Shown here piece by piece: positions 1-64,000 of a DNA stretch of 64,000 nt. Origin of the DNA: Hyphomicrobium sp. ghe19 (GTDB taxonomy: Bacteria; Pseudomonadota; Alphaproteobacteria; Rhizobiales; Hyphomicrobiaceae); contig NZ_LR743509.1 of the NCBI RefSeq assembly GCF_902712875.1, positions 2,618,001 to 2,682,000 on the forward strand, written 5' to 3'. Position 1 is the stretch's first letter; every line of letters begins with the position of its first letter. The position numbers and the translations under genes are program-made. The notes beneath the pieces are model-generated. The model worked only from the letters and a program-made list of their open reading frames with translations. It was not told where the DNA came from and made no database searches.

Positions 1-365
1 GTGACGCTTCATCCGCGAAGCCTGTGCTCACATCTCAGGACTTTATTGATACCGAGAAGATTGAGCAGGCCAAGAAGCTAAAGGGCGATGTCCGGGAGCA
101 GAACATCAACGCTCTAATCCGGCAGAACGACTACAGCGGCGCAATGAAGATGATAGACGAAGGCAACAGCAAACCTCCTAAGAGGACTGTTGCTTCCAAG
201 GGTGGTGCTCGTGCAAGCGATGTCTCCACTGTGGAAATCGGACCATTCATCAACATGCTCACGCGTCGCGCCTTCTGGATGAGTGGCGGCAATCACAATC
301 AGATACTTCCTCCAGAGCTATCCCGGTCAAACTCGGACGGCACGCTGAAGGAACCTAAGAAGTAA
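1..365 (+). CDS. C-terminal part of a phage internal virion protein (gp15 position)
   Basis: The reading frame is open from the first base to a TAA at 363-365, so this is the end of a gene that begins to the left; an internal GTG at 24 need not be a start. About 120 residues are visible, rich in charged residues, with no motif I recognise. Its position directly before the gp16-like ejection protein is that of the T7 internal core proteins gp14/gp15, which form the ejectosome. The assignment rests on position only. A terminator-like hairpin follows. Confidence 0.5.
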   Translation, partial: DASSAKPVLTSQDFIDTEKIEQAKKLKGDVREQNINALIRQNDYSGAMKMIDEGNSKPPKRTVASKGGARASDVSTVEIGPFINMLTRRAFWMSGGNHNQILPPELSRSNSDGTLKEPKK

Positions 366-391
366 CTACCCACGTCATAGATCAAAACAAG

Positions 392-426
392 AAGGCCTCA
401 TCATCTGCGGATGGTGGGGCTTTTTT
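392..426 (+). terminator. Rho-independent terminator between virion genes
   Basis: A stem of up to 14 pairs (several G-U) with a TGCG loop is followed by six T residues. It lies in the 74-bp gap between two virion genes, so it probably lowers rather than abolishes read-through. The ribosome site GGAGA of the next gene follows at 431-435. Confidence 0.75.
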
Positions 427-439
427 CTTTGGAGAACTA

Positions 440-3400
440 ATGAACGACAACCCACTATTCACTACGGACGAAGAAGCCAAGAAGAACAGCACACAGGTCA
501 ACCCTGTAGCTCAGGCTGCTGAGGCGGCAGACGCAGCTGTGAACACTCCGTCCGATCAACCGGCTACTGTTACAACTCCTGAACCTGAACTGACAGGAAG
601 AGACCTGAACAAGTATGTCAAGGTCGTCACAAGCCTCACTGATGGCAACGTAGACCACAACGTTGATATGCTTCAGAAGCCGTTCATCGGCTCCCTGAGC
701 AAAGCTCTTCAGGCAATGCCAGAGGACTTGCGTGCTGCCATCCAGGTAGAGCAAGCCGGTCGCTCCAGGGCATACCAAACGCGACTCTATCAGCGTCACA
801 AGCTGGGCGGACCTCTCGCGGCTCCTCCAGGTCACTCACGGCATGAGACAGGTAACGCTGTAGACATCGGTCCTACTAGTGGCACTGAGAGAGACCCTAA
901 GTTCCAAGCTGCACTCAACTGGCTCTACCAGAACGGTGAGGCTTACGGGATTCTCAATCCCCCCTCTATTCGCAATCGCGATAGTGGACACTTCCAGTGG
1001 GTAGGTCAGCCTAAGGTGGCTGGACCTGACAAATCACTCCGTACCAATACCATTCCCTACGAAGTGAAGAACGCCATTGAACTTACCGCACACAAGTACG
1101 GTCTCGATCGCAGGATGCTGTACTCCATCGCGTATGGTGAAAGCACGTATGGAATCGCCCCTCCATCATCGGTCGGCGCTACTGGACTATTCCAGATGAC
1201 GGCTGAAACTTGGGGAGACCTGGTTAAACGTAACGGCAAGAACTTTCCTGAGATCACAAATTGGGACCGCAACAATCCTCTTCACAATGCACTTATGATG
1301 GGAGCGTTCACGCGAGAGAACCAAGCAATCCTTCACGAGAAGCTTGGCCGTGACCCTACCCCTGGTGAGGTCTACGGTGCACACTTCTTAGGTGCTTCGG
1401 GTTACAGCCGCTTTGTTGACTACGCGAAGAATAACCCCCATGCGCCGGCAGCTGATGGTGTTGGTGCAAAGTCCGTAGCAGCCAACAAGACAGTGTTCTT
1501 CCGCAAGGACGGCGTTGCTCGTACCGCTGAAGAAGTTCAGATGTGGATGGACCGCAAGGCCTCCACGGCTCCCGGCTTCAATGACGACAATGAGAAGGTG
1601 AAAGCTCTCATCGATAAGTCACAGGAAGGCTACAAGTCTATCCCTGGAGTTGGTGAAGCCGTGGCTCTTTCCGAAGGTAAGGTGAGCGAGGCGACTGCTG
1701 GTGCCAACCTCGCTCTAGCTGCTCAGGTAGAGAATGCACGTCGCAACTCTCGTAAGAATGCCTCTCAAAACGGCGTAGCTGCTGAACCTAACCTTGGTGT
1801 TGGTTACAAGAAGATAGACCTGGAGGACATCTATGCTCCTCCTTCCATCAACTCTCGTGACATCTCGAAGAAGATCGAAGAGCAGATGAACCATCGCGAA
1901 GAGGTTGCTTCTCTTAGCACGCTTGCGCTGGACGCCTTCAGAGACACTCAGACCCTCTCGTGGATGTTCGCTGGTGCTCCAGGCATGAGGCCTGATCCGA
2001 ACTACATGATGACTGAGGAGATGGCTAAGAAGCTCATCGAAGGTGTTGACCCTAGGTATCACTCCTGGATCATCAACAGCTACTCTGAAGCTCAGGCCGG
2101 TAAGGCACGTGAAGACGCTCTAGCCTTCCAAGCTGGAGAGAAGCGCCTTGACGAAGCTGGCATCACAGGCACGGCGCTTAGGATTGCTTCGAGCTTCCTA
2201 GACCCCGTTACCTTGGGTGTTGCCATAGGTACTGAAGGTCTTGCTGCTCCTCTCGTGTTCGGTAAGACCGCGCAAAGTGTTGGCAAGCTAAAGGCTGGAC
2301 TGTTGGCTTCAGCTGGAAACGTCGCTGCTACAGGTGTCCTTCAGGTTGCTGGCGATCCTCGCATCACTGGACAGGATTACGTCCTTGCTGGTGTTGCTGG
2401 CTTTGGACTTGGTGCTCTCTTCGGAAGAAGTGGAAGGGTCTTAGCAGAGAACGAAAAGCTTGCTGACCAAGCGGCTTCTGTAGTGGATGACATCGTAAAG
2501 GCTAAGCAGGGTTCCTCATCGGCTGGTGCCGCTCAGAACCTTGACGCTCCTTACGTGTCTCCTCAGCTGGAAGCCAATTGGGACAGGCTGAAGAATGAAG
2601 ACGTTTGGGAGTCCCCTGTGTGGGACAAGCTCCCGCTGTGGGGAACTGTCGATAAGACCCTTCAGTCTAAGAACCCTGCTGCACGTCTTGTGGCTCCTTA
2701 CTTGGCTGAGAACGCTGTTGGCTTCAAAGGCCATGGCGTTGTTCCCGTCGCTGCATCCGAAAGAGGCAAGCGATTGGAGGGCTCATTCGATGCCCGCTAC
2801 ACGGACCATCACCGCACTCACTACGAGGAGTACCTCAAAGAAGCGGGTGGCAACTGGGTGGATAAGTGGCGTCTCACTGGTGAGTTCGCTGACAAGGTAG
2901 GCCTAGCAATCCGGGAGCGTGATCCCGCTGTTAGGGCGAAGATGTCTCCAGCTGCTGTGAAGATGGCAGACAGGCAGATAGCTCTTCAGGATGAACTCCT
3001 AGAACTGGAGAAGAACCCTGGCGCCTGGATGGGCAAGGAGATGCAGTCAGTCCAAGGCTTCAATGATGTAGTGAACAAAGGTTCCTACCTCATGCGTGTT
3101 TGGGACAACGCCAAGCTGAAGACGTTAGGTCTTCCTAAGCTTCAGCGAATGCTCCGTGGCGCTATCCGTGCTGAACAGCCAGACCTCGAAGAGGCTTACG
3201 TTAGACGCCTTGCAGATGGTGCTGCTGAGAAGATGATGGACCGCACTCACGGTCTTGACGACTACTTCGAGCGTGCAATGACCGGCGCTGATGAGGAATC
3301 TCTTAAGCGTGTGCTTAGAGAGTTCGACTTCGTTGAAGAGGAGATGGATGAAGTCCTCTCCAAGTTCAAGCAGGCCAAAGAGGCAGACGCCAAGAATCCC

Positions 3401-5407
3401 GCGCGGTCTAAGCGTAGGATGATCCTCAATGAGACCTACGAGACTGAGATCGATGGACAGAAGTACAAGCTAAGTGACTTCCTGGTCAATGATGGCCCGG
3501 CACTCTTCAAGGCTCGGAACCGTCAGGCCACTTCACGTATCGCTCTAGCTCAGGTTCAAATCCATGATCCTAAGACTGGTGAACTGCTAGTTGATGGTAT
3601 CCGTTCTGATGCTGACTTCGAGAAGCTCATCACTCAGGTGAAGACTCGTGGTGGTAAGGAAGGTCAGACACCAAGGCAGATCGCTTCCGACGAAGCTCAG
3701 CTTAGGTTCATCTATGACTACATGACAGGCCGTCTAAAGATGCCTGACAGTAAGCTCATGGATGCTCTACGCCTTGTGCAGAAGTTCAACTTCTCACGAG
3801 TGATGAACCAAGTAGGCTTCGCTCAGATTCCCGAAATGGCGACAACTGTTGCTCAGCTTGGAATCCGAGCCTCAATGGAACACATGCCTGAGTTCCGACG
3901 AATCCTCGGGATGAAGGCCTCACACCTTGAGCGTCACGGTACGCTTGATGAGTTCCAAGCCTTCACAGGTCAGAGCACAGCCATGCTCCGGTCTCACATC
4001 ACGTCACGCTTCGATGATGAAGCCACCAATGGGTTCCACAAGTACACCAAGGGTTCGATGTTCGATAAGGCCGAAGCAGGAATGGAGAACCTCAACAGAG
4101 CAACCTCCACCCTCTCTGGCATGAATGGCATCACCGATATGATGCAGAACTGGAACGCTAAGATCGTAGGTCAGACCTTCGTGAACCTAGCGCATGGCGC
4201 AAAGGAAGTGGATGGGAAGCTAGTCTTCTCTCACGCCAACATCCGGCGCATCAAATCGCTTGGCATCGAAACTGAGAAGACCTCCAAGTTCCGCTACAAA
4301 AATCCCAAGTACAAAGGGGTGGATATGCGGAAGGCTAAGGAGGAGTACGACGCTGTAGTGAAGTCCGCTAAGGCTGACGCTGCTTCCAAGTTGTCTCCTG
4401 AAGATAAGAAGCTCCTTGAGGTCGCTAACATCCGACTGAAGGAGATGGAGTTCAACAACAGCATTGGCAGGGATGTAGACCTTCCTGACATCGAAGCAGT
4501 CACCAAACAGATCGATGAGCTTCTCGCTAAGGGAGGCTACACGCTTCCTAAGGCTCCAGGCTTCAAGGGAGAGGCTAAGTGGATCGAAGGTGAAGGCACG
4601 ATGCTTGAACGCATTACCCGCCAGATCAAGGAACACGCTACGACTGAGAAGGGAATCTATAACGACAAGAAGTTCCAACTAATGAACTACAATTCATGGA
4701 CGGACCTCGAAGCTCGTGAAGCTTTCATCGACTCATTGTTCCGTGCTTCCCGCCGAATGGTGCAGGAGAACGATGTAGGACAAATGGCTACCTGGATGTC
4801 CAATCCAATGGTACGCGTCCTCCTCCAGTTCCGTACCTTCATGGTCGCTGGCTTCTCGAAGCAGCTGCTCCACAACCTTCACATGAGTGGGGCTATGGGT
4901 GGCGGCTTTGATAGGCAGAACGCTTCTCAGGCATTCGGCTACTTCACTGCCTCTGTTGTCATGGGTGGTCTAGCCTATGCGATGCAGATGAAGCTTCAGG
5001 CTGCTGGCAGAAGCGATGCTGACGAGTGGCTCTATGACGAGAAGAAGGGGAAGCTCACCCACGAGAACTTGGCGAAAGCCGCAGTTCAACGTGCAGGGTG
5101 GTCTTCAATTATCCCCCTAGTCATGGACTCGGCTAAAGTTGGTCAGATGTTGACAGGTGATCCGCTCTTCGATGCACGGACTACAGGTCAGTCCTCAGAC
5201 CTCATATTTGGCAACCCTACAGTTGGCCTATTGGATCAGGTCACTTCCCTTGGCCCGTCCATTGGGAACATGATCCGTGAAGATCGTTCTCCAACTCAAG
5301 CAGAACTTAGGAAGGCATTCTCGCTCCTTCCGTTCCAGAACCTCATGGGTGTGCAGCAAACGTTCAACTACATGATCTCTGGATTTGACGAGACCAAGCC
5401 GCGTTAA
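440..5407 (+). CDS. Giant internal virion (ejection) protein with M15 peptidase and lytic transglycosylase domains
   Basis: This 1655-residue protein sits at the position of T7 gp16, which is ejected into the host and opens the peptidoglycan for DNA entry. Residues about 60-195 resemble a D-Ala-D-Ala carboxypeptidase (VanY/M15), with the metal-site pattern SRHETGNAVDIG near 133-144 and a second histidine in HFQW. Residues about 210-325 resemble a soluble lytic transglycosylase, with the catalytic Glu in GESTYG and the motif GATGLFQM. The remaining 1300 residues are helical and alanine/lysine-rich, as in channel-forming core proteins, with a few hydrophobic stretches near 635-720 and in the last 200 residues. 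The start is an ATG with GGAGA just upstream. T7 gp16 has only the transglycosylase, so the added peptidase domain is notable. Confidence 0.88.
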   Translation: MNDNPLFTTDEEAKKNSTQVNPVAQAAEAADAAVNTPSDQPATVTTPEPELTGRDLNKYVKVVTSLTDGNVDHNVDMLQKPFIGSLSKALQAMPEDLRAAIQVEQAGRSRAYQTRLYQRHKLGGPLAAPPGHSRHETGNAVDIGPTSGTERDPKFQAALNWLYQNGEAYGILNPPSIRNRDSGHFQWVGQPKVAGPDKSLRTNTIPYEVKNAIELTAHKYGLDRRMLYSIAYGESTYGIAPPSSVGATGLFQMTAETWGDLVKRNGKNFPEITNWDRNNPLHNALMMGAFTRENQAILHEKLGRDPTPGEVYGAHFLGASGYSRFVDYAKNNPHAPAADGVGAKSVAANKTVFFRKDGVARTAEEVQMWMDRKASTAPGFNDDNEKVKALIDKSQEGYKSIPGVGEAVALSEGKVSEATAGANLALAAQVENARRNSRKNASQNGVAAEPNLGVGYKKIDLEDIYAPPSINSRDISKKIEEQMNHREEVASLSTLALDAFRDTQTLSWMFAGAPGMRPDPNYMMTEEMAKKLIEGVDPRYHSWIINSYSEAQAGKAREDALAFQAGEKRLDEAGITGTALRIASSFLDPVTLGVAIGTEGLAAPLVFGKTAQSVGKLKAGLLASAGNVAATGVLQVAGDPRITGQDYVLAGVAGFGLGALFGRSGRVLAENEKLADQAASVVDDIVKAKQGSSSAGAAQNLDAPYVSPQLEANWDRLKNEDVWESPVWDKLPLWGTVDKTLQSKNPAARLVAPYLAENAVGFKGHGVVPVAASERGKRLEGSFDARYTDHHRTHYEEYLKEAGGNWVDKWRLTGEFADKVGLAIRERDPAVRAKMSPAAVKMADRQIALQDELLELEKNPGAWMGKEMQSVQGFNDVVNKGSYLMRVWDNAKLKTLGLPKLQRMLRGAIRAEQPDLEEAYVRRLADGAAEKMMDRTHGLDDYFERAMTGADEESLKRVLREFDFVEEEMDEVLSKFKQAKEADAKNPARSKRRMILNETYETEIDGQKYKLSDFLVNDGPALFKARNRQATSRIALAQVQIHDPKTGELLVDGIRSDADFEKLITQVKTRGGKEGQTPRQIASDEAQLRFIYDYMTGRLKMPDSKLMDALRLVQKFNFSRVMNQVGFAQIPEMATTVAQLGIRASMEHMPEFRRILGMKASHLERHGTLDEFQAFTGQSTAMLRSHITSRFDDEATNGFHKYTKGSMFDKAEAGMENLNRATSTLSGMNGITDMMQNWNAKIVGQTFVNLAHGAKEVDGKLVFSHANIRRIKSLGIETEKTSKFRYKNPKYKGVDMRKAKEEYDAVVKSAKADAASKLSPEDKKLLEVANIRLKEMEFNNSIGRDVDLPDIEAVTKQIDELLAKGGYTLPKAPGFKGEAKWIEGEGTMLERITRQIKEHATTEKGIYNDKKFQLMNYNSWTDLEAREAFIDSLFRASRRMVQENDVGQMATWMSNPMVRVLLQFRTFMVAGFSKQLLHNLHMSGAMGGGFDRQNASQAFGYFTASVVMGGLAYAMQMKLQAAGRSDADEWLYDEKKGKLTHENLAKAAVQRAGWSSIIPLVMDSAKVGQMLTGDPLFDARTTGQSSDLIFGNPTVGLLDQVTSLGPSIGNMIREDRSPTQAELRKAFSLLPFQNLMGVQQTFNYMISGFDETKPR

Positions 5408-5418
5408 AAGACGCCATT

Positions 5419-5446
5419 AGGGGGAGGGGAGCCATTCCCTCCTCCT
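5419..5446 (+). terminator. Stem-loop between ejection protein and tail fibre genes
   Basis: An 11-pair G-rich/C-rich stem (arms 5419-5430 and 5436-5446, one bulged G) has the loop GCCAT. No T run follows, so it may be an mRNA processing or stability hairpin rather than a true terminator. Confidence 0.5.
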
Positions 5447-5474
5447 AGTGAACTCCCAAGGAGTAACTACCAGA

Positions 5475-7661
5475 ATGGCATACAGTAAGGTGACCATCCC
5501 CGCTGATGGCACCACAGACACCTTCACGTTTTCTTTTGGCTACCTCTACGCTGATCATATTGAAGCCTATAAGAACGGCATCAAGATCGCAGGTAGAACC
5601 CTCCCCACAGCCTCCTCAGTAAAGCTGAACACAAGCGTGGCGAATGGTGATGTCATCATCATCCAGCGCATTACCCCTCGTGATAAGCTTCTCGTATCGA
5701 TGCCTAACTCCGGTACATTCCGTGGTAAGGACATCAACGCCATGGCTCTCCAGACGTTGTACATCGCTCAGGAGGTCTTCGATAACCTGACGACCATCGT
5801 CCAGTTGGCTGTGGACAATACGATGGACGCTCTAAACCATCGAATCTCTAACGTCCTCGATCCAGTCAATCCTCAAGACGCCGTTACTAAGCGTTGGGCT
5901 GAGACCGCTATGGACTCAGAACTTGCTCAAGCGATTGCCGCAAAGAATGCAGCAGTTGACGCGAAGAACGCCTCTGACACCAACAAAGCAGGCACGGCCG
6001 CAGATCGCACACAGACCGGCTTAGACCGTACTGCTGTGGCTAACGATAAGACGACCGTAGCTTCTGACAAAGCCGCTGTAGCAGCGAACAAGACAGCCAC
6101 GGATAACAACGTCACGGCTGCTGCTGGTTCCGCAAGCGCTGCTTCAGGCTCAGCTTCAACAGCTTCAAACGCTGCAAGCACGGCTACTACTCAGGCTGGC
6201 ATTGCTACGACGAAGGCGACACAGACCGCTACTGATGCAGTCGCTACTGCCGCTGACCGTGTTCAGACCGGACTTGATAGAACTGCCGCTGCCGCCGATG
6301 CAGTGAAGACCAATGGTGATCGATACGCTACTGGTCTGGATCGTGTGCAGACAGGTCTGGATCGTACTGCTACCGCAGCTGACCGTGTACAGACCGGACA
6401 AGACAGAACAGCCGTTGCAAACGATAAGACGACCGTTGCGAACGATAAAGCAGCTGTAGCATCAGACAAGGCTACCGTAGCTGCCGATAAAGCTACCGTT
6501 GCGGCTGACAAAGGTCTTGCTGAAAGCTACCGCCTAGCGTCTTTCAACTACGCCAATGCCGCTTCTGCTTCAGCTACAAACGCTGGCATCTCACTCACGG
6601 ACTTCCGCAAGTATTACCTTGGTGGCTTCGCTACCGATCCTACCAAAGACCTCACAGGTGCCACGCTTACTGAGGGTGCTCTCTATTGGAACACCGTAGC
6701 TAAGACGCTGAAGAACTGGAATGGTGCTACATGGGTAGCTGTAGGTCTCACCACTGGTGGTGCAGTCGCAGTCACTCCTGTGGGTGCCCTCGTAGCTACC
6801 AACGCTCAGGCTGCCTTCCAGGAACTTGACGCTGACCTCACAGCTGAGATCACGGCACGCATTGCTGGTGATAACGCTAAGGTTAGCAAGTCCGGTGACA
6901 CGATGACCGGCAGGTTGAACACTGCAGGCTTCACGTGGGGGAAGTCACACTCCATCGCGGGCGTTGACCTTGACACCTTGATGACTGCTGGCTTCTACAG
7001 CGGACCCAACCTTGTTAATGCTCCAACAAACACTTGGTATCAGGTCTCAGTTCAAACCTACAACACCTACGTCATCGGGGACACGAGCACGCATCATGTC
7101 TATCAGCACATAATCCCTATCAACCCTGGTTTTGACTCGTGGCATCGCACGTGTAACGCAGGTGTGTGGGGACCGTGGCGCAAGATCATTGACGGTGGAA
7201 ACCATCTCAATGCACCTGATGTGATCATTGAAGAACAGCAACCTTCTGGCACAAACGCTGGAACGTTCACTAGTGGTGGCTGGCAGTTTCGTGCGCTGAA
7301 CACAGTGGTCCGTAACGTCGGTAATATTGCTTCACTTGCCTCCTCCCTAATCACACTCCCTGCTGGTTCTTATTACTTCGTCTGGTCAGCCACTGGCTAT
7401 CAGGCTGGCAGTCACAGAACTAAGATTCAGGATGAGACGAACAACGTAGAACTATTCGGAGGCTCAACAGAGACGCAGGGTGGGGCATTGAATGCGTGCT
7501 CACGCTCTCACGGAAGTGGCGTAGCTACCTTCACAGCATCTCGCACCGTGTCACTCAAGCATAGATGCCAGAGCACCAAGTCAACAGATGGATTCGGTGG
7601 TGCTGCTGGGTTTAGCGTTCCTGAAGTCTACTCTCGTCTCGAAATTTGGAAGATAGCATAA
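5475..7661 (+). CDS. T7 gp17-type tail fibre protein
   Basis: About the first 120 residues (starting MAYSKVTIPADG) match the N-terminal tail-attachment domain of T7 tail fibres. Residues about 155-350 consist of alanine-rich heptads of the form D(K/R)xxVAx, expected to build a trimeric coiled-coil shaft. Residues about 490-580 carry a pyocin-knob-like domain (FYSGPNL, then WGPWRKI), and the C-terminal part, ending LEIWKIA, is the likely receptor-binding tip. A GTG at 5448 would add nine residues, but AAGGAG at 5457-5462 better serves the ATG at 5475, although the 12-base spacing is long. The stop is immediately followed by the next ATG. Confidence 0.9.
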   Translation: MAYSKVTIPADGTTDTFTFSFGYLYADHIEAYKNGIKIAGRTLPTASSVKLNTSVANGDVIIIQRITPRDKLLVSMPNSGTFRGKDINAMALQTLYIAQEVFDNLTTIVQLAVDNTMDALNHRISNVLDPVNPQDAVTKRWAETAMDSELAQAIAAKNAAVDAKNASDTNKAGTAADRTQTGLDRTAVANDKTTVASDKAAVAANKTATDNNVTAAAGSASAASGSASTASNAASTATTQAGIATTKATQTATDAVATAADRVQTGLDRTAAAADAVKTNGDRYATGLDRVQTGLDRTATAADRVQTGQDRTAVANDKTTVANDKAAVASDKATVAADKATVAADKGLAESYRLASFNYANAASASATNAGISLTDFRKYYLGGFATDPTKDLTGATLTEGALYWNTVAKTLKNWNGATWVAVGLTTGGAVAVTPVGALVATNAQAAFQELDADLTAEITARIAGDNAKVSKSGDTMTGRLNTAGFTWGKSHSIAGVDLDTLMTAGFYSGPNLVNAPTNTWYQVSVQTYNTYVIGDTSTHHVYQHIIPINPGFDSWHRTCNAGVWGPWRKIIDGGNHLNAPDVIIEEQQPSGTNAGTFTSGGWQFRALNTVVRNVGNIASLASSLITLPAGSYYFVWSATGYQAGSHRTKIQDETNNVELFGGSTETQGGALNACSRSHGSGVATFTASRTVSLKHRCQSTKSTDGFGGAAGFSVPEVYSRLEIWKIA

Positions 7662-8069
7662 ATGGACACCGCTCTAATCGCTGGTGGTGTCGTCACCCAA
7701 GTGTGGCGTGACACTGCTAAAGACACCCTCGAAGGCGTCGAAGGAACTCTTGTGGAGTTCGCACCTAACGAAGTCGTATGTGGGATGCTGTGGAATGGAA
7801 GTCAGCTTTCAGTCCCCACTCCGGTAACCGCAGTCCCCACTGTGGTCTCTCCCTATCAGGCCCGCATTGTCCTGCTTCAGGCCGGACTTATGGATGAAGT
7901 CGAAGCAATGATGGCTTCCCCTGATATAGAGCCCGCTGCCAAGATTGCATGGGAGTATGCGACTGGCTTCTACCGCGACTCTCCATTCATCAACACGTTG
8001 GGCTCATCTCTCGGTCTGACCTCAAGTCAGATTGATGATCTCTTCATCGCTGCCTCGCAGGTGCCCTAA
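7662..8069 (+). CDS. Small phage tail-fibre-associated protein
   Basis: The 135-residue protein starts directly after the tail fibre stop and overlaps the next start (TAATG), so the three genes are translationally linked. Its C-terminal half (SPYQARIVLLQAGL, then AWEYATGF, then GLTSSQIDDLF) resembles a helical module often found at the end of tail fibre or fibre-assembly proteins of alphaproteobacterial phages. A fibre-assembly or tip-associated role is inferred from this and from the position. Confidence 0.6.
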   Translation: MDTALIAGGVVTQVWRDTAKDTLEGVEGTLVEFAPNEVVCGMLWNGSQLSVPTPVTAVPTVVSPYQARIVLLQAGLMDEVEAMMASPDIEPAAKIAWEYATGFYRDSPFINTLGSSLGLTSSQIDDLFIAASQVP

Positions 8070-8296
8070 TGACACCTGAACTACACAGAGCACTGGGCAA
8101 CCTTGAGGGTAAGATGGACATCCTCATTGAACGAAGCGCTAAGGATGAGAAGGAGCGTGATGCCATCTCAGATCGCGTCACCGTCCTTGAGACATCGGCC
8201 CACACTCAGAAGACTGTCATCGCATTGGTCGCCTCATTCATCGGCATCGTCATGACCTTTGCTGTGGATGTCATCAAAGCCAAACTATTCAGCTAA
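8069..8296 (+). CDS. Probable holin (coiled coil plus one membrane helix)
   Basis: The 75-residue protein has a charged, helical N-terminal half (residues 1-48, coiled-coil-like) and one hydrophobic segment at about 50-66, ending in a short basic tail. This layout matches XhlA-like holins, and the place between tail fibre and small terminase is where T7 carries holin gene 17.5. It would permeabilise the inner membrane at lysis. No separate endolysin or Rz-type spanin is visible nearby. Confidence 0.6.
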   Translation: MTPELHRALGNLEGKMDILIERSAKDEKERDAISDRVTVLETSAHTQKTVIALVASFIGIVMTFAVDVIKAKLFS

Positions 8297-8299
8297 GCC

Positions 8300-8581
8300 A
8301 TGAGTAAATCAAAACCCCCTAGCAAAGGTAAGGCTACGGAGGGCGCTTTAGGCTCTCTCCATGGTGAACTTGCCAAGGCCTTCACAGACATCCTCAAGGA
8401 TGGAGAGGGCAAGGACGAAGCCGGGAAGAAGATTCCTGCCAAAGCGTCCACCCTCAACGTCATCCGACAGTTCCTCAAGGACAATGAGATCACAGCAGCG
8501 CTGACCCCTAAGTCTCCCTTGGGTGACCTCACAGGTGCACTGCCAACTGACTTCGAGTTCGAGGACGATGATGAGGCCTGA
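8300..8581 (+). CDS. Small terminase subunit (DNA maturase A, gp18-like)
   Basis: The 93-residue protein has a helical centre (KASTLNVIRQFLKDNEI) and a very acidic C-terminus (FEFEDDDEA). This pattern is seen in small terminase subunits of T7-like phages, which recognise DNA and hand it to the large subunit. It sits between holin and large terminase as gp18 does. Four bases separate it from the holin gene. The assignment rests on the helical signature and on position. Confidence 0.7.
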   Translation: MSKSKPPSKGKATEGALGSLHGELAKAFTDILKDGEGKDEAGKKIPAKASTLNVIRQFLKDNEITAALTPKSPLGDLTGALPTDFEFEDDDEA

Positions 8582-8619
8582 GGACACCCCTTAGACCCCC
8601 TCAAATCTTCACAGAGCGA

Positions 8620-8682
8620 CTCCAGGGCGGGCGTTTAGAGACTTCAAGCTACACACATAGCCTGGAGCCTAACGCCCGCCCT
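8620..8682. repeat. Large nested inverted repeat after the small terminase gene
   Basis: Arms at 8624-8638 (AGGGCGGGCGTTTAG) and 8669-8682 (CTAACGCCCGCCCT) pair perfectly except for one bulge, with a 30-base loop. A second pair, CTCCAGG at 8620-8626 and CCTGGAG at 8661-8667, overlaps the same arms, so the RNA could fold in two mutually exclusive ways. It may be a terminator/antiterminator-like element or an RNase III site in the 147-bp gap before the HNH gene. Confidence 0.65.
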
Positions 8683-8714
8683 AGCACGCTTCCAGAGTTG
8701 CACTATCAATTTAC

Positions 8715-8728
8715 CTCACAGGTGTGAG
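8715..8728. promoter_or_regulatory. Palindrome CTCACAggTGTGAG
   Basis: This perfect 6+6 palindrome ends at the base before the TTG start of the HNH-like gene. A matching palindrome with the same arms lies at 12803-12816 in the early region. Two copies of the same dyad in non-coding phage DNA suggest a shared operator, but it could also act as an RNA hairpin. Confidence 0.45.
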
Positions 8729-9385
8729 TTGTCGCAGCCTAAAGAACCCCTTCGAGCAAGAGCCAAGAGCTTGCTCAGGGGAGCCCGCAGACGGGCAAAC
8801 AAGAAGGGCCTGGAAGTCACCCTAACAGAGGGGTGGCTCATGCACAGGCTGAACACCGGGAGATGTGAACGTACTGACATGCGCTTCGTGCTGACCCCTG
8901 AAGGTCGCCCTGGAGTGCCACATCCATTCTCCCCTTCCCTAGATCGCAAAGACCCAACGCTCGGATACACACCTGACAACTGTCAGTTAGTCGTGTGGGT
9001 CTTCAACATAAGCAAGAGTAGTTATGACCAAGAAACCGTCCTCCAGTTCGCGAGGACGCTCATCAACAAAGAAGACAAAGAAAGAGAAGAGCACTCCTAC
9101 AAAGTCTATTCGCAAAAAGCAGGAAGCAAAGAAAGCCGTCGCCTTAAAGTCCCAAGTCGAAGGGGCGGTAACGGCATCCCTGTACGGCGAAAAGATCAAG
9201 GAAGACTTCCGCGTATTCCTCAGGTTGGTGTGGAGACAGCTTCAGCTTCCAGAGCCTACGCCCGTCCAGTTGGACATAGCGAAGTTCCTTCAGCACGGTC
9301 CACGACGCAAAGTCATCGAGGCATTCCGTGGTGTAGGAAAGTCCTGGATCACATCCGCCTACGTCTTATGGCTCCTCTACTGTGA
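8729..9385 (+). CDS. HNH-like endonuclease between the terminase genes (3' end uncertain)
   Basis: The first 110 residues look like a small phage HNH/endonuclease-VII-like protein: a basic N-terminus, CERTDMRF, then PSLDRKDPTLGYTPDNCQLV and a helix with FNISKSSYD. HNH proteins next to terminases assist packaging in several tailed phages; others are homing enzymes. The start is a TTG, with AGGTG a few bases upstream. The frame stays open to 9385 and so overlaps the large terminase by 362 bases in another frame. The last 120 residues are low-complexity and basic, and may be a by-product of terminase coding. Nuclease activity is inferred. Confidence 0.55.
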   Translation: MSQPKEPLRARAKSLLRGARRRANKKGLEVTLTEGWLMHRLNTGRCERTDMRFVLTPEGRPGVPHPFSPSLDRKDPTLGYTPDNCQLVVWVFNISKSSYDQETVLQFARTLINKEDKEREEHSYKVYSQKAGSKESRRLKVPSRRGGNGIPVRRKDQGRLPRIPQVGVETASASRAYARPVGHSEVPSARSTTQSHRGIPWCRKVLDHIRLRLMAPLL

Positions 9386-10898
9386 GCCTCAGCATAAGAT
9401 TCTAGTCGTCTCTGCTACCAAGGAACGCTCAGATCAATTCTCTACGTTCACTATGCGGCTCATCAGTGAGATGCCTCTCCTGGTACATCTCAAGCCTCGT
9501 GATGAACAACGGCAATCAAAGATAGCCTTCGACGTTGGTCCTGCACGTGCTGACCATGCACCCTCTGTGAAGTCTGCCGGTATCTTCGGTCAGATCACAG
9601 GCTCACGTGCTGACCACATCGTTGCAGACGACATTGAAGTCCCTAACAACTCCGACACTCAGATGGCACGCGAGAAGCTTGCTGAGTCTGTGAAGGAGTT
9701 CGACGCTATTCTGAAGCCTCTCCCTCACGCCACCATCACCTACCTTGGTACGCCGCAGACGGAGATGTCCCTCTACAATACCTTGCCAGATCGCGGCTAC
9801 GTGATCCGCATTTGGCCTGCACGCATTCCAGACGACGTTGAGAAGTATGGCGGTAAGCTTGCTCCCTACATACACAAGCTCATCGAGAAGGGTGCCAAGC
9901 CGGGTGATCCTGTAGACCCTAGACGCTTCGGCTACGAGGACTTGGCAGAACGTGCCCTCTCGTATGGACGCTCAGGCTTCGCCCTACAGTTCCAGCTAGA
10001 CACATCTCTCTCGGATGCTGACAGGTATCCACTCAAGCTCTCTGACCTCATCGTAATGTCACTGCCTCCAGACAAGGGGCCTGTAGACGTTACATGGGCA
10101 ACAAGTCCTGAACTGGTAGACAATGATCTTCCAGCAGTCGGACTTGAGGGTGATCGCTACTATCGCCCTGTGTGGACCTCTAAGGAGTGGTCACCCTACA
10201 CAGGTTGCGTCATGTACGTTGACCCCTCAGGTAGAGGCAAAGACGAGACTGCCATATGCGTAGCTAAGGCTCTCTATGGTCGCGTGTTCATCACGTACAT
10301 AGCTGGCTTCAGGGATGGCTACTCGGATGAGACCATCAAGAAGATTCTCCTGATTGCTAAATCTCATGGCGTGAAGGAGATCGTTGTTGAGCCCAACTTC
10401 GGTGACGGTATGTTCTCGAAGCTCCTCATGGCTCAATCTCAGGTGCTCTATAGGGTTAGCATCGTAGACAGTGAGTGGTCTCGTGCTCAGAAGGAAGCAC
10501 GCATCATTGACGTGCTTGAGCCTGTTATGAACCAACATCGCTTGGTCATCGACAAGTCAGTCATCTGGTACGACTACAAATCTACAGAGACGTACATCCC
10601 TGAAGAGCAGAATAGATACAGAGCCTTCTATCAGATGTCCCGGTTGACTAAGGACCGTGGTGCTCTGGTGTCGGATGACAGAATCGAAGCTATCGCTGGT
10701 GCTGTGAAGTATTGGACTGACCACTTCGCTAAGGACACCACGAAGTCAGTCAAGGATCACAAAGCTCAGGAGCTTGATGAGGAACTGAAGAAGTTCATGA
10801 AGCACGCCATAGACCCTAGAGGTAACCGTGGAGGCTCTAAGAAGTCTCCATTCCTCGGTGGTCTGAAGGCCTTCAAGTCTCGCATGGGACTACGCTAA
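9024..10898 (+). CDS. Large terminase subunit (gp19-like packaging ATPase/nuclease)
   Basis: This 624-residue protein is close to the T7 gp19 type. Walker A is FRGVGKS at residues 101-107, the Walker B-like segment is HIVADDIEV near 194-202, and the nuclease acidic residues lie in MYVDPSGRGKDE, EPNFGDG and DDRIEAIAGA. It would pump DNA into the capsid and cut it. The first 50 residues are lysine/serine-rich and precede the conserved start of the family, and this extension overlaps the HNH frame. A later start is therefore possible. Confidence 0.93.
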   Translation: MTKKPSSSSRGRSSTKKTKKEKSTPTKSIRKKQEAKKAVALKSQVEGAVTASLYGEKIKEDFRVFLRLVWRQLQLPEPTPVQLDIAKFLQHGPRRKVIEAFRGVGKSWITSAYVLWLLYCEPQHKILVVSATKERSDQFSTFTMRLISEMPLLVHLKPRDEQRQSKIAFDVGPARADHAPSVKSAGIFGQITGSRADHIVADDIEVPNNSDTQMAREKLAESVKEFDAILKPLPHATITYLGTPQTEMSLYNTLPDRGYVIRIWPARIPDDVEKYGGKLAPYIHKLIEKGAKPGDPVDPRRFGYEDLAERALSYGRSGFALQFQLDTSLSDADRYPLKLSDLIVMSLPPDKGPVDVTWATSPELVDNDLPAVGLEGDRYYRPVWTSKEWSPYTGCVMYVDPSGRGKDETAICVAKALYGRVFITYIAGFRDGYSDETIKKILLIAKSHGVKEIVVEPNFGDGMFSKLLMAQSQVLYRVSIVDSEWSRAQKEARIIDVLEPVMNQHRLVIDKSVIWYDYKSTETYIPEEQNRYRAFYQMSRLTKDRGALVSDDRIEAIAGAVKYWTDHFAKDTTKSVKDHKAQELDEELKKFMKHAIDPRGNRGGSKKSPFLGGLKAFKSRMGLR

Positions 10899-10905
10899 GA
10901 GATGA

Positions 10906-10937
10906 CCGTTAGGGTGCATTAATTCGTATCCTAACGG
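10906..10937. terminator. Hairpin after the large terminase gene
   Basis: The inverted repeat CCGTTAGG (10906-10913) and CCTAACGG (10930-10937) has a 16-base loop. It begins seven bases after the terL stop. No T run follows, so it may be a weak terminator or part of the packaging/end region. Confidence 0.5.
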
Positions 10938-11092
10938 CCTCCCTCGTGGAACGCATAGTTGTCCTTTGTTTATGGGACTATGTACGATGTTGCCTTGTGA
11001 TTACCCCCTTGTCATGGATAACCCCCTCCCCCGTGATGATCCCCTATAGGTATACTTATAGGTTCTCCTTAGGTTGACCTTAGGTGTCCTTA

Positions 11093-11164
11093 CTATCGGT
11101 GCAGTGTCAGGGGTAGCTATCGGTACAGCGTAAGGTCATCCTATCGGTACGACATCATCATAGT
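11093..11164 (+). repeat. Iteron-like direct repeats, 24-base period
   Basis: CTATCGGTRC begins at 11093, 11117 and 11141, exactly 24 bases apart; the first two copies also share AG.GT.AGG after the core. Diverged copies occur at 11331 (CTGTCGGTGC) and 11291 (ACTATTGGTC). Such spacing suits protein binding on one DNA face, for example an origin, packaging site or repressor array. Confidence 0.65.
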
Positions 11165-11480
11165 ACATCACTACACAGACTACTCTAGTGTCATCCTCCA
11201 GGCTCATCTCACTTTAGAGGCACACATCCTCTACGACCGTATCTCAATGTGTTGGGATGTGGGTGAGCCGCGATGATCACACTAGATCATACTATTGGTC
11301 ACCATAAGGTAGACCTACGAGTTGAGCTTACTGTCGGTGCGAGATCACCCCCTGAGTAATCGCAGGGCTCTGACAATCCGCATCAACAGTCACTGCTCCC
11401 TGAGTGCTTAGCGTTTCTCCCTCTTGGCTTCGCACTCAGGTCTTCTCCTAGATGGAGACCAAGAAGGAACATCACACTGC

Positions 11481-11678
11481 ATGAGCAAGAAGCGTCGCCG
11501 CTCCAATCATCAGCACAGAACGCTATCGGACTACACTCCTCCACTCTCTGCACTCATCCCTGAGGTTCTCCTTATGAGACACCCAAAGGATGACTCGTGG
11601 CAAAGACCGAGAGAGAAGAAGCGAACAAGCTGGTGGAAGCGTATCTTCATGCTTCCGAGTAGAAGCTCCTATGGCTGA
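11481..11678 (+). CDS. Doubtful small basic phage protein
   Basis: This 65-residue frame begins with MSKKRRRSNHQ and ends with many Arg, Lys and Trp residues. AAGGA lies 12 bases before the ATG, which is a long spacing. It overlaps another frame of similar quality and shows no known domain. It is listed only because it is the best candidate within the 1.4 kb control region. Confidence 0.2.
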   Translation: MSKKRRRSNHQHRTLSDYTPPLSALIPEVLLMRHPKDDSWQRPREKKRTSWWKRIFMLPSRSSYG

Positions 11679-11995
11679 ACATTCGGATGTGAACACTACT
11701 CCGCACAAGGATGGCTCTAGGTGGACCTCAGGGTTCCCTAGGGCCGTTTGCTTTTGCTGGAAATATTCGTCAGCAGGACTAGACTTGCGCGACCGTCGAA
11801 ACACCCCCATCGGGTTCCGCTTTTGTTCTCTGGGTGTTCTCGTTATGTCCTTCCAAAAGAACTCGATTAGAAGGCCTTCGAGTAGGCTTTAGGTTGTGCT
11901 TAGTGCCTGCTGTTGTCACAGGTATTGTCACAAGGCGGGGTATTATCCAATGATATCAATGCCTCACAGGGGATATCACATCCGCTTACATACCG

Positions 11996-12050
11996 TTAGG
12001 TCAGCTATGCTGTCCTATTTTTGACTATTAGGTCAACCATACTGACCTAT
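11996..12050. promoter_or_regulatory. Pair of operator-like palindromes with promoter-like boxes
   Basis: Two 23-base near-palindromes of the form TTAGGTCA-N7-TGWCCTAT lie at 11996-12018 and 12028-12050, 32 bases apart. TTGACT (12021-12026) immediately precedes the second and TTACAT (11986-11991) precedes the first, so each dyad would cover the spacer and -10 region of a possible promoter. A half-site, TTAGGTCAGCTA, recurs at 12275-12286 just before the first early gene. This is the arrangement expected for repressor control of early transcription. Confidence 0.6.
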
Positions 12051-12301
12051 TTGTTTCTTTATATGTCTCTCTCTGCGTTTACCTGTTGATGGCTCTTCAC
12101 GCTCATCATTCAGCAGACCTCAAGTCATCCACTAGGCATCCAGCAGCCACCTAGCGCCACTCCTCAGGATATCCACAGCGATGCCTCATGGTTGTCATCA
12201 TGTGCCGTATCGAAGTGATTGCACAGTGTGAGACTTATTGTTAACCTCTTCACTGTTGAGCCGAAGCACAGCGCTTAGGTCAGCTAGAGAGGAGCATAGG
12301 A

Positions 12302-12646
12302 ATGCCAGCACGTAAGAGAATGACGCGACAAGAGGTCATGCAATCACTTGAGACGCTTAGAAGCTTCCTTCCAAAGGGCTCTACGGTCTACACAGTTGAG
12401 AGGAGCGTTAGCAGGTCACGCCAAGCAACCAACATCAGCATTCTACAGCTACACGATGCAGTTAGAACGCCTAGGAATCTCAGCATCTACGCTGGTAGAG
12501 TGTTGGGTTATTCGATGTCCACTAAACGCGGACCTGAAAGTCTCAAGGTTGTCGGGCAAGGCCTGAACATGGCCAAACACACAGTACAAATGATATCGGC
12601 CATTCTATATGACGATGCCAACGCCCTGACTCATCAAGCCCTATAA
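12302..12646 (+). CDS. Early phage protein, paralogue of the protein at 14244-14591
   Basis: The 114-residue protein shares a full-length pattern with the gene 1.6 kb downstream: LR-x2-LP-x-GSTVY near residue 20, R-x-VS-x-S, a central G-x-S, then V-x-G-x-GxxM and a C-terminal D-x-NAL. GSTVYTV...VSxSGM proteins of this kind are common in phages of several hosts, with no known function. The start is an ATG with AGGAG seven bases before it. The stop lies inside a 23-bp tandem repeat. It is the first clear early gene after the operator region. Confidence 0.7.
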   Translation: MPARKRMTRQEVMQSLETLRSFLPKGSTVYTVERSVSRSRQATNISILQLHDAVRTPRNLSIYAGRVLGYSMSTKRGPESLKVVGQGLNMAKHTVQMISAILYDDANALTHQAL

Positions 12647-12690
12647 ACACACAGCGCAACGCCCTATAAACACACAGCGCAACGCCCTAA
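12638..12690 (+). repeat. 23-bp tandem repeat, 2.3 copies, across a stop codon
   Basis: Identical 23-base units occupy 12638-12660 and 12661-12683, with a third partial unit to 12690. The stop codon of the preceding gene (12644-12646) lies within the first unit, so the duplication extends only the 3' untranslated part. It looks like recent slippage. Confidence 0.85.
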
Positions 12691-12700
12691 GCGCCACATT

Positions 12701-12728
12701 AAAGCTCATCGTAATGGTGGGCTTTTTT
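12701..12728 (+). terminator. Rho-independent terminator after the first early gene
   Basis: A 10-pair stem (AAAGCTCATC with GGTGGGCTTT, two G-U pairs) with loop GTAAT runs into a T6 tract. It resembles the terminator at 392-426, with the same GGTGGGGC/GGTGGGC side. Confidence 0.8.
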
Positions 12729-12802
12729 GTTGTTCTCTCACTCTTCGCAGTCTCTCACAGGTATGCGTAAAGATCACATCAGCAATGCACTAGGTGGGAT
12801 AC

Positions 12803-12816
12803 CTCACACATGTGAG
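12803..12816. promoter_or_regulatory. Palindrome CTCACAcaTGTGAG
   Basis: A perfect dyad with the same arms as the one at 8715-8728. It lies 56 bases before the small gene at 12872, and a TTTTATATC stretch (12822-12830), possibly a -10 box, follows it. This is a candidate operator. Confidence 0.45.
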
Positions 12817-12871
12817 ATATGTTTTATATCTTCTCACACCACTGAGACACTCACACAGAGGAGATGAGAGA

Positions 12872-13048
12872 ATGGATTACAGCAACACAGTATGCGCCCA
12901 CTACTACGGATCGAAAGCAAAGGGTTACAGCCTCACAATCACGCGTGGCCCGTCTCTCGCGGTGGTCCTAGGAACGATCAAGGTGAGTGGCAAGGTGGAA
13001 GCTAAGAAGGTCTGCAAAGCGAACAACTACAAAGCGTGGAACTTCTGA
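12872..13048 (+). CDS. Small early phage protein of unknown function
   Basis: This 58-residue basic protein begins MDYSNTVCAHYYGSK and ends with lysine/asparagine-rich residues. AGGAGATG upstream fixes the ATG at 12872 rather than an earlier in-frame start. No domain recognised. It leads a run of closely packed small genes. Confidence 0.6.
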   Translation: MDYSNTVCAHYYGSKAKGYSLTITRGPSLAVVLGTIKVSGKVEAKKVCKANNYKAWNF

Positions 13049-13062
13049 GAGGGATGAGGCCA

Positions 13063-13179
13063 ATGCTGCGCAACGTATTCTACTTCTCTTATTCGCGTGT
13101 TGGTGGACTTCGCTTTGTCCGCATTGGTCGCCTTCAGATGTCCTTCTGCATTACTCGCAACTCACCTTGGAATAACTGA
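13063..13179 (+). CDS. Very small early phage protein (38 aa)
   Basis: An ATG frame of 38 codons (MLRNVFYFSYSRVGG...) fills the gap between two better supported genes and stops one base before the next ATG. It is basic and aromatic. A purine-rich GGGATGAGG precedes it. Support comes only from the tight packing and the ribosome site. Confidence 0.4.
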   Translation: MLRNVFYFSYSRVGGLRFVRIGRLQMSFCITRNSPWNN

Positions 13180-13180
13180 C

Positions 13181-13357
13181 ATGTGGACTTGGATAAGACG
13201 CGAACTGCTCAACATTGGCGACATGCTGATGAGCTTCGCACTAGTGGGCGGGTATGCCTGCATCAGCTTTCAGGCCTTCGACGCAATGGCGCTTATGTGG
13301 CTGCTAGCGTGCGGATGGTTAGCGTTCAGAGCAACTAAGGCAGGGGAGTATCGCTGA
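13181..13357 (+). CDS. Small phage membrane protein
   Basis: 58 residues with two hydrophobic segments (about 17-33 and 37-49), giving a hairpin membrane protein with basic ends. The stop overlaps the next start (TGATG). Function unknown; small membrane proteins in early regions of phages often alter the host envelope or exclude other phages, but nothing here shows that. Confidence 0.55.
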   Translation: MWTWIRRELLNIGDMLMSFALVGGYACISFQAFDAMALMWLLACGWLAFRATKAGEYR

Positions 13358-13554
13358 TGAAGCCTGAAGTCATTTTTGAGAACCAACACTATCAAGCTTG
13401 TGGGTGGAAAGGGTCTCTCATCATCAGCCACAAGCGCAAACGCGGTGGTAAGCAGCTAGTAGGCGACCAAGCGGCGACTTGGATTGATGCCATAAAGACC
13501 GCGATGGATAGAGACGAAGCTAACGCCCTGTGTAGAGTTTTTTTGTCCAACTAA
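13357..13554 (+). CDS. Small early phage protein of unknown function
   Basis: 65 residues, translationally coupled to the membrane protein before it by a TGATG overlap. It is basic in the middle (SHKRKRGGKQL) and ends with a DEANAL-type stretch. That ending is reminiscent of the D-x-NAL ending of the two paralogues in this region, but the likeness is short. Confidence 0.55.
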   Translation: MKPEVIFENQHYQACGWKGSLIISHKRKRGGKQLVGDQAATWIDAIKTAMDRDEANALCRVFLSN

Positions 13555-13577
13555 CTGACAGAATGGAGAATCTGACA

Positions 13578-13745
13578 ATGTGGACACTTAGCTATAAAGG
13601 CGCATTCATCCACGGCTATTGCGAACGGAAAGAATGCAAAGTGCAGTATGGACCGAATATGTTTGTACGCGGTCCTTTCCCTAGCCTTGACGCCGCTAAG
13701 CGCTTCATCCGCCAAGCAATCAAAAACGGGGACCATAATGTTTGA
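13578..13745 (+). CDS. Small early phage protein of unknown function
   Basis: The protein begins MWTLSYKGAFIHGY and is 55 residues long. GGAGA at 13565 lies eight bases before the ATG at 13578, which favours this start over the ATG at 13563. The C-terminal helix (SLDAAKRFIRQAIKNG) is a pattern common in small phage proteins. It overlaps the next gene by eight bases. Confidence 0.55.
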   Translation: MWTLSYKGAFIHGYCERKECKVQYGPNMFVRGPFPSLDAAKRFIRQAIKNGDHNV

Positions 13746-13935
13746 GCTTAAAGACTTCACGCTAGGCGATGCCGTCGAACTGCATCCCGGCTGCGATAGG
13801 TGGATGATGGGGGACCGCGTTGGATCAGTGCAGAAGGTAGGCCGCAAGCTGCTAACAGTGAGAATGTTCACAAGCGGCAAGGCTATCAAGTTGCACCCTG
13901 CAAACGTAGGCAAGCTGAATGGAGCTTACGCGTGA
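13738..13935 (+). CDS. Small early phage protein with a KOW/SH3-like pattern
   Basis: 65 residues (MFELKDFTLGDAVELHPG...), containing GDRVGSVQKVGRKLLTVRM, the alternating pattern of a small beta barrel of SH3/KOW type that often binds nucleic acid or protein. It ends KAIKLHPANVGKLNG. Similar short proteins occur in many alphaproteobacterial phages without known function. It overlaps both neighbours. Confidence 0.6.
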   Translation: MFELKDFTLGDAVELHPGCDRWMMGDRVGSVQKVGRKLLTVRMFTSGKAIKLHPANVGKLNGAYA

Positions 13936-14183
13936 TGAGGATTGAGACCATCGAAGGTCCGAGTTGGGCCGCTAGCTACCTCATCAATGGGGATGCTTCA
14001 GGACTTACCGATGAGGAGATTGCACAAGTAGACGCTTGGCTGAAGCGTGAAGGCTTTTCAAAGCATCAATGCGTTAGCTGCTCAGATGTACCACGCTTTA
14101 CATGGTCTTATGGGGTCTACTTCCCTGAAGGCGATTGTGAAGGGGGAGAAGTGCTGGAGTACACGTTCCTTATTCACGCCTAA
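13935..14183 (+). CDS. Conserved small phage protein of unknown function
   Basis: 82 residues, starting MRIETIEGPSWAASYLINGD; the start shares one base with the previous stop. The motif SYLINGDASGLTDEE followed by a C-terminal EVLEYTFLIHA is a pattern seen in small hypothetical proteins of phages and plasmids from many bacteria. It has three cysteines but no clear metal-binding set. Function unknown. Confidence 0.65.
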   Translation: MRIETIEGPSWAASYLINGDASGLTDEEIAQVDAWLKREGFSKHQCVSCSDVPRFTWSYGVYFPEGDCEGGEVLEYTFLIHA

Positions 14184-14243
14184 TTAACTCACAACTGTCA
14201 TCAACTCACACATCGGCAACAACTCAAGAGAGGAATGAACGTT

Positions 14244-14591
14244 ATGGCTAAGTTTACGAAGACGCAACGCGACGAAGCAATCGAACGACTGCGCAAGTGG
14301 CTTCCAGTTGGGTCAACGGTGTACTCTATCGTTCGGAAGGTCTCAGCGTCGGGGATGAGGCGAAAGATACAGTTTGTCTACTTCGAGAACGGGGATGGTG
14401 CGACTTGCGCTAATGATCGTCACCCGACTTACAGCATAGCTCAGGCTCTTGGCCTTAGCGTCTCACGTGAAGGTGGTAACGATACTGTGACTGTGCAGGG
14501 CACTGGGATGGATATGTGCTTTGCCACTGTCTATGACCTCGCAGTAGTGCTCCACGGGGATGGCAACGCCCTGAAGTCTCGCACGCTTTAG
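14244..14591 (+). CDS. Early phage protein, paralogue of the protein at 12302-12646
   Basis: About 115 residues with the same order of conserved positions as the first early protein: LRKWLPVGSTVYSI, then RKVSASGM, GLSVS, VQGTGMDM, and a C-terminal GDGNALKS. AGAGAGGA at 14226-14233 suits the ATG at 14244 better than that at 14235. The duplication within one phage suggests a useful but diversifying role. Function unknown. Confidence 0.7.
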   Translation: MAKFTKTQRDEAIERLRKWLPVGSTVYSIVRKVSASGMRRKIQFVYFENGDGATCANDRHPTYSIAQALGLSVSREGGNDTVTVQGTGMDMCFATVYDLAVVLHGDGNALKSRTL

Positions 14592-14613
14592 CTTGACCAA
14601 TTAGCTCATACCT

Positions 14614-14856
14614 ATGGGACACTCACAGATGGCACGTAGCTTTCACAACATTGATACACCATGGCGCAAAGGCGCTGACTACATCGGCTATGCTGGAGGG
14701 GAGATATTCCACATCCGCAAAGTGATGACGCGGGCCGCTAAACGCTTCACTTGGAGGGCCGTACAGGTTGACGGCTATGTCATCCTATGGGGTGACACCC
14801 TAGGGGAGATCAGCGGCAAGCTCGAAGGCTTCTCTCTGAGGCGTAACGCTGCCTAA
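14614..14856 (+). CDS. Small early phage protein of unknown function
   Basis: 80 residues if the ATG at 14614 is used; an internal ATG at 14629 (MARSFHNIDTPW) is equally likely, since no good ribosome site decides. The protein is basic with several aromatic residues (FTWRAVQVDGYVILWGDTLGE). No domain recognised. Confidence 0.5.
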   Translation: MGHSQMARSFHNIDTPWRKGADYIGYAGGEIFHIRKVMTRAAKRFTWRAVQVDGYVILWGDTLGEISGKLEGFSLRRNAA

Positions 14857-14881
14857 TTACCTCACTCTTGTCAGCATTCCG

Positions 14882-14905
14882 GAAGGCCTCTTATGGGGGC
14901 CTTCT
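14882..14905 (+). terminator. Stem-loop after an early gene
   Basis: A nine-pair stem (GAAGGCCTC with GGGGCCTTC) and loop TTATG. No T run follows, so termination is uncertain. Confidence 0.5.
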
Positions 14906-14996
14906 AGTGTGCCGATAGCAGACAGGCACGCTAGCCGCATGACGTGGCCCGATGGCGCATGAAGCGCCTTGCACACATCCTAGAGGGATACCCGCA

Positions 14997-15194
14997 ATGG
15001 ACTTTAGATCGCTTGCCTACACGCTTGCCCGCAATCGCCTTGACCCGCTGATGCAGTACGCTGCACACGGTCAGATTGCATCCGAGGGGCATAGGCAACG
15101 GCTCCTTGATTCACTCAAGCGCATTCAGCGTCAAGCTTTGTGGTCGCTCGAAATCAGAGAGTTCATTCGCGCCGTCCAGGTAGGTGCAGTGTGA
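14997..15194 (+). CDS. Small early phage protein of unknown function
   Basis: 65 residues, helical and basic (MDFRSLAYTLARNRLDPLM...). GAGGGATA before the ATG at 14997 supports this start. It overlaps the next gene, whose GTG shares bases with its stop (GTGTGA). No domain recognised. Confidence 0.5.
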   Translation: MDFRSLAYTLARNRLDPLMQYAAHGQIASEGHRQRLLDSLKRIQRQALWSLEIREFIRAVQVGAV

Positions 15195-15457
15195 AGCGGT
15201 CTCACACAGGCAACGCTTCTGACGGGGCCTCACTCGTCTCTCGCAGCGAAGCACTCTCAGCATTCGACGCACTGCCTAAGGGAGTCCGCAGGCTGCTCCA
15301 CAGGGCATCAGGTAACTGGAACTCCGTCCAACTCCTGAAGCTGTACCGCAAGGAAGGCGCGGTCGTTGTGGTCGAACGCATTCGAAGGCTCGAAGCACAT
15401 AGACGCCAAAAATACTACGAGGCTGCTGAAACCGGCTTCAGGGACTTCAAAGGCTAG
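15191..15457 (+). CDS. DUF6525-like small phage protein
   Basis: 88 residues from a GTG start coupled to the previous stop. The core AFDALPKGVRRLLHRASGNWNSVQLLKLY followed by ERIRRLEAHR resembles the DUF6525 pattern (A-x-DALP...LR...A..W...). I know that family only as short, uncharacterised proteins of alphaproteobacteria and their phages. The family link is from memory of the pattern. Confidence 0.55.
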   Translation: MKRSHTGNASDGASLVSRSEALSAFDALPKGVRRLLHRASGNWNSVQLLKLYRKEGAVVVVERIRRLEAHRRQKYYEAAETGFRDFKG

Positions 15458-15541
15458 GTCTTCAAGGTCTCTTGTGGTCATCACCATGAGAGACCCTGGA
15501 CGCTAAGCAATGAAGCTAGCGAATAAGAGGGTATCTAATAA

Positions 15542-15895
15542 ATGTCGAAAGCACTTGTTCTCGTAATGCGTGACGGTCGGGCCATTAAGTGGGCTGGTAA
15601 GTACCACAACATTCTCGCAGAGGTCTCTCCTGAGAATGGCCGCGTACTGAAGTTCCTGCCTGCAATGATCTGGCGGGATATCCGTAACGGCACGTTCTAC
15701 ATCGAAGTCAGCCGTGAGTTCATCGCTTCCAACAACTTCAAGTCTCAACGCGAAGCTCTCGAATGGATTGCTAACGTTGGACTCGTCAACGCCTCAGGTG
15801 GCATCATCGTTGGGGGCCATGGTGTTGAGGGCAAAGAGTTTGCTGAAGACCTTCTCCACAAACATCAGCAGGCGTGCACTCTCCTAGCCGCTTAA
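15542..15895 (+). CDS. Early phage protein of unknown function
   Basis: 117 residues starting MSKALVLVMRDGRAIKWAG. Mixed alpha/beta with a glycine-rich stretch near 86-98 (GGIIVGGHGVEGKE). It stands alone, with about 85 bases before it and a TGACAACTGTCA dyad at 15898-15909, just after its stop. No family recognised. Confidence 0.55.
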   Translation: MSKALVLVMRDGRAIKWAGKYHNILAEVSPENGRVLKFLPAMIWRDIRNGTFYIEVSREFIASNNFKSQREALEWIANVGLVNASGGIIVGGHGVEGKEFAEDLLHKHQQACTLLAA

Positions 15896-15927
15896 TCTGA
15901 CAACTGTCACACATCGCAGGGCGTACA

Positions 15928-16107
15928 ATGAGTAGAATTGAGATAAACCCCTTAGGTTTTCGTAAGGTTCTGTATGCGTCTATGGCCGCTTGCCTAGGGT
16001 TCCTATTAGTGATCGGAGGGAGTTCCGAGCACGAGACTCCTGTCTACAGTGACTCAGACAGGGCTCAGCTTACTGCTCTCATCGGAAAGTTATTGGGCTC
16101 TCAATAA
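15928..16107 (+). CDS. Small phage membrane or exported protein (59 aa)
   Basis: An ATG frame of 59 codons has a basic start, one hydrophobic segment at residues about 15-31 (VLYASMAACLGFLLVIGG) and a polar C-terminus. It could be a signal-anchored protein, and no lipobox is clear. It fills an otherwise empty gap between two genes. Confidence 0.45.
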   Translation: MSRIEINPLGFRKVLYASMAACLGFLLVIGGSSEHETPVYSDSDRAQLTALIGKLLGSQ

Positions 16108-16184
16108 AGAAACTATGCGTAATTACCTGACAGAGTGCAGAGACTCCTACTCCGGAGTATGTACCTGCCAGAACGGAGGGAATT

Positions 16185-16472
16185 GTGAAGGCCACTACCT
16201 ATGAACTTGATGACGTCACCACGTACCTAACTGATGTGGTGGTTCCCGGTTACGACTCAGTTCTTAGTCATATGGCTAGGACTAGACCGGAAGAGATCGA
16301 AGAGATGATTGATGCTGTTGTGGACACCATTCGTATCAATCGTATGTGTGCCCGCAAGGTGGCTGGATCAAAAGTCATCATGGTCCAAGCCTCACCTATC
16401 CTCCAGGAAGCTGGCATAGGTTTCATCCAGGCGTTTCCCATTGATGTGATCGAAGAGGTACTGTCAGGCTAA
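16185..16472 (+). CDS. Early phage protein of unknown function
   Basis: 95 residues from a GTG with an excellent ribosome site (GGAGG, seven bases). Mostly helical (RPEEIEEMIDAVVDTIRINR). Acidic. No domain recognised. It lies just before the regulator and integrase genes. Confidence 0.55.
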   Translation: MKATTYELDDVTTYLTDVVVPGYDSVLSHMARTRPEEIEEMIDAVVDTIRINRMCARKVAGSKVIMVQASPILQEAGIGFIQAFPIDVIEEVLSG

Positions 16473-16563
16473 CATTTAGATTGTGTGGAGAGGGCTCTTG
16501 TGCCCTTTCCTCACATCGCGTAGCTTCTCCAGGCCTGCAACTACTGCCAAAGAGGAGTTAGCA

Positions 16564-16929
16564 ATGGCTACGCCCAAGCCAAAGGCTACGATCAACAAGA
16601 CGATTGATGGATTCTACGCAGCTATAGAGGAGTTCAGAAAGCTACATCCGAACATCACGCCGAACGCAATACTAGCGTTCCTAATAGTTGCGACGGAACC
16701 GGGGATAACAGTGGGGGAAGTTCAGAAGAGGCTGATGTCTGCCTCAAGCTCCACAGTCAGAGCACTGGCACTTCTCTCAAGCACTCACAGAGGCGGAATG
16801 GATGGTCTGAACCTCATCCGCTACGATGATGACATCAAGGACCGACGCGTAAAGCATCTCTACCTCAAGGCTAATGGGGAACGCGTGTGGTCCACCCTCA
16901 AGAAATTACTGGACGTAAAGGAGGTCTAG
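16564..16929 (+). CDS. Winged-helix (MarR-like) regulator next to the integrase
   Basis: About 121 residues. The helix-turn-helix part (NAILAFLIVATEPGITVGEVQKRLMSASSSTVRALALLSS) and the wing (GLNLIRYDDDIKDRRVKHLYLKANGERVWSTL) follow the MarR layout, in which the last segment reads as wing plus helix. The ATG at 16564 has GAGGAG upstream. Only three bases separate it from the integrase, so the two are probably co-expressed. It could be the lysogeny or integration regulator that binds the operators near 12 kb. That is inference. Confidence 0.65.
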   Translation: MATPKPKATINKTIDGFYAAIEEFRKLHPNITPNAILAFLIVATEPGITVGEVQKRLMSASSSTVRALALLSSTHRGGMDGLNLIRYDDDIKDRRVKHLYLKANGERVWSTLKKLLDVKEV

Positions 16930-16932
16930 CAA

Positions 16933-18033
16933 ATGGCAGCACGTCAACGTGGTAACTCATGGATGGCAGACTTTATGTGGAAGGGAACCCGACACAGGGA
17001 ACCGTTCGACACAGAGGCAGAAGCCAAGAAGTGGGAAGAGGAAGCACGCTTCAGGCTTGGACGCGGGGAACCACTACCACCCGCTAAGAACAAGCGGACG
17101 GAGACCGGCGCGAAGCTGGAGACCCTTCAGCAGATGTTTGACCACGTGAAACGCACTCAGTGGGCATCAATGGAGTCCTCCAGGCATCTCATCAAGAACG
17201 GCCTGGACATCATCACGCTCCTAGGCCCTAGCACGCTCATCACGGATGTCTCCAAGGCGGACCTGGATGAAGCCTATGCGGAAATCCTGGACAGTGGTCT
17301 CTGCATTGGCACGGCTAACAGGAAGATGTCTGCCATCTCGAAGATGCTCACAGCGGCAGTCGATAACGGCATCATCACACGCAAGCCGAAGATACCTCAC
17401 CAGAAGGAAAGTGAAGGCCGTATCCGCTACATCAACGTAGAGGAAGAGCTACTCATCACAGGCCTCTTCGCTCAGTGGGGAGCTGGCTGGATGGTGGACT
17501 TCACGATCTTCCAGATTGAGACAGGTCTTCGCCTTTCGGAAACCCTCAGAGTTGAATGGAGAGACATCTCACCTGACGGTAAGACGCTCCACGTCTGGAA
17601 GACCAAGAATAAGCTGAATAGGTCTGTACCGCTGAGCAAGCGGGCAAAGGAGGCCCTAGCACGGCTTAAGAAGGACCGTGGAGACCTCGCAGGCCCGTTC
17701 GTGGAGACTGCACCCACTGGAACCATGAGAACCCTGTGGACAAACATGCAGGCTCATCTGAACGGAGACCTGGAGGAAGGTGAGGTAGGTCAGTTCGATG
17801 ACGTGACCATTCACATCCTCAGACACACTTGCGCGTCTAGGATGTGCCAGATGCCCGGAGTCAACCTTCAGTACGTTCAGAAGTTTCTAGGCCATAAGAA
17901 CATCAAGACGACAATGCGCTACGCACACCTTGCGTCGTCCTCTCTTGACCACTGCACGAAGGCACTAGAAGACTACTTCACCAATGGAGTCGCCGAACTC
18001 AAAAAGAAACACCACGAGGGAGCACCTACCTAA
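16933..18033 (+). CDS. int: Tyrosine integrase of the prophage
   Basis: 366 residues. Residues 1-50 form an arm-type DNA-binding domain, about 62-155 the core-binding SAM-like domain and 165-345 the catalytic domain. The catalytic residues visible are Arg200 (ETGLRLSE), His294-x-x-Arg297 (HILRHTC), His321 (LGHKN) and Tyr330 (TMRYAHL). A consensus AAGGAGGT precedes the ATG. It would insert the phage at the tRNA-Cys gene that follows. Its stop overlaps the start of a 46-codon gene. Confidence 0.95.
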   Translation: MAARQRGNSWMADFMWKGTRHREPFDTEAEAKKWEEEARFRLGRGEPLPPAKNKRTETGAKLETLQQMFDHVKRTQWASMESSRHLIKNGLDIITLLGPSTLITDVSKADLDEAYAEILDSGLCIGTANRKMSAISKMLTAAVDNGIITRKPKIPHQKESEGRIRYINVEEELLITGLFAQWGAGWMVDFTIFQIETGLRLSETLRVEWRDISPDGKTLHVWKTKNKLNRSVPLSKRAKEALARLKKDRGDLAGPFVETAPTGTMRTLWTNMQAHLNGDLEEGEVGQFDDVTIHILRHTCASRMCQMPGVNLQYVQKFLGHKNIKTTMRYAHLASSSLDHCTKALEDYFTNGVAELKKKHHEGAPT

Positions 18034-18173
18034 TGTTGTACTTCATAGCCTTGGTCGCCGTCATCGCGCTCATGGTCTACGAACACAAATATTGGAACCT
18101 GAAGGCCCGCATAGAAGCTGAGAAGCGCCGTGCGGATATACTCCCCAATACGAAGGCACGTCACGAGGCCTAG
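18033..18173 (+). CDS. Small membrane protein after the integrase (46 aa)
   Basis: The ATG overlaps the integrase stop (TAATG). One N-terminal hydrophobic helix (MLYFIALVAVIALMVY) is followed by a basic, charged tail. Size and layout recall small spanin-like or holin-like proteins, but the position suggests only a gene coupled to the integrase. Confidence 0.5.
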   Translation: MLYFIALVAVIALMVYEHKYWNLKARIEAEKRRADILPNTKARHEA

Positions 18174-18178
18174 AAATC

Positions 18179-18217
18179 GTGACAATCGTTGTGACAAAAG
18201 GGACAAGTCCGGACAAG
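18179..18217. repeat. Paired direct repeats near the attachment site (possible integrase arm sites)
   Basis: GTGACAA occurs at 18179 and 18191, and GGACAAG at 18201 and 18211, between the last phage gene and the tRNA. Short direct repeats at about one helical turn beside the core site are typical of integrase arm binding. Their role here is inferred. Confidence 0.45.
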
Positions 18218-18261
18218 GTTGGTTGACAGTCTCCCTTCAAAACTCCAGTAAACACAAGCGG

Positions 18262-18335
18262 GGCCACGTGTCAGAGTGGCTATGAAGCGGACTGCAAATC
18301 CGCGTACCCCGGTTCAATTCCGGGCGTGGCCTCCA
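18262..18335 (+). tRNA. tRNA-Cys (GCA), phage/chromosome junction
   Basis: A complete cloverleaf: acceptor GGCCACG/CGTGGCC, anticodon GCA within CTGCAAA, T arm CCCGG-TTCAATT-CCGGG, U discriminator and encoded CCA. The phage lies on its 5' side, so if recombination was inside the gene the phage supplied the 5' part and the upstream sequence. A weak promoter-like pair, TTGACA (18223-18228) and TAAACA (18249-18254), sits upstream with a long 20-base spacer. Confidence 0.95.
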
Positions 18336-18433
18336 AAAATCTTCATAGAAAATTGATAAGTTTCAACGGACGGGGACTTACCCCTGCTGCCGGAAACCAC
18401 TGGTTTTATTTCCACCCAAACGCTTTTCGCTGC

Positions 18434-18655
18434 TCAGTCGCGTCGCGCGCTATTCCGGGCCGTTCGCAATACGCTTCCAGCCAGAACCAAAACGATTGCG
18501 ATCAGCAGGAATGCCCCTGCCCACCTCGGCTGAGTTTCGAGCCCGATGGCCAAGAAGGCCGTCAACGCGACGACGCCGAGGATTGCGATCGCGAGGAACT
18601 CGTCGTCCAGGAAAAGGCCGATGAGACTGCGGAAAATTTCTCCGACCGCCGTCAT
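18434..18655 (-). CDS. Small membrane protein coupled to the COG4280-like gene
   Basis: 73 residues with two hydrophobic helices (about 20-38 and 46-62) and a basic tail. The ATG overlaps the stop of the upstream gene (ATGA), so the two form an operon. Function unknown; it probably partners the larger membrane protein. Confidence 0.6.
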   Translation of the reverse strand: MTAVGEIFRSLIGLFLDDEFLAIAILGVVALTAFLAIGLETQPRWAGAFLLIAIVLVLAGSVLRTARNSARRD

Positions 18656-19401
18656 TGAGAAATCCTTCCGGTTGTGCGCCGGAGCAATGCCGCGAGCCCA
18701 AGGCCGGTGATCAAAAATACGCCGACGAATTCGACGATCACCAGATCTTCTCCGGGCCAAGCGATGCCGAGCCCTTCTCCCGTCCAGAACACGCCGAATG
18801 CCGACAGCATAACTCCGACGCCGAATTTCAGGGCGTTCTCGGGCACGCGAGACAGCGGCTTGTGAACGGCGAGCCCGATCAGAAGGACGAGGCCGCAGGC
18901 TGCCAACGCACCGACGCTCGCCGGCCAGAGCATGTCTCGCACCGAGCCGACCGCGATGACGATGAAAACGACCTCGAGACCTTCGAGCAAGACCGCCTTG
19001 AAGGACGTCACGCCGGCAATCCAATCGAGCCGGGATTTATGGCGCGCGGCTTCGTCGCGAATGAGCGACGTTTCCCTGGTGAAGGCGGTGGCCTCGTCGT
19101 GCAGCGGGATGATGCCCGCCGCGCGCAGAATAGCTTTCCTCAACCATCGCATGCCGAACAATAGAAGCAGCACACCGATGACGAACTGCAGCGCGTGAAT
19201 GGGAAAAATGCTGAGAACCGGTCCCAGCGCTATCACGATTGCCGCGAGCGTTACCAATCCTGCGATGGACCCGAGTATTGCAGGACGCCACCCTTGGAAC
19301 GTGCTGGCCGCGAGGACGATGGTGAAGGCTTCAACCGCTTCCACCAGCGAGGCGAAAAAGGCTGTCGCGACCGCGGGCCAGACAATCGAGAAACTGCTCA
19401 T
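18652..19401 (-). CDS. Multi-pass membrane protein, GDT1/COG4280-like
   Basis: 249 residues with about six or seven helices. Two related acidic motifs, SLVEAVEAFTIVLA in the first helix and LLEGLEVVFIVIAVG in the middle, are the repeat E-x-x-E signature of GDT1/UPF0016-like and COG4280 transporters, which move Mn2+ or Ca2+ in some members. Substrate here unknown. First gene of a two-gene operon. Confidence 0.65.
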   Translation of the reverse strand: MSSFSIVWPAVATAFFASLVEAVEAFTIVLAASTFQGWRPAILGSIAGLVTLAAIVIALGPVLSIFPIHALQFVIGVLLLLFGMRWLRKAILRAAGIIPLHDEATAFTRETSLIRDEAARHKSRLDWIAGVTSFKAVLLEGLEVVFIVIAVGSVRDMLWPASVGALAACGLVLLIGLAVHKPLSRVPENALKFGVGVMLSAFGVFWTGEGLGIAWPGEDLVIVEFVGVFLITGLGLAALLRRTTGRISQ

Positions 19402-19778
19402 CGAGAAAGCATTCCATCACTAGCGCCGCCGATGTTGGCAAGCCCCGGCCGTTGGCTCGCCTCGGCGTGCGAGCGACCCTAGCACGAAAGCCACCCGGCG
19501 AGCTGTCGCAGGCAAAGTTGCGCAGGCCGCGGAGTTCACTCGTGAATTACCTTCCGAAGCGTCGTTCGCCCCTTGCGCACCCCATCAAAGAAGGCTACCA
19601 ACCCGCCCTGTTGGATGGACTGAAGACCTGCGTGTGCCACTACTTTCCGCCTGGTCGTCGCCTTCCACCTGCGTGCTTCCTCTTGTCGCCGCTTGGCGCC
19701 GTTGAAGGCACTGAAGAAAATAGCCTTGAGGCCTCGCCAGCGCGGATACGTTCTGCTATGCGGGGCGCTTCTCGGCAT
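19402..19778. other. Gap before tRNA-Asn
   Basis: I see no convincing gene, promoter or repeat. Open frames on both strands lack ribosome sites and family likeness. Confidence 0.5.
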
Positions 19779-19853
19779 TCCGCGGTAGCTCAGTGGTAGA
19801 GCGTCCGACTGTTAATCGGATGGTCGTAGGTTCGAATCCTACCCGCGGAGCCA
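19779..19853 (+). tRNA. tRNA-Asn (GTT)
   Basis: Full cloverleaf with acceptor TCCGCGG/CCGCGGA, D arm GCTCAGTGGTAGAGC, anticodon GTT and encoded CCA. Its 3' end lies 60 bases from the broken end of an IS transposase, so this tRNA may have served as an insertion hot spot. Confidence 0.96.
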
Positions 19854-21119
19854 ACCCCACAATCCAAGACCCTGGAAGCTTTGATTATTCCTTCTTCGCA
19901 GTTGGAACGGCCCCAAAACGCCCTCATGCTCCCAGCGATTGACGCGGCGCTCCTCGCTGGTCGTGCATTTCGCCAGCAGGGCACAGGTGCCGCATTTGTT
20001 AGTCCAGTAGCTATGGAGTGTTCGCCCTTCCTCGCTGCGCGTGTACCGATAGGAGACGATCTCGCCTGCCGGGCAGCGATAAGCGTTCTGATCGGCAAGA
20101 TAGACGAAGTCGTCCTTGCCGAACCTGCCTGCTGCCTTCGCATTCGATGTGAGCGGCTTGGGCACGTACGGCGTGGCACCGATGGCCTCGAAGGCGAGAA
20201 CCTCCTCGCCGCTGAAGTAGCCGCGATCGGCGAGGACATCGATCCTCTCGATGGCCATGGCCTCCTTTGCCAAGCGCGCCATGGGAGAGAGCAGCGTCCG
20301 GTCGGTCACGACGTTGGTGACGTCATGGGCGACGATCAGATGGTGCTCGGTATCGACCGCCGCTTGCACGTTATAACCGACGACGCCGGCGCCACGCATG
20401 CTGGTCGCCATTGCCCGGGCGTCGGGATCGGTGAGTGATATCTGCTGATCCGGCGCGTGCAGAACGGCCGTCTCCAGCTGCCTGAGTTCGGCAAGCTTGC
20501 TCTTCATCGCCGCGATCTTGTCCCGCAGGCGCGAGGCTTTTGTCTCTGCGCTTTCACCCTCCTGAAGGTCGGCAGCCTCCAAGGAAGCGAGGTAGCGCTC
20601 GATGCTCGCTTCCACCTGCTCCACGCGCCGCTTGAGCTTGCCCTTTGTGAAGTTGCGGTCGCGCGAGTTGACGCCCTTGAACTTGGCGCCGTCGATGGCG
20701 GCGACGGCGTGCGAGAAGAGACCCAGTTTCCCGCAGATGACGATAAAGCGTACGCAGACTGCACGGATCGCCGTGCCGTTCGCTCTTCTAAAATCCGCGA
20801 TGGTCTTGAAGTCAGGCACCAGGCGGCCAGTGAGCCACATCAGCTCGACATTGCGGGCCGCCTCGCGCTCCAGCCGACGGCTCGACTGAATACGATTGAG
20901 ATAGCCGTAGAGATAGATCTTCAAAAGCGTCGCGGGATGATAGGCGGGGCGCCCGGTCGCCGCTGGCCGGACGCGCTCGAAGCCGAGAGCGGCAAGGTCG
21001 AGCCCATCGATGAACGCATCGACCGCGCGGACCGGGTTGTCCTCAGCGATGTAGTCTTCGAGGCAGGCGGGCAGCATCGTCTGCTGACGGCGATCCTCGC
21101 CTTCCACAAATCGGCCCAT
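19839..21119 (-). pseudogene. IS1182-family transposase, 3' truncated at tRNA-Asn
   Basis: The first 400 residues match IS1182-type transposases: MGRFVEGEDRRQQTMLP start, DGAKFKGVNSRDRNF with the first catalytic Asp, and VLADRGYFSGEE with the second. The normal C-terminal part with the third acidic residue (around HPFGTIK in relatives) is missing. After RRVNRWEHEGVL (about 19914) the frame runs through unrelated sequence and into the tRNA. The element cannot encode active transposase. A terminal-repeat-like GGCTGTGTGAAAACGG lies upstream at 21162-21177. Confidence 0.85.
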
Positions 21120-21177
21120 GCAAGCCTCCCTGATGGATCGGAAAGAGCATGGACTGATTTGCCGTTTTCACACAGCC
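19914..21177 (-). mobile_element. Remnant of an IS1182-family insertion sequence
   Basis: It spans from the probable upstream terminal repeat (21162-21177, GGCTGTGTGAAAACGG on the minus strand) to the point where transposase likeness ends. The other terminal repeat is gone. Confidence 0.65.
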
Positions 21178-21258
21178 ACTCCCAGAAGCTGACATCGGGG
21201 CGCCCATGATCGCGACGCCAAATTGGTCGCCGACCACATCTGCTTATGGGGCAATGCG

Positions 21259-21625
21259 TCAGATGTCGATCTTCTCGGCGATCTCGATCGCGTCATCGAC
21301 CTCTATGCCGAGATAGCGAACGGTGCTCTCGATCTTTGAATGCCCAAGCAGTAACTGGACAGCGCGAAGATTGCCGGTGCGACGGTAGATCAGCACAGCC
21401 TTGGTACGTCGCAAGCCGTGCATTCCGAAGTTCGCTGGATCAAGCCCAATACTTGCGACCCACTCGTGAACAAGCCGAGCGTACTGCCTCGTCGTCAGCC
21501 GGCGGGCGCTATCGCCTCGGGCCGCGAAAAGGAACTGGCCGGCCTTCCGTCCGGTGAGCCTGAGATAGTCGTCAACGGCCAAGCGAGTTTGGTCCGTCAT
21601 CTCGAACCGCACGGACGATTTTGAC
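21259..21625 (-). pseudogene. C-terminal fragment of a tyrosine integrase
   Basis: 117 residues contain the HGLRRTK (H-x-x-R) motif, LLGHSKIEST and the tyrosine in TVRYLGIE, but the N-terminal half with the first catalytic Arg is missing. Likeness to the other copy at 54440-55088 extends slightly upstream to about 21625 in a shifted frame. The two copies are in the same orientation, similar but clearly diverged. Confidence 0.85.
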
Positions 21626-21800
21626 CCATAGCAGTCCGAAGCAAGTGCAGCATAGCCGAGCTACCGATGCCCCCTGCCGAGATAGCGGTCGTCAATCGCA
21701 CTTAAAGAAATAACTAGACACTAGGTCCGTAACTGCGTCGGAAGCAGCTCAATGCCCAACACCTAGAAGAATAGGCAATGATCTGGGCCCTAAATATAGG

Positions 21801-24488
21801 CTACTTTTCATTTCCGTTCCTGCTTTGGGTCACGAGCAGCTTCAGGTACTTCGCCGTCCGACTATTCGCTACATCAGCAACTTTGTCTGGCGTGCCGCTG
21901 GCGATGATGCGCCCGCCGTCTTCTCCAGCTCCGGGCCCAAGGTCGATGATCCAATCGACCTGGGCGAGGACGCGCATGTCGTGTTCTACGACGACGACTG
22001 TGTTTCCTGCATCGACAAGTCCTTGCAGTTGGCGCATTAGGCGGTCGACGTCAGCAGGATGAAGACCGGAGGTCGGTTCGTCGAGGATATAGAGCGTATT
22101 ACCATGTTGCGCGCGCTGTAGTTCGGTCGCCAGCTTGATGCGCTGCGCCTCTCCGCCCGACAGTTCCGTCGCCGGCTGCCCGAGCCGCAGATAGCCGAGT
22201 CCGATCTCGCGCAACACGTCGAGCGGTCGCAGCACCTGCGGTTCATCGGCGAAGAATGCGCAAGCTTCGTCTACTGTCATCTGCAGTACTTGCGCGATGT
22301 TGCGGCAATGCCATTCGACTTCAAGAGTATGAGGATTGTACCGGCTGCCGTGGCAGGCCGAGCACGGCGCATAGACACTGGGCAGGAACAGCAGCTCGAC
22401 CATCACGAAGCCTTCGCCCTCACAGGTCGGGCAGCGGCCTTGTGCGACGTTGAACGAAAACCGGCCTGCGCCGTAGCGGCGCCTTCGCGCCAAGGGCGTC
22501 TCGGCAAAGAGTTGGCGGACATGATCGAAGAGACCGGTGTAAGTCGCCAGATTCGAGCGCGGCGTGCGCCCGATGGGTTTTTGGTCCACCTGAACAAGAC
22601 GTCGGATGTGGTCCACGCCGCTCACGATGCGCCCTGTGATGGCTTCCTGTGCCACCGCAAGCAGGGGGTCAACCTCGTCCTCCCCCGAAACGGCAACCGG
22701 GCGACCAAGATGGTCGCTGACCAACTCGGGAAGCGCCTGGCTGACAAGACTGGATTTGCCCGAGCCTGAGATTCCCGTGACTGCCGTCAAGCAGCCGAGC
22801 GGAAACGCGGCATCCAGATCATGCAGATTGTTGCGCGCCACACTTTCCAAGCGCAACCATCCCTTGGACTTTCGCGGCGTCCGCTCGACTGCAGTCTTCT
22901 TATCGAACAGATAACGACGCGTGATAGAGGCCTGGACATCCGCCAGACCCGCGGTCGGCCCGCTGTAGATCACCCGGCCACCTTTCTCGCCAGCGCCGGG
23001 CCCCACATCCACCAGCCACTCAGCTTGGCGGATGAGATCGAGATCGTGCTCGACTACGAACAGCGAGTTGCCCGCAGCCTTGAGGCGATGCAGGATCGCG
23101 AGCAAGGCTTCCCCGTCTGCCGGGTGCAACCCCGCTGAGGGCTCGTCCAGCACATAGATCACGCCGAAAAGCTGTGACGACAATTGGGTGGCGAGGCGCA
23201 GGCGTTGCAGCTCTCCAGAGGACAGCGTCGGCGTGCTACGGTCGAGCGAGATGTATCCGAGACCAAGGTCGATCAGCGGTCCGAGCCGTTCGAGCAATTC
23301 AGACGCCAAGCGTTGCGCGGCCGCCCGCTTCTCTTCGGACAGGTTGGGTGTGCGCCGCACGTCGGGCGCGCTCTTGTGCGCCGAACCACCGGCAGCGACC
23401 CGACGTTCAACCGCCGCATCGCGGGTCGCCTTGCCCACAACATGGCCCTTCGCGGTGGTCGCGGCATTCCCGAAATCGCCGTGAACGACCGGCGTCAACA
23501 GGTCTCTCAGCTTCAGCAGCGACAGATCGCCGAACTCGGCGATGTCGAGCCCGGCGAATTTCACCGACAGGGACTCGCGCTTCAGGCGCTTGCCATGACA
23601 GGTCGGGCAATCGCGGCCGATGACGTATTGAGAAACGCGCTTCTTCATCAGCGCGCTTTTCGTGTTGGCGAAAGTCTCCAGCACATATCTGCGGGCGCCC
23701 GTGAAGGTGCCCTGATAACCAGGCTCCATACGCCGCTTGATGGCTGCACGCGTTTCCCGCGGCGTAAAACCTGGATACACGGGCACGGTCGGCTGCTCGT
23801 CCGTGAACAGGATCCAGTCGCGATCCTTCTTTGGCAAATCGCGCCATGGCGTATCGACGTCATAGCCAAGCGATACGAGGATATCGCGCAGGTTTTGGCC
23901 GTGCCACGCCGGCGGCCAAGCGGCGATCGCCCGCTCGCGAATGGTGAGCGTATCGTCGGGGACCATCGTATTCTCGGTCGCGTCATAGACACGACCGATC
24001 CCATGGCAGGTCGGACAGGCTCCAGCGACGGTGTTGGGCGAGAAATCCTCCGCATAGAGCATCGGCTGATTGCGCGGATATTCGCCGACGCGCGAATAGA
24101 GCATCCGCACCAGGCTGGAGATCGTGGTCACGCTGCCGACAGAGGAGCGCGCGTTGGACGAACCGCGCTGTTGCTGCAATGCGACCGCAGGCGGCAACCC
24201 CTCGATCGCATCGACTTCCGGAACGCCGGCCTGGTCGATCAGGCGGCGGGCATAGGGCGCGACCGATTCCAGATAACGGCGTTGCGCTTCGGCATAGAGC
24301 GTGCCGAAGGCCAGAGACGACTTGCCCGAGCCGGATATGCCAGTGAACACCACGAAGGCATCGCGCGGAACATCGACATCGACATTCTTGAGGTTGTTCT
24401 GACGCGCTCCGCGGACCTGCACGCGCGCGGGTCGCTCCGCGTGTTCACTACCAGAGACGATCGACGTGATAGGTGGTTTCTTCTGCAC
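21801..24488 (-). CDS. UvrA2-type excinuclease ATPase
   Basis: 895 residues with two ABC ATPase halves: Walker [11 protein letters not shown] near 51-60 and again near 580, signature motifs [12 protein letters not shown] and [12 protein letters not shown], and Walker [12 protein letters not shown] and [11 protein letters not shown]. Zinc-binding CPTCHG...CPTCHG and CPTCEG...CSACHG pairs are present. It is shorter than housekeeping UvrA (about 940-970) and looks like the UvrA2 class, which lacks the UvrB-binding domain and is linked to DNA-damage tolerance or drug resistance. It is probably a second copy next to a normal uvrA elsewhere. Confidence 0.9.
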
Positions 24489-24904
24489 TTAAATTTTCCG
24501 CGGCCATCCGCTTGTCCAGCCCTTTCTACATTACAAAACAGCATCAAAATCGTTGACGCCACAAGTAACGCGGCAATGGCCGCTTATCACACGATGCGCC
24601 CTCGTGCGCCGCACTACCCGCTGTCGAAGCGGTCCAGCTGATGAACAGCGGCTGTTGAGAACAATTTTTTTTAATGAATTTTTCCTGTTCTTTGTCGTGC
24701 GGGCCATCAGCTCGAGCGCGGACGCTTCCTACCGGGAATAAGGTTCACAAAGCGGTAAAGACATGTTGAGTATGATCGCAACTTGAGAAGTTGCAACAGC
24801 CAGCGGATGATTACGCAAGCGGCGGATCATTCGCCGGCGCGGATGGCGGTCGGTATCGCATCCATCCGGTACGCCAACAGAGCGCGTCAGAAAAGAGGCT
24901 TGAA
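24489..24904. other. Gap between uvrA2 and psiE-like gene
   Basis: 416 bases with divergent promoters expected. An in-frame TTG at 24791 would extend the next protein, but the added residues look non-conserved. None of the 14-bp palindromes that mark the region downstream is here. Confidence 0.4.
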
Positions 24905-25387
24905 ATGATTGGTCGGATCCTCGGCGAAACCCGTGAGAACTGGGCTGGACTTAACCTGTATCAGCGTTTCGAGCAGGTCGTTGTCTTGCTACTGGGTTTC
25001 CTCATCTCGGTCGTCATCGCTGGCGCTCTGTTCCACTTGGTCCAAACGGCGTTCGAGTTGCTTCGCCTCGGCTTGCTCGACCCCTCTCGTCCGGATGTGT
25101 TCCAATCCATATTCGGCATGATCATGATTGTACTGATCGCGCTGGAGTTCAACCACACGATCATGGGAGTTCTCGAACGTGGCCACAGCATCATTCAGGT
25201 TCGCGCGGTCGTGTTGATCGCCTTGCTCGCCGTGTTGCGCAAATTCATTGTCATTGAGATCGGAAACGCTGATGCGGTCCTGCTCTTTGCCTTAGCGGCG
25301 TCGACCCTGGCTCTGGGCGGCGTTTATTGGGCCGTACGCGAGCAAGATAGATCAATTCGAACGACCGAGGATGGCGGAGCGATCTAA
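24905..25387 (+). CDS. PsiE-like membrane protein
   Basis: About 160 residues with four hydrophobic helices. The pattern FEQVVVLLLGFLISVV...LIALEFNHTI...VRAVVLIALLAVLRKFIVIE fits the phosphate-starvation-inducible PsiE family, whose biochemical role is unknown. An ATG at 24905 starts the conserved part; AGAGG upstream is weak. It is the leftmost + strand gene of the stress region. Confidence 0.75.
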   Translation: MIGRILGETRENWAGLNLYQRFEQVVVLLLGFLISVVIAGALFHLVQTAFELLRLGLLDPSRPDVFQSIFGMIMIVLIALEFNHTIMGVLERGHSIIQVRAVVLIALLAVLRKFIVIEIGNADAVLLFALAASTLALGGVYWAVREQDRSIRTTEDGGAI

Positions 25388-25740
25388 ACCCGCTCGGGAC
25401 GCGCGGCGACAGCGCGCGCCAATCGTCGCCTGTTCACGTTTCCCGGAATTCGCCAACGGTCGAAGGACGGTGAACAAGCCCTAATGTCGAGCTGGATGTC
25501 TAAAGGTTCATGACCACGGCGCCGAACCCGATCACGGGGCCCCGATCAATCACGAAGCGGATGCCAGTGCTGCTTAGCGCGGAAGCTGACTTCGAACTCG
25601 GAGTCGCGCATGGTGTCGAGCAAGCGACATGTGATATCCGCATGACTGTGCTTTTCGGATGCCGGTGCTGAGGCCGCGCAGTCAAATCCTTACCTAGACA
25701 CCAGCAGACCAGTCCGACAGGGACGTTCTCTCCACCGTTG
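25388..25740. other. Gap with no recognisable gene
   Basis: 353 bases between the psiE-like gene and the end of the stress protein gene. Short frames only; a minus-strand frame ending at 25500 shows no family likeness. Confidence 0.4.
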
Positions 25741-26568
25741 CTAATGAGCGATGATAAGCGGGACGGAAGAGCTATTAAGAAGCTCATACGTGACACCCCC
25801 AAGCAGCCATTCACGCAAACGCGAATGGCCGTAACCACCCATCACCAGAACATCCGCGTCGCGACGGCGCGCCTCTTCAAGAAGGGCTTTGCCCACGCTC
25901 TCCTTGGGGTTCATAATATGGCGCAGCTCCGCCGGAATGCCATGATGCTCCAGATGGTCAAGCACCTCGTCGGCCACGATGGCTTCTGGTTCATCGGTGG
26001 CATCCTCGCTCACCAGAACAACCTCCACTGATTTTGCTCTACGCATGTATGGCATCGCTTCGGCGAGGGCGCGGGTCGCTTCGCGACTACCATTCCAGGC
26101 GATGAGAATGCTTTCAAAATGGAACTTGGTCTCGGGTTTGCCATGGGGAGCCAGGAACAGGTGTCGGCCCGATCCAAACAAAACACTCTCGACAAGGTCG
26201 TTGGGCTCACGCGATTCATTTGGCAGCAGTCCAACGAATGCGTCCGCTGAGCGTGCCTCGCGGGCGGCTATGCCGGCTGACTCTTCGATAAAGGCGTCGA
26301 AGCGGCGGATTTCGACAGGTCGTCCCAGCGCGATGAGCCGCTTGGTCAAGTCTTCCTTAACGCGATCGCCCTCCTTCTTAGCCTTCTCGATAAGGCTAAC
26401 CGTGCCGAGGGCGGCCATGTCAGCATCGGCGGCCAACAAAGCCGGCAGCAAGTTCACGAATAGACCAATGATCCGGCCGTCATAAAGGTCGGCGATGCTT
26501 TCGGCAGCGTGCAGTCGGGTTTGGTCTGCGGCCGATCCATCGAGAGACACCATCACGTCTTTGATCAT
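25741..26568 (-). CDS. Universal stress protein with two UspA domains
   Basis: About 275 residues. A first UspA-like half begins MIKDVMVSLDGSAADQTRL, and a second half (SILIAWNGSREATRALAEA) ends with the nucleotide-loop pattern VMGGYGHSRLREWLLGGVT. Members of this type bind ATP and help survival under oxygen or energy stress. The start at 26568 is chosen because the 18 residues before it are not conserved. Two FNR-like palindromes lie 78 and 118 bases upstream. Confidence 0.88.
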   Translation of the reverse strand: MIKDVMVSLDGSAADQTRLHAAESIADLYDGRIIGLFVNLLPALLAADADMAALGTVSLIEKAKKEGDRVKEDLTKRLIALGRPVEIRRFDAFIEESAGIAAREARSADAFVGLLPNESREPNDLVESVLFGSGRHLFLAPHGKPETKFHFESILIAWNGSREATRALAEAMPYMRRAKSVEVVLVSEDATDEPEAIVADEVLDHLEHHGIPAELRHIMNPKESVGKALLEEARRRDADVLVMGGYGHSRLREWLLGGVTYELLNSSSVPLIIAH

Positions 26569-26645
26569 CGCGTCGCCCTCGGCTGTTGATCCGCTCAGTT
26601 CACCCTTTCTCAAGTGGCACAATGCGGCACTGCCAGACTCTGTAA

Positions 26646-26659
26646 TTGATCGTCGTCAT
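26646..26659 (-). promoter_or_regulatory. FNR/FixK-like palindrome (TTGATCGTCGTCAT)
   Basis: Nearest copy before the universal stress protein gene; centred about 84 bases before its start. A second copy lies exactly 40 bases further upstream. Confidence 0.65.
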
Positions 26660-26685
26660 GATTGCCGAACTGCTCTCGCGCAATT

Positions 26686-26699
26686 TTGATGGCCGTCAT
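26686..26699. promoter_or_regulatory. FNR/FixK-like palindrome (TTGATGGCCGTCAT)
   Basis: Second copy of the pair, 40 bases (about four helical turns) from the one at 26646. It could help the stress protein gene or a + strand transcript; no clear + strand gene follows before HdeD. Confidence 0.65.
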
Positions 26700-27039
26700 T
26701 GTGCGCGCCGCTTTTCAGCGGCTGTTAGCAGATGTTTGCGACCGACAAGGTCGAGTGTTTGCCATAACAGCGGCCGAATATGTAAAACGCTTTCGGGTCG
26801 ACGAGCCCAACGGCCTTTCCCTCACAGCCTTTGATCCGAGAGGTACGTCCGGCATCCGATCGGAGCGAAACGGAGGCCGAGCTGCTTAAGCCCGTCGGAC
26901 TACTCGCTGACCTGCCGTTGCAAGGACAGTCGGCAATACGATTTGTTTCATCCGATTATTCTTCTGGTCTCGGCGTTCGGGATAGACCGTTTACCGAGAG
27001 CTGCCCATAACAACATCAAATTTGCAGCTTGCCACAAGA

Positions 27040-27053
27040 TTGATGACCATCAG
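27040..27053 (+). promoter_or_regulatory. FNR/FixK-like palindrome (TTGATGACCATCAG)
   Basis: 79 bases before the first ATG of the HdeD-like gene. TTAGAA at 27075-27080 lies where the -10 box of a class II FNR promoter is expected. Confidence 0.6.
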
Positions 27054-27131
27054 TTTCCGGCCGGCGAACTTCGCTTAGAAAGCGGATCATCGTTTGCGGA
27101 CGATGGGGTCGTTTCGACGTGAGTTCACACT

Positions 27132-27764
27132 ATGAAGGCGGACATTTGGTCTCGAACCTTGCACGCGGCGGATGATGGAGGTTCGCGGTCTCGCCCAATG
27201 AGCGATGGATTAGCGCGAAATTGGTGGGCAGTCGGATTGCGCGTGATTGCGGCGATTGCTTTCATCTTTATTTTGACGCTGCCCCGGCCAACAGTCGCAT
27301 CACTCATCACAGCCTTTGGCGTGTACGTCACGGCGGACGGGATCTTCGCCATCATATCCGGTATTCGAGCGATCCAGCGCGGAGAGCGATGGAAGATGCT
27401 GATCCTCGAAGGTTCGATCAACCTCGCAATGGCCGGCGTAATACTTGCGATGCCGGAGCTGGCGATCATCCCCTTCGTGCACCTGACAAGCGCATGGGCG
27501 GTTCTTACCGGCGCGCTTGCTCTGGCCGCGTCACGGCGCCTAGCCGATGGCTATGGTCGCTTGCTTCTAGCTTTCAGTGGGGGAATATCGATCGCGTGGG
27601 GTGCGCTGCAGGCAGCCGCAGGACCGGCCGCAGAAACCGATGCAAGCAAGCTCGCAAACTGGCTCCTTGCCTATTCCATTTCGTTCGGCGTGGCGATGCT
27701 TGCCCTCTCAATCAAATTGCACCGATCGGCAATAACCACGACATCCGCTAGGCGGGACTTCTAA
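27132..27764 (+). CDS. HdeD-family membrane protein (DUF308)
   Basis: 210 residues (188 if the ATG at 27198, MSDGLARNWW, is used, which better fits the family start). Six helices in three DUF308-type pairs, with the first NWWAVGLRVIAAIAFIFIL typical of HdeD. HdeD proteins take part in acid and general stress resistance in the inner membrane. It belongs to the set of genes with the palindrome upstream. Confidence 0.82.
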   Translation: MKADIWSRTLHAADDGGSRSRPMSDGLARNWWAVGLRVIAAIAFIFILTLPRPTVASLITAFGVYVTADGIFAIISGIRAIQRGERWKMLILEGSINLAMAGVILAMPELAIIPFVHLTSAWAVLTGALALAASRRLADGYGRLLLAFSGGISIAWGALQAAAGPAAETDASKLANWLLAYSISFGVAMLALSIKLHRSAITTTSARRDF

Positions 27765-27877
27765 AGCGGAACTCAGGCAGCTTTTCCAGAGTCATATAGA
27801 ACGGCGATGAAACGTCCGCCGATCCCGAGAAAAGCGCGGATGTCAGATAGCCTTGCGCCACGACCTTTGCGCCGTAA

Positions 27878-27891
27878 TTGACGGCCGTCAT
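27878..27891 (+). promoter_or_regulatory. FNR/FixK-like palindrome (TTGACGGCCGTCAT)
   Basis: 60 bases before the ATG of the flavoprotein gene. TGATAC at 27912-27917 fits the -10 position for a site centred at -41.5. Confidence 0.72.
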
Positions 27892-27950
27892 GATCTCACA
27901 AATGTGCAGCATGATACCTAGGCGCTTCGTGTCATCTTTTGGGGCTCCCT

Positions 27951-29681
27951 ATGGCTACAATCGATACCCGCCGCGATCAGATGCTCCCGAAGCTTACGCC
28001 TGAAGAAGTCGACAGGCTGCGCCGCTTCGGTGAAGTCAGGCGATACGCATCGGGCGAGCCTCTATTCGTTGCCGGTCAAGAGGCGCCCGGTATGTTCGTC
28101 TTCATTTCCGGAAGGGTCCTTGTTTCGCGCCGGGATCCGTTGGGCCACCGTGAACCGATTGTAGAGCAGGGCCCTGGCGAGTTTCTTGCCGAGCTTGGCC
28201 AGCTGTCGGGCCAGCGCGCGCTGGTCGATGGGCATGCCGTATCCGACGTCGAAGCGCTTCTCATCCCTCCCGAAAAATTGAGAAACCTACTTATTGCCGA
28301 GACCGATCTCGGCGACAAAATCATGCGCGCACTAATCTTGCGACGTGTCGCCTTGATCGAGATGGGATCGGGTGGGCCCGTTTTGATCGGTCCCGCCGAG
28401 AGCCCCGACATGGTGCGGCTGCAGGGTTTCCTAGCCCGAAATGCTCAACCGCATCAGGTTATCGACCCCAGCGAGGATCCTGAAGCGGCGGCACTCATCG
28501 ATCGTTACGGGCCCAACGAGCTGCCTTTGGCGGTGTGCCCGAACGGAACGGTGCTCAAGAATCCCAGCGAGGCTGAACTCGCGCAAATGCTCGGCATGGC
28601 GCGTACCGACCTGCCGCACCGGACCTTCGACGTGGCTATCGTCGGCGCGGGTCCCGCCGGGCTCGCAACGGCGGTTTATGCAGCCTCCGAAGGATTGTCG
28701 GTGATCGTCTTCGAGCAACGCGCCTTTGGGGGACAGGCGGGAGCAAGCTCACGCATCGAGAATTACCTTGGATTTCCGACCGGGATCTCCGGCCAGGCGC
28801 TCATGGGGCGCGCCTATGTTCAGGCACAGAAGTTTGGCGCCGAGATCATCATCCCGGTGCCGGTAAAGCGGCTTCACTGCAACGACATGCCCCGCACGCT
28901 CGAACTCGAGCAGGGCAGACCCACCAAGGCCAGGGCCGTGGTGGTAGCCTCGGGGGCCAGCTACAGGCGGCCGGATATCCCGAACCTTCGGGACTTCGAG
29001 GGCCGCGGCGTGTGGTATTGGGCTTCGCCGATCGAGGCTCGCATGTGCCGAGATGCCGAGATTGTTTTGGTCGGTGGGGGCAATTCAGCCGGCCAGGGAG
29101 TCGTTTTCCTATCCCGCCACGCGAAAAAGATCTGGATGCTGGTGCGTGGACCCAGCCTGGACGCGACGATGTCCCACTATCTCATCGACCGCATCAAGGA
29201 AACGCCTAACATCGAGGTCCTGATGGAGACCGAGCTTGTTGCGCTTGCCGGGAATGAGGAGGGCAGGCTCACCCGGGTAAGGTGGCAACACAAACCAACC
29301 GGTAAGGAGACCGAGAAGCCGATCCGTAACGTCTTCTTGTTTATAGGCGCCGATCCCGCAACCAAGTGGCTAGAGGGTTGCGGTGTTGCCGTCGATGCTA
29401 AAGGCTTCATTACGACAGGCTGCGAAAGCGACGTGCCCGCGTCCGCTGGGCCTGATGGACGGTCTCGGGCGCTCGAGACGAGTGTACCCGGCATATTCGC
29501 CATCGGGGATGTCCGCTCGGGTTCGGTGAAACGGGTCGGGGCCGGCATCGGGGAAGGCGCGGCAGTCGTCGCGGAACTGCACTCATACCTCGCCGAGAGC
29601 TCAATTTCCGCGCAAGAGCGCAAAGAATCGATCGGCGAACGAACGCAAACAGATGCTGTGCTACTAGGGCATTCTGGATAG
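27951..29681 (+). CDS. cNMP-binding/thioredoxin-reductase-like flavoprotein without the redox CxxC
   Basis: 576 residues. Residues about 14-130 form a cyclic-nucleotide-binding-type domain. Residues 150-215 resemble a thioredoxin fold lacking its CxxC. From 226 on comes a thioredoxin reductase-type FAD/NADPH module with GAGPAG at 232-237, a second nucleotide site VLVGGGNSAGQ and the FAD motif GIFAIGDVRSGSVKRV. Where TrxR has CATC, this protein has WASPIEA, so it cannot reduce thioredoxin the usual way. The role may be redox sensing or reduction of another acceptor. The ATG at 27951 is preferred over the in-frame TTG at 27939. Confidence 0.88.
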   Translation: MATIDTRRDQMLPKLTPEEVDRLRRFGEVRRYASGEPLFVAGQEAPGMFVFISGRVLVSRRDPLGHREPIVEQGPGEFLAELGQLSGQRALVDGHAVSDVEALLIPPEKLRNLLIAETDLGDKIMRALILRRVALIEMGSGGPVLIGPAESPDMVRLQGFLARNAQPHQVIDPSEDPEAAALIDRYGPNELPLAVCPNGTVLKNPSEAELAQMLGMARTDLPHRTFDVAIVGAGPAGLATAVYAASEGLSVIVFEQRAFGGQAGASSRIENYLGFPTGISGQALMGRAYVQAQKFGAEIIIPVPVKRLHCNDMPRTLELEQGRPTKARAVVVASGASYRRPDIPNLRDFEGRGVWYWASPIEARMCRDAEIVLVGGGNSAGQGVVFLSRHAKKIWMLVRGPSLDATMSHYLIDRIKETPNIEVLMETELVALAGNEEGRLTRVRWQHKPTGKETEKPIRNVFLFIGADPATKWLEGCGVAVDAKGFITTGCESDVPASAGPDGRSRALETSVPGIFAIGDVRSGSVKRVGAGIGEGAAVVAELHSYLAESSISAQERKESIGERTQTDAVLLGHSG

Positions 29682-29959
29682 CCGTGTGTGGACGAGCCGA
29701 CGATCAGGGGGTAACCCCGGACATCCGAAAGGGGCTGAGCAAACTCACATGGTTTAAAGGTGCTGACTTCGACGAATGTGGCGCGATCCAAAGCACAGAG
29801 CGCCAAACGACGACCAGCGAAGCGTCAGCGGAAGCACAGCCAGCGGTCGAGTGAGTTCCTTTGATGAACGCGCGCTTCGCGATCTCGACAACGCTGAGGT
29901 CTCAGACATCGGCCGAAACAAGATAGGTATCCGAATGCTTCCCCGAACTCACCTGCACC

Positions 29960-29973
29960 TTGATGGGCGTCAT
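29960..29973 (+). promoter_or_regulatory. FNR/FixK-like palindrome (TTGATGGGCGTCAT) with matching -10 box
   Basis: 69 bases before the zinc finger gene at 30042. TATATT at 29996-30001 is exactly where a -10 hexamer would be if the palindrome is centred at -41.5. Confidence 0.75.
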
Positions 29974-30041
29974 TTCACACACCTGTTCACAACCATATAT
30001 TCTCCAATGTTGCGGGAATGCACGTCGGAGAACAGTTGAGT

Positions 30042-30350
30042 ATGGCGAACCATTGCGCACATATCGCGCGAATCCGCGACGTCGTTCCAAGCGCTCTCGG
30101 GTGTGAGGAATGCTTAAAATCGGGCGATCCGTGGTTGCATCTGCGGGTCTGTCGCAGCTGCGGTCATGTCGGCTGCTGTGATCAGTCCCCGAACCGGCAC
30201 GCTACGAAACATTTTCGCGCAACGAAGCACCCGATCATCGAAGCCTACGATCCGCCGGAAGGATGGGGCTGGTGTTACATCGATGAAGTGTTCTTCGATC
30301 TTTCGGACCGGCCGACGCCGCATCTAGGGCCGATTCCGCGATATTACTAA
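30042..30350 (+). CDS. UBP-type zinc finger protein
   Basis: 102 residues, dominated by a ZnF-UBP domain: HCAHI...CEEC...WLHLRVCRSCGHVGCCDQSPNRHATKHFRATKHPII, with the paired Cys and His ligands all present, then GWGWCYIDEVFFDL. In eukaryotes this fold binds the free ubiquitin C-terminus; in bacteria it is a stand-alone protein of unknown role, often beside thioredoxin-reductase-like flavoproteins as here. The ATG at 30042 is chosen over the frame's earlier start at 30018. Confidence 0.88.
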   Translation: MANHCAHIARIRDVVPSALGCEECLKSGDPWLHLRVCRSCGHVGCCDQSPNRHATKHFRATKHPIIEAYDPPEGWGWCYIDEVFFDLSDRPTPHLGPIPRYY

Positions 30351-30532
30351 GGTCCCCGCGATTGAACGCAGGTGCGTTTGCTGCGCGATGGGTTCTGAAC
30401 GCACCGTGCCGGAGAGACACCGCTCGCCGGCGGCTAGCCGCAGGTGTGCTGCTCTCGCCTCGATCGGCCTCAGTCCGGCATCTCGAGATACACTTCCCGA
30501 AACCCAAGGCGCCGCATGATGGAGGAAATCTC

Positions 30533-30847
30533 ATGGTCACCGTTGCATTGTTCGTTCGCCTCGAGGCAAAGCCCGGCAAGGAGACCGCCGTCGAAAAATT
30601 CCTTACAAGTGCATTGCCGATCGTTGAAGCCGAGCCTGCGACGACAGTCTGGTTCGCGCTACGACTGGGGCCGTCGACGTTCGGCATTTTCGATGCCTTC
30701 CCGGACGATTCCGGACGCAACGCGCATCTTTCGGGGCGTGTCGCAGCGGCTCTGATGTCGAATGAGACCGCAGCGCTGCTCGCTAAACCGCCCACGATCG
30801 AAAAGGTTGACGTACTCGTTTCCAAGCTCCGGGAAGCGAAGGGCTAG
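30533..30847 (+). CDS. Antibiotic-biosynthesis-monooxygenase-type (ABM) small protein
   Basis: 104 residues starting MVTVALFVRLEAKPGKE, with the alpha-beta dimeric-barrel pattern of ABM/quinol monooxygenases (KPGKETAVEKFLTSALPIV...WFALRLGPSTFGIFDAFPD). Such proteins oxidise quinols or simply bind small ligands. GGAGGA precedes the ATG well. No palindrome lies directly upstream, and it may be read from the zinc finger promoter, 180 bases away. Confidence 0.78.
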   Translation: MVTVALFVRLEAKPGKETAVEKFLTSALPIVEAEPATTVWFALRLGPSTFGIFDAFPDDSGRNAHLSGRVAAALMSNETAALLAKPPTIEKVDVLVSKLREAKG

Positions 30848-31046
30848 CCGCCTGGCAATCGACCTTTCTATCAAGGAAAAACCCCGCAGTCCTTATTGGA
30901 TTTAGGTCTCATGCTCCACTCCTCAGGTGGTGACGATGAGCCCAAATTTTTCAATGCTCAAACTGCTAGTTCTGTCTCGCACGTGCCGATGTTGGACATT
31001 TTGCTCACTGTTGGGGACAGCGTCACGAATGGTAACTTCGATCCGG

Positions 31047-31583
31047 TCATGCGACTGCCGTGCTCATTGCACGCTCGATCGCGGACGGTAGACTTGCGAC
31101 GCCATAGGGATCGTCGTGTCTCGTTCCGTTCACGAAGAACGTCGGCGTACCATTCACGCCGCTTCGCACGCCGCCGATGAAATCGGCCTGAACCTTGCTC
31201 GCGAAAGTTTGCGCCGCAAGCGCATCGCGAAGCGCAATTGGCGGAAGCTTCAAACTTGCAGCGAGGTTGATGAGAAATGGTATGCTGAGCTGATGTTGAT
31301 TGGCGAAAATGGCTCTGTGCATCTGCCAAAACACCCCACGACTGCCCGCGAACTCTGCGGATTCCGCTGCCGGTTCGGCGAACGGATGAATCTCGACCAG
31401 CGGAAAGTGCCGGAAGACCAAGCTCACGCTGTCGCCGAACTGCGCTAAAATTTGCGCCAATACCGGCTGCGCAGCCCCGCAAAACGGACACTGGTAATCG
31501 CCATATTCGACGAGCATTACCGGCGCGTGAGGCTTTCCAAGAATATGGTCAAGCGGCGTTACTGGCACTCTTAGTCGCGACAT
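31047..31583 (-). CDS. DsbA-like thiol-disulfide oxidoreductase
   Basis: 178 residues. GDYQCPFCGAAQPVL carries the CPFC active site, and the cis-Pro region is GVNGTPTFFVNG. No signal peptide is seen, so it resembles cytoplasmic DsbA-type proteins (as fused to NhaA in some bacteria). Its start overlaps the peroxiredoxin gene by 35 bases. Together they look like a redox pair, in which this protein could recycle the peroxiredoxin; that pairing is inference. Confidence 0.83.
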   Translation of the reverse strand: MSRLRVPVTPLDHILGKPHAPVMLVEYGDYQCPFCGAAQPVLAQILAQFGDSVSLVFRHFPLVEIHPFAEPAAESAEFAGSRGVFWQMHRAIFANQHQLSIPFLINLAASLKLPPIALRDALAAQTFASKVQADFIGGVRSGVNGTPTFFVNGTRHDDPYGVASLPSAIERAMSTAVA

Positions 31584-32061
31584 TGGACGTTTCCTGCGAA
31601 GGAAGAGATTCCAGGGCGTCGAGAATGCCGTCCGCGCCCGGATTAACAGCGATTGGCGATTGGTAGCTCCAAGCGATTGTTCCTTTTTCATCGACGACGA
31701 ACAAAGCTCGCTCCGCCACTCCATCTTTATTTCGGTAGGCGCCATAGGATTTGGCGACGGCGCCCTTCGGTTCGAAGTCCGAAAGAAGCGCAAAATGCAG
31801 TTTGCGATCTTGCGCAAACGCCTGATGGCACCAAGCGCCGTCTACAGAAATGGCGAGCAGCTCGGCGCCGTACCTCCGAAACTCGGAGAGGACATGGTTG
31901 TAGAGACTCAACTGGTCGCCGCAGACCGGACTCCAGTCAGCGGGGTAAAATGCAAGGATCACCCGTCGCCCGGAAAACTCGTCAAGAGATAGCATTTGGT
32001 CCGGGGTGACGTTGAGCGTGAAGCCTGGGGCCCGAACTCCTTTACCTAGGATGTTGGTCAC
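31549..32061 (-). CDS. Peroxiredoxin (AhpC/TSA family)
   Basis: 170 residues with the active-site segment YPADWSPVCGDQ, where Cys is the peroxidatic residue and Ser replaces the usual Thr. It has no clear second resolving Cys near the C-terminus; another Cys lies in GAWCHQAF. It reduces hydrogen peroxide or organic peroxides. It is the first gene of the operon with the DsbA-like gene. A palindrome sits 102 bases before its start. Confidence 0.85.
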   Translation of the reverse strand: MTNILGKGVRAPGFTLNVTPDQMLSLDEFSGRRVILAFYPADWSPVCGDQLSLYNHVLSEFRRYGAELLAISVDGAWCHQAFAQDRKLHFALLSDFEPKGAVAKSYGAYRNKDGVAERALFVVDEKGTIAWSYQSPIAVNPGADGILDALESLPSQETSNVATKSASNAA

Positions 32062-32162
32062 GATCGCCTCCGTCCTCGACCGAATGTCGCCATAGCGGCG
32101 GCCGCATATGCGCAGTCCGCCGGAACAGAAGAAACGATAGGACGATTGGCTGCGGGTCCGCC

Positions 32163-32176
32163 TTGACGATCGTCAG
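32163..32176 (-). promoter_or_regulatory. FNR/FixK-like palindrome (TTGACGATCGTCAG)
   Basis: In the divergent gap between the peroxiredoxin and CbpA genes. TATCGT on the minus strand at 32139-32134 fits a -10 box for the peroxiredoxin operon. Confidence 0.65.
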
Positions 32177-32331
32177 ATTTGTAGGCCGAGTCAGTCAGTG
32201 CGCCAAGAAGCCCTCACGCTCCAGTACTCAGGTGGTGAAAGCGTTGTGTCGCCGAACAGAACTTCTCTCCTGCTCGAGAGCTGCATGAGAGCGCGGAATT
32301 TGGTGATGACGCCTCGCACGACGTGCCGTCG

Positions 32332-32345
32332 TTGACGACCGTCAA
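32332..32345 (+). promoter_or_regulatory. FNR/FixK-like palindrome (TTGACGACCGTCAA) with matching -10 box
   Basis: A perfect outer palindrome 62 bases before the cbpA ATG. TATCAT at 32368-32373 is exactly at the -10 position for a site centred at -41.5, the class II FNR layout. Confidence 0.78.
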
Positions 32346-32406
32346 TTTACGATGCGCACTTACGGCCTATCATCGTCGCGATTATTGGCAAGGGAGATCA
32401 GACGCG

Positions 32407-33321
32407 ATGGCCAGCGCCGACCCCTATGATACTCTTGGGGTACCACGGAGCGCTTCCCAGAAGGACATCCAGAACGCCTATCGCCGACTGGCCAAGAAGC
32501 TGCATCCCGACCTCAACCCCGGTGACAAGGAGGCGCAGAGCAAATTTCAGGCGCTCTCCTCTGCGTATGACGTCCTGAGCGACGAGGAAAAACGTGCCCG
32601 CTTCGATCGCGGCGAGATCGATGCGTCGGGTGCTGAGCGGCCACAACGGCGATACTATCGCGACTTCGCACAGGCAGGCGCGGGGGCGCAGCGATATGAA
32701 ACAGCGTCGGGCTTCGGCGACTTCGGGAATGCAGACGACATTCTATCGGCTATTTTCTCCCGAGGCGACCGGCGCGGCTTCCGCGCACGCGGCGATGATA
32801 GGCACTATCGCCTGGAGGTAGATTTTCTTGATGCTGTGAACGGCACATCGGAGCGAATCACCCTGCCGGACGGGCGTAGTCTCGACGTCGTTATCCCGCC
32901 CGGCACAAATGATGGTCAAACGCTTCGTCTGGCGGGACGGGGAGATGCCGGCCCAGATGGCCGCAACGCGGGAGACGCGTTCATTGAGATCACCGTCCGC
33001 CCACATCCATTTTTCAAACGCGACGGCCGGAACATCCGTCTTGACTTGCCGATTTCTCTTACCGAGGCCGTGCTCGGTGGCAAGGTTACTGTTCCGACAC
33101 CCGCCGGACCGGTGGCGGCCACGATTCCCAAGTGGTCCAATACCGGAAAGGTCCTTCGGCTGAGAGGGAAAGGCGTCCCAGGGCGAGACGGTAAGCGGGG
33201 CGACGAATATCTAACCCTGCAGATCATGCTCCCCGATCAGCCGGATGCAGAGCTTGTGGCATTTGCCGAGAGATGGTCGGCCGGAAAAGCCCACAATCCT
33301 CGGCAAAAGATGGGAGTGTGA
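32407..33321 (+). CDS. cbpA: CbpA-type DnaJ co-chaperone
   Basis: 304 residues. A J domain at about 5-70 carries the HPD motif (KKLHPDLNPGDKEAQ), followed by a Gly/Ser/Arg linker and two DnaJ C-terminal beta domains (from about 130). It lacks the zinc-finger domain, which marks CbpA rather than DnaJ. It stimulates DnaK ATPase under stress. The stop overlaps the cbpM start (TGATG). It lies opposite a dnaK-grpE pair, making an accessory chaperone set. Confidence 0.93.
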   Translation: MASADPYDTLGVPRSASQKDIQNAYRRLAKKLHPDLNPGDKEAQSKFQALSSAYDVLSDEEKRARFDRGEIDASGAERPQRRYYRDFAQAGAGAQRYETASGFGDFGNADDILSAIFSRGDRRGFRARGDDRHYRLEVDFLDAVNGTSERITLPDGRSLDVVIPPGTNDGQTLRLAGRGDAGPDGRNAGDAFIEITVRPHPFFKRDGRNIRLDLPISLTEAVLGGKVTVPTPAGPVAATIPKWSNTGKVLRLRGKGVPGRDGKRGDEYLTLQIMLPDQPDAELVAFAERWSAGKAHNPRQKMGV

Positions 33322-33677
33322 TGTTCGATACGAAAGAGTTTTCCCGATTGGCTGGAATTTCGTCTGCAGCGGTTCAAACTTGGACTAAGGCTGGATGGAT
33401 CTGTCCGAGGCAAACGCGGTCCGGCCAGCGTTTCTCGACGATCGATCTTGCGCGGGTGCGGCTCATTCTCGATCTTCGCGGTTCGATGGGCGTCAACGAT
33501 GAGGGAATTTCCATAATTCTGCATCTCATCGATCAGATCTATGCTTTGCGCAGCGCGCTGCACGTCGTCTCAACGATGGCAATCCGGAATGGCTCCGACG
33601 GACGGAACATCACGGTCGCCGCATTCAAGCCGGAATGGGTCGAACGGCACCGACGCAAAGCCGCTTACGGCCGATAG
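33321..33677 (+). CDS. cbpM: CbpM-like MerR-fold modulator of CbpA
   Basis: 118 residues. The N-terminal MerR-type helix-turn-helix reads FSRLAGISSAAVQTWTKAGWICPRQTRSGQRFSTIDLARVRLILDLR, and the helical C-terminal part ends in basic residues. Its coupling to cbpA matches the E. coli cbpAM operon, where CbpM binds the J domain and inhibits it. This one keeps a more MerR-like wing, so DNA binding is also possible. Confidence 0.75.
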   Translation: MFDTKEFSRLAGISSAAVQTWTKAGWICPRQTRSGQRFSTIDLARVRLILDLRGSMGVNDEGISIILHLIDQIYALRSALHVVSTMAIRNGSDGRNITVAAFKPEWVERHRRKAAYGR

Positions 33678-33700
33678 TAACAGCTCTCGGTAAAAGTCGA

Positions 33701-33721
33701 GCGCGCCCCCTCGGGGCGTGC
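33701..33721. terminator. GC-rich hairpin between convergent cbpM and grpE genes
   Basis: A nine-pair stem (GCGCGCCCC with GGGGCGTGC) and three-base loop, in the 154-bp gap where the two transcripts meet. No strong T run; it could serve both directions. Confidence 0.5.
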
Positions 33722-33831
33722 GTTCTCGTGCGTATCAGCGCATACCCCTACTGCTCGGCATAGCTGCCAAGAATTGATCGTGATAATGCGTACAAGCACC
33801 TTAGTTCGTCGACATGTTCTCTCGGGCAGAT

Positions 33832-34359
33832 TCACGCCGCCTTGCTGACGCCCACGAGAGCCGGCCTGAGAAGACGGTCGTGTTGCATGTAGCCGGGCTG
33901 AATAACTCTCGTCACTGTTCCCGGCAAGCACTGCGTATCGGATTCCTCAAAGCTTGCCTCATGACGGTGCGGATCGAACGGTTCTCCGAGCGGGTCAATC
34001 CGCACAAGGCCATGATTGGCGAATGTGTCTAGAAGGGCTCGACGCGTCGCATCGACCCCTTGCAGAAGATTAGCAACTACGGGCCAGGAGCGTTCGGCTT
34101 CGGGGACGCTCGCAATGGCGCGCTCCAGGTTGTCGACCGATGACAGCAAGTCGCGGGCAAAGCCCGAAGCCGCGAATCTAGCAGCTTCATCTCGGTCTCT
34201 TCGCGCCTGGCTGCGGACGTTTTCCTGGTCTGCGAGCGCCCGCAACAAGCGATCTTTAGTAGCTGCCAGTTCCGCCGCGAGTTCCACCGTGGACGGTTGC
34301 TGGGGCTGTTTTGTTTCATTCTCGGCGCCGACAGGGCGCATTTGGTCTTGCTCAGCCAT
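33832..34359 (-). CDS. grpE: GrpE nucleotide exchange factor
   Basis: 175 residues. A coiled-coil N-terminus (ELAATKDRLLRALADQENVRSQARRDRDEAARFA) and the C-terminal GrpE beta domain (GLVRIDPLGEPFDPHRHEA...TVTRVIQPGYMQHDRLLRPALV) are intact. It releases ADP from DnaK. It starts three bases after the dnaK stop, so the two are one operon. It is shorter and more diverged than a typical housekeeping GrpE, consistent with an accessory copy. Confidence 0.92.
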   Translation of the reverse strand: MAEQDQMRPVGAENETKQPQQPSTVELAAELAATKDRLLRALADQENVRSQARRDRDEAARFAASGFARDLLSSVDNLERAIASVPEAERSWPVVANLLQGVDATRRALLDTFANHGLVRIDPLGEPFDPHRHEASFEESDTQCLPGTVTRVIQPGYMQHDRLLRPALVGVSKAA

Positions 34360-34362
34360 GGA

Positions 34363-36273
34363 TCAATGCGATGAACGCCTCTGGTCGTTGACGTCCTCGA
34401 ATTCCGCATCGACGACGTTGTCATCGCCCGCTCCTTCGTTCGACGTCGCGTTCTGGTTGCCAGCGCCTGCAGTCTGTGCCTGCGCCGCCTCGCCAAGCTT
34501 GCTTGCGGATTGACTGAGGGCACTGGCTTTCGCTTCGATCTGCGCAGCATCGTCTCCGGCAACTGCGGACTTGAGATCGGAAAGGGCCGTCTCGATAGCC
34601 GTCCTGTCCGCGGGTTCGAGTTTGGCGCCGTGCTCGGCGAGTGACTTCTCCGTCGAATGAATTATACTTTCCGCTTGGTTTCGCGCCTCAATCAGCGCTC
34701 GGCGTTTCTTATCCTCGGCGGCATGCGCCTCGGCCTCTTTCACCATTTTGTCTATGTCGGCTTCGGAAAGACCGCCAGACGCCTGGATGCGGATTGATTG
34801 CTCCTTGCCGGTGCCCTTGTCCTTGGCGGAGACATGGACAATGCCATTTGCATCAATGTCGAAAGTCACCTCGATCTGCGGCGCGCCTCGCGGTGCCGGG
34901 GGAATTCCGACGAGATCGAATTGACCGAGGAGTTTGTTGTCGGCTGCTATCTCGCGTTCACCCTGGCCGACACGGATAGTGACGGCCTGTTGGTTATCCT
35001 CAGCGGTCGAGAACGATTGGCTTTTCTTCGCCGGTATCGTGGTGTTGCGATCGATGAGGCGCGTGAATACGCCGCCCAATGTTTCGATGCCGAGCGAGAG
35101 TGGTGTTACGTCAAGAAGAAGCACGTCTTTGACATCGCCTTGCAGCACGCCAGCCTGAATCGCTGCACCGATGGCAACGACTTCATCCGGGTTCACGCCC
35201 TGGTGCGGCTCTTTCCCGAAGAACTGCTTCACGGTCTCCTGGATCTTCGGCATCCGGGTCATGCCGCCGACGAGCACCACTTCATCGATCTTCTTTGCAT
35301 CGACCTTCGCATCCTTCAGCGCGGCTTTGCATGGTTCGATCGTGCGTTGCACCAGATCGTCGACCAACGATTCGAATTTTGCGCGCGTGATCCTCACATC
35401 GAGATGCTTTGGCCCGTTCTGGTCTGCCGTTATGAAAGGCAGATTGATGCTCGTCTCCATTGTCGTCGAGAGTTCGATTTTTGCCTTCTCGGCCGCTTCC
35501 CGCAGGCGCTGCAGCGCTAAACGGTCATTGCGCAGATCGATGCCCTGCTCTTTCTTGAACTCGTCGGCGACGTAATCCATAAGCCGCTTATCGAAGTCTT
35601 CGCCGCCTAGGAATGTATCGCCATTGGTCGCTTTAACTTCGAAAACGCCATCGCCGATGTCCAGAACTGAAATGTCGAACGTACCGCCTCCGAGATCGTA
35701 GACAGCGATCGTTCCCTGACCTTTTTTGTCGAGCCCATAAGCGAGAGCCGCTGCTGTCGGCTCGTTGATAATGCGCTGGACTTCGAGGCCCGCGATCTTG
35801 CCCGCGTCCTTGGTCGCCTGCCGCTGCGCGTCATTGAAATAGGCTGGCACGGTAATAACGGCCTGAGTAACTTTATCGCCGAGGTACCGCTCCGCCGTCT
35901 CTTTCATTTTCTGCAGGATGAAGGCGGATATCTGGGACGGTGAATATCTTTTGCCGTTGGCCTCTACCCATGCATCGCCGTTGTCTCCGGGGACGATCTT
36001 GTAGGGGACCAGGGCTTCGTCTTTCTTTACAATCGAGTCGTCGAAACGGCGCCCGATCAACCGCTTGATCGCAGTGATCGTGTTTTCTGGATTGGTTACG
36101 GCCTGTCGTTTTGCGGGCAGACCAACAAGTGCCTGACCGTCCTTCGTGAACGCCACAACGGAAGGCGTCGTCCGCCCTCCCTCCTCGTTCTCGATGACCT
36201 TCGCCTGCTTGCCTTCCATCACAGCGACACAGGAATTGGTCGTTCCCAAGTCTATGCCAATTATTTTGGTGGC
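34363..36273 (-). CDS. dnaK: DnaK (Hsp70) chaperone
   Basis: About 636 residues: [18 protein letters not shown] at the start, the phosphate motifs [21 protein letters not shown] and [24 protein letters not shown], and the substrate domain from about 390. The acidic end has the usual length but ends [12 protein letters not shown] rather than the housekeeping EEVKDD type. A GTG at 36273 ([11 protein letters not shown]) has GGAGG five bases before it and fits the family start; the ATG at 36288 would contain that ribosome site. A palindrome lies 56-85 bases upstream. Confidence 0.95.
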
Positions 36274-36343
36274 CACTTCTGCCTCCATCGCTCCGATTCA
36301 TATTCGCTGAGATACAGTCAACGGCTTCTGCGGGATTGCCGCC

Positions 36344-36357
36344 ATGACGGTTGTCAA
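36344..36357 (-). promoter_or_regulatory. FNR/FixK-like palindrome (ATGACGGTTGTCAA)
   Basis: Upstream of dnaK-grpE. TGTATC on the minus strand (36316-36311) is a possible -10 box, a few bases off the ideal spacing. A weaker copy (CTGACAGTCGTCAC) lies at 36449-36462. Confidence 0.65.
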
Positions 36358-36448
36358 GACGCCAACAGGGCATCGGCGGAGGCTTCGTTATCCAGGTTGT
36401 CAAGCGCTCGCAGCGAATCCGGCGCGGCACGCCGCAAAGACTTCAAAA

Positions 36449-36462
36449 CTGACAGTCGTCAC
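36449..36462. promoter_or_regulatory. Degenerate FNR-like palindrome (CTGACAGTCGTCAC)
   Basis: Inner ten bases match the consensus, both outer positions do not. In the dnaK upstream region. Confidence 0.35.
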
Positions 36463-36647
36463 GGCGAACGAAGCCCGGCAGAACGCCTTGACAGTCCGGT
36501 TTGCACAAACCGATTTGCTTGCTCATCATGCAATCGATGCGTGACAAAAAAATAGAGGCACAGCTGTCGAACCGCCGCGCCTCAGAGTTGACGGAAGAAA
36601 CGCACACCATGCTGCTCAAAATATTAGCTCGATGATCGGCGTTGTCA

Positions 36648-36661
36648 TTGACGGTCGTCAT
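36648..36661 (+). promoter_or_regulatory. FNR/FixK-like palindrome (TTGACGGTCGTCAT) with no adjacent gene
   Basis: A strong match about 350 bases before the ATPase inhibitor gene. GATAGA at 36687-36692 could be a -10 box. The transcript would have a long leader, or there may be an unannotated small RNA or gene between 36700 and 37009. Confidence 0.6.
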
Positions 36662-36699
36662 TTCTGGTGCGGACAAATGCCCTCGCGATAGAAGTGGAC

Positions 36700-37009
36700 C
36701 AATCACACCGTTTCTGCGGACCAATAGTTCATCGCCGCGCCTTAGCGCCGACCCGAAAATGCGCGGCTTGCCGAGCGCGATGTAAATTGGTGAAATCCCC
36801 GTAGGGAAACCCGTATTTTCCTTGTTCTCTGGCTCCGCTCGCGCCCCATAGAATTGATACCTGTCATAGACTTTCCGGGCAGTTCATATCAGCTGTTGGA
36901 GTTACCTCGGAGCATCCGAGGCCTCTCGCGGGGAAAACGCTACTGCATCCCGGGGTTTCTTCGCGGCCCTCATCCATGAAAGTCGTGCAGCCAAGAGTGA
37001 AGCCGAGAC
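36700..37009. other. Gap after the orphan palindrome
   Basis: No convincing frame or ribosome site. It may hold a leader or a small RNA read from the site at 36648; I see no clear hairpin-plus-T terminator. Confidence 0.35.
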
Positions 37010-37336
37010 ATGACCGCATTCGAAGAGCGTGAAAGGGCATTCGAGAAGAAGTTTGCCATCGACGAGGAACTGAAATTCAGGATTGAAGCGCGCCGAAACA
37101 AGCTTCTGGGCGAATGGGCGGCGGCGAAGCTTAACCTCTCCGGATCGGCGGTCGGCGAGTATATCAGGGAGCTTACCGAAATTCAGGTGACCCGCGGAAG
37201 CGAGGGGGTATTCGAAAAAGTGATGAGCGACTTCGAAGCCAATGGCGTTGGGGTCACAGCAAATGAACTCAGAAAGACGAGTCTGGAGTTTCAATCGAGG
37301 GCCGCGAAGGAGATCAAAGCGGAGCCGAACGTATGA
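37010..37336 (+). CDS. F1-ATPase inhibitor zeta subunit (DUF1476)
   Basis: 108 residues beginning MTAFEERERAFEKKFAIDEELKFRIEARRNKLLGEWAAAKL, the hallmark of DUF1476. In Paracoccus this family was shown to be the zeta subunit that blocks reverse ATP hydrolysis by F1 in alphaproteobacteria; the N-terminal helix is the inhibitory part. Finding it among oxygen/energy-stress genes fits a role when respiration falls. It may be a second copy, as the family is often duplicated. Confidence 0.85.
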   Translation: MTAFEERERAFEKKFAIDEELKFRIEARRNKLLGEWAAAKLNLSGSAVGEYIRELTEIQVTRGSEGVFEKVMSDFEANGVGVTANELRKTSLEFQSRAAKEIKAEPNV

Positions 37337-37395
37337 GGCAAGTTAAAGCGGATGAGGAAGGTGCATGTCATGCCAGGTAACGCGGCCACAAAAAA

Positions 37396-37409
37396 TTGAC
37401 GGCTATCAT
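37396..37409 (+). promoter_or_regulatory. FNR/FixK-like palindrome (TTGACGGCTATCAT)
   Basis: 84 bases before the PRC-barrel gene start at 37493. CAAAAT at 37432-37437 sits at the class II -10 position. Confidence 0.68.
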
Positions 37410-37492
37410 GGCTCGAAGAGGCACGCCTGTCCAAAATCACAGATAGCTCGCATGTATGGGCCGGCGTGGTAGCACTCAAAGAGGAGCCATTC

Positions 37493-38104
37493 ATGACTCT
37501 CGATTTTACTAGACGGACGCTTGCCGTTGCGGATCTCATTGCAAATTCGATCGTCATCGTCCGGTCGCCTGTTGGCTCTCAGACGTATCCTTTCCATCTG
37601 CTCCTGATCGCCGCCCTGCTTCCGATCGGTGCAATTCTGTTCACGGCGCTTGAGAATAAGCCCGCGCGTGCCGCCGCAAGCATTGAACTTGTCGAGGTCG
37701 ACGCCAAGGTCGTCGCGAAAGGCTATCCAGCCTCAAAGCTTATCGGTACCAAGATCTACAATGCCAAGGGCGAAAAGATCGGCACCCTGGACGAACTTGT
37801 GATCGAGGGTGACAACGTCAATTTTGCTGTGCTTCAGGTCGGTGGCTTTCTGGGCATAGGCGGTAAGCTTGTCGTCGTTCCCTACAAGGACCTCTCGATC
37901 GATGCGGAGGGCGATAAAATCGTGCTAGGCGGTGGCAGCAAGGAACAACTGATGAAGTTGGCGGGATACGAATACAAAGCTCTGGGCGCCGCGCCGACAG
38001 GTCTCCTCTCGCGCGTTGTCCCGACAATGTCCTCGCCCTCGGGCTCCCAAGCCTCGGGACCCACTGGAGCGATCGACAAAGCCGTGCCTCCGATGAAGCC
38101 TTGA
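37493..38104 (+). CDS. Membrane-anchored PRC-barrel protein
   Basis: About 203 residues. One hydrophobic segment (FHLLLIAALLPIGAILFTAL) is followed by a PRC-barrel domain (KGYPASKLIGTKIYNAKGEKIGTLDELVIEGDNVNFAVLQVGGFLGIGGKLVVVPYKDL) and a Pro/Ser/Gly-rich tail. The ATG at 37493 has AGAGGAG before it. PRC-barrels sit in photosynthetic reaction centres and RimM; the periplasmic type here is a general stress protein of unknown role. The next gene is a paralogue. Confidence 0.82.
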   Translation: MTLDFTRRTLAVADLIANSIVIVRSPVGSQTYPFHLLLIAALLPIGAILFTALENKPARAAASIELVEVDAKVVAKGYPASKLIGTKIYNAKGEKIGTLDELVIEGDNVNFAVLQVGGFLGIGGKLVVVPYKDLSIDAEGDKIVLGGGSKEQLMKLAGYEYKALGAAPTGLLSRVVPTMSSPSGSQASGPTGAIDKAVPPMKP

Positions 38105-38172
38105 ACACGCATTGATCCGTTTTATCGCGCGGTTGGCTCAGGGGTCAGCGATAACTATGAAGGCACCGACAG

Positions 38173-38556
38173 ATGGTCCGCAGATTATTCTTGCGCACAG
38201 TTCTTTCCGCCGCGGTTGTCTTGCTATCCGCCCCGACGTTCGCCGGGGAGGTCGGCCTCGTAGCGCTAGACCTCAAAGATGTTGCAAAGGGCTATCGAGG
38301 CGAAGATCTAAAGCAAAAAACGGTCGTCAATGAGAAACGAGAGGACGTTGGCAGGATCGATGATTTTATCTTTTCAAGGAATGACAATCAGGTATTTGTT
38401 GTATTGGTCGTCGGCGACTATGTCGGAATTAGCGGATCACTGATCGCGGTTCCGTTCCGTAGCCTCAAACTCGATGATCCGTCAGGCTTGATCATCCTGC
38501 CGGGCGCGGACCGCGCAGCTCTGCTAAAGCTCCCAGTGTTTCTCTACAATCATTGA
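38173..38556 (+). CDS. Exported PRC-barrel protein
   Basis: 127 residues with a signal peptide (MVRRLFLRTVLSAAVVLLSAPTFAG, cleavage near 24) and one PRC-barrel domain (DVAKGYRGEDLKQKTVVNEKREDVGRIDDF...VFVVLVVGDYVGISGSLIAVPFRSLKLDD). It shares the core with the preceding protein, so the pair arose by duplication. The genes are 68 bases apart and probably co-transcribed. Confidence 0.82.
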   Translation: MVRRLFLRTVLSAAVVLLSAPTFAGEVGLVALDLKDVAKGYRGEDLKQKTVVNEKREDVGRIDDFIFSRNDNQVFVVLVVGDYVGISGSLIAVPFRSLKLDDPSGLIILPGADRAALLKLPVFLYNH

Positions 38557-38646
38557 AATCGGCCTTCGCTTGGTCGGCCTCGCCAGATGCTCGACTGACC
38601 ACGTGCATTCAATATTCCAGGCATTGAGCCACGAAGGGATTCGCCG

Positions 38647-39825
38647 ATGCAGAATGTCGACATACCGGACGTTTCCGAATTCAAGGGGCTAGCCGCTGTA
38701 CGCAACGAGACCTGCGTATCGATTTATCTGCCGATCAATCCGGCGCGGGAAGCTGGTCATGCCAATCGCCTCCTTCTCAAGGATTTAGTGAAGGACGCAG
38801 TGCGTCAGTTGCAGCAGGTCAATCTCGATGAGGAGAGCTTCTCGCATCTCTCACATCACTTCGAGCACCTTCTAGGCATCAATAAGGACCCTGATATCGA
38901 GGAGAAAGTCAGGCTACGTCAGCGGTACCGCAAGAAATTCGAGGAAGTATCCGAGTTCTGGAAGTCACAGAGCAGAGGGCTGGGCATCCTCGCCACACCG
39001 GAAAGCATGCGCACATTTCGATTGTCGAATGCGGTAAAGCCGTTGGCGGAGGTCGCTGACCGGTTTCATATCCAGCCCCTGGTGCGTACGATGACGATGC
39101 CGCACGAGGCTTACGTGCTGGCGCTCACCCAGAACAGCGCCCGCCTCCTTCACATCTTCGCGAATATGCAGCCGGAGGTCGTTCACGTTCCGAAGTTTCC
39201 AAAGAGCTTACCCGAAGGCCTGCTCGTGTATGCGCGCGCGCCAAGTATCAACCTTATGCTGCCCGAGTATGAAAAGGTGCTCATGCAGGAGTACGTGCAC
39301 AAAGTCGACAATGCTCTCAAATCGGTCCTGACCGGCCGCGACACGCCCTTGATACTTGCCTCGGAGGAGCCCCTAGCCTCGATATTCAGATCGCATAGTT
39401 CCTCGCCCCATCTCTTACCGGATATGATCTCCGGCAATCCAGACGACAAGAATGACGCGCAGCTCTCGGACGACGCCCTGGCTGTTCTAGAACGCTCGTA
39501 TATGCGGGAGATCCAAAAGATTCTTGGCGACTACGACGAGTTGAAACCTCGGTTTGCGACGACGGACGTATCATACGCCGCTCACTGCGCTACATACGGA
39601 GCGATCGATAAGCTGATCATCGATATCGACGCAAATATTCCCGGCATAGTTGACGACGACGATGGGAGCGTTACCTACGCCGTTTCAGATGATGCCGAGA
39701 CCTATAGCGTTGTCGACGAGATCGCGAAGCGGGCGTTCATCAAAGGAGCGCGAGTGCTGGGCGCTTCCAATGAAGAGCTTCCGGATCACGCTCCGCTGGT
39801 CGCCATTTTGCGATTTCGGCTTTGA
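38647..39825 (+). CDS. baeRF-family protein (bacterial archaeo-eukaryotic release-factor-like)
   Basis: 392 residues. Features such as ETCVSIYLPINPAREAG at the start, GLGILATPESMRTFRLSNAVKPLAEVADRFHIQPLVR, and the C-terminal DKLIIDIDANIPGIVDDDDGSVTY...DEIAKRAFIKGARVLGASNEELPDHAPLVAILRF match the baeRF group. These are proposed to act on stalled or hibernating ribosomes under stress, by analogy with eRF1/Dom34. Its place fits a stress role; the biochemical role is unproven. Confidence 0.75.
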   Translation: MQNVDIPDVSEFKGLAAVRNETCVSIYLPINPAREAGHANRLLLKDLVKDAVRQLQQVNLDEESFSHLSHHFEHLLGINKDPDIEEKVRLRQRYRKKFEEVSEFWKSQSRGLGILATPESMRTFRLSNAVKPLAEVADRFHIQPLVRTMTMPHEAYVLALTQNSARLLHIFANMQPEVVHVPKFPKSLPEGLLVYARAPSINLMLPEYEKVLMQEYVHKVDNALKSVLTGRDTPLILASEEPLASIFRSHSSSPHLLPDMISGNPDDKNDAQLSDDALAVLERSYMREIQKILGDYDELKPRFATTDVSYAAHCATYGAIDKLIIDIDANIPGIVDDDDGSVTYAVSDDAETYSVVDEIAKRAFIKGARVLGASNEELPDHAPLVAILRFRL

Positions 39826-39904
39826 GTTGGCACATTCGCCGGAAGTCAGCGATTAACGCTTATACTTTTTTAAGATTTTGGCATCGCGCTCGCTCGGCAC
39901 CATA

Positions 39905-39918
39905 CTGATGATCGTCAA
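39905..39918 (+). promoter_or_regulatory. FNR/FixK-like palindrome (CTGATGATCGTCAA)
   Basis: First of two copies (110 bases apart) before the small gene at 40125. Confidence 0.5.
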
Positions 39919-40014
39919 TTGTTGGAACAGAGCGCGGGGCGCTTAAATCTTAAAATAACGCCGGAGACCCTGCTTCACGTTCCGCACATCGCTCGATGGA
40001 CAAAGTCCGGAAGA

Positions 40015-40028
40015 ATGACAACCATCAA
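40015..40028 (+). promoter_or_regulatory. FNR/FixK-like palindrome (ATGACAACCATCAA)
   Basis: 97 bases before the small gene at 40125. CATATC at 40053-40058 is near the expected -10 position. Confidence 0.62.
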
Positions 40029-40124
40029 TGCGGTGAAACTCTCAATCTGCGACATATCTCGAGCAGCATTTGCTGCGCATACTCGCGAACCATCGTCCCA
40101 AGGTTTTGAAGACGCGGAGATTCG

Positions 40125-40379
40125 ATGGAAACCGCTGAACTCTTTGCAAGTGCAGAACCGCATGATCCGGAGACTTTGAACATTCTCGTCGATGCATTCG
40201 AAGGCGCTTGGAGCGAGATCGAAAAACGCTACGAGGGTCGCCCTAGACTCCGCGACGAAGCGCGGCCACGGCTTGCCGACGCTGTTCTGAAGGTAGTGAA
40301 CGACGGCGCTCGAGTTCCTGCAAACATCAAGGAATCAGCCTTGCTCATCTTGGCCATCGAAGACTCAAACCTCCGTTGA
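40125..40379 (+). CDS. Small conserved helical protein
   Basis: 84 residues (METAELFASAEPHDPETLNILVDAFEGAWSEIEKRY...). It resembles short uncharacterised proteins of Rhizobiales with the core LADAVLKVVNDGARVPANIKESALLIL. Soluble, helical, acidic at the start. It is led by two palindromes, so it probably belongs to the regulon. No function known. Confidence 0.65.
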   Translation: METAELFASAEPHDPETLNILVDAFEGAWSEIEKRYEGRPRLRDEARPRLADAVLKVVNDGARVPANIKESALLILAIEDSNLR

Positions 40380-40408
40380 TGTTCGGTGAGGTTCGCGGCT
40401 GATTTAGG

Positions 40409-40918
40409 ATGGTCATGCAGATAAACCTCAAAAGGAATGTCCCAGCGTCTCCCCGCGACGCCTTCGCAACTCTTGCGGATGTCCGGGCTTGGCCTCTGAT
40501 CATCGGCTCGATCCGAAGCGTCGAACTGCTGACGCCGGAGCCGGTCACTGAGGGTTCAAAGCTGCGTGTCTCACGCTTTTTATTCGGCCGCGAGACGACC
40601 CAGCTCTTTGAGGTCTCGCGTCTTGAGCCACCCCGACAAATGCGCTTATCGGTGGAAGATCCCGACATAGATTTTGATCTGGATCATGTGATCGACGGAA
40701 TTTTTGGGGGCGGGTCCCGCATCATGCTGATTTTTCGGGCCCGCCCACAGACGCAGGTCGGAAAAGCGGCCCTGCCTTTCATGTCACCGTTTATGGGTAT
40801 TACGCTGCGCGACGAACTCGAACAGGACCTCTTGGATCTTGCCACGGCAATCACGCTGCGATCGGCTCAGGAAGAGCCAAGAGCGCACGCCGGCCATCAA
40901 CCAAAGCCGAGGACGTGA
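40409..40918 (+). CDS. SRPBCC/START-type ligand-binding protein
   Basis: 169 residues. The helix-grip pattern (MQINLKRNVPASPRDAFATLADVRAWPLIIGSIRSVELLTPEPVTEGSKLRVSRFLF) is typical of polyketide-cyclase/SRPBCC proteins, which bind hydrophobic ligands. The start is ATG at 40409 or 40415. It lies 29 bases after the previous stop and is probably in its operon. Confidence 0.72.
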   Translation: MVMQINLKRNVPASPRDAFATLADVRAWPLIIGSIRSVELLTPEPVTEGSKLRVSRFLFGRETTQLFEVSRLEPPRQMRLSVEDPDIDFDLDHVIDGIFGGGSRIMLIFRARPQTQVGKAALPFMSPFMGITLRDELEQDLLDLATAITLRSAQEEPRAHAGHQPKPRT

Positions 40919-40988
40919 AGGCCCGATTTTCGTCAGATCGATAAGCGCCAGGGTGACGTCGCACGCCCCGCTGCCGCCGAGAATGGCT

Positions 40989-41876
40989 TCATAGCATCTC
41001 GAGCGCGCGCGGGCCGTCGGGCGGGGGGAATAATTTGTCGAGTTCTGCGAGCTGTTCAGCAGTTAGCTCGATACTCAATGCAGCGACGTCTTCCTCGAGA
41101 CGTTCCGGACTGGAGGTCTTAGGAATTGCGATCACGTCATCGTTGGCAAGCAGCCAACCGAGAGCAGCGCTCGCCGGCGTCATTCCATGCCGTTTCGAAA
41201 ATTCTATGAGCCTCCTATTTTTAAGAAGGCGTGCCTGCTCAATCGGCGAATAAGCCATGATTGGAATCTTGTGCTGCCGCATCCACGGCAGCAATTCCCA
41301 TTCGGGACCGCGCCGCGTGAGGTTATACAGGATTTGGTTCGTGACCGCGGCCGTCCCGCCGCGAACGTTCCAGAGCTCCTGCATATCATCGGTGTCAAAG
41401 TTGCTGACGCCCCAGTAGCGAATCTTGCCTGCATCCTGAAGTGCTTGAAATCCGGCAACAGTCTCGTGAAGGGGAATACTTCCGCGCCAATGCAGCAGAT
41501 AAAGATCGATCCGATCGGTCTTGAGGCGGTGCAAGCTGTTCGCACAGGCGACGGGGAGTTGGTAGAATGATGCGTTATGCGGATAGACCTTACTGACAAG
41601 GAAAACTTCGTCGCGTCGCTCACTCAGCGCTTCGCCGATCAGCTCTTCCGCAAGGCCTTCACCGTACATCTCGGCAGTATCGATGAGCGTGACGCCGAGA
41701 TCGACTGCATGCCTCAAGGTCGCGATCTGTTGCGCGCGCAGCGCCGGGTCTTCGCCGAAATGCCAAGTCCCCAGACCAAGCGCAGGCACCCGCTCCCCTG
41801 ATGGAAGCGCGACAGTTCGCATGGTCCTCCCGTGTTTTGCAGGCCCGCGATCAACCGTCTTGATGTGAAGAGTCAT
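40989..41876 (-). CDS. Aldo/keto reductase
   Basis: 295 residues, a TIM-barrel reductase with the catalytic set Asp (LIDTAEMYG), Tyr (EMYG), Lys (LVSKVYP) and His (YLLHWRG), and the NADPH site AIPKTSSPERLEED. Close in type to DkgA/YeaE-like enzymes that reduce methylglyoxal and other aldehydes. It is the second gene after the TMEM175-type gene, only two bases apart, so the pair forms an operon. Confidence 0.88.
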   Translation of the reverse strand: MTLHIKTVDRGPAKHGRTMRTVALPSGERVPALGLGTWHFGEDPALRAQQIATLRHAVDLGVTLIDTAEMYGEGLAEELIGEALSERRDEVFLVSKVYPHNASFYQLPVACANSLHRLKTDRIDLYLLHWRGSIPLHETVAGFQALQDAGKIRYWGVSNFDTDDMQELWNVRGGTAAVTNQILYNLTRRGPEWELLPWMRQHKIPIMAYSPIEQARLLKNRRLIEFSKRHGMTPASAALGWLLANDDVIAIPKTSSPERLEEDVAALSIELTAEQLAELDKLFPPPDGPRALEML

Positions 41877-41878
41877 GA

Positions 41879-42586
41879 CTATCTTCCTCTTTTGATCAGA
41901 CTAAGCCGCGTCTCGCTCAGTCCTTCGTATGTGATGCCATAGAAGATGGGTAACGACAGATAGATCGCCAGCGCTAGTAGCGGCGACCAGAACCATCCCA
42001 TCAAGCCTGCAATCACATACAGAGCGATACCGATCCAAGCTCGCACTCGTTCCTTCGGAAAAAAGCCCGGATTTATGTCTTTCTGCAGCAGGTATGGATG
42101 AATGGTTAGCACGTGGAACAGGAGCAGCCACGCCAGGCACATTAGCCCGCCGATCAACGCATAGACGGCTTCCGCCACCTGCGCGTCGAAGAGGTTGCCG
42201 TGCTGAAGGGCAAAAGAAAGGAGCGCCGTGGGAAACGGTATCAGTGCCGACGTCAGCAGGAGGAAAAGATTGGCGAGATGCAACATGCGGTCACAATAGC
42301 GGACTCGCGAGAAGACCGCATGATGGTTGAGCCAGATCACGCCGACGTAACAAAACGATGCCAGGAACGCGACGTAATTCGGCCATTGATCGAGCAGCTT
42401 GTTCAGAAGATGCCCAGCTTCATGCTCAGGGCGCACAATCTCAACCACAAGGAGGGTGATCGTGATCGAGAAGACGCCGTCGCTGAACGCCTCGAGCCGA
42501 TCGGTCTCGGCAAGGCGCACCCGCGGAAGCGAGGGAGGTTCCGACTCGACTTCTCGTTGAAACGCCTGTTCCTTTCTCTGGCGCAT
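41879..42586 (-). CDS. TMEM175-type potassium channel (DUF1211)
   Basis: 235 residues with six hydrophobic helices. The first has RLEAFSDGVFSITITLLVVEI, the FSDG signature of the bacterial TMEM175 family, in which tetramers conduct K+. Upstream of, and almost touching, the aldo/keto reductase gene. The first 25 residues are polar. Confidence 0.82.
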   Translation of the reverse strand: MRQRKEQAFQREVESEPPSLPRVRLAETDRLEAFSDGVFSITITLLVVEIVRPEHEAGHLLNKLLDQWPNYVAFLASFCYVGVIWLNHHAVFSRVRYCDRMLHLANLFLLLTSALIPFPTALLSFALQHGNLFDAQVAEAVYALIGGLMCLAWLLLFHVLTIHPYLLQKDINPGFFPKERVRAWIGIALYVIAGLMGWFWSPLLALAIYLSLPIFYGITYEGLSETRLSLIKRGR

Positions 42587-42652
42587 CCGCTAAATTCCTG
42601 GCTGTGGTACCGACGACGCAGGCGCGCATGCCCGAGACTGCATCCATTTCTG

Positions 42653-43669
42653 CTAGCCGTTGCGGACGCGAAGAACGATCTTGCCAAGAACGTGTCGTTG
42701 CGCCAGATGCTCGTGGGCCTTAGCTGCTTCGTCAAGGCCATATCGGGCAGCGATAGGAACTTTCAGTCGCGATGCATCTACGGTGTCATTCAGACGCTTG
42801 AACTCATGCACACCGGCTATCGCGTCGTAAGCGGTGAAATCGACACCGTTCCGCCGTTTGGGTAGAGGCTCCACCCCGTTCGGATAGGCCACACGTCCGC
42901 CCTTGCGCACAGCATTGACGCACCGGTCCAATGCGACGCCTCCGGCGAGCGCGAGAACGGCGTCAATTCCATCAGGTGCCCAGCGCATAATGGCGCCGGT
43001 GAGATTTTGGTCGCCGGCATTAAGAGCCTCGTCCGCACCCAACTCGCGCACAAACGCCAGGGCCTCGGCCGTCGTCGCGGTTGCAAGCACCCGTGCTTTT
43101 CGCAATTTTGCGAATTGGATGGCAAGACTTCCGACACCGCCCGCGGCGGCGTAAATGATGACACTCTCGTCCTTTGCTACGTGCAAGGCATCGTCTACTC
43201 CCTGAAGCGCGGTGAGCCCTGTCGTTGCGATTGCACCGGCCTCCTCCAGATGAAGCGACTTCGGCTTTGGAGCTACCTTTTCGGCCGCTACCGCAACGAA
43301 CTCGGCATAAAATCCTCCTTTGGGATTTTCGTAACTATACGAGTAGACTTGTTCACTGAGTTCGAGACGCCGAACACGAGAACCCACAGCCGCGATCGTG
43401 CCCGAACCGTCAGTCCCGAGGACCAAAGGAAAGCGGGGTGGTCCGAAGAGTTCCCCCTCCCTCATGTCGGCGTCCCAAGGACCGACACCGGCAGTATGCA
43501 CAGCCACGAGAACTTCGTCGGCGCTAATGTCAGGGACAGGAACCATGTGGATCTTGAGCTGTTTTGGGCCGCCGAAGTGGTCGATTGCCGCTGCTCGCAT
43601 CGTTTTCGGAAGCATCCTCGCGCGATGCTCGCCAGAGAGGACGCTTTCGTTGTGAGGTATCGAAGTCAT
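42653..43669 (-). CDS. Zinc-independent quinone oxidoreductase (MDR family)
   Basis: About 338 residues with the GroES-like N-terminal domain (VHTAGVGPWDADMREG...LGTDGSGTIAAVG) and an NADPH-binding Rossmann fold with AAAGGVGSLAIQFAK. No zinc-ligand cysteines, as in QOR/zeta-crystallin. It reduces quinones or enones. Family start points near MRAAAIDHFGG suggest translation may start at 43615 or 43600 instead of 43669. Confidence 0.85.
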   Translation of the reverse strand: MTSIPHNESVLSGEHRARMLPKTMRAAAIDHFGGPKQLKIHMVPVPDISADEVLVAVHTAGVGPWDADMREGELFGPPRFPLVLGTDGSGTIAAVGSRVRRLELSEQVYSYSYENPKGGFYAEFVAVAAEKVAPKPKSLHLEEAGAIATTGLTALQGVDDALHVAKDESVIIYAAAGGVGSLAIQFAKLRKARVLATATTAEALAFVRELGADEALNAGDQNLTGAIMRWAPDGIDAVLALAGGVALDRCVNAVRKGGRVAYPNGVEPLPKRRNGVDFTAYDAIAGVHEFKRLNDTVDASRLKVPIAARYGLDEAAKAHEHLAQRHVLGKIVLRVRNG

Positions 43670-43894
43670 GTCGGCACATTGTCTGGCTGTCGCGCTCGCG
43701 AGCGGGTCAGTGGCGCCATGACGACGCGATGGGGCAGCGCATATCTGCCGATCTTCACCGCCTGGAAGAGGGCTGGAGCAGTTATCGTCTGCTCACGTGC
43801 GATTTCCGTGGTTTCGCTCATCGGCTCAATTGCCTTCTCATCACATTCGTCACCTCAAGTCATCGCTCGCAGGCGCCGGATCTCTATCCGCCAA

Positions 43895-44464
43895 CTACGC
43901 AGCTTGCGATCTAGATGCGCGGGCCTCGCTGAACAGCTTGATCATTTCGCGGTTGAAGGCTGGAATGTCGTCCGGCTTACGGCTTGTAACGAGACCCTTG
44001 TCGACAATTGCTTCCTCATCGACCCATTCCGCTCCAGCATTTTTTAGGTCGGACCTGAGTGACGGCCATGACGTCATCCGCCTCCCTTTTGCGGCGCCCG
44101 CCTCGATGAGAGTCCAGGGTCCATGGCAGATCGCCGCCACTGGTTTTCCAGCCTCAAAGAACGCCTTCACGAAGTCGACAGCTTTCGGGATGATGCGCAG
44201 CGTATCCGGATTGAGCACACCTCCGGGCAGCACAAGCGCGTCAAAGTCTTGAACATCTGCGCTATCGAGGGGTACATCGACTGAGAAAGTGTTGCCCCAC
44301 TCCGTGAATTCCCATGACCGCACGTGTTCTCTCTTCGGAGATACAATGACCGTCGTCGCGCCCGCGTCATCGAGAGCCTTGCGCGGCTGGGTGAGTTCGA
44401 CCCGCTCGAAACCGTCTGTAACAACGAAAGCTATTTTCCTTTTTTTCAGATCGGGGTTTGCCAT
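43895..44464 (-). CDS. DJ-1/PfpI-family protein
   Basis: About 189 residues. RKIAFVVTDGFERVELTQPRKAL starts the fold, and the nucleophile elbow is AAICHGPWTLIEAG with the reactive Cys followed by His. Members act as deglycases or chaperones under carbonyl and oxidative stress; some are general stress proteins like YhbO. AGGAG before the ATG at 44464 fixes the start. The minus-strand run of four genes (41-44.5 kb) is an aldehyde/quinone defence group. Confidence 0.87.
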   Translation of the reverse strand: MANPDLKKRKIAFVVTDGFERVELTQPRKALDDAGATTVIVSPKREHVRSWEFTEWGNTFSVDVPLDSADVQDFDALVLPGGVLNPDTLRIIPKAVDFVKAFFEAGKPVAAICHGPWTLIEAGAAKGRRMTSWPSLRSDLKNAGAEWVDEEAIVDKGLVTSRKPDDIPAFNREMIKLFSEARASRSQAA

Positions 44465-44967
44465 CTTGCAACTCCTTTTCATCTTTACCAATACGATGGC
44501 GAATGGTTTGGAATGCTATCGGCGTGAACTTGGTTCTGGTGTTAGAGGAAGCATCGGCGTGCTACCGGCAGACGCGAAGGCTAAAGCGTCGTCACGCTGC
44601 TTCTGCAGCCGCAGCTGTGCATTATCCGCGGCATGCGATAACTGCCGTCAGCGCTGATACTGTCTAGCCTTTCTGGCTTCGGGCATTGCTTCAGAATTCC
44701 CCGGCGGGGCTTGCTCAAAGGCTTGCAAAGCGTGGAGTTGCGCCCGATTGGCGGGCCAAACATCAGCGGACCTCGGGCGCAGCGTCGCCAATATGCCAAT
44801 AGTTATGGAAGCCGGGGTGGTGAGGCCATGACAGCCGTCAAATCTGCGAAGTGATGCAGCGCTCCGACACTGCATTCTTTAATCGTCCGATAGAAAACAA
44901 CGATGTTCAGTTCAGTCGCCTTAAGGAATGAAGTGCCAGAATCGCTCGCCGTCGGCAAACCGCGTAC
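44465..44967. other. Gap with one palindrome and no clear gene
   Basis: About 500 bases between the PfpI gene and the decayed kinase. It holds a palindrome at 44828-44841, which once probably drove the kinase gene. I see no other feature. Confidence 0.4.
44828..44841 (+). promoter_or_regulatory. FNR/FixK-like palindrome (ATGACAGCCGTCAA)
   Basis: 140 bases before the decayed kinase frame; it probably served the kinase/FixJ-type pair. Confidence 0.58.
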
Positions 44968-45645
44968 TTGGTTCTGGGTTGGCGCTCAAGAACTCGCGAG
45001 CACTCGTCGCTAAGCAGGCACAGCATTATGCCGTGGATTGAAGCACCTACTGACGTACGGGAACTTAGGCGCTGCATTCGGAACTGTGTCTCGATCTCGA
45101 CGTCGCCCGCCATCTCGAAAGATTACGATCAACGTCAAATCGCGGATGGCGTCACCGCAGCGCTTCGCTCCATGCTCGATCTCGAACTCGTTCATGTTTC
45201 GATGCGAAAAAAACCGGACCAGCGATCGATCGAAGCTGCGCACACTTCTAATCGCCAGAATTCCCGCGCTCGCGCTGAGATCATGGCGGCTGTTTCCAAA
45301 GGATGCTTGGCTGACCAAATAAAGAGCTTGGAGCGGAACGCTGCCGGAGAAATCGGTGTCAAACTTGGCATAATGTCAGCGGCCATCCATCTCGGAGAAT
45401 ACGGCGTCATTACCGAGCAGCAGCGGCTCGCTCCGGAGATAGCCGGCGATCTCTTTGAGCCCTTCATATCCATAACCTTCATATCCATAAAGAGAGAGGG
45501 CATGGGGATTTGCCTCTCCATTTCTCAATCGATCATAGAAGCGCATGGCGGCATATTGGTAAGCGAGCCTCGATCAGAGGGGCGGAGGACTTTTCGCTTC
45601 GCGCGTCCTGCTGTTTCCCGAGGAAAAGCCAATGCAGCCTGTTAA
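44968..45645 (+). pseudogene. Decayed sensor histidine kinase (GAF piece joined to HATPase end)
   Basis: The frame shows a GAF-like part (IADGVTAALRSMLDLELVHVSM) that runs directly into the last third of a HATPase domain (FEPFISI...GMGICLSISQSIIEAHGG). The phospho-acceptor His region and the N box are absent. A 15-base tandem duplication (cttcatatccataac) at about 45461-45490 adds FISITFISI at the join. The protein cannot phosphorylate, so I call it a pseudogene. Its end overlaps the start of the response regulator gene, which is intact. Confidence 0.75.
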
Positions 45646-46243
45646 GCGTATGGTTCACATTGTTGACGACGATGTCTCGCTACGGCGTTCACTTCAGTAT
45701 CTTCTGCGAGCAGCCGGATATGGGGCTTCAACATACGACTCACCCCTTGCTGTCATAGAAGCTGCCGCGAAACTTGCAGGCGGCTGCGTCCTGCTCGATT
45801 TGCACATGCCCGGCATGGACGGTCTGGAGCTCCATCGCCGCCTCGTCGCACTCGATGTTCGTGCTCCCGTGATCCTAATGACGACCCAATGCGACGTTCC
45901 AACGGCCGTCAATGCGCTCAAGAGCGGCGTCGTCGATTTCATCGAGAAACCTTTCAATGACCGCCGCGTACTCGAAGCAATCGAAAGCGCATTCTCAGCA
46001 AACTTGTACGCGAACGCTGCTCGCGAGGGCGTTCGCGCGGCGCGCAGGATCGCTGCTTTAACCCCTCGCGAAAGGCAGGTCCTCGATGGTCTTGCCGCTG
46101 GTCATGCGAACAAAACCATTGCCTATGATCTCGGGATCAGCGTCCGGACCGTCGAAGTACACCGGGCACGCTTGCTCGATCGACTAGGCACACGACGCCT
46201 GGCTGTGGCGATACGCATGTCGGTTTTGGCTTCGCTTGGCTGA
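45632..46243 (+). CDS. FixJ/NarL-type response regulator
   Basis: 203 residues. A receiver domain (HIVDDDVSLRRSLQYLL with the acidic pair, phospho-Asp in VLLDLHMPGMDG, Lys in FIEKPF) is followed by a LuxR-type helix-turn-helix (LTPRERQVLDGLAAGHANKTIAYDLGISVRTVEVHRARLLDRL). The arrangement is that of FixJ, which in rhizobia activates fixK under low oxygen. The partner kinase just upstream is decayed, so it is now an orphan or is phosphorylated by another kinase. A 3' hairpin (TTGGCT-GAC-AGCCAA, 46236-46250) crosses its stop. Confidence 0.9.
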   Translation: MQPVKRMVHIVDDDVSLRRSLQYLLRAAGYGASTYDSPLAVIEAAAKLAGGCVLLDLHMPGMDGLELHRRLVALDVRAPVILMTTQCDVPTAVNALKSGVVDFIEKPFNDRRVLEAIESAFSANLYANAAREGVRAARRIAALTPRERQVLDGLAAGHANKTIAYDLGISVRTVEVHRARLLDRLGTRRLAVAIRMSVLASLG

Positions 46244-46321
46244 CAGCCAATCGGAGCCTAGAAGGCCACGCCGATAAGATTTCATCGACAGCGGTCATTG
46301 CCGGCACAACAGTCTGCTCGA

Positions 46322-47044
46322 TCACGACCTGCTCATTCGACATGTGCGGCCCCCATCCTCGATCGCCTCACGGTCGACGATTCTTACTTGGCGCGTACCT
46401 GAAAATCTGATGAGCCCGCGCTGCTTCAATCCTGACAAGGACCGGCTTACGGTCTCGGCGGAGATAGCGAGAAACTCGGCAATGTCCGAGCGGGAAATTG
46501 GAAGAGCGATCCTATCGTCCGTTTCAAATGGAAGACGCTCACCCATCTCAAGGAGGAAGGCTGCTACTTTCTCCAGGGCTGTGACCCTCCCTACGATGAG
46601 CAATTGAGCCTCAAGCCGCGATATCGCCCCGAATGCTATCTCCCGCAAGAGGCGAGCAACCGCGGGATCGACATCTGCGAGCGCTTCAACCCGTCGGCGC
46701 GGATATCGAGCAATCTGCGTTTCATCGACGAGCGCTTCGACTGTCAAGTCGCTCCCGCTGGCAACAACCAGACCGAAGAAGTCTCCAGGAAGCAGGAGAT
46801 TGACAATCTGACGACGGCCATCGGGCTGCGTCGCACAACGCTTTGCAGCACCCTCGACGACCCGATACCAGTAGCCGGTTTCATCGCCGCTCGAAATCTC
46901 TTGGTGAAATCCGTAGGAGGTAACAGTTGCTATTGATTCTAATGATTCTAATGCGTCCCACTTGTGGTGCTCGCAGTAATCCTCGATGTTATCGCCTTTA
47001 AATACGGCTTTGGAGCGCTGGAGTTCGAGTGCGCGACCATTCAC
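46322..47044 (-). CDS. Crp/Fnr-family regulator (FixK-like)
   Basis: 240 residues. A cNMP-type sensor domain (about 30-150) and a Crp-type winged helix contain ISRSDIAEFLAISAETVSRSLSGLKQRGLI. The recognition-helix residues E-x-x-SR are those of FNR/FixK proteins that read TTGA half sites. The N-terminal cysteine cluster of oxygen-sensing FNR is missing (only one Cys, in DYCEHHKW), as in FixK. It is therefore the best candidate for the factor that binds the palindromes of this region. It faces the FixJ-type gene with a 78-base gap. Confidence 0.88.
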   Translation of the reverse strand: MNGRALELQRSKAVFKGDNIEDYCEHHKWDALESLESIATVTSYGFHQEISSGDETGYWYRVVEGAAKRCATQPDGRRQIVNLLLPGDFFGLVVASGSDLTVEALVDETQIARYPRRRVEALADVDPAVARLLREIAFGAISRLEAQLLIVGRVTALEKVAAFLLEMGERLPFETDDRIALPISRSDIAEFLAISAETVSRSLSGLKQRGLIRFSGTRQVRIVDREAIEDGGRTCRMSRS

Positions 47045-47573
47045 AACGACCTCCTGCAGTAGCTAAGTTATGGCTCAGTAGGGAGAGCATCGCGGATATC
47101 CGGCGAATGGCCAACCTCGTAAAACTTCGTATCGTAAAACTGCGTAACCAGGTGGGTTTGGGGGGAACCATCGGAGGAGTTTGAGGTTAATGAAATCCTG
47201 TTTACATCTCCGCATTTCCTTCACGGCATTTCGTTCACGGCTGGCGGGCCTAGGTCCACCTCTGGCCCAGTCTTGATGATTTGGTTGGTACCATTCCGAG
47301 CGACACACGATATCCCCGGGGGGGTTGCAGCGATCCGATCCATCGTCGCCTGAGAGTGCTCCAAAGAGATTCGCAAAGCCAAACTCGATGTGAACCCGCA
47401 GCTTAACAGTTATATTTTTCGCGTTTTTTATCTCGTTGAGGTTCGTCCGCGAGCAGGCGGCGGCCGTTCGGAAAATGACGGTTATCAAGGATACGCGGTG
47501 TGCGTTTCTGTAGCTCTCAAGTCGCGCGCTCCGCTGCGCCGGCTTGCGCTCAAACGTAACTCGAGGTGATGAC
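47045..47573. other. Gap before the BON gene
   Basis: 529 bases. Only the palindrome at 47475 near its right end is recognised; the rest shows no gene. Confidence 0.4.
47475..47488 (+). promoter_or_regulatory. FNR/FixK-like palindrome (ATGACGGTTATCAA)
   Basis: 99 bases before the BON gene start at 47574; TAGCTC at 47511-47516 is at the expected -10 place but is a weak box. Confidence 0.65.
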
Positions 47574-48071
47574 ATGCGATCGGACGACGAAATCAAGCGC
47601 GAGATCGAACAAGAACTCAGGTCGCATCCAGACCTCAATTCAGAGGACATCGCCGTCGCCGTCAGAGGCGGCGTCGTAACTCTGGCGGGTTACGTGCGTA
47701 GCTACGCGGATAAGTATGAGGCGGAACGAACGGTCAAATGCGTCACCGGAGTCGGCGGAATTGCCAACGATCTTGTGGTGCGCCTGCCAAAGATCGACGA
47801 ACGGCCTGACCCCGATATCGCGCACGATGCTCTGGGTGCCATTCAGACTGAGCTCTCCGCTTCCGCGGAGGGCATAAAGGTCGTCGTAAAAGATGGACAC
47901 GTGACCCTGGAGGGCTTGGTGCCAGGCCATTCTCAGCGCCAAGTCGCAGAGGATGTCGTGCGCAAGATCAAGGGCGTGAAGGGGGTCCACAATCAGATTC
48001 AACTGAAGCCGGAAGCCAAGCCCGACGCCATCAAAGAGAAGATCGTTGACGCCTTCCGGCGCGATGCCTAG
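47574..48071 (+). CDS. Double BON-domain protein
   Basis: 165 residues with two BON domains (about 5-72 and 85-152), each with the pattern V-x-V-x-G-V-x-L-x-G-V near VAVRGGVVTLAGYV and VVVKDGHVTLEGLV. No signal peptide, so it is cytoplasmic, unlike OsmY. BON proteins bind lipid or protein surfaces in stress. The ATG at 47574 with GAGGTG before it is preferred over the in-frame TTG at 47544. Confidence 0.87.
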   Translation: MRSDDEIKREIEQELRSHPDLNSEDIAVAVRGGVVTLAGYVRSYADKYEAERTVKCVTGVGGIANDLVVRLPKIDERPDPDIAHDALGAIQTELSASAEGIKVVVKDGHVTLEGLVPGHSQRQVAEDVVRKIKGVKGVHNQIQLKPEAKPDAIKEKIVDAFRRDA

Positions 48072-48225
48072 CTCGACGCAAGCAGCATCATTCTTGAGGA
48101 GCACGATGGAGTAGCGTCAGGTCATGGAGCGCGCGCGAGGAAGCGGAGCGCGTTGGGTGGACTGCACCGAGCTAGCCAATGTCGTCGACAACCCGCGGCA
48201 TCCTCTCGCGATCCAATGACCGCTC

Positions 48226-48885
48226 ATGCGGTCGCGCTTCGCACGGCTCTCGCCGAGATTCATTGGGCTGGCAGAGACGACATCTCTCATCGTGCCCGTT
48301 GGAGAGTGGGTATTCAACGAAGCCTGCAGACAGTGGAAGCTGTGGCAGCAAGCGAACACCTCCCGCACCATTTCCCTAAACGTTTCCTCGCTTCAGCTTC
48401 AGCAGAGGTCTTTCGTGCGGTTCGTGCAGGACTGCCTGACCCGGTGGGAGATCAATCCAAGCGAAATAGAAATTGAACTCGTAGAGACGGTTGCTGTCGA
48501 CCATCGTGCTGCCAATACCCTGCGGGAATTTCGAGACCTCGGATTAAGAATCGCGATCGACGACTTTGGGACTGGCTACTCTTCCCTGTCTTATCTCGTG
48601 ACGCATCAGGTGGACCGCCTCAAAATTCCAAAAGAGTTCGTGGCCCATGCACCATTCGATGCGCGCCATGCTGTGGTCGCTCGGTCGATCATTCAATTGG
48701 CTCGTGACCTCGATATAGATGTCGTAGCCGAAGGTATAGAAAACCATGCTCAGGCGGGTTTCCTGATCAGCGCCGGATGTCGGTACGCTCAGGGATTCTA
48801 TTACGCGATGCCCTCCAGCGCCGAGGGCGTGACGGCCCTGCTGCGCGAGGGACGGATAAAGTCGGTTCGCGGAACGACGCGTTAG
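48226..48885 (+). pseudogene. Truncated EAL-domain protein
   Basis: The visible 219 residues cover the last three quarters of a c-di-GMP phosphodiesterase EAL domain: AETTSLIVPVGEWVFNEACRQ, ELVETVAVDHRAANTLREFRDLG, IAIDDFGTGYSSLSYL, KIPKEFV, VVAEGIEN, AQGFYYAMP. The first strand with the EAL signature and its catalytic Glu is missing, so no hydrolysis is expected. It may still bind the nucleotide or be dead. Its 5' flank shows no matching remainder in another frame. Confidence 0.75.
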
Positions 48886-48891
48886 AAGCGA

Positions 48892-49884
48892 TTACATGCT
48901 TACCGCCGCGGGGCCCCGGCTCATTTGCAAAACAGGAATGATTTCTCGTCCGATCTCGTCCAAAACCTCGCCCGCCGAGCGCTTGCTGTATTTCAAGTTC
49001 AAAGCGACGTGATTGACACCTGCGACCTGCAAGGCATCAAGGAATCGCAGTACGATTTTGCGGCCACCGCTAAATCCAAGGTGAATAGGACGTGGCGGAG
49101 CATTCGGATCCTCAGAGAGATCGACATAAAGGGATTGCGCAAATGGCTTGAACGTTCCCGGCGCAAGCGCCGCTACCGTTGCATGCCATCGCGCGACATG
49201 TACTTTTTGCAATTCGGGAGAACGCGGGTAAGTGATCCATCCGTCCGCATTGGCTGCAATCCAATCGAGGCTTTGACGGCTTGAGCCTGTAACCAGAAGC
49301 GGAAGCCTACCCGTTGGTTTCGGGACCAGATCTGCAGTTCCCAGCATCGTGCCGTAGACCGACTCGATGCGCGGAAATTCCTCCTTGAGGAGTTCGCGCA
49401 GCACTCGGAAATTTTCTCTAAACAATACGTCGCGTTTGTTCCAATCGACGCCGAACGCCGGAAACTCGACCGGACGATCTCCAGAAGCGACGGCCATCAC
49501 GAATCTTCCGTTGCTCAGCTGATCGATGGACGCCGCAGCCTTGGCAGTGTGAATTGGATGACGAAGCGGAAGTACAATCGAGCCGGTGGCTAATCCAATC
49601 ATCGATGTCTGCGCCGCGATCCAGCCGAGCCAAACCCACGCATCATAGATTTGTCCGACATCCCCGAAGGTCGGATCGCGAAGCGGAACATCGCGCGTCC
49701 ATAATGCGCTGAATCCCAGTTTCTCGGCTTGCTGCGCAAGGCGTTCCTGTCCGCTCATAGCGGGCACATCACCCTCGAAAGCTTCGATTGGAAAGAAGAC
49801 GCCAATGGTCATTCGATTTTTAGAAAACATGCGGCGGAAAGCACGGTGTTCGGCCACCGTAGCAATATGGAGAGGCTTACCCAT
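48892..49884 (-). CDS. LLM-class flavin-dependent oxidoreductase
   Basis: About 330 residues (306 from the likely start at MTIGVFFPIEAFEG). The bacterial luciferase-type barrel is shown by LAQQAEKLGFSALWTRDVPLRDPTFGD, GLATGSIVLPLRHP, AKAAASIDQLSNGRFVMAVASGDRP and ADGWITYPRSP. It uses FMN (or F420 in other lineages) and reduced flavin for an unknown substrate. The start is ATG at 49812 or 49884. It diverges from the Zn alcohol dehydrogenase with a palindrome between. Confidence 0.85.
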   Translation of the reverse strand: MGKPLHIATVAEHRAFRRMFSKNRMTIGVFFPIEAFEGDVPAMSGQERLAQQAEKLGFSALWTRDVPLRDPTFGDVGQIYDAWVWLGWIAAQTSMIGLATGSIVLPLRHPIHTAKAAASIDQLSNGRFVMAVASGDRPVEFPAFGVDWNKRDVLFRENFRVLRELLKEEFPRIESVYGTMLGTADLVPKPTGRLPLLVTGSSRQSLDWIAANADGWITYPRSPELQKVHVARWHATVAALAPGTFKPFAQSLYVDLSEDPNAPPRPIHLGFSGGRKIVLRFLDALQVAGVNHVALNLKYSKRSAGEVLDEIGREIIPVLQMSRGPAAVSM

Positions 49885-49975
49885 GCTTTCTCCGAAATGT
49901 GCAACTTCAAGTCAGAGACGCGATTGAGCGGCCGTCAACCGGCAAAACATCTAAGCCTGCCAAGGCCCGGCAAAA

Positions 49976-49989
49976 ATGACGGCTGTCAT
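49976..49989 (+). promoter_or_regulatory. FNR/FixK-like palindrome (ATGACGGCTGTCAT)
   Basis: 72 bases before the Zn alcohol dehydrogenase gene and 92 before the LLM oxidoreductase frame, so it could serve either direction. Confidence 0.65.
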
Positions 49990-50060
49990 TTCGAAAGTAC
50001 GCCGTACCGCCCAACTTGCGGACCTAGAAATGTTTCAACGCAAGCGATGGGAATCCACCG

Positions 50061-51320
50061 ATGGCTAACAATCGCGCAGTCACTTTTATGGGTCCGGGCA
50101 AAATGGAAGTCCGCGACGCAGGTTATCCGAAGCTCGCAGATCCCAAGGGACGAAAGATTGAGCACGCAGCCATTCTTAAACTTGTCACAACGAACATTTG
50201 CGGCAGCGATCTTCATATTTACAACGGTCGTTTTGAAGCGCCCGCCGGAATGCTGATGGGACACGAGAATACGGGCGAGGTCGTCGAGGTCGGTTCGCAT
50301 GTCCAGCACATCAAGAAGGGCGATATCTGCTCAGTTCCTTTCAATGTGGCCTGCGGCACCTGCGATAGCTGCCGGGATCGCCATACCGACGTCTGCTTGA
50401 GGGCCAATGAAGATCTTGGCTTTTGCGGCGCTTACGGTTTCAACCTCGGCGGCTGGCAAGGCGGACAAGCAGAATACATGCTTGTCCCGTGGGCGGATTT
50501 CCAGCTTCTGCGATTCCCTGACAAGGATGAGGCCATCGAGAAAATCCGGGATCTCACATTGCTCTCCGATATTCTTCCGACCGGGTATCACGGCTGCGTT
50601 GAGGCAAACATAAGGACGGGATCCACCGTCTACATCGCCGGCGCCGGTCCCGTTGGGCGCTGTGCGGCTGCAAGCGCACAGCTTCTGGGTGCCTCCTGCA
50701 TCATTGTCGGCGATGAAAACAAAGCGCGTCTCGATCTTGTGAAGAACGCCGGATACGAAATCGTCGATACCTCCAGCGCCACGCCAATTCCGGATCAGAT
50801 CGAATCAATCCTCGGCAAACGATGGGTTGACGGCGCCGTCGATTGCGTTGGCCTGGAGTGTCACGGTAACGGACCGGACGGCAGCAAGAAAAACGAGGTC
50901 GAATCCGTCATCAATACGCTGATGGAAGTCGTGAAGCCAGCAGGTGCAATGGGCGTGCCTGGCGTTTACACGAATATGGATCCGGGAGCTCCCAACAGCC
51001 TCAACAAGCAAGGCAAAATGGCGCTGGACCTTCCCAAAGCTTGGGTTAAGTCGCCCAAGATGACAGCTGGCCAATGCCCCGTCATGCGCTACAACCGCGA
51101 GTTAATGATGGCGATCATTTGGGGGCGCATGCCAACGCTGACGAGCATGCTCAATACCGAAGTGATCTCGCTCGACGATGCTCCAAAAGCTTACGAAACT
51201 TTTGGCGCCGGTGCGGCCAATAAATTCGTCATTGATCCGCACAATATGACACGCCTCGCGGGCAAATCTCTTCGTGATAGCGCTGCTGCTCGTCCGAAGG
51301 CCACGGCCGGTACGCGTTGA
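50061..51320 (+). CDS. Zn alcohol dehydrogenase, glutathione-independent formaldehyde dehydrogenase type
   Basis: 419 residues. Catalytic zinc ligands lie in TTNICGSDLHIYNG (Cys) and GHENTGEV (His-Glu); the structural zinc set is CGTCDSCRDRHTDVC; the NAD site is YIAGAGPVGRCAAASAQLLGA. The long insert VDGAVDCVGLECHGNGPDGSKKNEVESVINTLMEVVKPAG marks the Pseudomonas FdhA/PFDH group, which oxidises formaldehyde or dismutates aldehydes with tightly bound NAD. It probably detoxifies aldehydes. ATG at 50061. Confidence 0.9.
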   Translation: MANNRAVTFMGPGKMEVRDAGYPKLADPKGRKIEHAAILKLVTTNICGSDLHIYNGRFEAPAGMLMGHENTGEVVEVGSHVQHIKKGDICSVPFNVACGTCDSCRDRHTDVCLRANEDLGFCGAYGFNLGGWQGGQAEYMLVPWADFQLLRFPDKDEAIEKIRDLTLLSDILPTGYHGCVEANIRTGSTVYIAGAGPVGRCAAASAQLLGASCIIVGDENKARLDLVKNAGYEIVDTSSATPIPDQIESILGKRWVDGAVDCVGLECHGNGPDGSKKNEVESVINTLMEVVKPAGAMGVPGVYTNMDPGAPNSLNKQGKMALDLPKAWVKSPKMTAGQCPVMRYNRELMMAIIWGRMPTLTSMLNTEVISLDDAPKAYETFGAGAANKFVIDPHNMTRLAGKSLRDSAAARPKATAGTR

Positions 51321-51576
51321 AGTCGATGGCGAACGTGAAAATTTGCAACGCAACGGTCGCGGCCAATGCAAGGCCGCGATCCGCGCGCGAGGCATCCATC
51401 ATTCTGATATTGATGATCGCGACCACAAGGATGCTGCCTCGAAGCGACGAAGCACGACCGCGAGGCGCACGCTGAAAGCAACGAGCGTGGGCCATACCAG
51501 TCCGATATAGATCAAACGACGAAACGCAAGCGTCATCGATCGATGGCAACTCACTCAAGCTTTACGTCTTCACCCG

Positions 51577-52719
51577 TTAGATTCGGCGGCGTATCGCATA
51601 GCCATATTGGATTGGCCATTCCGGCGGATTGTCGAGCTTTTGCTCGGCGATAAGTGCCCAATAGGGTTCGCGCAAGAACTCACGAGCTATGAGAACGAGA
51701 TCAGCATCTCCTCCGGTTACGATTTCGTCGGCGAATTCCGCGTCGGTGATCAGCCCCACAGCTCCGGTGTTGACTTCGGCCTCGTGGCGAATGCGGCGGG
51801 CGAATGGCACCTGGTAACCGCGGTGCAGCGGGACTGGTGCCGTCGCCGTAGTTCCGCCCGAAGAGACGTCAACGAGATCGACACCCATCGCCGCGAGCTT
51901 CTTGGAGAGTGCAACGGAATCATCGATGTCCCATCCACCCGCCACCCAATCCGTTGCAGAGATTCGCACGAAGAGAGGAAGCTCATCGGGGATTATGTTT
52001 CGCAATCGCTCGGTGATTTGCAAGAGCAGACGCATCCGGTTCTCGCGGCTACCTCCATACTCGTCCGTCCTGTGATTGCTGATGGGGGACAGAAATTCGT
52101 GCAGCAGATAGCCATGAGCCGAATGGATTTCGATGACTTCAAAGCCGGCCTTGAGGGCGCGGCGGGCAGCCGCCTCGAAGGCGGCAATCACATCGTCAAT
52201 TCCGCGCTGGTCGAGCGGGATGGGAACAGGGCTCTTCTCATCGAAGGGAAGAGCACTCGGGCCAACAACCGCCCAGCCGCCTTCATCGGGTTGGAGCGCG
52301 CGCCCGCCCTTCCACGGCGGCTCGCAACTTGCCTTGCGACCGGCGTGGGCAAGTTGAATGGCTGGCACGGCGCTCTGAGACTTCAGAAATCTTGCAATTC
52401 GCGCCAGCGGCTCGATGCGTTCGTCGCTCCAAAGCCCGACGTCGCCTGGCGTGATGCGACCCTCGGGCAAGACGGCGGTCGCTTCGACCATGACAAGCCC
52501 GGCCCCACCGACAGCCCGACTGCCCAAATGCACGAGGTGCCAGTCATTGGCGAATCCATCCTGGGCTGAATATTGGCACATCGGCGCCACGGCGATGCGG
52601 TTGCGAATGGTGACCTTCCGAAGGGTCAAGGGGGTCAATAAATTGACCTCCGCGACCTCAAGATCGTGCCTGCTATCAGTTTGTCCGCTTCGCCCCAAAT
52701 TCGTGACGTGCTGATCCAT
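51577..52719 (-). CDS. Old yellow enzyme, YqjM-type NADPH dehydrogenase
   Basis: About 380 residues. The FMN barrel has IRNRIAVAPMCQYSAQDG with the redox-tuning Cys of the YqjM class, IQLAHAGRKAS, EIHSAHGYLLHEFLSPISNHRTDEYGGSRENRMR with the His-x-x-His substrate pair, and DLVDVSSGG. It reduces activated alkenes and is induced by oxidative or electrophile stress in relatives. The ATG at 52719 is preferred over the in-frame GTG at 52740. A palindrome lies 77-90 bases upstream. Confidence 0.92.
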   Translation of the reverse strand: MDQHVTNLGRSGQTDSRHDLEVAEVNLLTPLTLRKVTIRNRIAVAPMCQYSAQDGFANDWHLVHLGSRAVGGAGLVMVEATAVLPEGRITPGDVGLWSDERIEPLARIARFLKSQSAVPAIQLAHAGRKASCEPPWKGGRALQPDEGGWAVVGPSALPFDEKSPVPIPLDQRGIDDVIAAFEAAARRALKAGFEVIEIHSAHGYLLHEFLSPISNHRTDEYGGSRENRMRLLLQITERLRNIIPDELPLFVRISATDWVAGGWDIDDSVALSKKLAAMGVDLVDVSSGGTTATAPVPLHRGYQVPFARRIRHEAEVNTGAVGLITDAEFADEIVTGGDADLVLIAREFLREPYWALIAEQKLDNPPEWPIQYGYAIRRRI

Positions 52720-52795
52720 AGAACTCACCCTTTCGGTCACCCAGCTTCAGATGAGAAATCGATCTGTCAACAGCGGCGAACAAGCGAGCTTTGCC

Positions 52796-52809
52796 ATGAC
52801 GGTCGTCAA
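52796..52809 (-). promoter_or_regulatory. FNR/FixK-like palindrome (ATGACGGTCGTCAA)
   Basis: Upstream of the old yellow enzyme gene; the rightmost copy seen. Confidence 0.68.
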
Positions 52810-53668
52810 TTCTTGCGAGCAGGCGTGCCGCTAATGCGCGATCACAAGCGGAACCGGAGCTTGGCGCTGAACGCCTGCGCCACCAAGGAGCCATTCGCGC
52901 AGTCGGGACCCGACCAACACCGCGCATAATCAATTCGAATCGCCAGACTGAACGATCTCCGATCCAGAAGTGGCATGCGATTTCTTGCTGCGGCTCCTTG
53001 GTCTTCCCACAGTCCGCGCGGCATAACTTTTTAATGAGCCTTTCCTTCCGTGTAACAAGCGGCACTGAGCTTGCTTTTCCGCCGCTTGCCCCAACACCGC
53101 AGCGCGTATCGGGATCGCCCTGTCCATGCTTCGCTTTGCGCACCCTTTTCTGTCACTTCGGAATGACACCGCAGGCAATACGTCCCTTGCCGCCGCCGGT
53201 CCATGATTTCCGGCGCGCCGGTAGATCAACACCGCCTTTGTCCTTCTCAATGAATAGGTACCCAATGGTTTGGGAAATTCCCCTTGGCCCGCTTTCACTT
53301 CGGCAGCACCGAACTTCTACTCGCAGAATATTCCAGCGTCGTCGGTATACCCCGCAGCTAACTACTCGGCGGATCAGAAGTGCGACTATTGGAATCCAAT
53401 CCGCGGATACTGAGAAGCGTCGTTCTGATGGCAAATGCTGCCCGTCCGGATTTCAATCTGGACGGACTTGCATGGTTGACGGCCCCCTCCATCAATGAAC
53501 GGACGACAAGACATGCAGGGCACGCCTGTCATGTCGTTCGAGTTACGGAATAAACGCCCGGCATTGCTAATATTCGCCGCGCAAACGATTCTACTGCAAC
53601 CAGATTCGGTGCGTTCCGCACCTAACGCTGCGAAGGCCGGTTTCGCGCTTCGTCGCATGAATTGGCGC
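52810..53668. other. Eroded DNA with mobile-element scraps
   Basis: No intact gene. It includes an integrase scrap at 53206-53265. Frames in all directions are short and without family likeness. Confidence 0.5.
53206..53265 (-). pseudogene. 20-codon scrap of the same tyrosine integrase
   Basis: Codes for a segment matching SLRRTKAVLIYRR in the integrase copies at 21259 and 54440; the sequence on both sides is unrelated. A third remnant of the same gene type, on the same strand. Confidence 0.7.
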
Positions 53669-54304
53669 TCAGCGATCATCGATTTCTGTGCAGTGGGTCA
53701 GAGATCGGGGCCCTGGATCACACGAATCCGTCTCGCTTGGCCCACATGAACCCGACAAAATAATTTTGAACCGTGTTGCGGTGGCCCTTGGGTGGCCGGT
53801 GGTGGGCCCTTTGATTGGCCTCGGGTCCACGCCTGGCCCCTGATAGTGGTCGTAATTGCAGATGGTTATGATGCTTATTCCTTGGCCCCGCCGTTGGCCG
53901 GAATGAGGAATGCTAGATTTTTTGATCATCGCTTGCTTTTCGAGCTTAGAGAGAAATCCGCGGACTATTTTCTCCGGCCAGTTCCAATCTTTCGCAAGCT
54001 TCGATCGTGCAGCCATTAGCTGTCCCCGCTGAAGCACAACAGCGTGCCCCTTATTGTCGACGGACCGGGGGATGTATTGGGCGTGTGAGATCAGGTATTG
54101 CCACGCTTCGAACCTGGAGAATGATCCCCGGCTCGGATCGGCGGCCTTAACGACTTGGCCAGCCCCGACGATCGGATGATCGATCATCGACCGGTCGATA
54201 GCAAACCAATTTCCAGTTCGCGCTGCGCGAACTTTTGGCGAGGCATGATAGTTCTCGAACGGTGTTCGCTTCCAAGAGCTCATGGTTGAGCGCTCCTGCG
54301 GCAA
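53669..54304 (-). pseudogene. Replication/regulatory protein of mobile elements, 3' end altered
   Basis: 211 residues, starting near SSWKRTPFENYHASPKVRAARTGNWFAIDRSMIDHP. The centre (RFEAWQYLISHAQYIPRSVDNKGHAVVLQRGQLMAARSKLAKDWNWPEKIVRGFLSKLEKQAMI) is a winged-helix pattern seen in phage- or plasmid-type replication initiators of Rhizobiales. After TICNYDHYQGPGVDPRP the frame becomes low-complexity and lacks the family's usual C-terminus. I treat it as probably broken. Confidence 0.6.
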
Positions 54305-54439
54305 GTCGCAAGATCATCGAGGGATTCATTTTGCGAGCGATGCAAAGCCTACGCGGAAGGACTTTCGGCCAGTAGCCTTTCGATTTCCGAGCGCGAGACC
54401 GCCACCAACCACGTCTGCTTAGCGGGGTATCGCCACCCC

Positions 54440-55088
54440 TCAGATATCGATCTTCTCCGCGATTTCGATGGCGTCATCGACCTCAATGCCGAGATAGCGC
54501 ACAGTGCTTTCGATCTTCGAGTGACCGAGCAAGAGTTGCACGGCTCTAAGGTTACCCGTCCGCCGGTAGATCAGCACGGCTTTGGTACGTCGCAATGAAT
54601 GCGTGCCGAACTTCGCCGGATCGAGACCGATGCTGGCGACCCATTCCAGCACGAGCCGAGCGTACTGACGCGTGGTGAGTCCGCGATCCGAATTGCCCCG
54701 GCCGGCGAATAGGAACTGTCCTGCCTTACGGCCAGTCAGCCTCAGGTAGTCGTCAATCGCTTGCCGCGTCTGATCGGTGAGTTCGAACCGAACCGGCCTG
54801 CCAGTCTTCTTCTGGCGGATGGTCGCGCGATCCATGGCGTAACCGCTTGGCGCGACATCGTCGACCCGAACAGCGACGACGTCGCAGCCGCGCAGCTTGC
54901 TGTCGATCGAGGTTGAAGAGAGCGAGGTCTCGATTCTTGCCCCCGATCTGTAGCTTCGTTCGGATCGACCAGACGTGGCCTGGGCGCAGTGGCGGCTTGG
55001 CGCCGACTAGCTTGCCCTTGTTCCAGGGAACGCGGGTGCGCTTGGCTGCAGGTTCAGTGGCAACGGGTGCAGTAGTAAGGTATTCTAT
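54440..55088 (-). pseudogene. Tyrosine integrase with mutated start and a frameshift
   Basis: Reading from 55088: an AGGAGG ribosome site is followed six bases later by ATA where an ATG is expected, then EYLTTAPVATEPAAKRTRV, PWNKGKLVGAKPP, and GGKNRDLALFNL. Near 54925 the frame shifts (a two-base loss relative to the expected AIDSKLRGCDVVA) and continues as MDRATIRQKKTGRPVRFELTDQ to the end, with HSLRRTK and TVRYLGIE intact. It is the fullest of three copies of this integrase in the window. Confidence 0.85.
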
Positions 55089-55204
55089 GGTCTGCCTCCT
55101 TAGTTGAGAGACAAACCAGCATGCGCCTCCCTCAGCCTAACCCGCTGCACTCAGGACCGCTTTCGGCCGAGTTCTTCCGTCCGATGGTTACCGCCCGTCG
55201 ATTC

Positions 55205-55229
55205 TGACCCTGAGCGGACATCAGCGATC
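55205..55229. repeat. Intergenic repeat, copy 1 (AGCGGACATCAGCGATC type)
   Basis: TGACCCTGAGCGGACATC followed by AGCGATC. Related sequences lie at 57986-58004 and 61199-61224, all between genes. Confidence 0.5.
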
Positions 55230-55308
55230 CTGCCTTCACAACAAAAAGCCCAGAACGATGCTGGAACTTTCATCGGGGGTCGATCACCCGACCGCCTCCT
55301 TGGTTTGA

Positions 55309-57372
55309 TTACGGTTGTCGTGCTGGCCCGATCTGCGGTGCGCGGACAGGCTTTGCCATCCCGTAGAAGATGACGACTCCCTGACCACCGCAGCGAGTTG
55401 AAATTGCCTCTGGCGGAGTACCAATACAGCTATCGATGTTCTGCCAGTTATTCATGGCCCAGACGTTGCCTGCCGGATCGACCGCGATATCGGTCAACAT
55501 CTGCAGGCCGCCTCCCGCGTAGCCGCCGGGCGGCGAAATCTGATCGCCGGTCTTGAAACCGGGCGGACAATTCTCGGTGCGCGCGCCGCACAGCTGCACG
55601 ATTGGGCTGCTCGGCATGGCGAAGTTGGAAATCCAGACGTTGTCGTTGCCGTCCACGGCGGCCGCCCAAGGGCCCGGGAGCCCGCCGCCCTTGAACGGTG
55701 AGCCGGGAAATTGGGTGCCGTCCGGCCGCAGCAGCGTGACGCTGCCCCCGAAGGCTCCGCCCTTCTGCTTGGACATGATTGTGGTCAAATAGTCAGAGGC
55801 CGCCGTAACACCCTCAAGCTTTAAGCGTACCCCCATGTCGATCAGATGGGCCATGCCGAGTAGCCCAGTGCCGAAGCGATTAGTGACCCAGACGTTGCCC
55901 TGGCTGTCGATGCCGAGACCGCTATTGTTGATCCCGGTCTTGAAGTTCTCGACCTTGCTCGGATCAGATGCGGGGAAGCGCGTGACGTGTTCGACACCAC
56001 TATTGGAAACCCAAATCCGGTCCTGCTGGTCGATGCCGAGGTGAAATGGCGCTCTGAAGGATTTGCACGGCTCCTCTTTGTCGCCCTCGCAAACAATGCG
56101 GCCCTTCGTCAAATCACCTTTGGGGAAATGGATGAGCTGATTCTTCTCGACGCCGAGGACCCACACGTCTCCGCTAGGCGTGACGATGATTCCCTGTATC
56201 AGCCCGAGTTGGCCATTGAAGGTAATCCCCTCCGGCGGGGTCAGCGGCTTGCCATTCTTGTCGAATACCGCGATCGCCTTGCTGCCATAGTTCGTGAACC
56301 AGGCGTTGTCGTTGGCATCGACTGCCGCACCGAAGGTGCCCCCTTCCATACCGCCGCCGGTGAAGCCCGTCGTGATCGGCGAAAGCGGCTTACCATTGGG
56401 TGCGAACTTGGTCGCATGACCCTGCCACAGCGAGTCCTGCCCCTGCCAACCAATGGTAAAGTTGTCGCCAACCCAGAGGTTGCCCTCGCTGTCGAACATG
56501 GCCTTGCCGCCGGCGCGGTACCCGCCGCCGTCGAACTTGAGCGGCAACACCCAGGCGCTTGGCGCCCAGTTGAGGTACGGCATGTACGGCACCGTGAGCA
56601 TGTGGTTGACCGTCGATACTTGATAGAACTGACCGAGCAGGTCGTAGAGGCGGTTGGGCTGGTACCACGGATAGCGCGCAACCGACTCCGCTGCCGCTAG
56701 CGTGTCGGTAGGAACGGTTCCGGTCGGCGACGTAGAGGCCGCGAAGAGAGAATTACAAGCAGCGGCCTGCACCTGCACGACGCAGCCGGAAATCACGTCG
56801 GCCAACGTGGCAAAGTTGGCCATCGTCGGTGTCTGACCGCTGTTGAGCGGACCCTGGATCGCCTCTCCCCAGCCGCCGGTCGCGAGATCGACAAAGTTGG
56901 GCACGTTGCCCGCAGCGATACGCAGCCCGAGTGGATGACCCGTGATCGCCGTGCCGTCGAGGAACTGCGCGTGGGTCCAAACCGAGGCTACGGTGGTCAT
57001 TTCGTTAATGACAACCTTGGCCGGGGGCCTGTTACCCAGCACCGTCAGTAGGACGATGGCCGGATTATCGCCGCTGCCCTTGTTGATCGTGGCTACGCCA
57101 CCTTTGGCAACCAAATACAGAATGGTATCCGTGCCCGGGGTTGCATCGGTGCCCAGCTGAAATTGACCATCACTGCCCGTTTTTGCTTCAGCTAGTTGTT
57201 TGGGTTCGCCCGCACTCGCGGACCATAGGGTGACGGTGGAGTTTGAGATTGGACCTCCGCCCGCTTGGACTTGCCCCTCGATGCGAACGCCAGCCAAAGC
57301 CTGCGAGCAAACCGCTGACAGAGCGCCGAGTAGTGTGAGAAGGCCAAGCCGAATTTTCCCAGGGATTTGCAT
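55309..57372 (-). CDS. Secreted beta-propeller (NHL/Vgb-like) protein
   Basis: 687 residues. A signal peptide (IRLGLLTLLGALSAVCSQALAG, cleavage near 28) is followed by a carboxypeptidase-regulatory/Ig-like domain (VRIEGQVQAGGGPISNSTVTLWSA) and from about 280 a series of repeats of the form D-x-x-G-N-x-W-V/A/I (DSEGNLWVGD, DANDNAWFTN, TPSGDVWVLG, DQQDRIWVSN, DSQGNVWVTN, DGNDNVWISN, DPAGNVWAMN), making at least seven blades. Such proteins act as periplasmic or surface lyases or binding proteins. The substrate is unknown. Four or more cysteines occur near the end. Confidence 0.82.
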   Translation of the reverse strand: MQIPGKIRLGLLTLLGALSAVCSQALAGVRIEGQVQAGGGPISNSTVTLWSASAGEPKQLAEAKTGSDGQFQLGTDATPGTDTILYLVAKGGVATINKGSGDNPAIVLLTVLGNRPPAKVVINEMTTVASVWTHAQFLDGTAITGHPLGLRIAAGNVPNFVDLATGGWGEAIQGPLNSGQTPTMANFATLADVISGCVVQVQAAACNSLFAASTSPTGTVPTDTLAAAESVARYPWYQPNRLYDLLGQFYQVSTVNHMLTVPYMPYLNWAPSAWVLPLKFDGGGYRAGGKAMFDSEGNLWVGDNFTIGWQGQDSLWQGHATKFAPNGKPLSPITTGFTGGGMEGGTFGAAVDANDNAWFTNYGSKAIAVFDKNGKPLTPPEGITFNGQLGLIQGIIVTPSGDVWVLGVEKNQLIHFPKGDLTKGRIVCEGDKEEPCKSFRAPFHLGIDQQDRIWVSNSGVEHVTRFPASDPSKVENFKTGINNSGLGIDSQGNVWVTNRFGTGLLGMAHLIDMGVRLKLEGVTAASDYLTTIMSKQKGGAFGGSVTLLRPDGTQFPGSPFKGGGLPGPWAAAVDGNDNVWISNFAMPSSPIVQLCGARTENCPPGFKTGDQISPPGGYAGGGLQMLTDIAVDPAGNVWAMNNWQNIDSCIGTPPEAISTRCGGQGVVIFYGMAKPVRAPQIGPARQP

Positions 57373-58271
57373 GGTTAGCGCTCCTTCAAATCAATTGAGG
57401 ACGCAGCCCACCCAGCAGCGCACAACGAAAGCGGAAGCTGCCCAAGATCGACTTCCTGCGCAATCGACGAGGAAGCAAATCGTAAATAGATTCTATACAG
57501 TATACTGACTATAATCTTGATCGGCGGCAATGATGCTGCGAAGCGTGGCATTACCCTTATGATCGACAGCTCGGCCAACTGAGATGGCGGCCGGGACGAA
57601 GGTGGGGTCAATCTCGATAGCCCTGGTGAAGGCAGCAATCGTCTGGCTTGCCGCGATCGCTAGAGGTCAGGGCGACGAACGTGCTTCTGAAGCCGTGTTA
57701 CGCAAATCACTCGACGCAAATCCCGGTTCCGCCGCGCTATGGCACGCGGATTAGCAGCGGGCGTCGCGAACACTGCAGCAAAGTCTCTTGTGGCCCGTAG
57801 CGCCACCAGGCTGACGGCGGCTTTCAGACCATCGCGACAGAATGCGAACGGCTAAAGATCGATCGACGGTCGATCCCATTAGGCGACATTGGCTTGATGG
57901 TCGACAAGGTCAGCATACACCCGGCTGAGATGTCTGCTTTCAACGGCAAAGCGGAAGCATTTTAGGCCACGCCGACGACCGCTAATGACCCTTAGCGGAC
58001 GTCGTCTTATTCGACACGCCTCGCTGCAGACAGCCGTCAGGACGCGCACACAAAATATTGTGGTCGGCATAAATCATGATTGTGCGTCGATTGAATGCCA
58101 GCGGTATGCTCAAACCGAAACTTAATCATCGTTCGCGACAGTTTGCGGTAACCGCAATGATTCGAGTTGCATTGGACTCGGCGTTGTCGGACGCGCGTTG
58201 CACGCGCATGGCGGAGCCACGCGGACAATCGCCCGTCTCCAGTCAACGTGAGCTTGGTGGGGGAAGTGCCA
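57373..58271. other. Long gap between two outward-facing surface protein genes
   Basis: About 900 bases with no credible gene. Contains the hairpin CCGCTAA-TGACCC-TTAGCGG (57979-57998), part of an intergenic repeat. It should hold promoters for both flanking genes, which face away from each other. Confidence 0.45.
57979..58004. repeat. Intergenic repeat, copy 2, with a seven-pair hairpin
   Basis: CCGCTAA and TTAGCGG pair around TGACCC; TGACCCTTAGCGGACGTC is the shared core with the copies at 55205 and 61199. Confidence 0.5.
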
Positions 58272-61166
58272 ATGGCGAAACTAGATCCAAAGGGCGGCAC
58301 CATTGCCGTCAGGTGCCGTCGACGCTTGTTTCTGACGACGGCAATTGTCGCGCTTGCCTGCGCCGGCCCGCGACCGGCGTGCGCGCAATCGGTAACGGGC
58401 AATAACGTGTCTCCGGGTTCTGTTCAAACGCCGAACTGGTCAGTCGGCAGCGACCTCTTCATTGGCACTGGAGGCAACGGCACGCTTGTCATCCAGGATG
58501 GCGGCACGGTGACCAATGACACTGGCTTAATTGGTAACGGCCCCTCCGAGCAGGGGGAAGTCACTGTCTCGGGCCATGACGGTAGCGGTAACGCGTCGAC
58601 CTGGACCAACAACGGTGACCTTGTCGTCGGGCAGTCCGGAACGGGCACGCTCTTCATCGAAAATGGCGGGGTGGTGAGCAATACTGGCGCCTATATCGGC
58701 GCCGATACCGGCAGCCAGGGCGACGTCACTGTCTCGGGCCGCGACGTCAACGGCCATGCCTCGACCTGGACCAGTACCGGGCAGGTCTACATTGGCGACA
58801 ACGGCACCGGAGCGCTCAACATCAATGATGGTGGTCTGGTGAACAGTGCATTGGCCCTCATCGGCAACAGCAGCGGAGGCACTGGAACGGTCACCGTCTC
58901 GGGCCATGACGGCAACGGCAATGCCTCGAGCTGGAATAATACCAATCAGGTCTATATCGGCGCGGACGGCTCCGGCACGCTCCTCATCGAAGATGGCGGG
59001 GTGGTGAATAGTGGGCAGGGCCTTATCGGCTACGGGAGCGGTAGCGAAGGCACGGTCACCGTCTCCGGCCGTGACGTCAACGGCAATGCCTCGACCTGGA
59101 ACGCTGCGAACAATATCTACGTGGGATTTTCGGACAACGGCACACTCACGGTCTCGGACGGCGCCGCGGTGGCCACGAGTAGAGCTGGAGGCGGCGCTGC
59201 ATCTATCTATATCGGCCACATGAACGGCGGCACGGGCACGGTCAATGTCTCGAGCAGCACTGGCGACGTCTCAAGCTTGACTGCGACCGACCGTATTGAT
59301 GTTGGTCGCGATGGCACCGGCACGATGACCGTTGGAAAAGGCGGCTTCGTCAGCGTGGGTAGCGATGTTCGCATCGCCAACGGCAGCACGGGCAGTGGAA
59401 CGCTGCATCTCGACGGCGATGCCAGCGGGCGCGGCGTTCTTGAGACCGGCTCGGTGATCAAGGGGGCCGGCCCCACTGCTATCCTCGACCTCAACGGCGG
59501 CATCCTGCGTGCGACGCGTGATGAAGCCAATTTCCTAAACGGCTTCGGGACACTGACCGTGGGAGCCGGAGGCGCCTGGTTCGATACCAACGCGCACGAC
59601 ATCGCCATCAGCACCTATTTTTCCGGTACATCGAGCTTCAACAAGCTGGGCCTTGGTCAACTGACGCTGACCGGAGACAGCTCCGCCTTCACCGGCGCAT
59701 CGACCGTGTCGGCCGGCACGCTCGCCGTGAATGGCGTTCTCGGCGGCAACACGTTGGTGGACACGGCTGGTCGGCTCGTGGGCACCGGCAGCGTCGGTAA
59801 TGTCGTCAATACCGGCGTCGTCGCGCCGGGTTATGGCAATGCCATGGGCACGCTCACCGTCCAGGGCAACTATGTCAGCACAGGCGGCCACGTCGAAATT
59901 GCGACCGTTCTGGGTGGCGACAGTTCGCCGACCAGCCGCCTCGTGGTCAACGGCACGACTTCAGGCACCACGCAGGTCGGGATCATCAACCGTGGCGGCC
60001 TCGGCGGGCAGACAGTGGAGGGAATCAAGATCGTCGAGGTCGACGGGGCGTCGAATGGCAGTTTCCTGCTCGTCGGCAACTATGTATTCCACGGCGAACA
60101 GGCGGTGACCGCCGGGGCCTATGCCTATCGTCTCTACCAAGGCGGCGTCTCCACTCCCACGGACGGCGACTGGTATCTGCGGTCCGCCTTGCTAGAAACG
60201 GGCAATCCCAGCCTGCCGCTCTATCAGCCCGGCGTGCCGGTGTACGAAGCCTATGGCGCAAATCTGCAATCGCTCAACACTCTGCCGACGCTTCAGCAAC
60301 GTGTCGGCAACCGCAACTGGGCTCCCGGCGCCGATCCCGTCGGCAACGGAATTTGGGGCCGCACGGAAGGCACGCACGGTCACTTCAACGACGCTGCAGC
60401 CTCGACGACGGGCCTGGACCAGAGCATTGATGCTTGGAGGATACAGGTGGGCGCGGATAGGGTACTGGCCGACCCTGATAAGGGCGGCCGTTTGGTGGCG
60501 GGCGTCAACGCCTTCTACGGCGAGGCCGACAGCCAGATCCGATCGGTTTTCGGCGATGGGGCGGTGAAGTCCGACGGCTACGGCCTTGGCGCGACGTTGA
60601 CCTGGTATGGCCTCGATGGCTTCTACGTCGACAGTCAGGCGCAGGTCATCCGCTATGACAGCGACCTCACTTCCGCCTATCTCGGCAGGCTCTCGCGCGA
60701 CAATGGCGGCCACGGGGAGGCGTTCAGTATCGAGGCAGGCAAGCGGATGTCGGTCGGCAATAACCTTGGCGTTACGCCGCAATTCCAGATGGTCTATTCC
60801 AACGTCCACTTTGATCGTTTCACCGATCCGTCGGATGCTGTCGTGTCGGCCGACGGGAACGATAGCCTGAAGACACGTTGGGGCGTCGCGCTCGATCATC
60901 AGAGAGCCTGGGAAGGTGGCCGCAGCCACATCTACGGAATCGCCAATGTCAGCTACGAATGGCTAAATGGCATCCGTACCCTCGTCTCGGGCACGGCCAT
61001 CATCAATGCCAGCGAACGGCTGTGGGCGGAACTCGGTCTGGGTGCGAGTATAATCTGGCGCGAGGAGCTCGCTCTCTATAGCGAAGTCTCTGGCAACAGT
61101 CCGTTCCATGACTTCGGTGACAGCTATTACCTCAAGGGCAGTGTCGGTCTCCGCCTGCAATTTTGA
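58272..61166 (+). CDS. Autotransporter (type Va secretion) with alternating passenger repeats
   Basis: 964 residues. A long signal peptide (about 1-38, ending ACAQ) leads to a passenger of about 650 residues and a C-terminal autotransporter barrel of about 280 (from GNGIWGRTEG) that ends in RLQF, the terminal Phe expected for outer membrane insertion. The passenger starts with four to five units of about 54 residues, each GTL-x-I-x-DGG...IG...GTVTVSG, followed by beta-helix sequence with an autotransporter-associated repeat (LGQLTLTGDSSAFTGASTVSAGTLAVNG). It is likely an adhesin or biofilm protein. The start at 58272 has GGGGGAAG upstream. Confidence 0.9.
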   Translation: MAKLDPKGGTIAVRCRRRLFLTTAIVALACAGPRPACAQSVTGNNVSPGSVQTPNWSVGSDLFIGTGGNGTLVIQDGGTVTNDTGLIGNGPSEQGEVTVSGHDGSGNASTWTNNGDLVVGQSGTGTLFIENGGVVSNTGAYIGADTGSQGDVTVSGRDVNGHASTWTSTGQVYIGDNGTGALNINDGGLVNSALALIGNSSGGTGTVTVSGHDGNGNASSWNNTNQVYIGADGSGTLLIEDGGVVNSGQGLIGYGSGSEGTVTVSGRDVNGNASTWNAANNIYVGFSDNGTLTVSDGAAVATSRAGGGAASIYIGHMNGGTGTVNVSSSTGDVSSLTATDRIDVGRDGTGTMTVGKGGFVSVGSDVRIANGSTGSGTLHLDGDASGRGVLETGSVIKGAGPTAILDLNGGILRATRDEANFLNGFGTLTVGAGGAWFDTNAHDIAISTYFSGTSSFNKLGLGQLTLTGDSSAFTGASTVSAGTLAVNGVLGGNTLVDTAGRLVGTGSVGNVVNTGVVAPGYGNAMGTLTVQGNYVSTGGHVEIATVLGGDSSPTSRLVVNGTTSGTTQVGIINRGGLGGQTVEGIKIVEVDGASNGSFLLVGNYVFHGEQAVTAGAYAYRLYQGGVSTPTDGDWYLRSALLETGNPSLPLYQPGVPVYEAYGANLQSLNTLPTLQQRVGNRNWAPGADPVGNGIWGRTEGTHGHFNDAAASTTGLDQSIDAWRIQVGADRVLADPDKGGRLVAGVNAFYGEADSQIRSVFGDGAVKSDGYGLGATLTWYGLDGFYVDSQAQVIRYDSDLTSAYLGRLSRDNGGHGEAFSIEAGKRMSVGNNLGVTPQFQMVYSNVHFDRFTDPSDAVVSADGNDSLKTRWGVALDHQRAWEGGRSHIYGIANVSYEWLNGIRTLVSGTAIINASERLWAELGLGASIIWREELALYSEVSGNSPFHDFGDSYYLKGSVGLRLQF

Positions 61167-61669
61167 TCGCGGGCGGACACAAAGCCCATTGTCAGCTATT
61201 GGCCCAAGGCGGACATTAGCGATCATCGCTTCCGTCATCGCAAAGAGGAAAAATTGGGGACCAATCGAGCGCCATCAGCTGGCGAGCAGTGGTTGCACGC
61301 ACTACAGCCGAATTCCGAAAAGGGGGGCATGGATTTTGTCCAACTTTCGCTCACGGCAACGCTCGGCTCAGGTCGGGAACGTCAACTACGCGGTACTCTT
61401 TGAAAACTCACGAGTTTGTAATGGCATCCGCCGTCCGGTGATCCAACAAGAATTGAATATCGTCGTTGCACGGCCATTTGATCGTTATAATATATTTTAC
61501 GAAGCCTTCGTGCTGCGGAAGGCTCGAGCTTTTGAAGATATCGGCCGCAATCGGAATTATGTTGGCCGGTCTGGCGCGCCGCGCATGCACATTTTTTGGC
61601 TGGCTGGAACGCAATGTCGGCGAGAACGCCGAAATCGGAGTAGATCAATTTTTAGATGGAGAGCTTACC
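61167..61669. other. Gap after the autotransporter
   Basis: About 500 bases without a credible gene. Contains intergenic repeat copy 3 (GGCGGACATTAGCGATC, within 61199-61224). Confidence 0.45.
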
Positions 61670-62017
61670 ATGACCAACAGTAACCTCCCTCATTCCCATG
61701 TCCACGGACCCGGTTGCGGTCACGTAGCCGTTCGGCATAACGGTCACACCGACTATCTCCACGATGCCCATCTAGATCATCCCCACGGGGATCACGTGGA
61801 CGAACACGTGATCGAGGTTACAGAAAAAAATCCCGATCGTTGCACGCCGAACCATCAATGTGGCGGACACGACAAGAGCCACGTCCATGGAAAAGGTTGC
61901 GGACACGAAGCTGTTCCGCAGGGCGATCATGTCGACTACTTGGTCAATGGTCATCTCCATCATCCCCACGGGGACCATTGCGACGATCACGGCCCGCTCG
62001 AAATCGTCAAGAATTGA
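61670..62017 (+). CDS. His-rich metal-binding protein with internal duplication
   Basis: 115 residues, about a fifth histidine. Two units share H-x-HVHG-x-GCGH-x-AV...H-x-DYL...H-x-HPHGDH, at about residues 9-43 and 70-104. The pattern suggests binding of Zn, Ni or Co ions. Similar small proteins sit beside cation efflux genes in other proteobacteria; no efflux gene is in view here. GGAGAG precedes the ATG well. Confidence 0.75.
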   Translation: MTNSNLPHSHVHGPGCGHVAVRHNGHTDYLHDAHLDHPHGDHVDEHVIEVTEKNPDRCTPNHQCGGHDKSHVHGKGCGHEAVPQGDHVDYLVNGHLHHPHGDHCDDHGPLEIVKN

Positions 62018-62080
62018 GCGCTTTGCAGGTCGTATGCGACCACGCAACGAGGCGTATCATTTCAGTTCGGGAGATTGGCC

Positions 62081-63055
62081 GTGCGTTTGGCATCGCCGAT
62101 TTTCAAGGGCATCGTTTTTTTATGCGCGGGCCAAGTCCTATTGGCGGCCGGTCCGCCACCACCGATTCCGGCGTGGTTGAAGAAACACGTGGGTGAAGGC
62201 GAAGATCAAATTGCAGGGGCAGTCTTCGAACGGGCGCGCGCGCTCTATTTTCGCAAGTCGGCAGAAGGCGAAATCAGAAATCCCTGCTACTTCGCCATGG
62301 ACGCCACTCGGCCTCACGCATTGAGTGACGGACGTCTGGGAAAGCGCTTCTATATTATCTGCGAAGCCGCACGATCCTTTCGTGCGATCCCGGCGGGACA
62401 CGGCGGCGGGCGCGATTTGCAGGGCGTTGTTGATTTTTCAAATGGAAAACTCTGCGCAAAAAATTTCAGCAACGCGATAGACTCGAAATTGACCGCCGGC
62501 GGGGACTACATAACTGGTGATACGAAGACTTCCTTCAAGGGTTACTATCGGTCGGCCGCTGGTCAAGACAGGATCCTTGAGCGCACGTTTCTCACATTCC
62601 ACGGCGAAGGCGAAACGGCCAATGCGAGACTGCGTGAAATCGGCGGACACGCGGCGCTTGCGCTGAAAAAAGTATGTCTTCGAAAGAAGCCACACAGCTC
62701 TTATGCAAACGGGGCTGGGTACGTCTCATATGGTGAGCTCATAAACTATGCTGGCGGGCGCAGCGACGGCTGCACAAGTTGGTCGCCCGGGGACGCGCAC
62801 TCCATCATCGCCTTGGTGAAAAATGCCCCCACCACGCTCTACATCTACCCCGAGGCTGCCGACATAGAAGCCGTTGCAAAGTCGGGATCTGCCAGGCCAT
62901 CTCGGGATGGCACGTATTGGAACACCTACTGCCTCGACCAAATACAATCGCCGCAATTTTGGCGGCGGGAAGCGCTCGAACCACTCCTTGCGCAATATGA
63001 AAAGGATCATCCCTCCGCCCCACCCCAGCATCCTCCAATTTGCAAGGAACCATGA
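62081..63055 (+). CDS. YkuD_2-type murein L,D-transpeptidase
   Basis: About 324 residues with a hydrophobic signal segment at the start (FKGIVFLCAGQVLLAAG). The domain carries NPCYFAMDATRPH, GKRFYIICEAARSFRAIPAGHGGGR, CAKNFSNAIDSKLTAGGDY, and the catalytic region GGRSDGCTSWS with the likely nucleophile Cys. Members cross-link or modify peptidoglycan. GGGAG at 62068 fits the GTG at 62081 better than the TTG at 62075. Function in detail unknown. Confidence 0.78.
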   Translation: MRLASPIFKGIVFLCAGQVLLAAGPPPPIPAWLKKHVGEGEDQIAGAVFERARALYFRKSAEGEIRNPCYFAMDATRPHALSDGRLGKRFYIICEAARSFRAIPAGHGGGRDLQGVVDFSNGKLCAKNFSNAIDSKLTAGGDYITGDTKTSFKGYYRSAAGQDRILERTFLTFHGEGETANARLREIGGHAALALKKVCLRKKPHSSYANGAGYVSYGELINYAGGRSDGCTSWSPGDAHSIIALVKNAPTTLYIYPEAADIEAVAKSGSARPSRDGTYWNTYCLDQIQSPQFWRREALEPLLAQYEKDHPSAPPQHPPICKEP

Positions 63056-63362
63056 GGTGCATCCTTGTGATGATCGCGTCGTGCACGGAAGTCGTCAGCA
63101 ATAAGTAGAGAGGATGGAATGTCTTTCGGCGCGCGATGGCCAGTGCCGCTTCCCGCCGAACGGAGCGGCTTGTTGCGCTCGGGCGCTGATGTCCGTGCGC
63201 TGCGCGTCGTCGCGGAGGAAATCCGAGCAATATATCGAACTCGTCTTCATCACCTTTGCGCGAAAACAATGCTTCAATAGTAGTGGCAGCAGGGTGACAG
63301 CCCTGGCCTGAGAGTATGTTATAATATCCGAACTGCGGCGCTGTGATGAAGCGGTTGGGGTC
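63056..63362. other. Gap with no feature seen
   Basis: About 300 bases; no promoter, gene or repeat that I can support. Confidence 0.4.
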
Positions 63363-63740
63363 GTGAGAGTGAGACAGCTGAGACATGACAGTCGGGTTCG
63401 CTGGCTAGCGCTCTTCTCGCTTGCGCTTCAATTTGCGTTGTCCTTCGGCCACGTTCACAATCACAGACTGGAACACCATAACTTCGCGGCGGAAGCCGTT
63501 ACGCAGTGCGAACTGTCCCTCAAGTCCTCGTGCACTCTGCCGGACCGTAATGACGATGACGAAAGTCATTGCTCAATTTGCAAGTCCATGGCCATCGCAG
63601 CATCGCTCGCCCTTTTCACACTGCCTGCGTTCGTCGTACCCCCATTCCGTTTCCGTCCCATCGCACCTCAAGCACATACGAAATCACTTTCTTATGCAGT
63701 AACCGCACAGTTTCGCGCGCGGGCTCCGCCGGTCCCCTGA
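63363..63740 (+). CDS. DUF2946-like small exported protein
   Basis: 125 residues. A hydrophobic signal (WLALFSLALQFALSFGHVHNH) leads to a segment with HCSICKSMAIAASLALF and ends FRARAPPVP. This fits the DUF2946 pattern (H-x-x-C-x-x-C before a membrane helix, and a C-terminal R-x-PP). These proteins often precede TonB-dependent receptors or copper genes. The start is GTG at 63363. Confidence 0.65.
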   Translation: MRVRQLRHDSRVRWLALFSLALQFALSFGHVHNHRLEHHNFAAEAVTQCELSLKSSCTLPDRNDDDESHCSICKSMAIAASLALFTLPAFVVPPFRFRPIAPQAHTKSLSYAVTAQFRARAPPVP

Positions 63741-63938
63741 GACCGCCCGCTCTGCCGTTGCTACTCGTTCGATCTTGAACCGAGAGAACGTCTTGCGACG
63801 AGGCGACTGAGCACACCTCACCTTCGTCGACCTTAGCCAAACGATGAGGCGTCGCCACGCTTTCGCGTGTGCCAACTCGCGGCTTGCGAACCGAGCTTGG
63901 AGTGCAACGCGCCTCACTTTTCGATGTGGAGATAAGAG

Positions 63939-64000
63939 ATGCACAAGTGGAACGCTTGCGTTGGACACGAAAGTCCGGGGCGCATCAGTGCCTCAGTTCC
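63939..64000 (+). CDS. Possible start of a further gene cut by the window end
   Basis: An ATG preceded by GGAGATAAG opens a frame to the last base (MHKWNACVGHE...). Too short to assign; a DUF2946 gene is often followed by a receptor or transporter gene. Confidence 0.25.
   Translation, partial: MHKWNACVGHESPGRISASV

Follow-up and report, generated by a model that had tools for sequence, protein, structure and literature searches.

Among the closest described systems is the FixLJ-FixK cascade of rhizobia and Caulobacter, whose FixK/FnrN regulons have been described together with the FixK operator consensus TTGANCNNGATCAANG (PMC4999443). The 64,000-nt stretch of Hyphomicrobium DNA analyzed here (the window) holds a 26-kb island of stress and dormancy genes whose candidate regulator shares with this cascade the Crp/Fnr fold, a FixJ-like gene alongside, the dyad spacing, the NG tail of the operator, and the lack of the FNR cysteine cluster. 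It differs from FixK in the inner operator bases (C4/G5), a separate clade, an NCBIfam score below the cut-off, and targets that are stress and chaperone genes.

In Burkholderia cenocepacia, the low-oxygen-activated locus (lxa) carries genes for universal stress proteins (USPs), heat-shock proteins, and BON-domain proteins, and a Crp/FixK regulator was proposed for it; in B. dolosa, a fixK reporter was driven by FixLJ in low oxygen (PMC6127331, PMC5234846). The island is likewise a large stress locus with these three protein types and a proposed Crp/Fnr regulator (a likeness judged here from gene content), but lxa belongs to another bacterial class, has another gene set and, in the cited text, a regulator whose tag (BCAM0049) is far from those of the lxa genes (BCAM0276 on). 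In Rhizobium leguminosarum, FnrN similarly acts through a Crp/Fnr dyad to induce a small heat-shock gene in low oxygen, but as described this is a single gene with the anaerobox TTGA-N6-TCAA and an FnrN-type regulator (PMC11784457). HcpR1 of delta-proteobacteria, a regulator of hcp/frdX, has a consensus (wyTTGACnnnnGTCAArw) with the same TTGAC-N4-GTCAA half-sites as the island and, like the island protein, a small residue just ahead of the conserved Glu in its recognition helix (PMC1274295); the lineages differ, and neither hcp nor frdX was found among 30 window proteins scanned. The DosR dormancy regulon of mycobacteria resembles the island in logic and content (i.e., USPs and a hypoxia-induced Balon homologue; PMC6127331, PMC10901736). 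This is a likeness for which we claim no homology. DosR is a response regulator with a different operator. We found no description in the literature of the clade to which the Crp/Fnr protein of the island belongs.

The island and its palindrome

The island genes are as follows.

25741..26622, minus strand, USP
27132..27764, plus strand, DUF308 (HdeD-like) membrane protein
27939..29681, plus strand, cNMP-binding and thioredoxin-reductase-like flavoprotein
30018..30350, plus strand, zf-UBP protein
31047..32061, minus strand, AhpC/TSA peroxiredoxin and DsbA-like thioredoxin protein
32323..33677, plus strand, CbpA-like DnaJ and CbpM/MerR-type modulator
33832..36288, minus strand, GrpE and DnaK
37010..37336, plus strand, ATPase inhibitor subunit zeta family
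37466..38556, plus strand, two PRC-barrel proteins
38647..39825, plus strand, baeRF8 protein, distantly Balon-like (89 bits, under the cut-off of 330)
44968..45645, plus strand, sensor kinase remnant, of which only ~75 N-terminal aa and the C-terminal ATPase part are left
45632..46243, plus strand, FixJ-like response regulator (receiver and LuxR-type HTH)
46322..47044, minus strand, Crp/Fnr-family regulator, the proposed palindrome-binding protein, with recognition helix A-E-T-V-S-R
47544..48071, plus strand, BON-domain protein
48892..51320, divergent, LLM oxidoreductase (minus) and formaldehyde-dehydrogenase-like ADH (plus)
51577..52740, minus strand, old-yellow-enzyme type NADH:flavin oxidoreductase

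A phospho-acceptor and PAS region was looked for in the sensor kinase remnant and not found; the FixJ-like protein scored 224 bits vs a family cut-off of 255.

The first-pass annotation had listed 17 copies of a 14-bp palindrome in this region (26646 to 52796), and every coordinate proved correct. The predicted operators are as follows.

26646..26659, minus strand, ~96 bp before USP, with 26550 as the assumed start; weakest site of the set
26686..26699, minus strand, ~136 bp before USP
27040..27053, plus strand, 79 bp before HdeD/DUF308
27878..27891, plus strand, 60 bp before the cNMP-domain thioredoxin-reductase-like flavoprotein
29960..29973, plus strand, 45 bp before the ZnF-UBP gene; -10 box TATATT where expected
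32163..32176, minus strand, 102 bp before AhpC/peroxiredoxin
32332..32345, plus strand, 62 bp before cbpA, with 32407 as the assumed start; -10 box TATCAT where expected
36344..36357, minus strand, 68 bp before dnaK
36449..36462, no strand given, a weaker site in the intergenic region separating dnaK from the ATPase zeta gene
36648..36661, minus strand, 372 bp from the dnaK start; fitting -10 box
37396..37409, plus strand, 84 bp before the PRC-barrel gene; -10 box CAAAAT where expected
39905..39918, plus strand, upstream of the small ORF at 40125
40015..40028, plus strand, 97 bp from the start of the same small ORF (40125)
44828..44841, minus strand, 364 bp before DJ-1/PfpI
47475..47488, plus strand, 86 bp before the BON-domain gene; regulator start 431 bp off on the other side
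49976..49989, no strand given, between a divergent pair (LLM oxidoreductase, 92 bp; formaldehyde-dehydrogenase-like ADH, 72 bp); possible -10 boxes in either direction
52796..52809, minus strand, 77 bp before the old-yellow-enzyme gene; matches the refined pattern (see below) exactly

As claimed, 13 of the 17 sites fit WTGAY-N4-RTCAW strictly; those at 27040, 32163, and 39905 are one outer base off, and that at 36449 is off at both. Since 16 strict matches were counted in 26646-52809, the list had overlooked three (36854, 40674, and 51105), all lacking the RRYY centre. The window contains 18 strict matches (mean, 1.13; largest, 6, in 100 dinucleotide shuffles), and the statement that the flanks hold no copies was wrong: strict matches occur at 55775 and 63556 (neither with an RRYY centre), and 8974 and 15898 bear the 12-bp RRYY core but lack the W outer bases. 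With gene starts placed by hand, all 17 sites fall entirely between genes, whereas intergenic DNA makes up 21% of the region (binomial p 4e-12); 32332 would lie inside the longest mechanical cbpA frame (32323-33321, GTG). The sites had been placed mostly 50 to 110 bp before starts, and the nearest plausible start is indeed mostly 45 to 136 bp away; farther off are 44828 (364 bp from DJ-1), 36648 and 36449 (372 and 173 bp from dnaK), and 39905 (207 bp from the small ORF).

TGAC-N4-GTCA ranked first in a palindrome enumeration of the island. A matrix trained on other loci, with the window left out, refound all 17 sites (scores of 25.6 to 15.6) and a single further window site in that range (63556; 16.6), while the reversed-window maximum was 10.6. 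The complete 4.6-Mb genome contains 107 strict matches. The RRYY form of the motif occurs 16 times (11 in the island), and the RRYY centre is present in 5 of 89 strict matches outside the window (~1 in 16 expected) vs 11 of 18 inside. In the proposed genome-wide scan, run with patterns and not a matrix, 7 of 10 matches at up to two mismatches to the refined pattern are in the island. At up to three, there are 46 matches (13 at 12 island sites and 33 elsewhere; reversed-pattern control, 4). Inspection of ORF lists by eye revealed nothing recognizably island-like around four of the five outside RRYY sites (L001, L002, L003, and L015, the fifth being 4364236) or three outside refined-pattern sites (L190, L197, and L198). 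Full listings of four of seven other genomes with high motif counts (G012, G114, G207, and G370) showed scattered sites and no island-like cluster, the nearest approach being three sites within 32 kb in G012. Positions 620000-669900 of Sinorhizobium meliloti pSymA contain no TGACGNNCGTCA, one TGAC-N4-GTCA, and one TGAT-N4-ATCA.

The candidate regulator and its proposed operator in relatives

The 46322-47044 protein exceeded the cut-offs of PF00027 and PF13545, which places it in the Crp/Fnr superfamily (i.e., a cNMP-binding-type sensor domain and a Crp HTH). It is not FNR proper (NCBIfam Fnr, 44 bits vs 228), and its translation, inspected by eye, contains three scattered Cys and no four-cysteine Fe-S motif of FNR. 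It also missed the FixK family cut-off (NCBIfam NF050806; 119 bits vs 300), and its nearest solved structure is FixK2 (4i2o; E 1e-50). Its relatives form a supported clade (UFB 99, aLRT 96) in which 23 of 39 rows have at least two motif copies, vs 1 of 38 outside; for 7 of the 39, the stretch that was fetched contains none of the site forms counted. No near relative was found in 21 genomes of the same genus (best match, 2.8e-25 vs 5e-155 for self), and a single-protein search of viral and genome contigs gave no close orthologues.

In 38 clade loci, with the window left out, TGAC-N4-GTCA was the top enriched palindrome (121 vs 8.55 expected). The enrichment before starts that had been suggested as a check was evident in 39 regulator-homologue loci, where 103 of 236 sites fell in 270-bp windows at the starts of island-gene homologues (1.54 vs 0.208 sites per kb; Fisher 7e-43), and persisted when near-copies were thinned (28 loci; 86 of 189 sites; Fisher 3e-35). 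Starts with a site were frequent for BON (17/20), DnaK (13/17), USP (7/8), and HdeD (9/14), and the genes expected to be operon internal had nearly none (GrpE, 0/12; CbpM, 0/10; DsbA, 1/17). The strict RRYY form was scarce in the first 20 homologue loci, which at first seemed to tell against the idea, a view that the 12-bp core reversed. A regulon centred on the palindrome is supported by the concentration of sites in the island and by their reappearance, alongside members of the regulator clade, ahead of the same genes; the co-occurrence of clade and motif gives the Crp/Fnr gene comparative support as the candidate binder. Since the relatives were gathered by likeness to this regulator, a co-travelling factor could also be involved.

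The refined core is [TC]TGAC-G-N-N-C-GTCA[AG]; the sequence on its 5' side is rich in A and that on its 3' side reads N-G-C. RRYY therefore describes the centre only in part. Among 91 foreign sites, whose TGA/TCA arms were imposed by the pattern, position 4 is C in 73 and position 5 is G in 64 and C in 15; they agree with the FixK operator in the arms, spacing, and NG tail and do not match its full consensus. In 25 distant Crp/Fnr loci outside the clade, 20 of 72 TGAY-N4-RTCA sites precede island-gene homologues (p 2e-11), chiefly USP (6/8) and the regulator gene (10/25). Therefore, a Crp/Fnr dyad before stress genes is a wider theme, and the exclusiveness of the island operator is weakened because these distant dyads exist, albeit with inner C and not G (G at position 5 in 2 of 20 vs 64 of 91). 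TGAC arms, found on both sides in 9 of these 20 sites, are not distinctive as such, and the suggested distinctness from FNR/FixK sites is supported chiefly by the inner G/C pair.

These comparisons bear on the strongest alternative, namely, that the sites are a local flavour of FNR/FixK anaeroboxes served by another Crp/Fnr protein, with the island regulator secondary. The TGA half-site and spacing match the FNR group, the FixK consensus has the same NG tail (position 15), loci outside the clade also have Crp/Fnr dyads ahead of USP and regulator genes, and two more proteins of this genome (1391517 and 1151544) carry E/D-TVSR helices and could share the sites. We nevertheless consider this unlikely, given the inner bases, the concentration of RRYY-type sites in the island, and the result from 10 FixK2-type loci (a control omitting L103, inside the clade by tree, and L104). 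There, behind GATC-N8-GATC at rank 1, TTGA-N6-TCAA (rank 2; 25 vs 1.2) and TGAT-N4-ATCA (rank 10; 23 vs 2.7) were enriched, with no enrichment before their few island-gene homologues (3 of 42 sites; p 0.48). A single recognition-helix residue as the explanation of the operator was rejected; the AVETVSR helix is also found in Alcanivorax proteins that we take to be Anr-like. Ser vs Cys in ETV[SC]R tracks the outer base (8 of 80 arms with C/G vs 43 of 102; p 1e-6), with ancestry as a confounder and exceptions (L108, L120, and L124), and we therefore claim no rule.

Predicted promoter layout and proposed mechanism

A -10 box (A at -11 and T at -7) is present in 34 of the 91 foreign sites at offset 36 (median over offsets, 3). 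With the transcription start inferred from this shared box, the dyad centre lies at -41.5, the class II activator position, and column counts revealed no consensus -35 box. Some window sites (52796, 36449, and 39905) show no good -10 box at this distance. Promoter-overlapping dyads can repress, and the paired sites near one start (USP and dnaK) would fit a repressor whose hold on the island is lifted by stress, but the fixed spacing and the missing -35 consensus are those of a class II activator, making repression quite improbable. Binding of the palindrome by the FixJ-like response regulator itself is very improbable: its gene is adjacent, and 26 of 38 clade loci have a FixJ-like tblastn match no more than 3 kb from the regulator, but published FixJ sites, as given in the cited text (PMC4999443), look unlike the palindrome, sites persist in fetched stretches of clade loci with no such match (e.g., L124, L132, L133, and L161), and both the -41.5 position and the TGA half-site are characteristic of Crp/Fnr proteins.

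Judging from sequence comparisons, we regard it as likely that the palindrome serves as operator for a dedicated activator of the Crp/Fnr family, encoded at 46322-47044. We read the system as a class II activator of FixK-like type whose operator has shifted and which is accompanied by a stress/dormancy island. In the proposed mechanism, worsening oxygen or redox conditions would trigger the FixJ-like response regulator, whose gene adjoins the activator gene here and is near it in most relatives and which probably raises activator expression. The activator, a member of a FixK-like clade that recurs with the stress/dormancy gene set, would bind as a dimer to [TC]TGACG-NN-CGTCA[AG], whose centre lies 41.5 bp upstream of the transcription start, and contact RNA polymerase in the class II mode, jointly switching on the chaperones, the universal stress protein, the peroxiredoxin, the PRC/BON proteins, and the oxidoreductases. 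Gene content and the published analogues suggest low oxygen as the signal and a role in dormancy.

The clade can thereby be assigned a specific operator, a predicted layout of its promoters, and a list of targets, all recurring across many families, which makes it a testable regulator of stress and survival genes; the candidate is now tied to the DnaK system, USP, BON and PRC-barrel proteins, and a Balon-like protein, which are usually annotated singly. The divergence of the operator from that of FixK suggests how such an island could hold its regulation partly apart from the oxygen network of the host. The switch, similar genes, and a matching regulator are found together in many other bacteria, which points to a mobile survival programme with its own control. 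It is quite possible, although we would stop short of calling it probable, that a dormancy programme similar to DosR and lxa in its logic moves horizontally among alpha- (and some gamma-) proteobacteria, bringing its own regulator lineage and operator code; if so, the island would form a partly insulated circuit wherever it lands, since its code is set apart from that of resident FNR/FixK proteins mainly by the inner G/C pair. Orthologues occur on Azospirillum plasmids and in Sinorhizobium NGR234, which brings the system within reach of laboratory strains.

The palindrome in the window and in the genome

The palindrome and its putative regulator belong to the following features:
26646-52809 (approximate): island of stress/dormancy genes
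46322-47044 (-): Crp/Fnr protein of the island, the putative regulator
44968-45645: kinase remnant, followed by an intact FixJ-like gene

The window contains 18 copies of the strict form WTGAY-N4-RTCAW, compared with a mean of 1.13 and a maximum of 6 in 100 dinucleotide-preserving shuffles. All 17 palindromes listed in the first-pass annotation are real (13 strict, three off at one outer base, and 36449 off at both), and 17 of 17 are wholly intergenic in a region that is 21% intergenic (gene starts placed by hand). The list was incomplete, as strict island matches without the purine-purine-pyrimidine-pyrimidine (RRYY) centre at 36854, 40674, and 51105 had been missed. The flanks, said to contain no copies, hold strict matches at 55775 and 63556 and RRYY cores with other outer bases at 8974 and 15898.

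A scan of the complete genome (4,616,147 bases) supported the concentration of the RRYY-centred form in the island (11 of 16 copies). With any centre, WTGAY-N4-RTCAW has 107 matches genome-wide, and the RRYY centre is found in 5 of the 89 outside the window, i.e., at chance level. The refined pattern AAWTGACGRYCGTCAWGGC yielded 46 matches at up to three mismatches (33 outside the island and 13 that fall on 12 of its sites; reversed pattern, 4 matches) and 10 at up to two (7 in the island; the rest at 1401993, 3238378, and 3503069). No non-island context viewed by eye resembled the island. On the basis of these counts and contexts, the strong sites are mostly local to the island, with a few remote targets possible. 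A canonical FNR-type site, TTGATTCACATCAA (G000:C1:1151003), lies approximately 540 bp upstream of the HTH match of another Crp/Fnr protein, the paralogue at 1151544, and is possibly that gene's own promoter.

The regulator clade and its probable operator

The genome contains 10 HTH_Crp_2 matches (8 above the cut-off), about six of which are true Crp/Fnr proteins as judged by eye; three carry an E/D-TVSR helix. No near relative of the island protein was detected in the 21 congeners searched, and its best identity across 397 genomes of the order is 47%. Its best plasmid-borne relatives are those of Azospirillum and Sinorhizobium fredii NGR234, and the annotated Azospirillum brasilense stretch carries genes of the same kinds (TMEM175, CbpM, DnaJ, redoxin, DsbA, USP, LLM, and PRC-barrel).

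Scanning GTDB genomes with the clade alignment provided homologue loci, of which the best 80 of 112 were named. A maximum-likelihood tree with 77 rows has a supported branch (UFB 99, aLRT 96) that groups 39 of them, including the window protein. At least two motif copies accompany 23 rows inside this clade (one copy in 9, none in 7) and 1 row outside it (one in 4, none in 33), counts that are affected by short contigs and by sites without the counted centres. Three loci (L135, L136, and L137; Rhodoplanes serenus, Bradyrhizobium BTAi1, and a contig labelled Planctomycetota) form a long-branched subgroup that has BON genes and the motif in common. A binning error or a transfer may explain the Planctomycetota label. 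Five members of the regulator clade (L112, L113, L114, L117, and L118) are gammaproteobacterial (Steroidobacter, MAGs), some with BON, PRC, and PsiE homologues close by.

A motif-blind palindrome count placed TGAC-N4-GTCA at the top in the island, in the NGR234 stretch, and in one of the two Azospirillum stretches; in the other it came fourth. With the window left out, TGAC-N4-GTCA is the top palindrome of 38 clade loci (121 versus 8.55 expected, a figure inflated by near-copies). Among the best 80 of 112 loci, the core TGAYRRYYRTCA occurs 11 times (0.59 expected) in the nearest 11, 30 times (0.78 expected) in the following 16, and 31 times (2.22 expected) in the other 53, where 23 of the 31 copies fall in L135 to L140 and L161. 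Ten control loci of FixK2 type instead enrich TTGA-N6-TCAA (rank 2; 25 versus 1.2 expected) and TGAT-N4-ATCA (rank 10; 23 versus 2.7 expected).

Conserved putative targets and predicted promoter layout

Start windows (270 bp at the starts of island-gene homologues; 67 of 707 kb) contain 103 of 236 TGAYNNNNRTCA sites in 39 regulator-homologue loci (Fisher, 7e-43), and 86 of 189 after thinning to 28 loci (3e-35). Sites often accompany transcript-first genes (BON, 17/20; DnaK, 13/17; USP, 7/8; DUF308, 9/14; PRC1, 8/13; FDH-like, 5/7; AKR, 4/6; CbpA, 6/12; AhpC, 6/14) and are scarce at genes expected within operons (GrpE, 0/12; CbpM, 0/10; DsbA, 1/17); the count is 2/27 for the FixJ-like gene and 9/38 for the regulator gene. 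The ten FixK2-type loci, which hold few island-type genes, gave 3 of 42 (p = 0.48).

Since 25 out-of-clade loci of more distant Crp/Fnr proteins gave 20 of 72 (p = 2e-11), the link between a Crp/Fnr dyad and USP-type genes is wider than the clade. Sites there precede USP in 6/8 and the regulator gene in 10/25; at position 5, 11 of the 20 upstream sites have C and 2 have G, and 9 of the 20 carry TGAC on both arms. The clade stands out by its larger target set and by the G/C pair at the inner positions. In L149, L153, L157, L159, and L163 (Roseomonas and Caulobacteraceae types, out-of-clade), dyads of the form CTGAC-N4-GTCAG precede USP, AhpC, BON, or the regulator gene; these dyads, most of which lack the inner G, possibly represent a sister regulon.

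The consensus of 91 non-redundant foreign sites (i.e., from loci outside the window), oriented to genes, is A-M-A-[TC]-TGAC-G-R-Y-C-GTCA-A-N-G-C, followed by T at position 36, A at 37, and T at 41; the TGAY..RTCA core was imposed by site selection, which placed no constraint on the centre, the flanks, or the -10 box. At the consensus offset, 34 of 91 sites combine A at -11 with T at -7, compared with 14 and 12 sites one base to either side (median over offsets, 3). Taking position 48 as the predicted start, the dyad would be centred at -41.5, as is known for class II activators at CRP and FNR promoters. The foreign-site matrix scored the 17 listed sites at 25.6 to 15.6; the sole other window site in that range is 63556 (16.6), and the reversed window reaches 10.6. 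The best window -10 matches follow 29960 (TATATT), 32332 (TATCAT), and 37396 (CAAAAT), and some window sites have none at the expected place.

Proposed relay, known systems, and island genes

The island protein is most likely a FixK-like class II activator of the island promoters. A FixJ-like match lies within 3 kb of the regulator in 26 of 38 clade loci, and this neighbour suggests a FixJ-to-FixK type relay. The remnant aligns to approximately residues 1 to 75 and 467/508 to 571 of four full kinases (568 to 575 aa) adjoining orthologous regulators in relatives, and no PAS and HisKA part was found in any frame of 44501-46300; in this genome, the partner kinase lacks its phospho-acceptor region. 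A relative's kinase retrieved seven weaker kinase matches genome-wide (29 to 33% identity), each of which may or may not act in its place.

The proposal that low oxygen is the signal rests on analogy with published systems: a FixLJ-induced fixK reporter in B. dolosa under low oxygen (PMC5234846), a Crp/FixK regulator proposed for a low-oxygen-activated locus of B. cenocepacia (PMC6127331), hypoxia-induced Balon homologues in mycobacteria (PMC10901736), and a small heat-shock gene driven by an FnrN dyad in R. leguminosarum (PMC11784457). The proposed island operator shares arms, spacing, and NG tail with the published FixK/FnrN consensus TTGANCNNGATCAANG (PMC4999443; S. meliloti FixK, TTGAT-N4-ATCAA, PMC5596199) but favours C at position 4 and, at position 5, G instead of C. 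TTGAC-N4-GTCAA arms were already reported for HcpR1 of delta-proteobacteria (PMC1274295); therefore, the half-site alone is not new. No description of clade, operator, and gene set together appeared among the matches listed in open-access PMC full texts.

Pfam and NCBIfam assigned the island genes to USP, DUF308/HdeD-like, a cNMP-domain thioredoxin-reductase-like flavoprotein, and zf-UBP; AhpC peroxiredoxin with a DsbA-like protein; CbpA with MerR-type CbpM; GrpE-DnaK; ATPase inhibitor zeta, two PRC-barrel proteins, baeRF8, and TMEM175; aldo/keto reductase, quinone-reductase type ADH, DJ-1, BON, and EAL; the FixJ-like and Crp/Fnr regulators; and LLM oxidoreductase, formaldehyde-dehydrogenase-like ADH, and old yellow enzyme. 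The baeRF8 protein (38647-39825) is distantly Balon-like (below the cut-off) and of ribosome-hibernation type; it and the ATPase inhibitor zeta homologue (37010-37336) both fit energy saving. Balon genes are reported close to HdeD, DnaK, and OsmY genes (PMC10901736). Just past the island, a short phage-integrase-family ORF (54440-54835) is a possible trace of mobility. At 18262-19853, with tRNA-Cys at 18262 and tRNA-Asn at 19779, the G+C content climbs from approximately 0.53 to 0.6.
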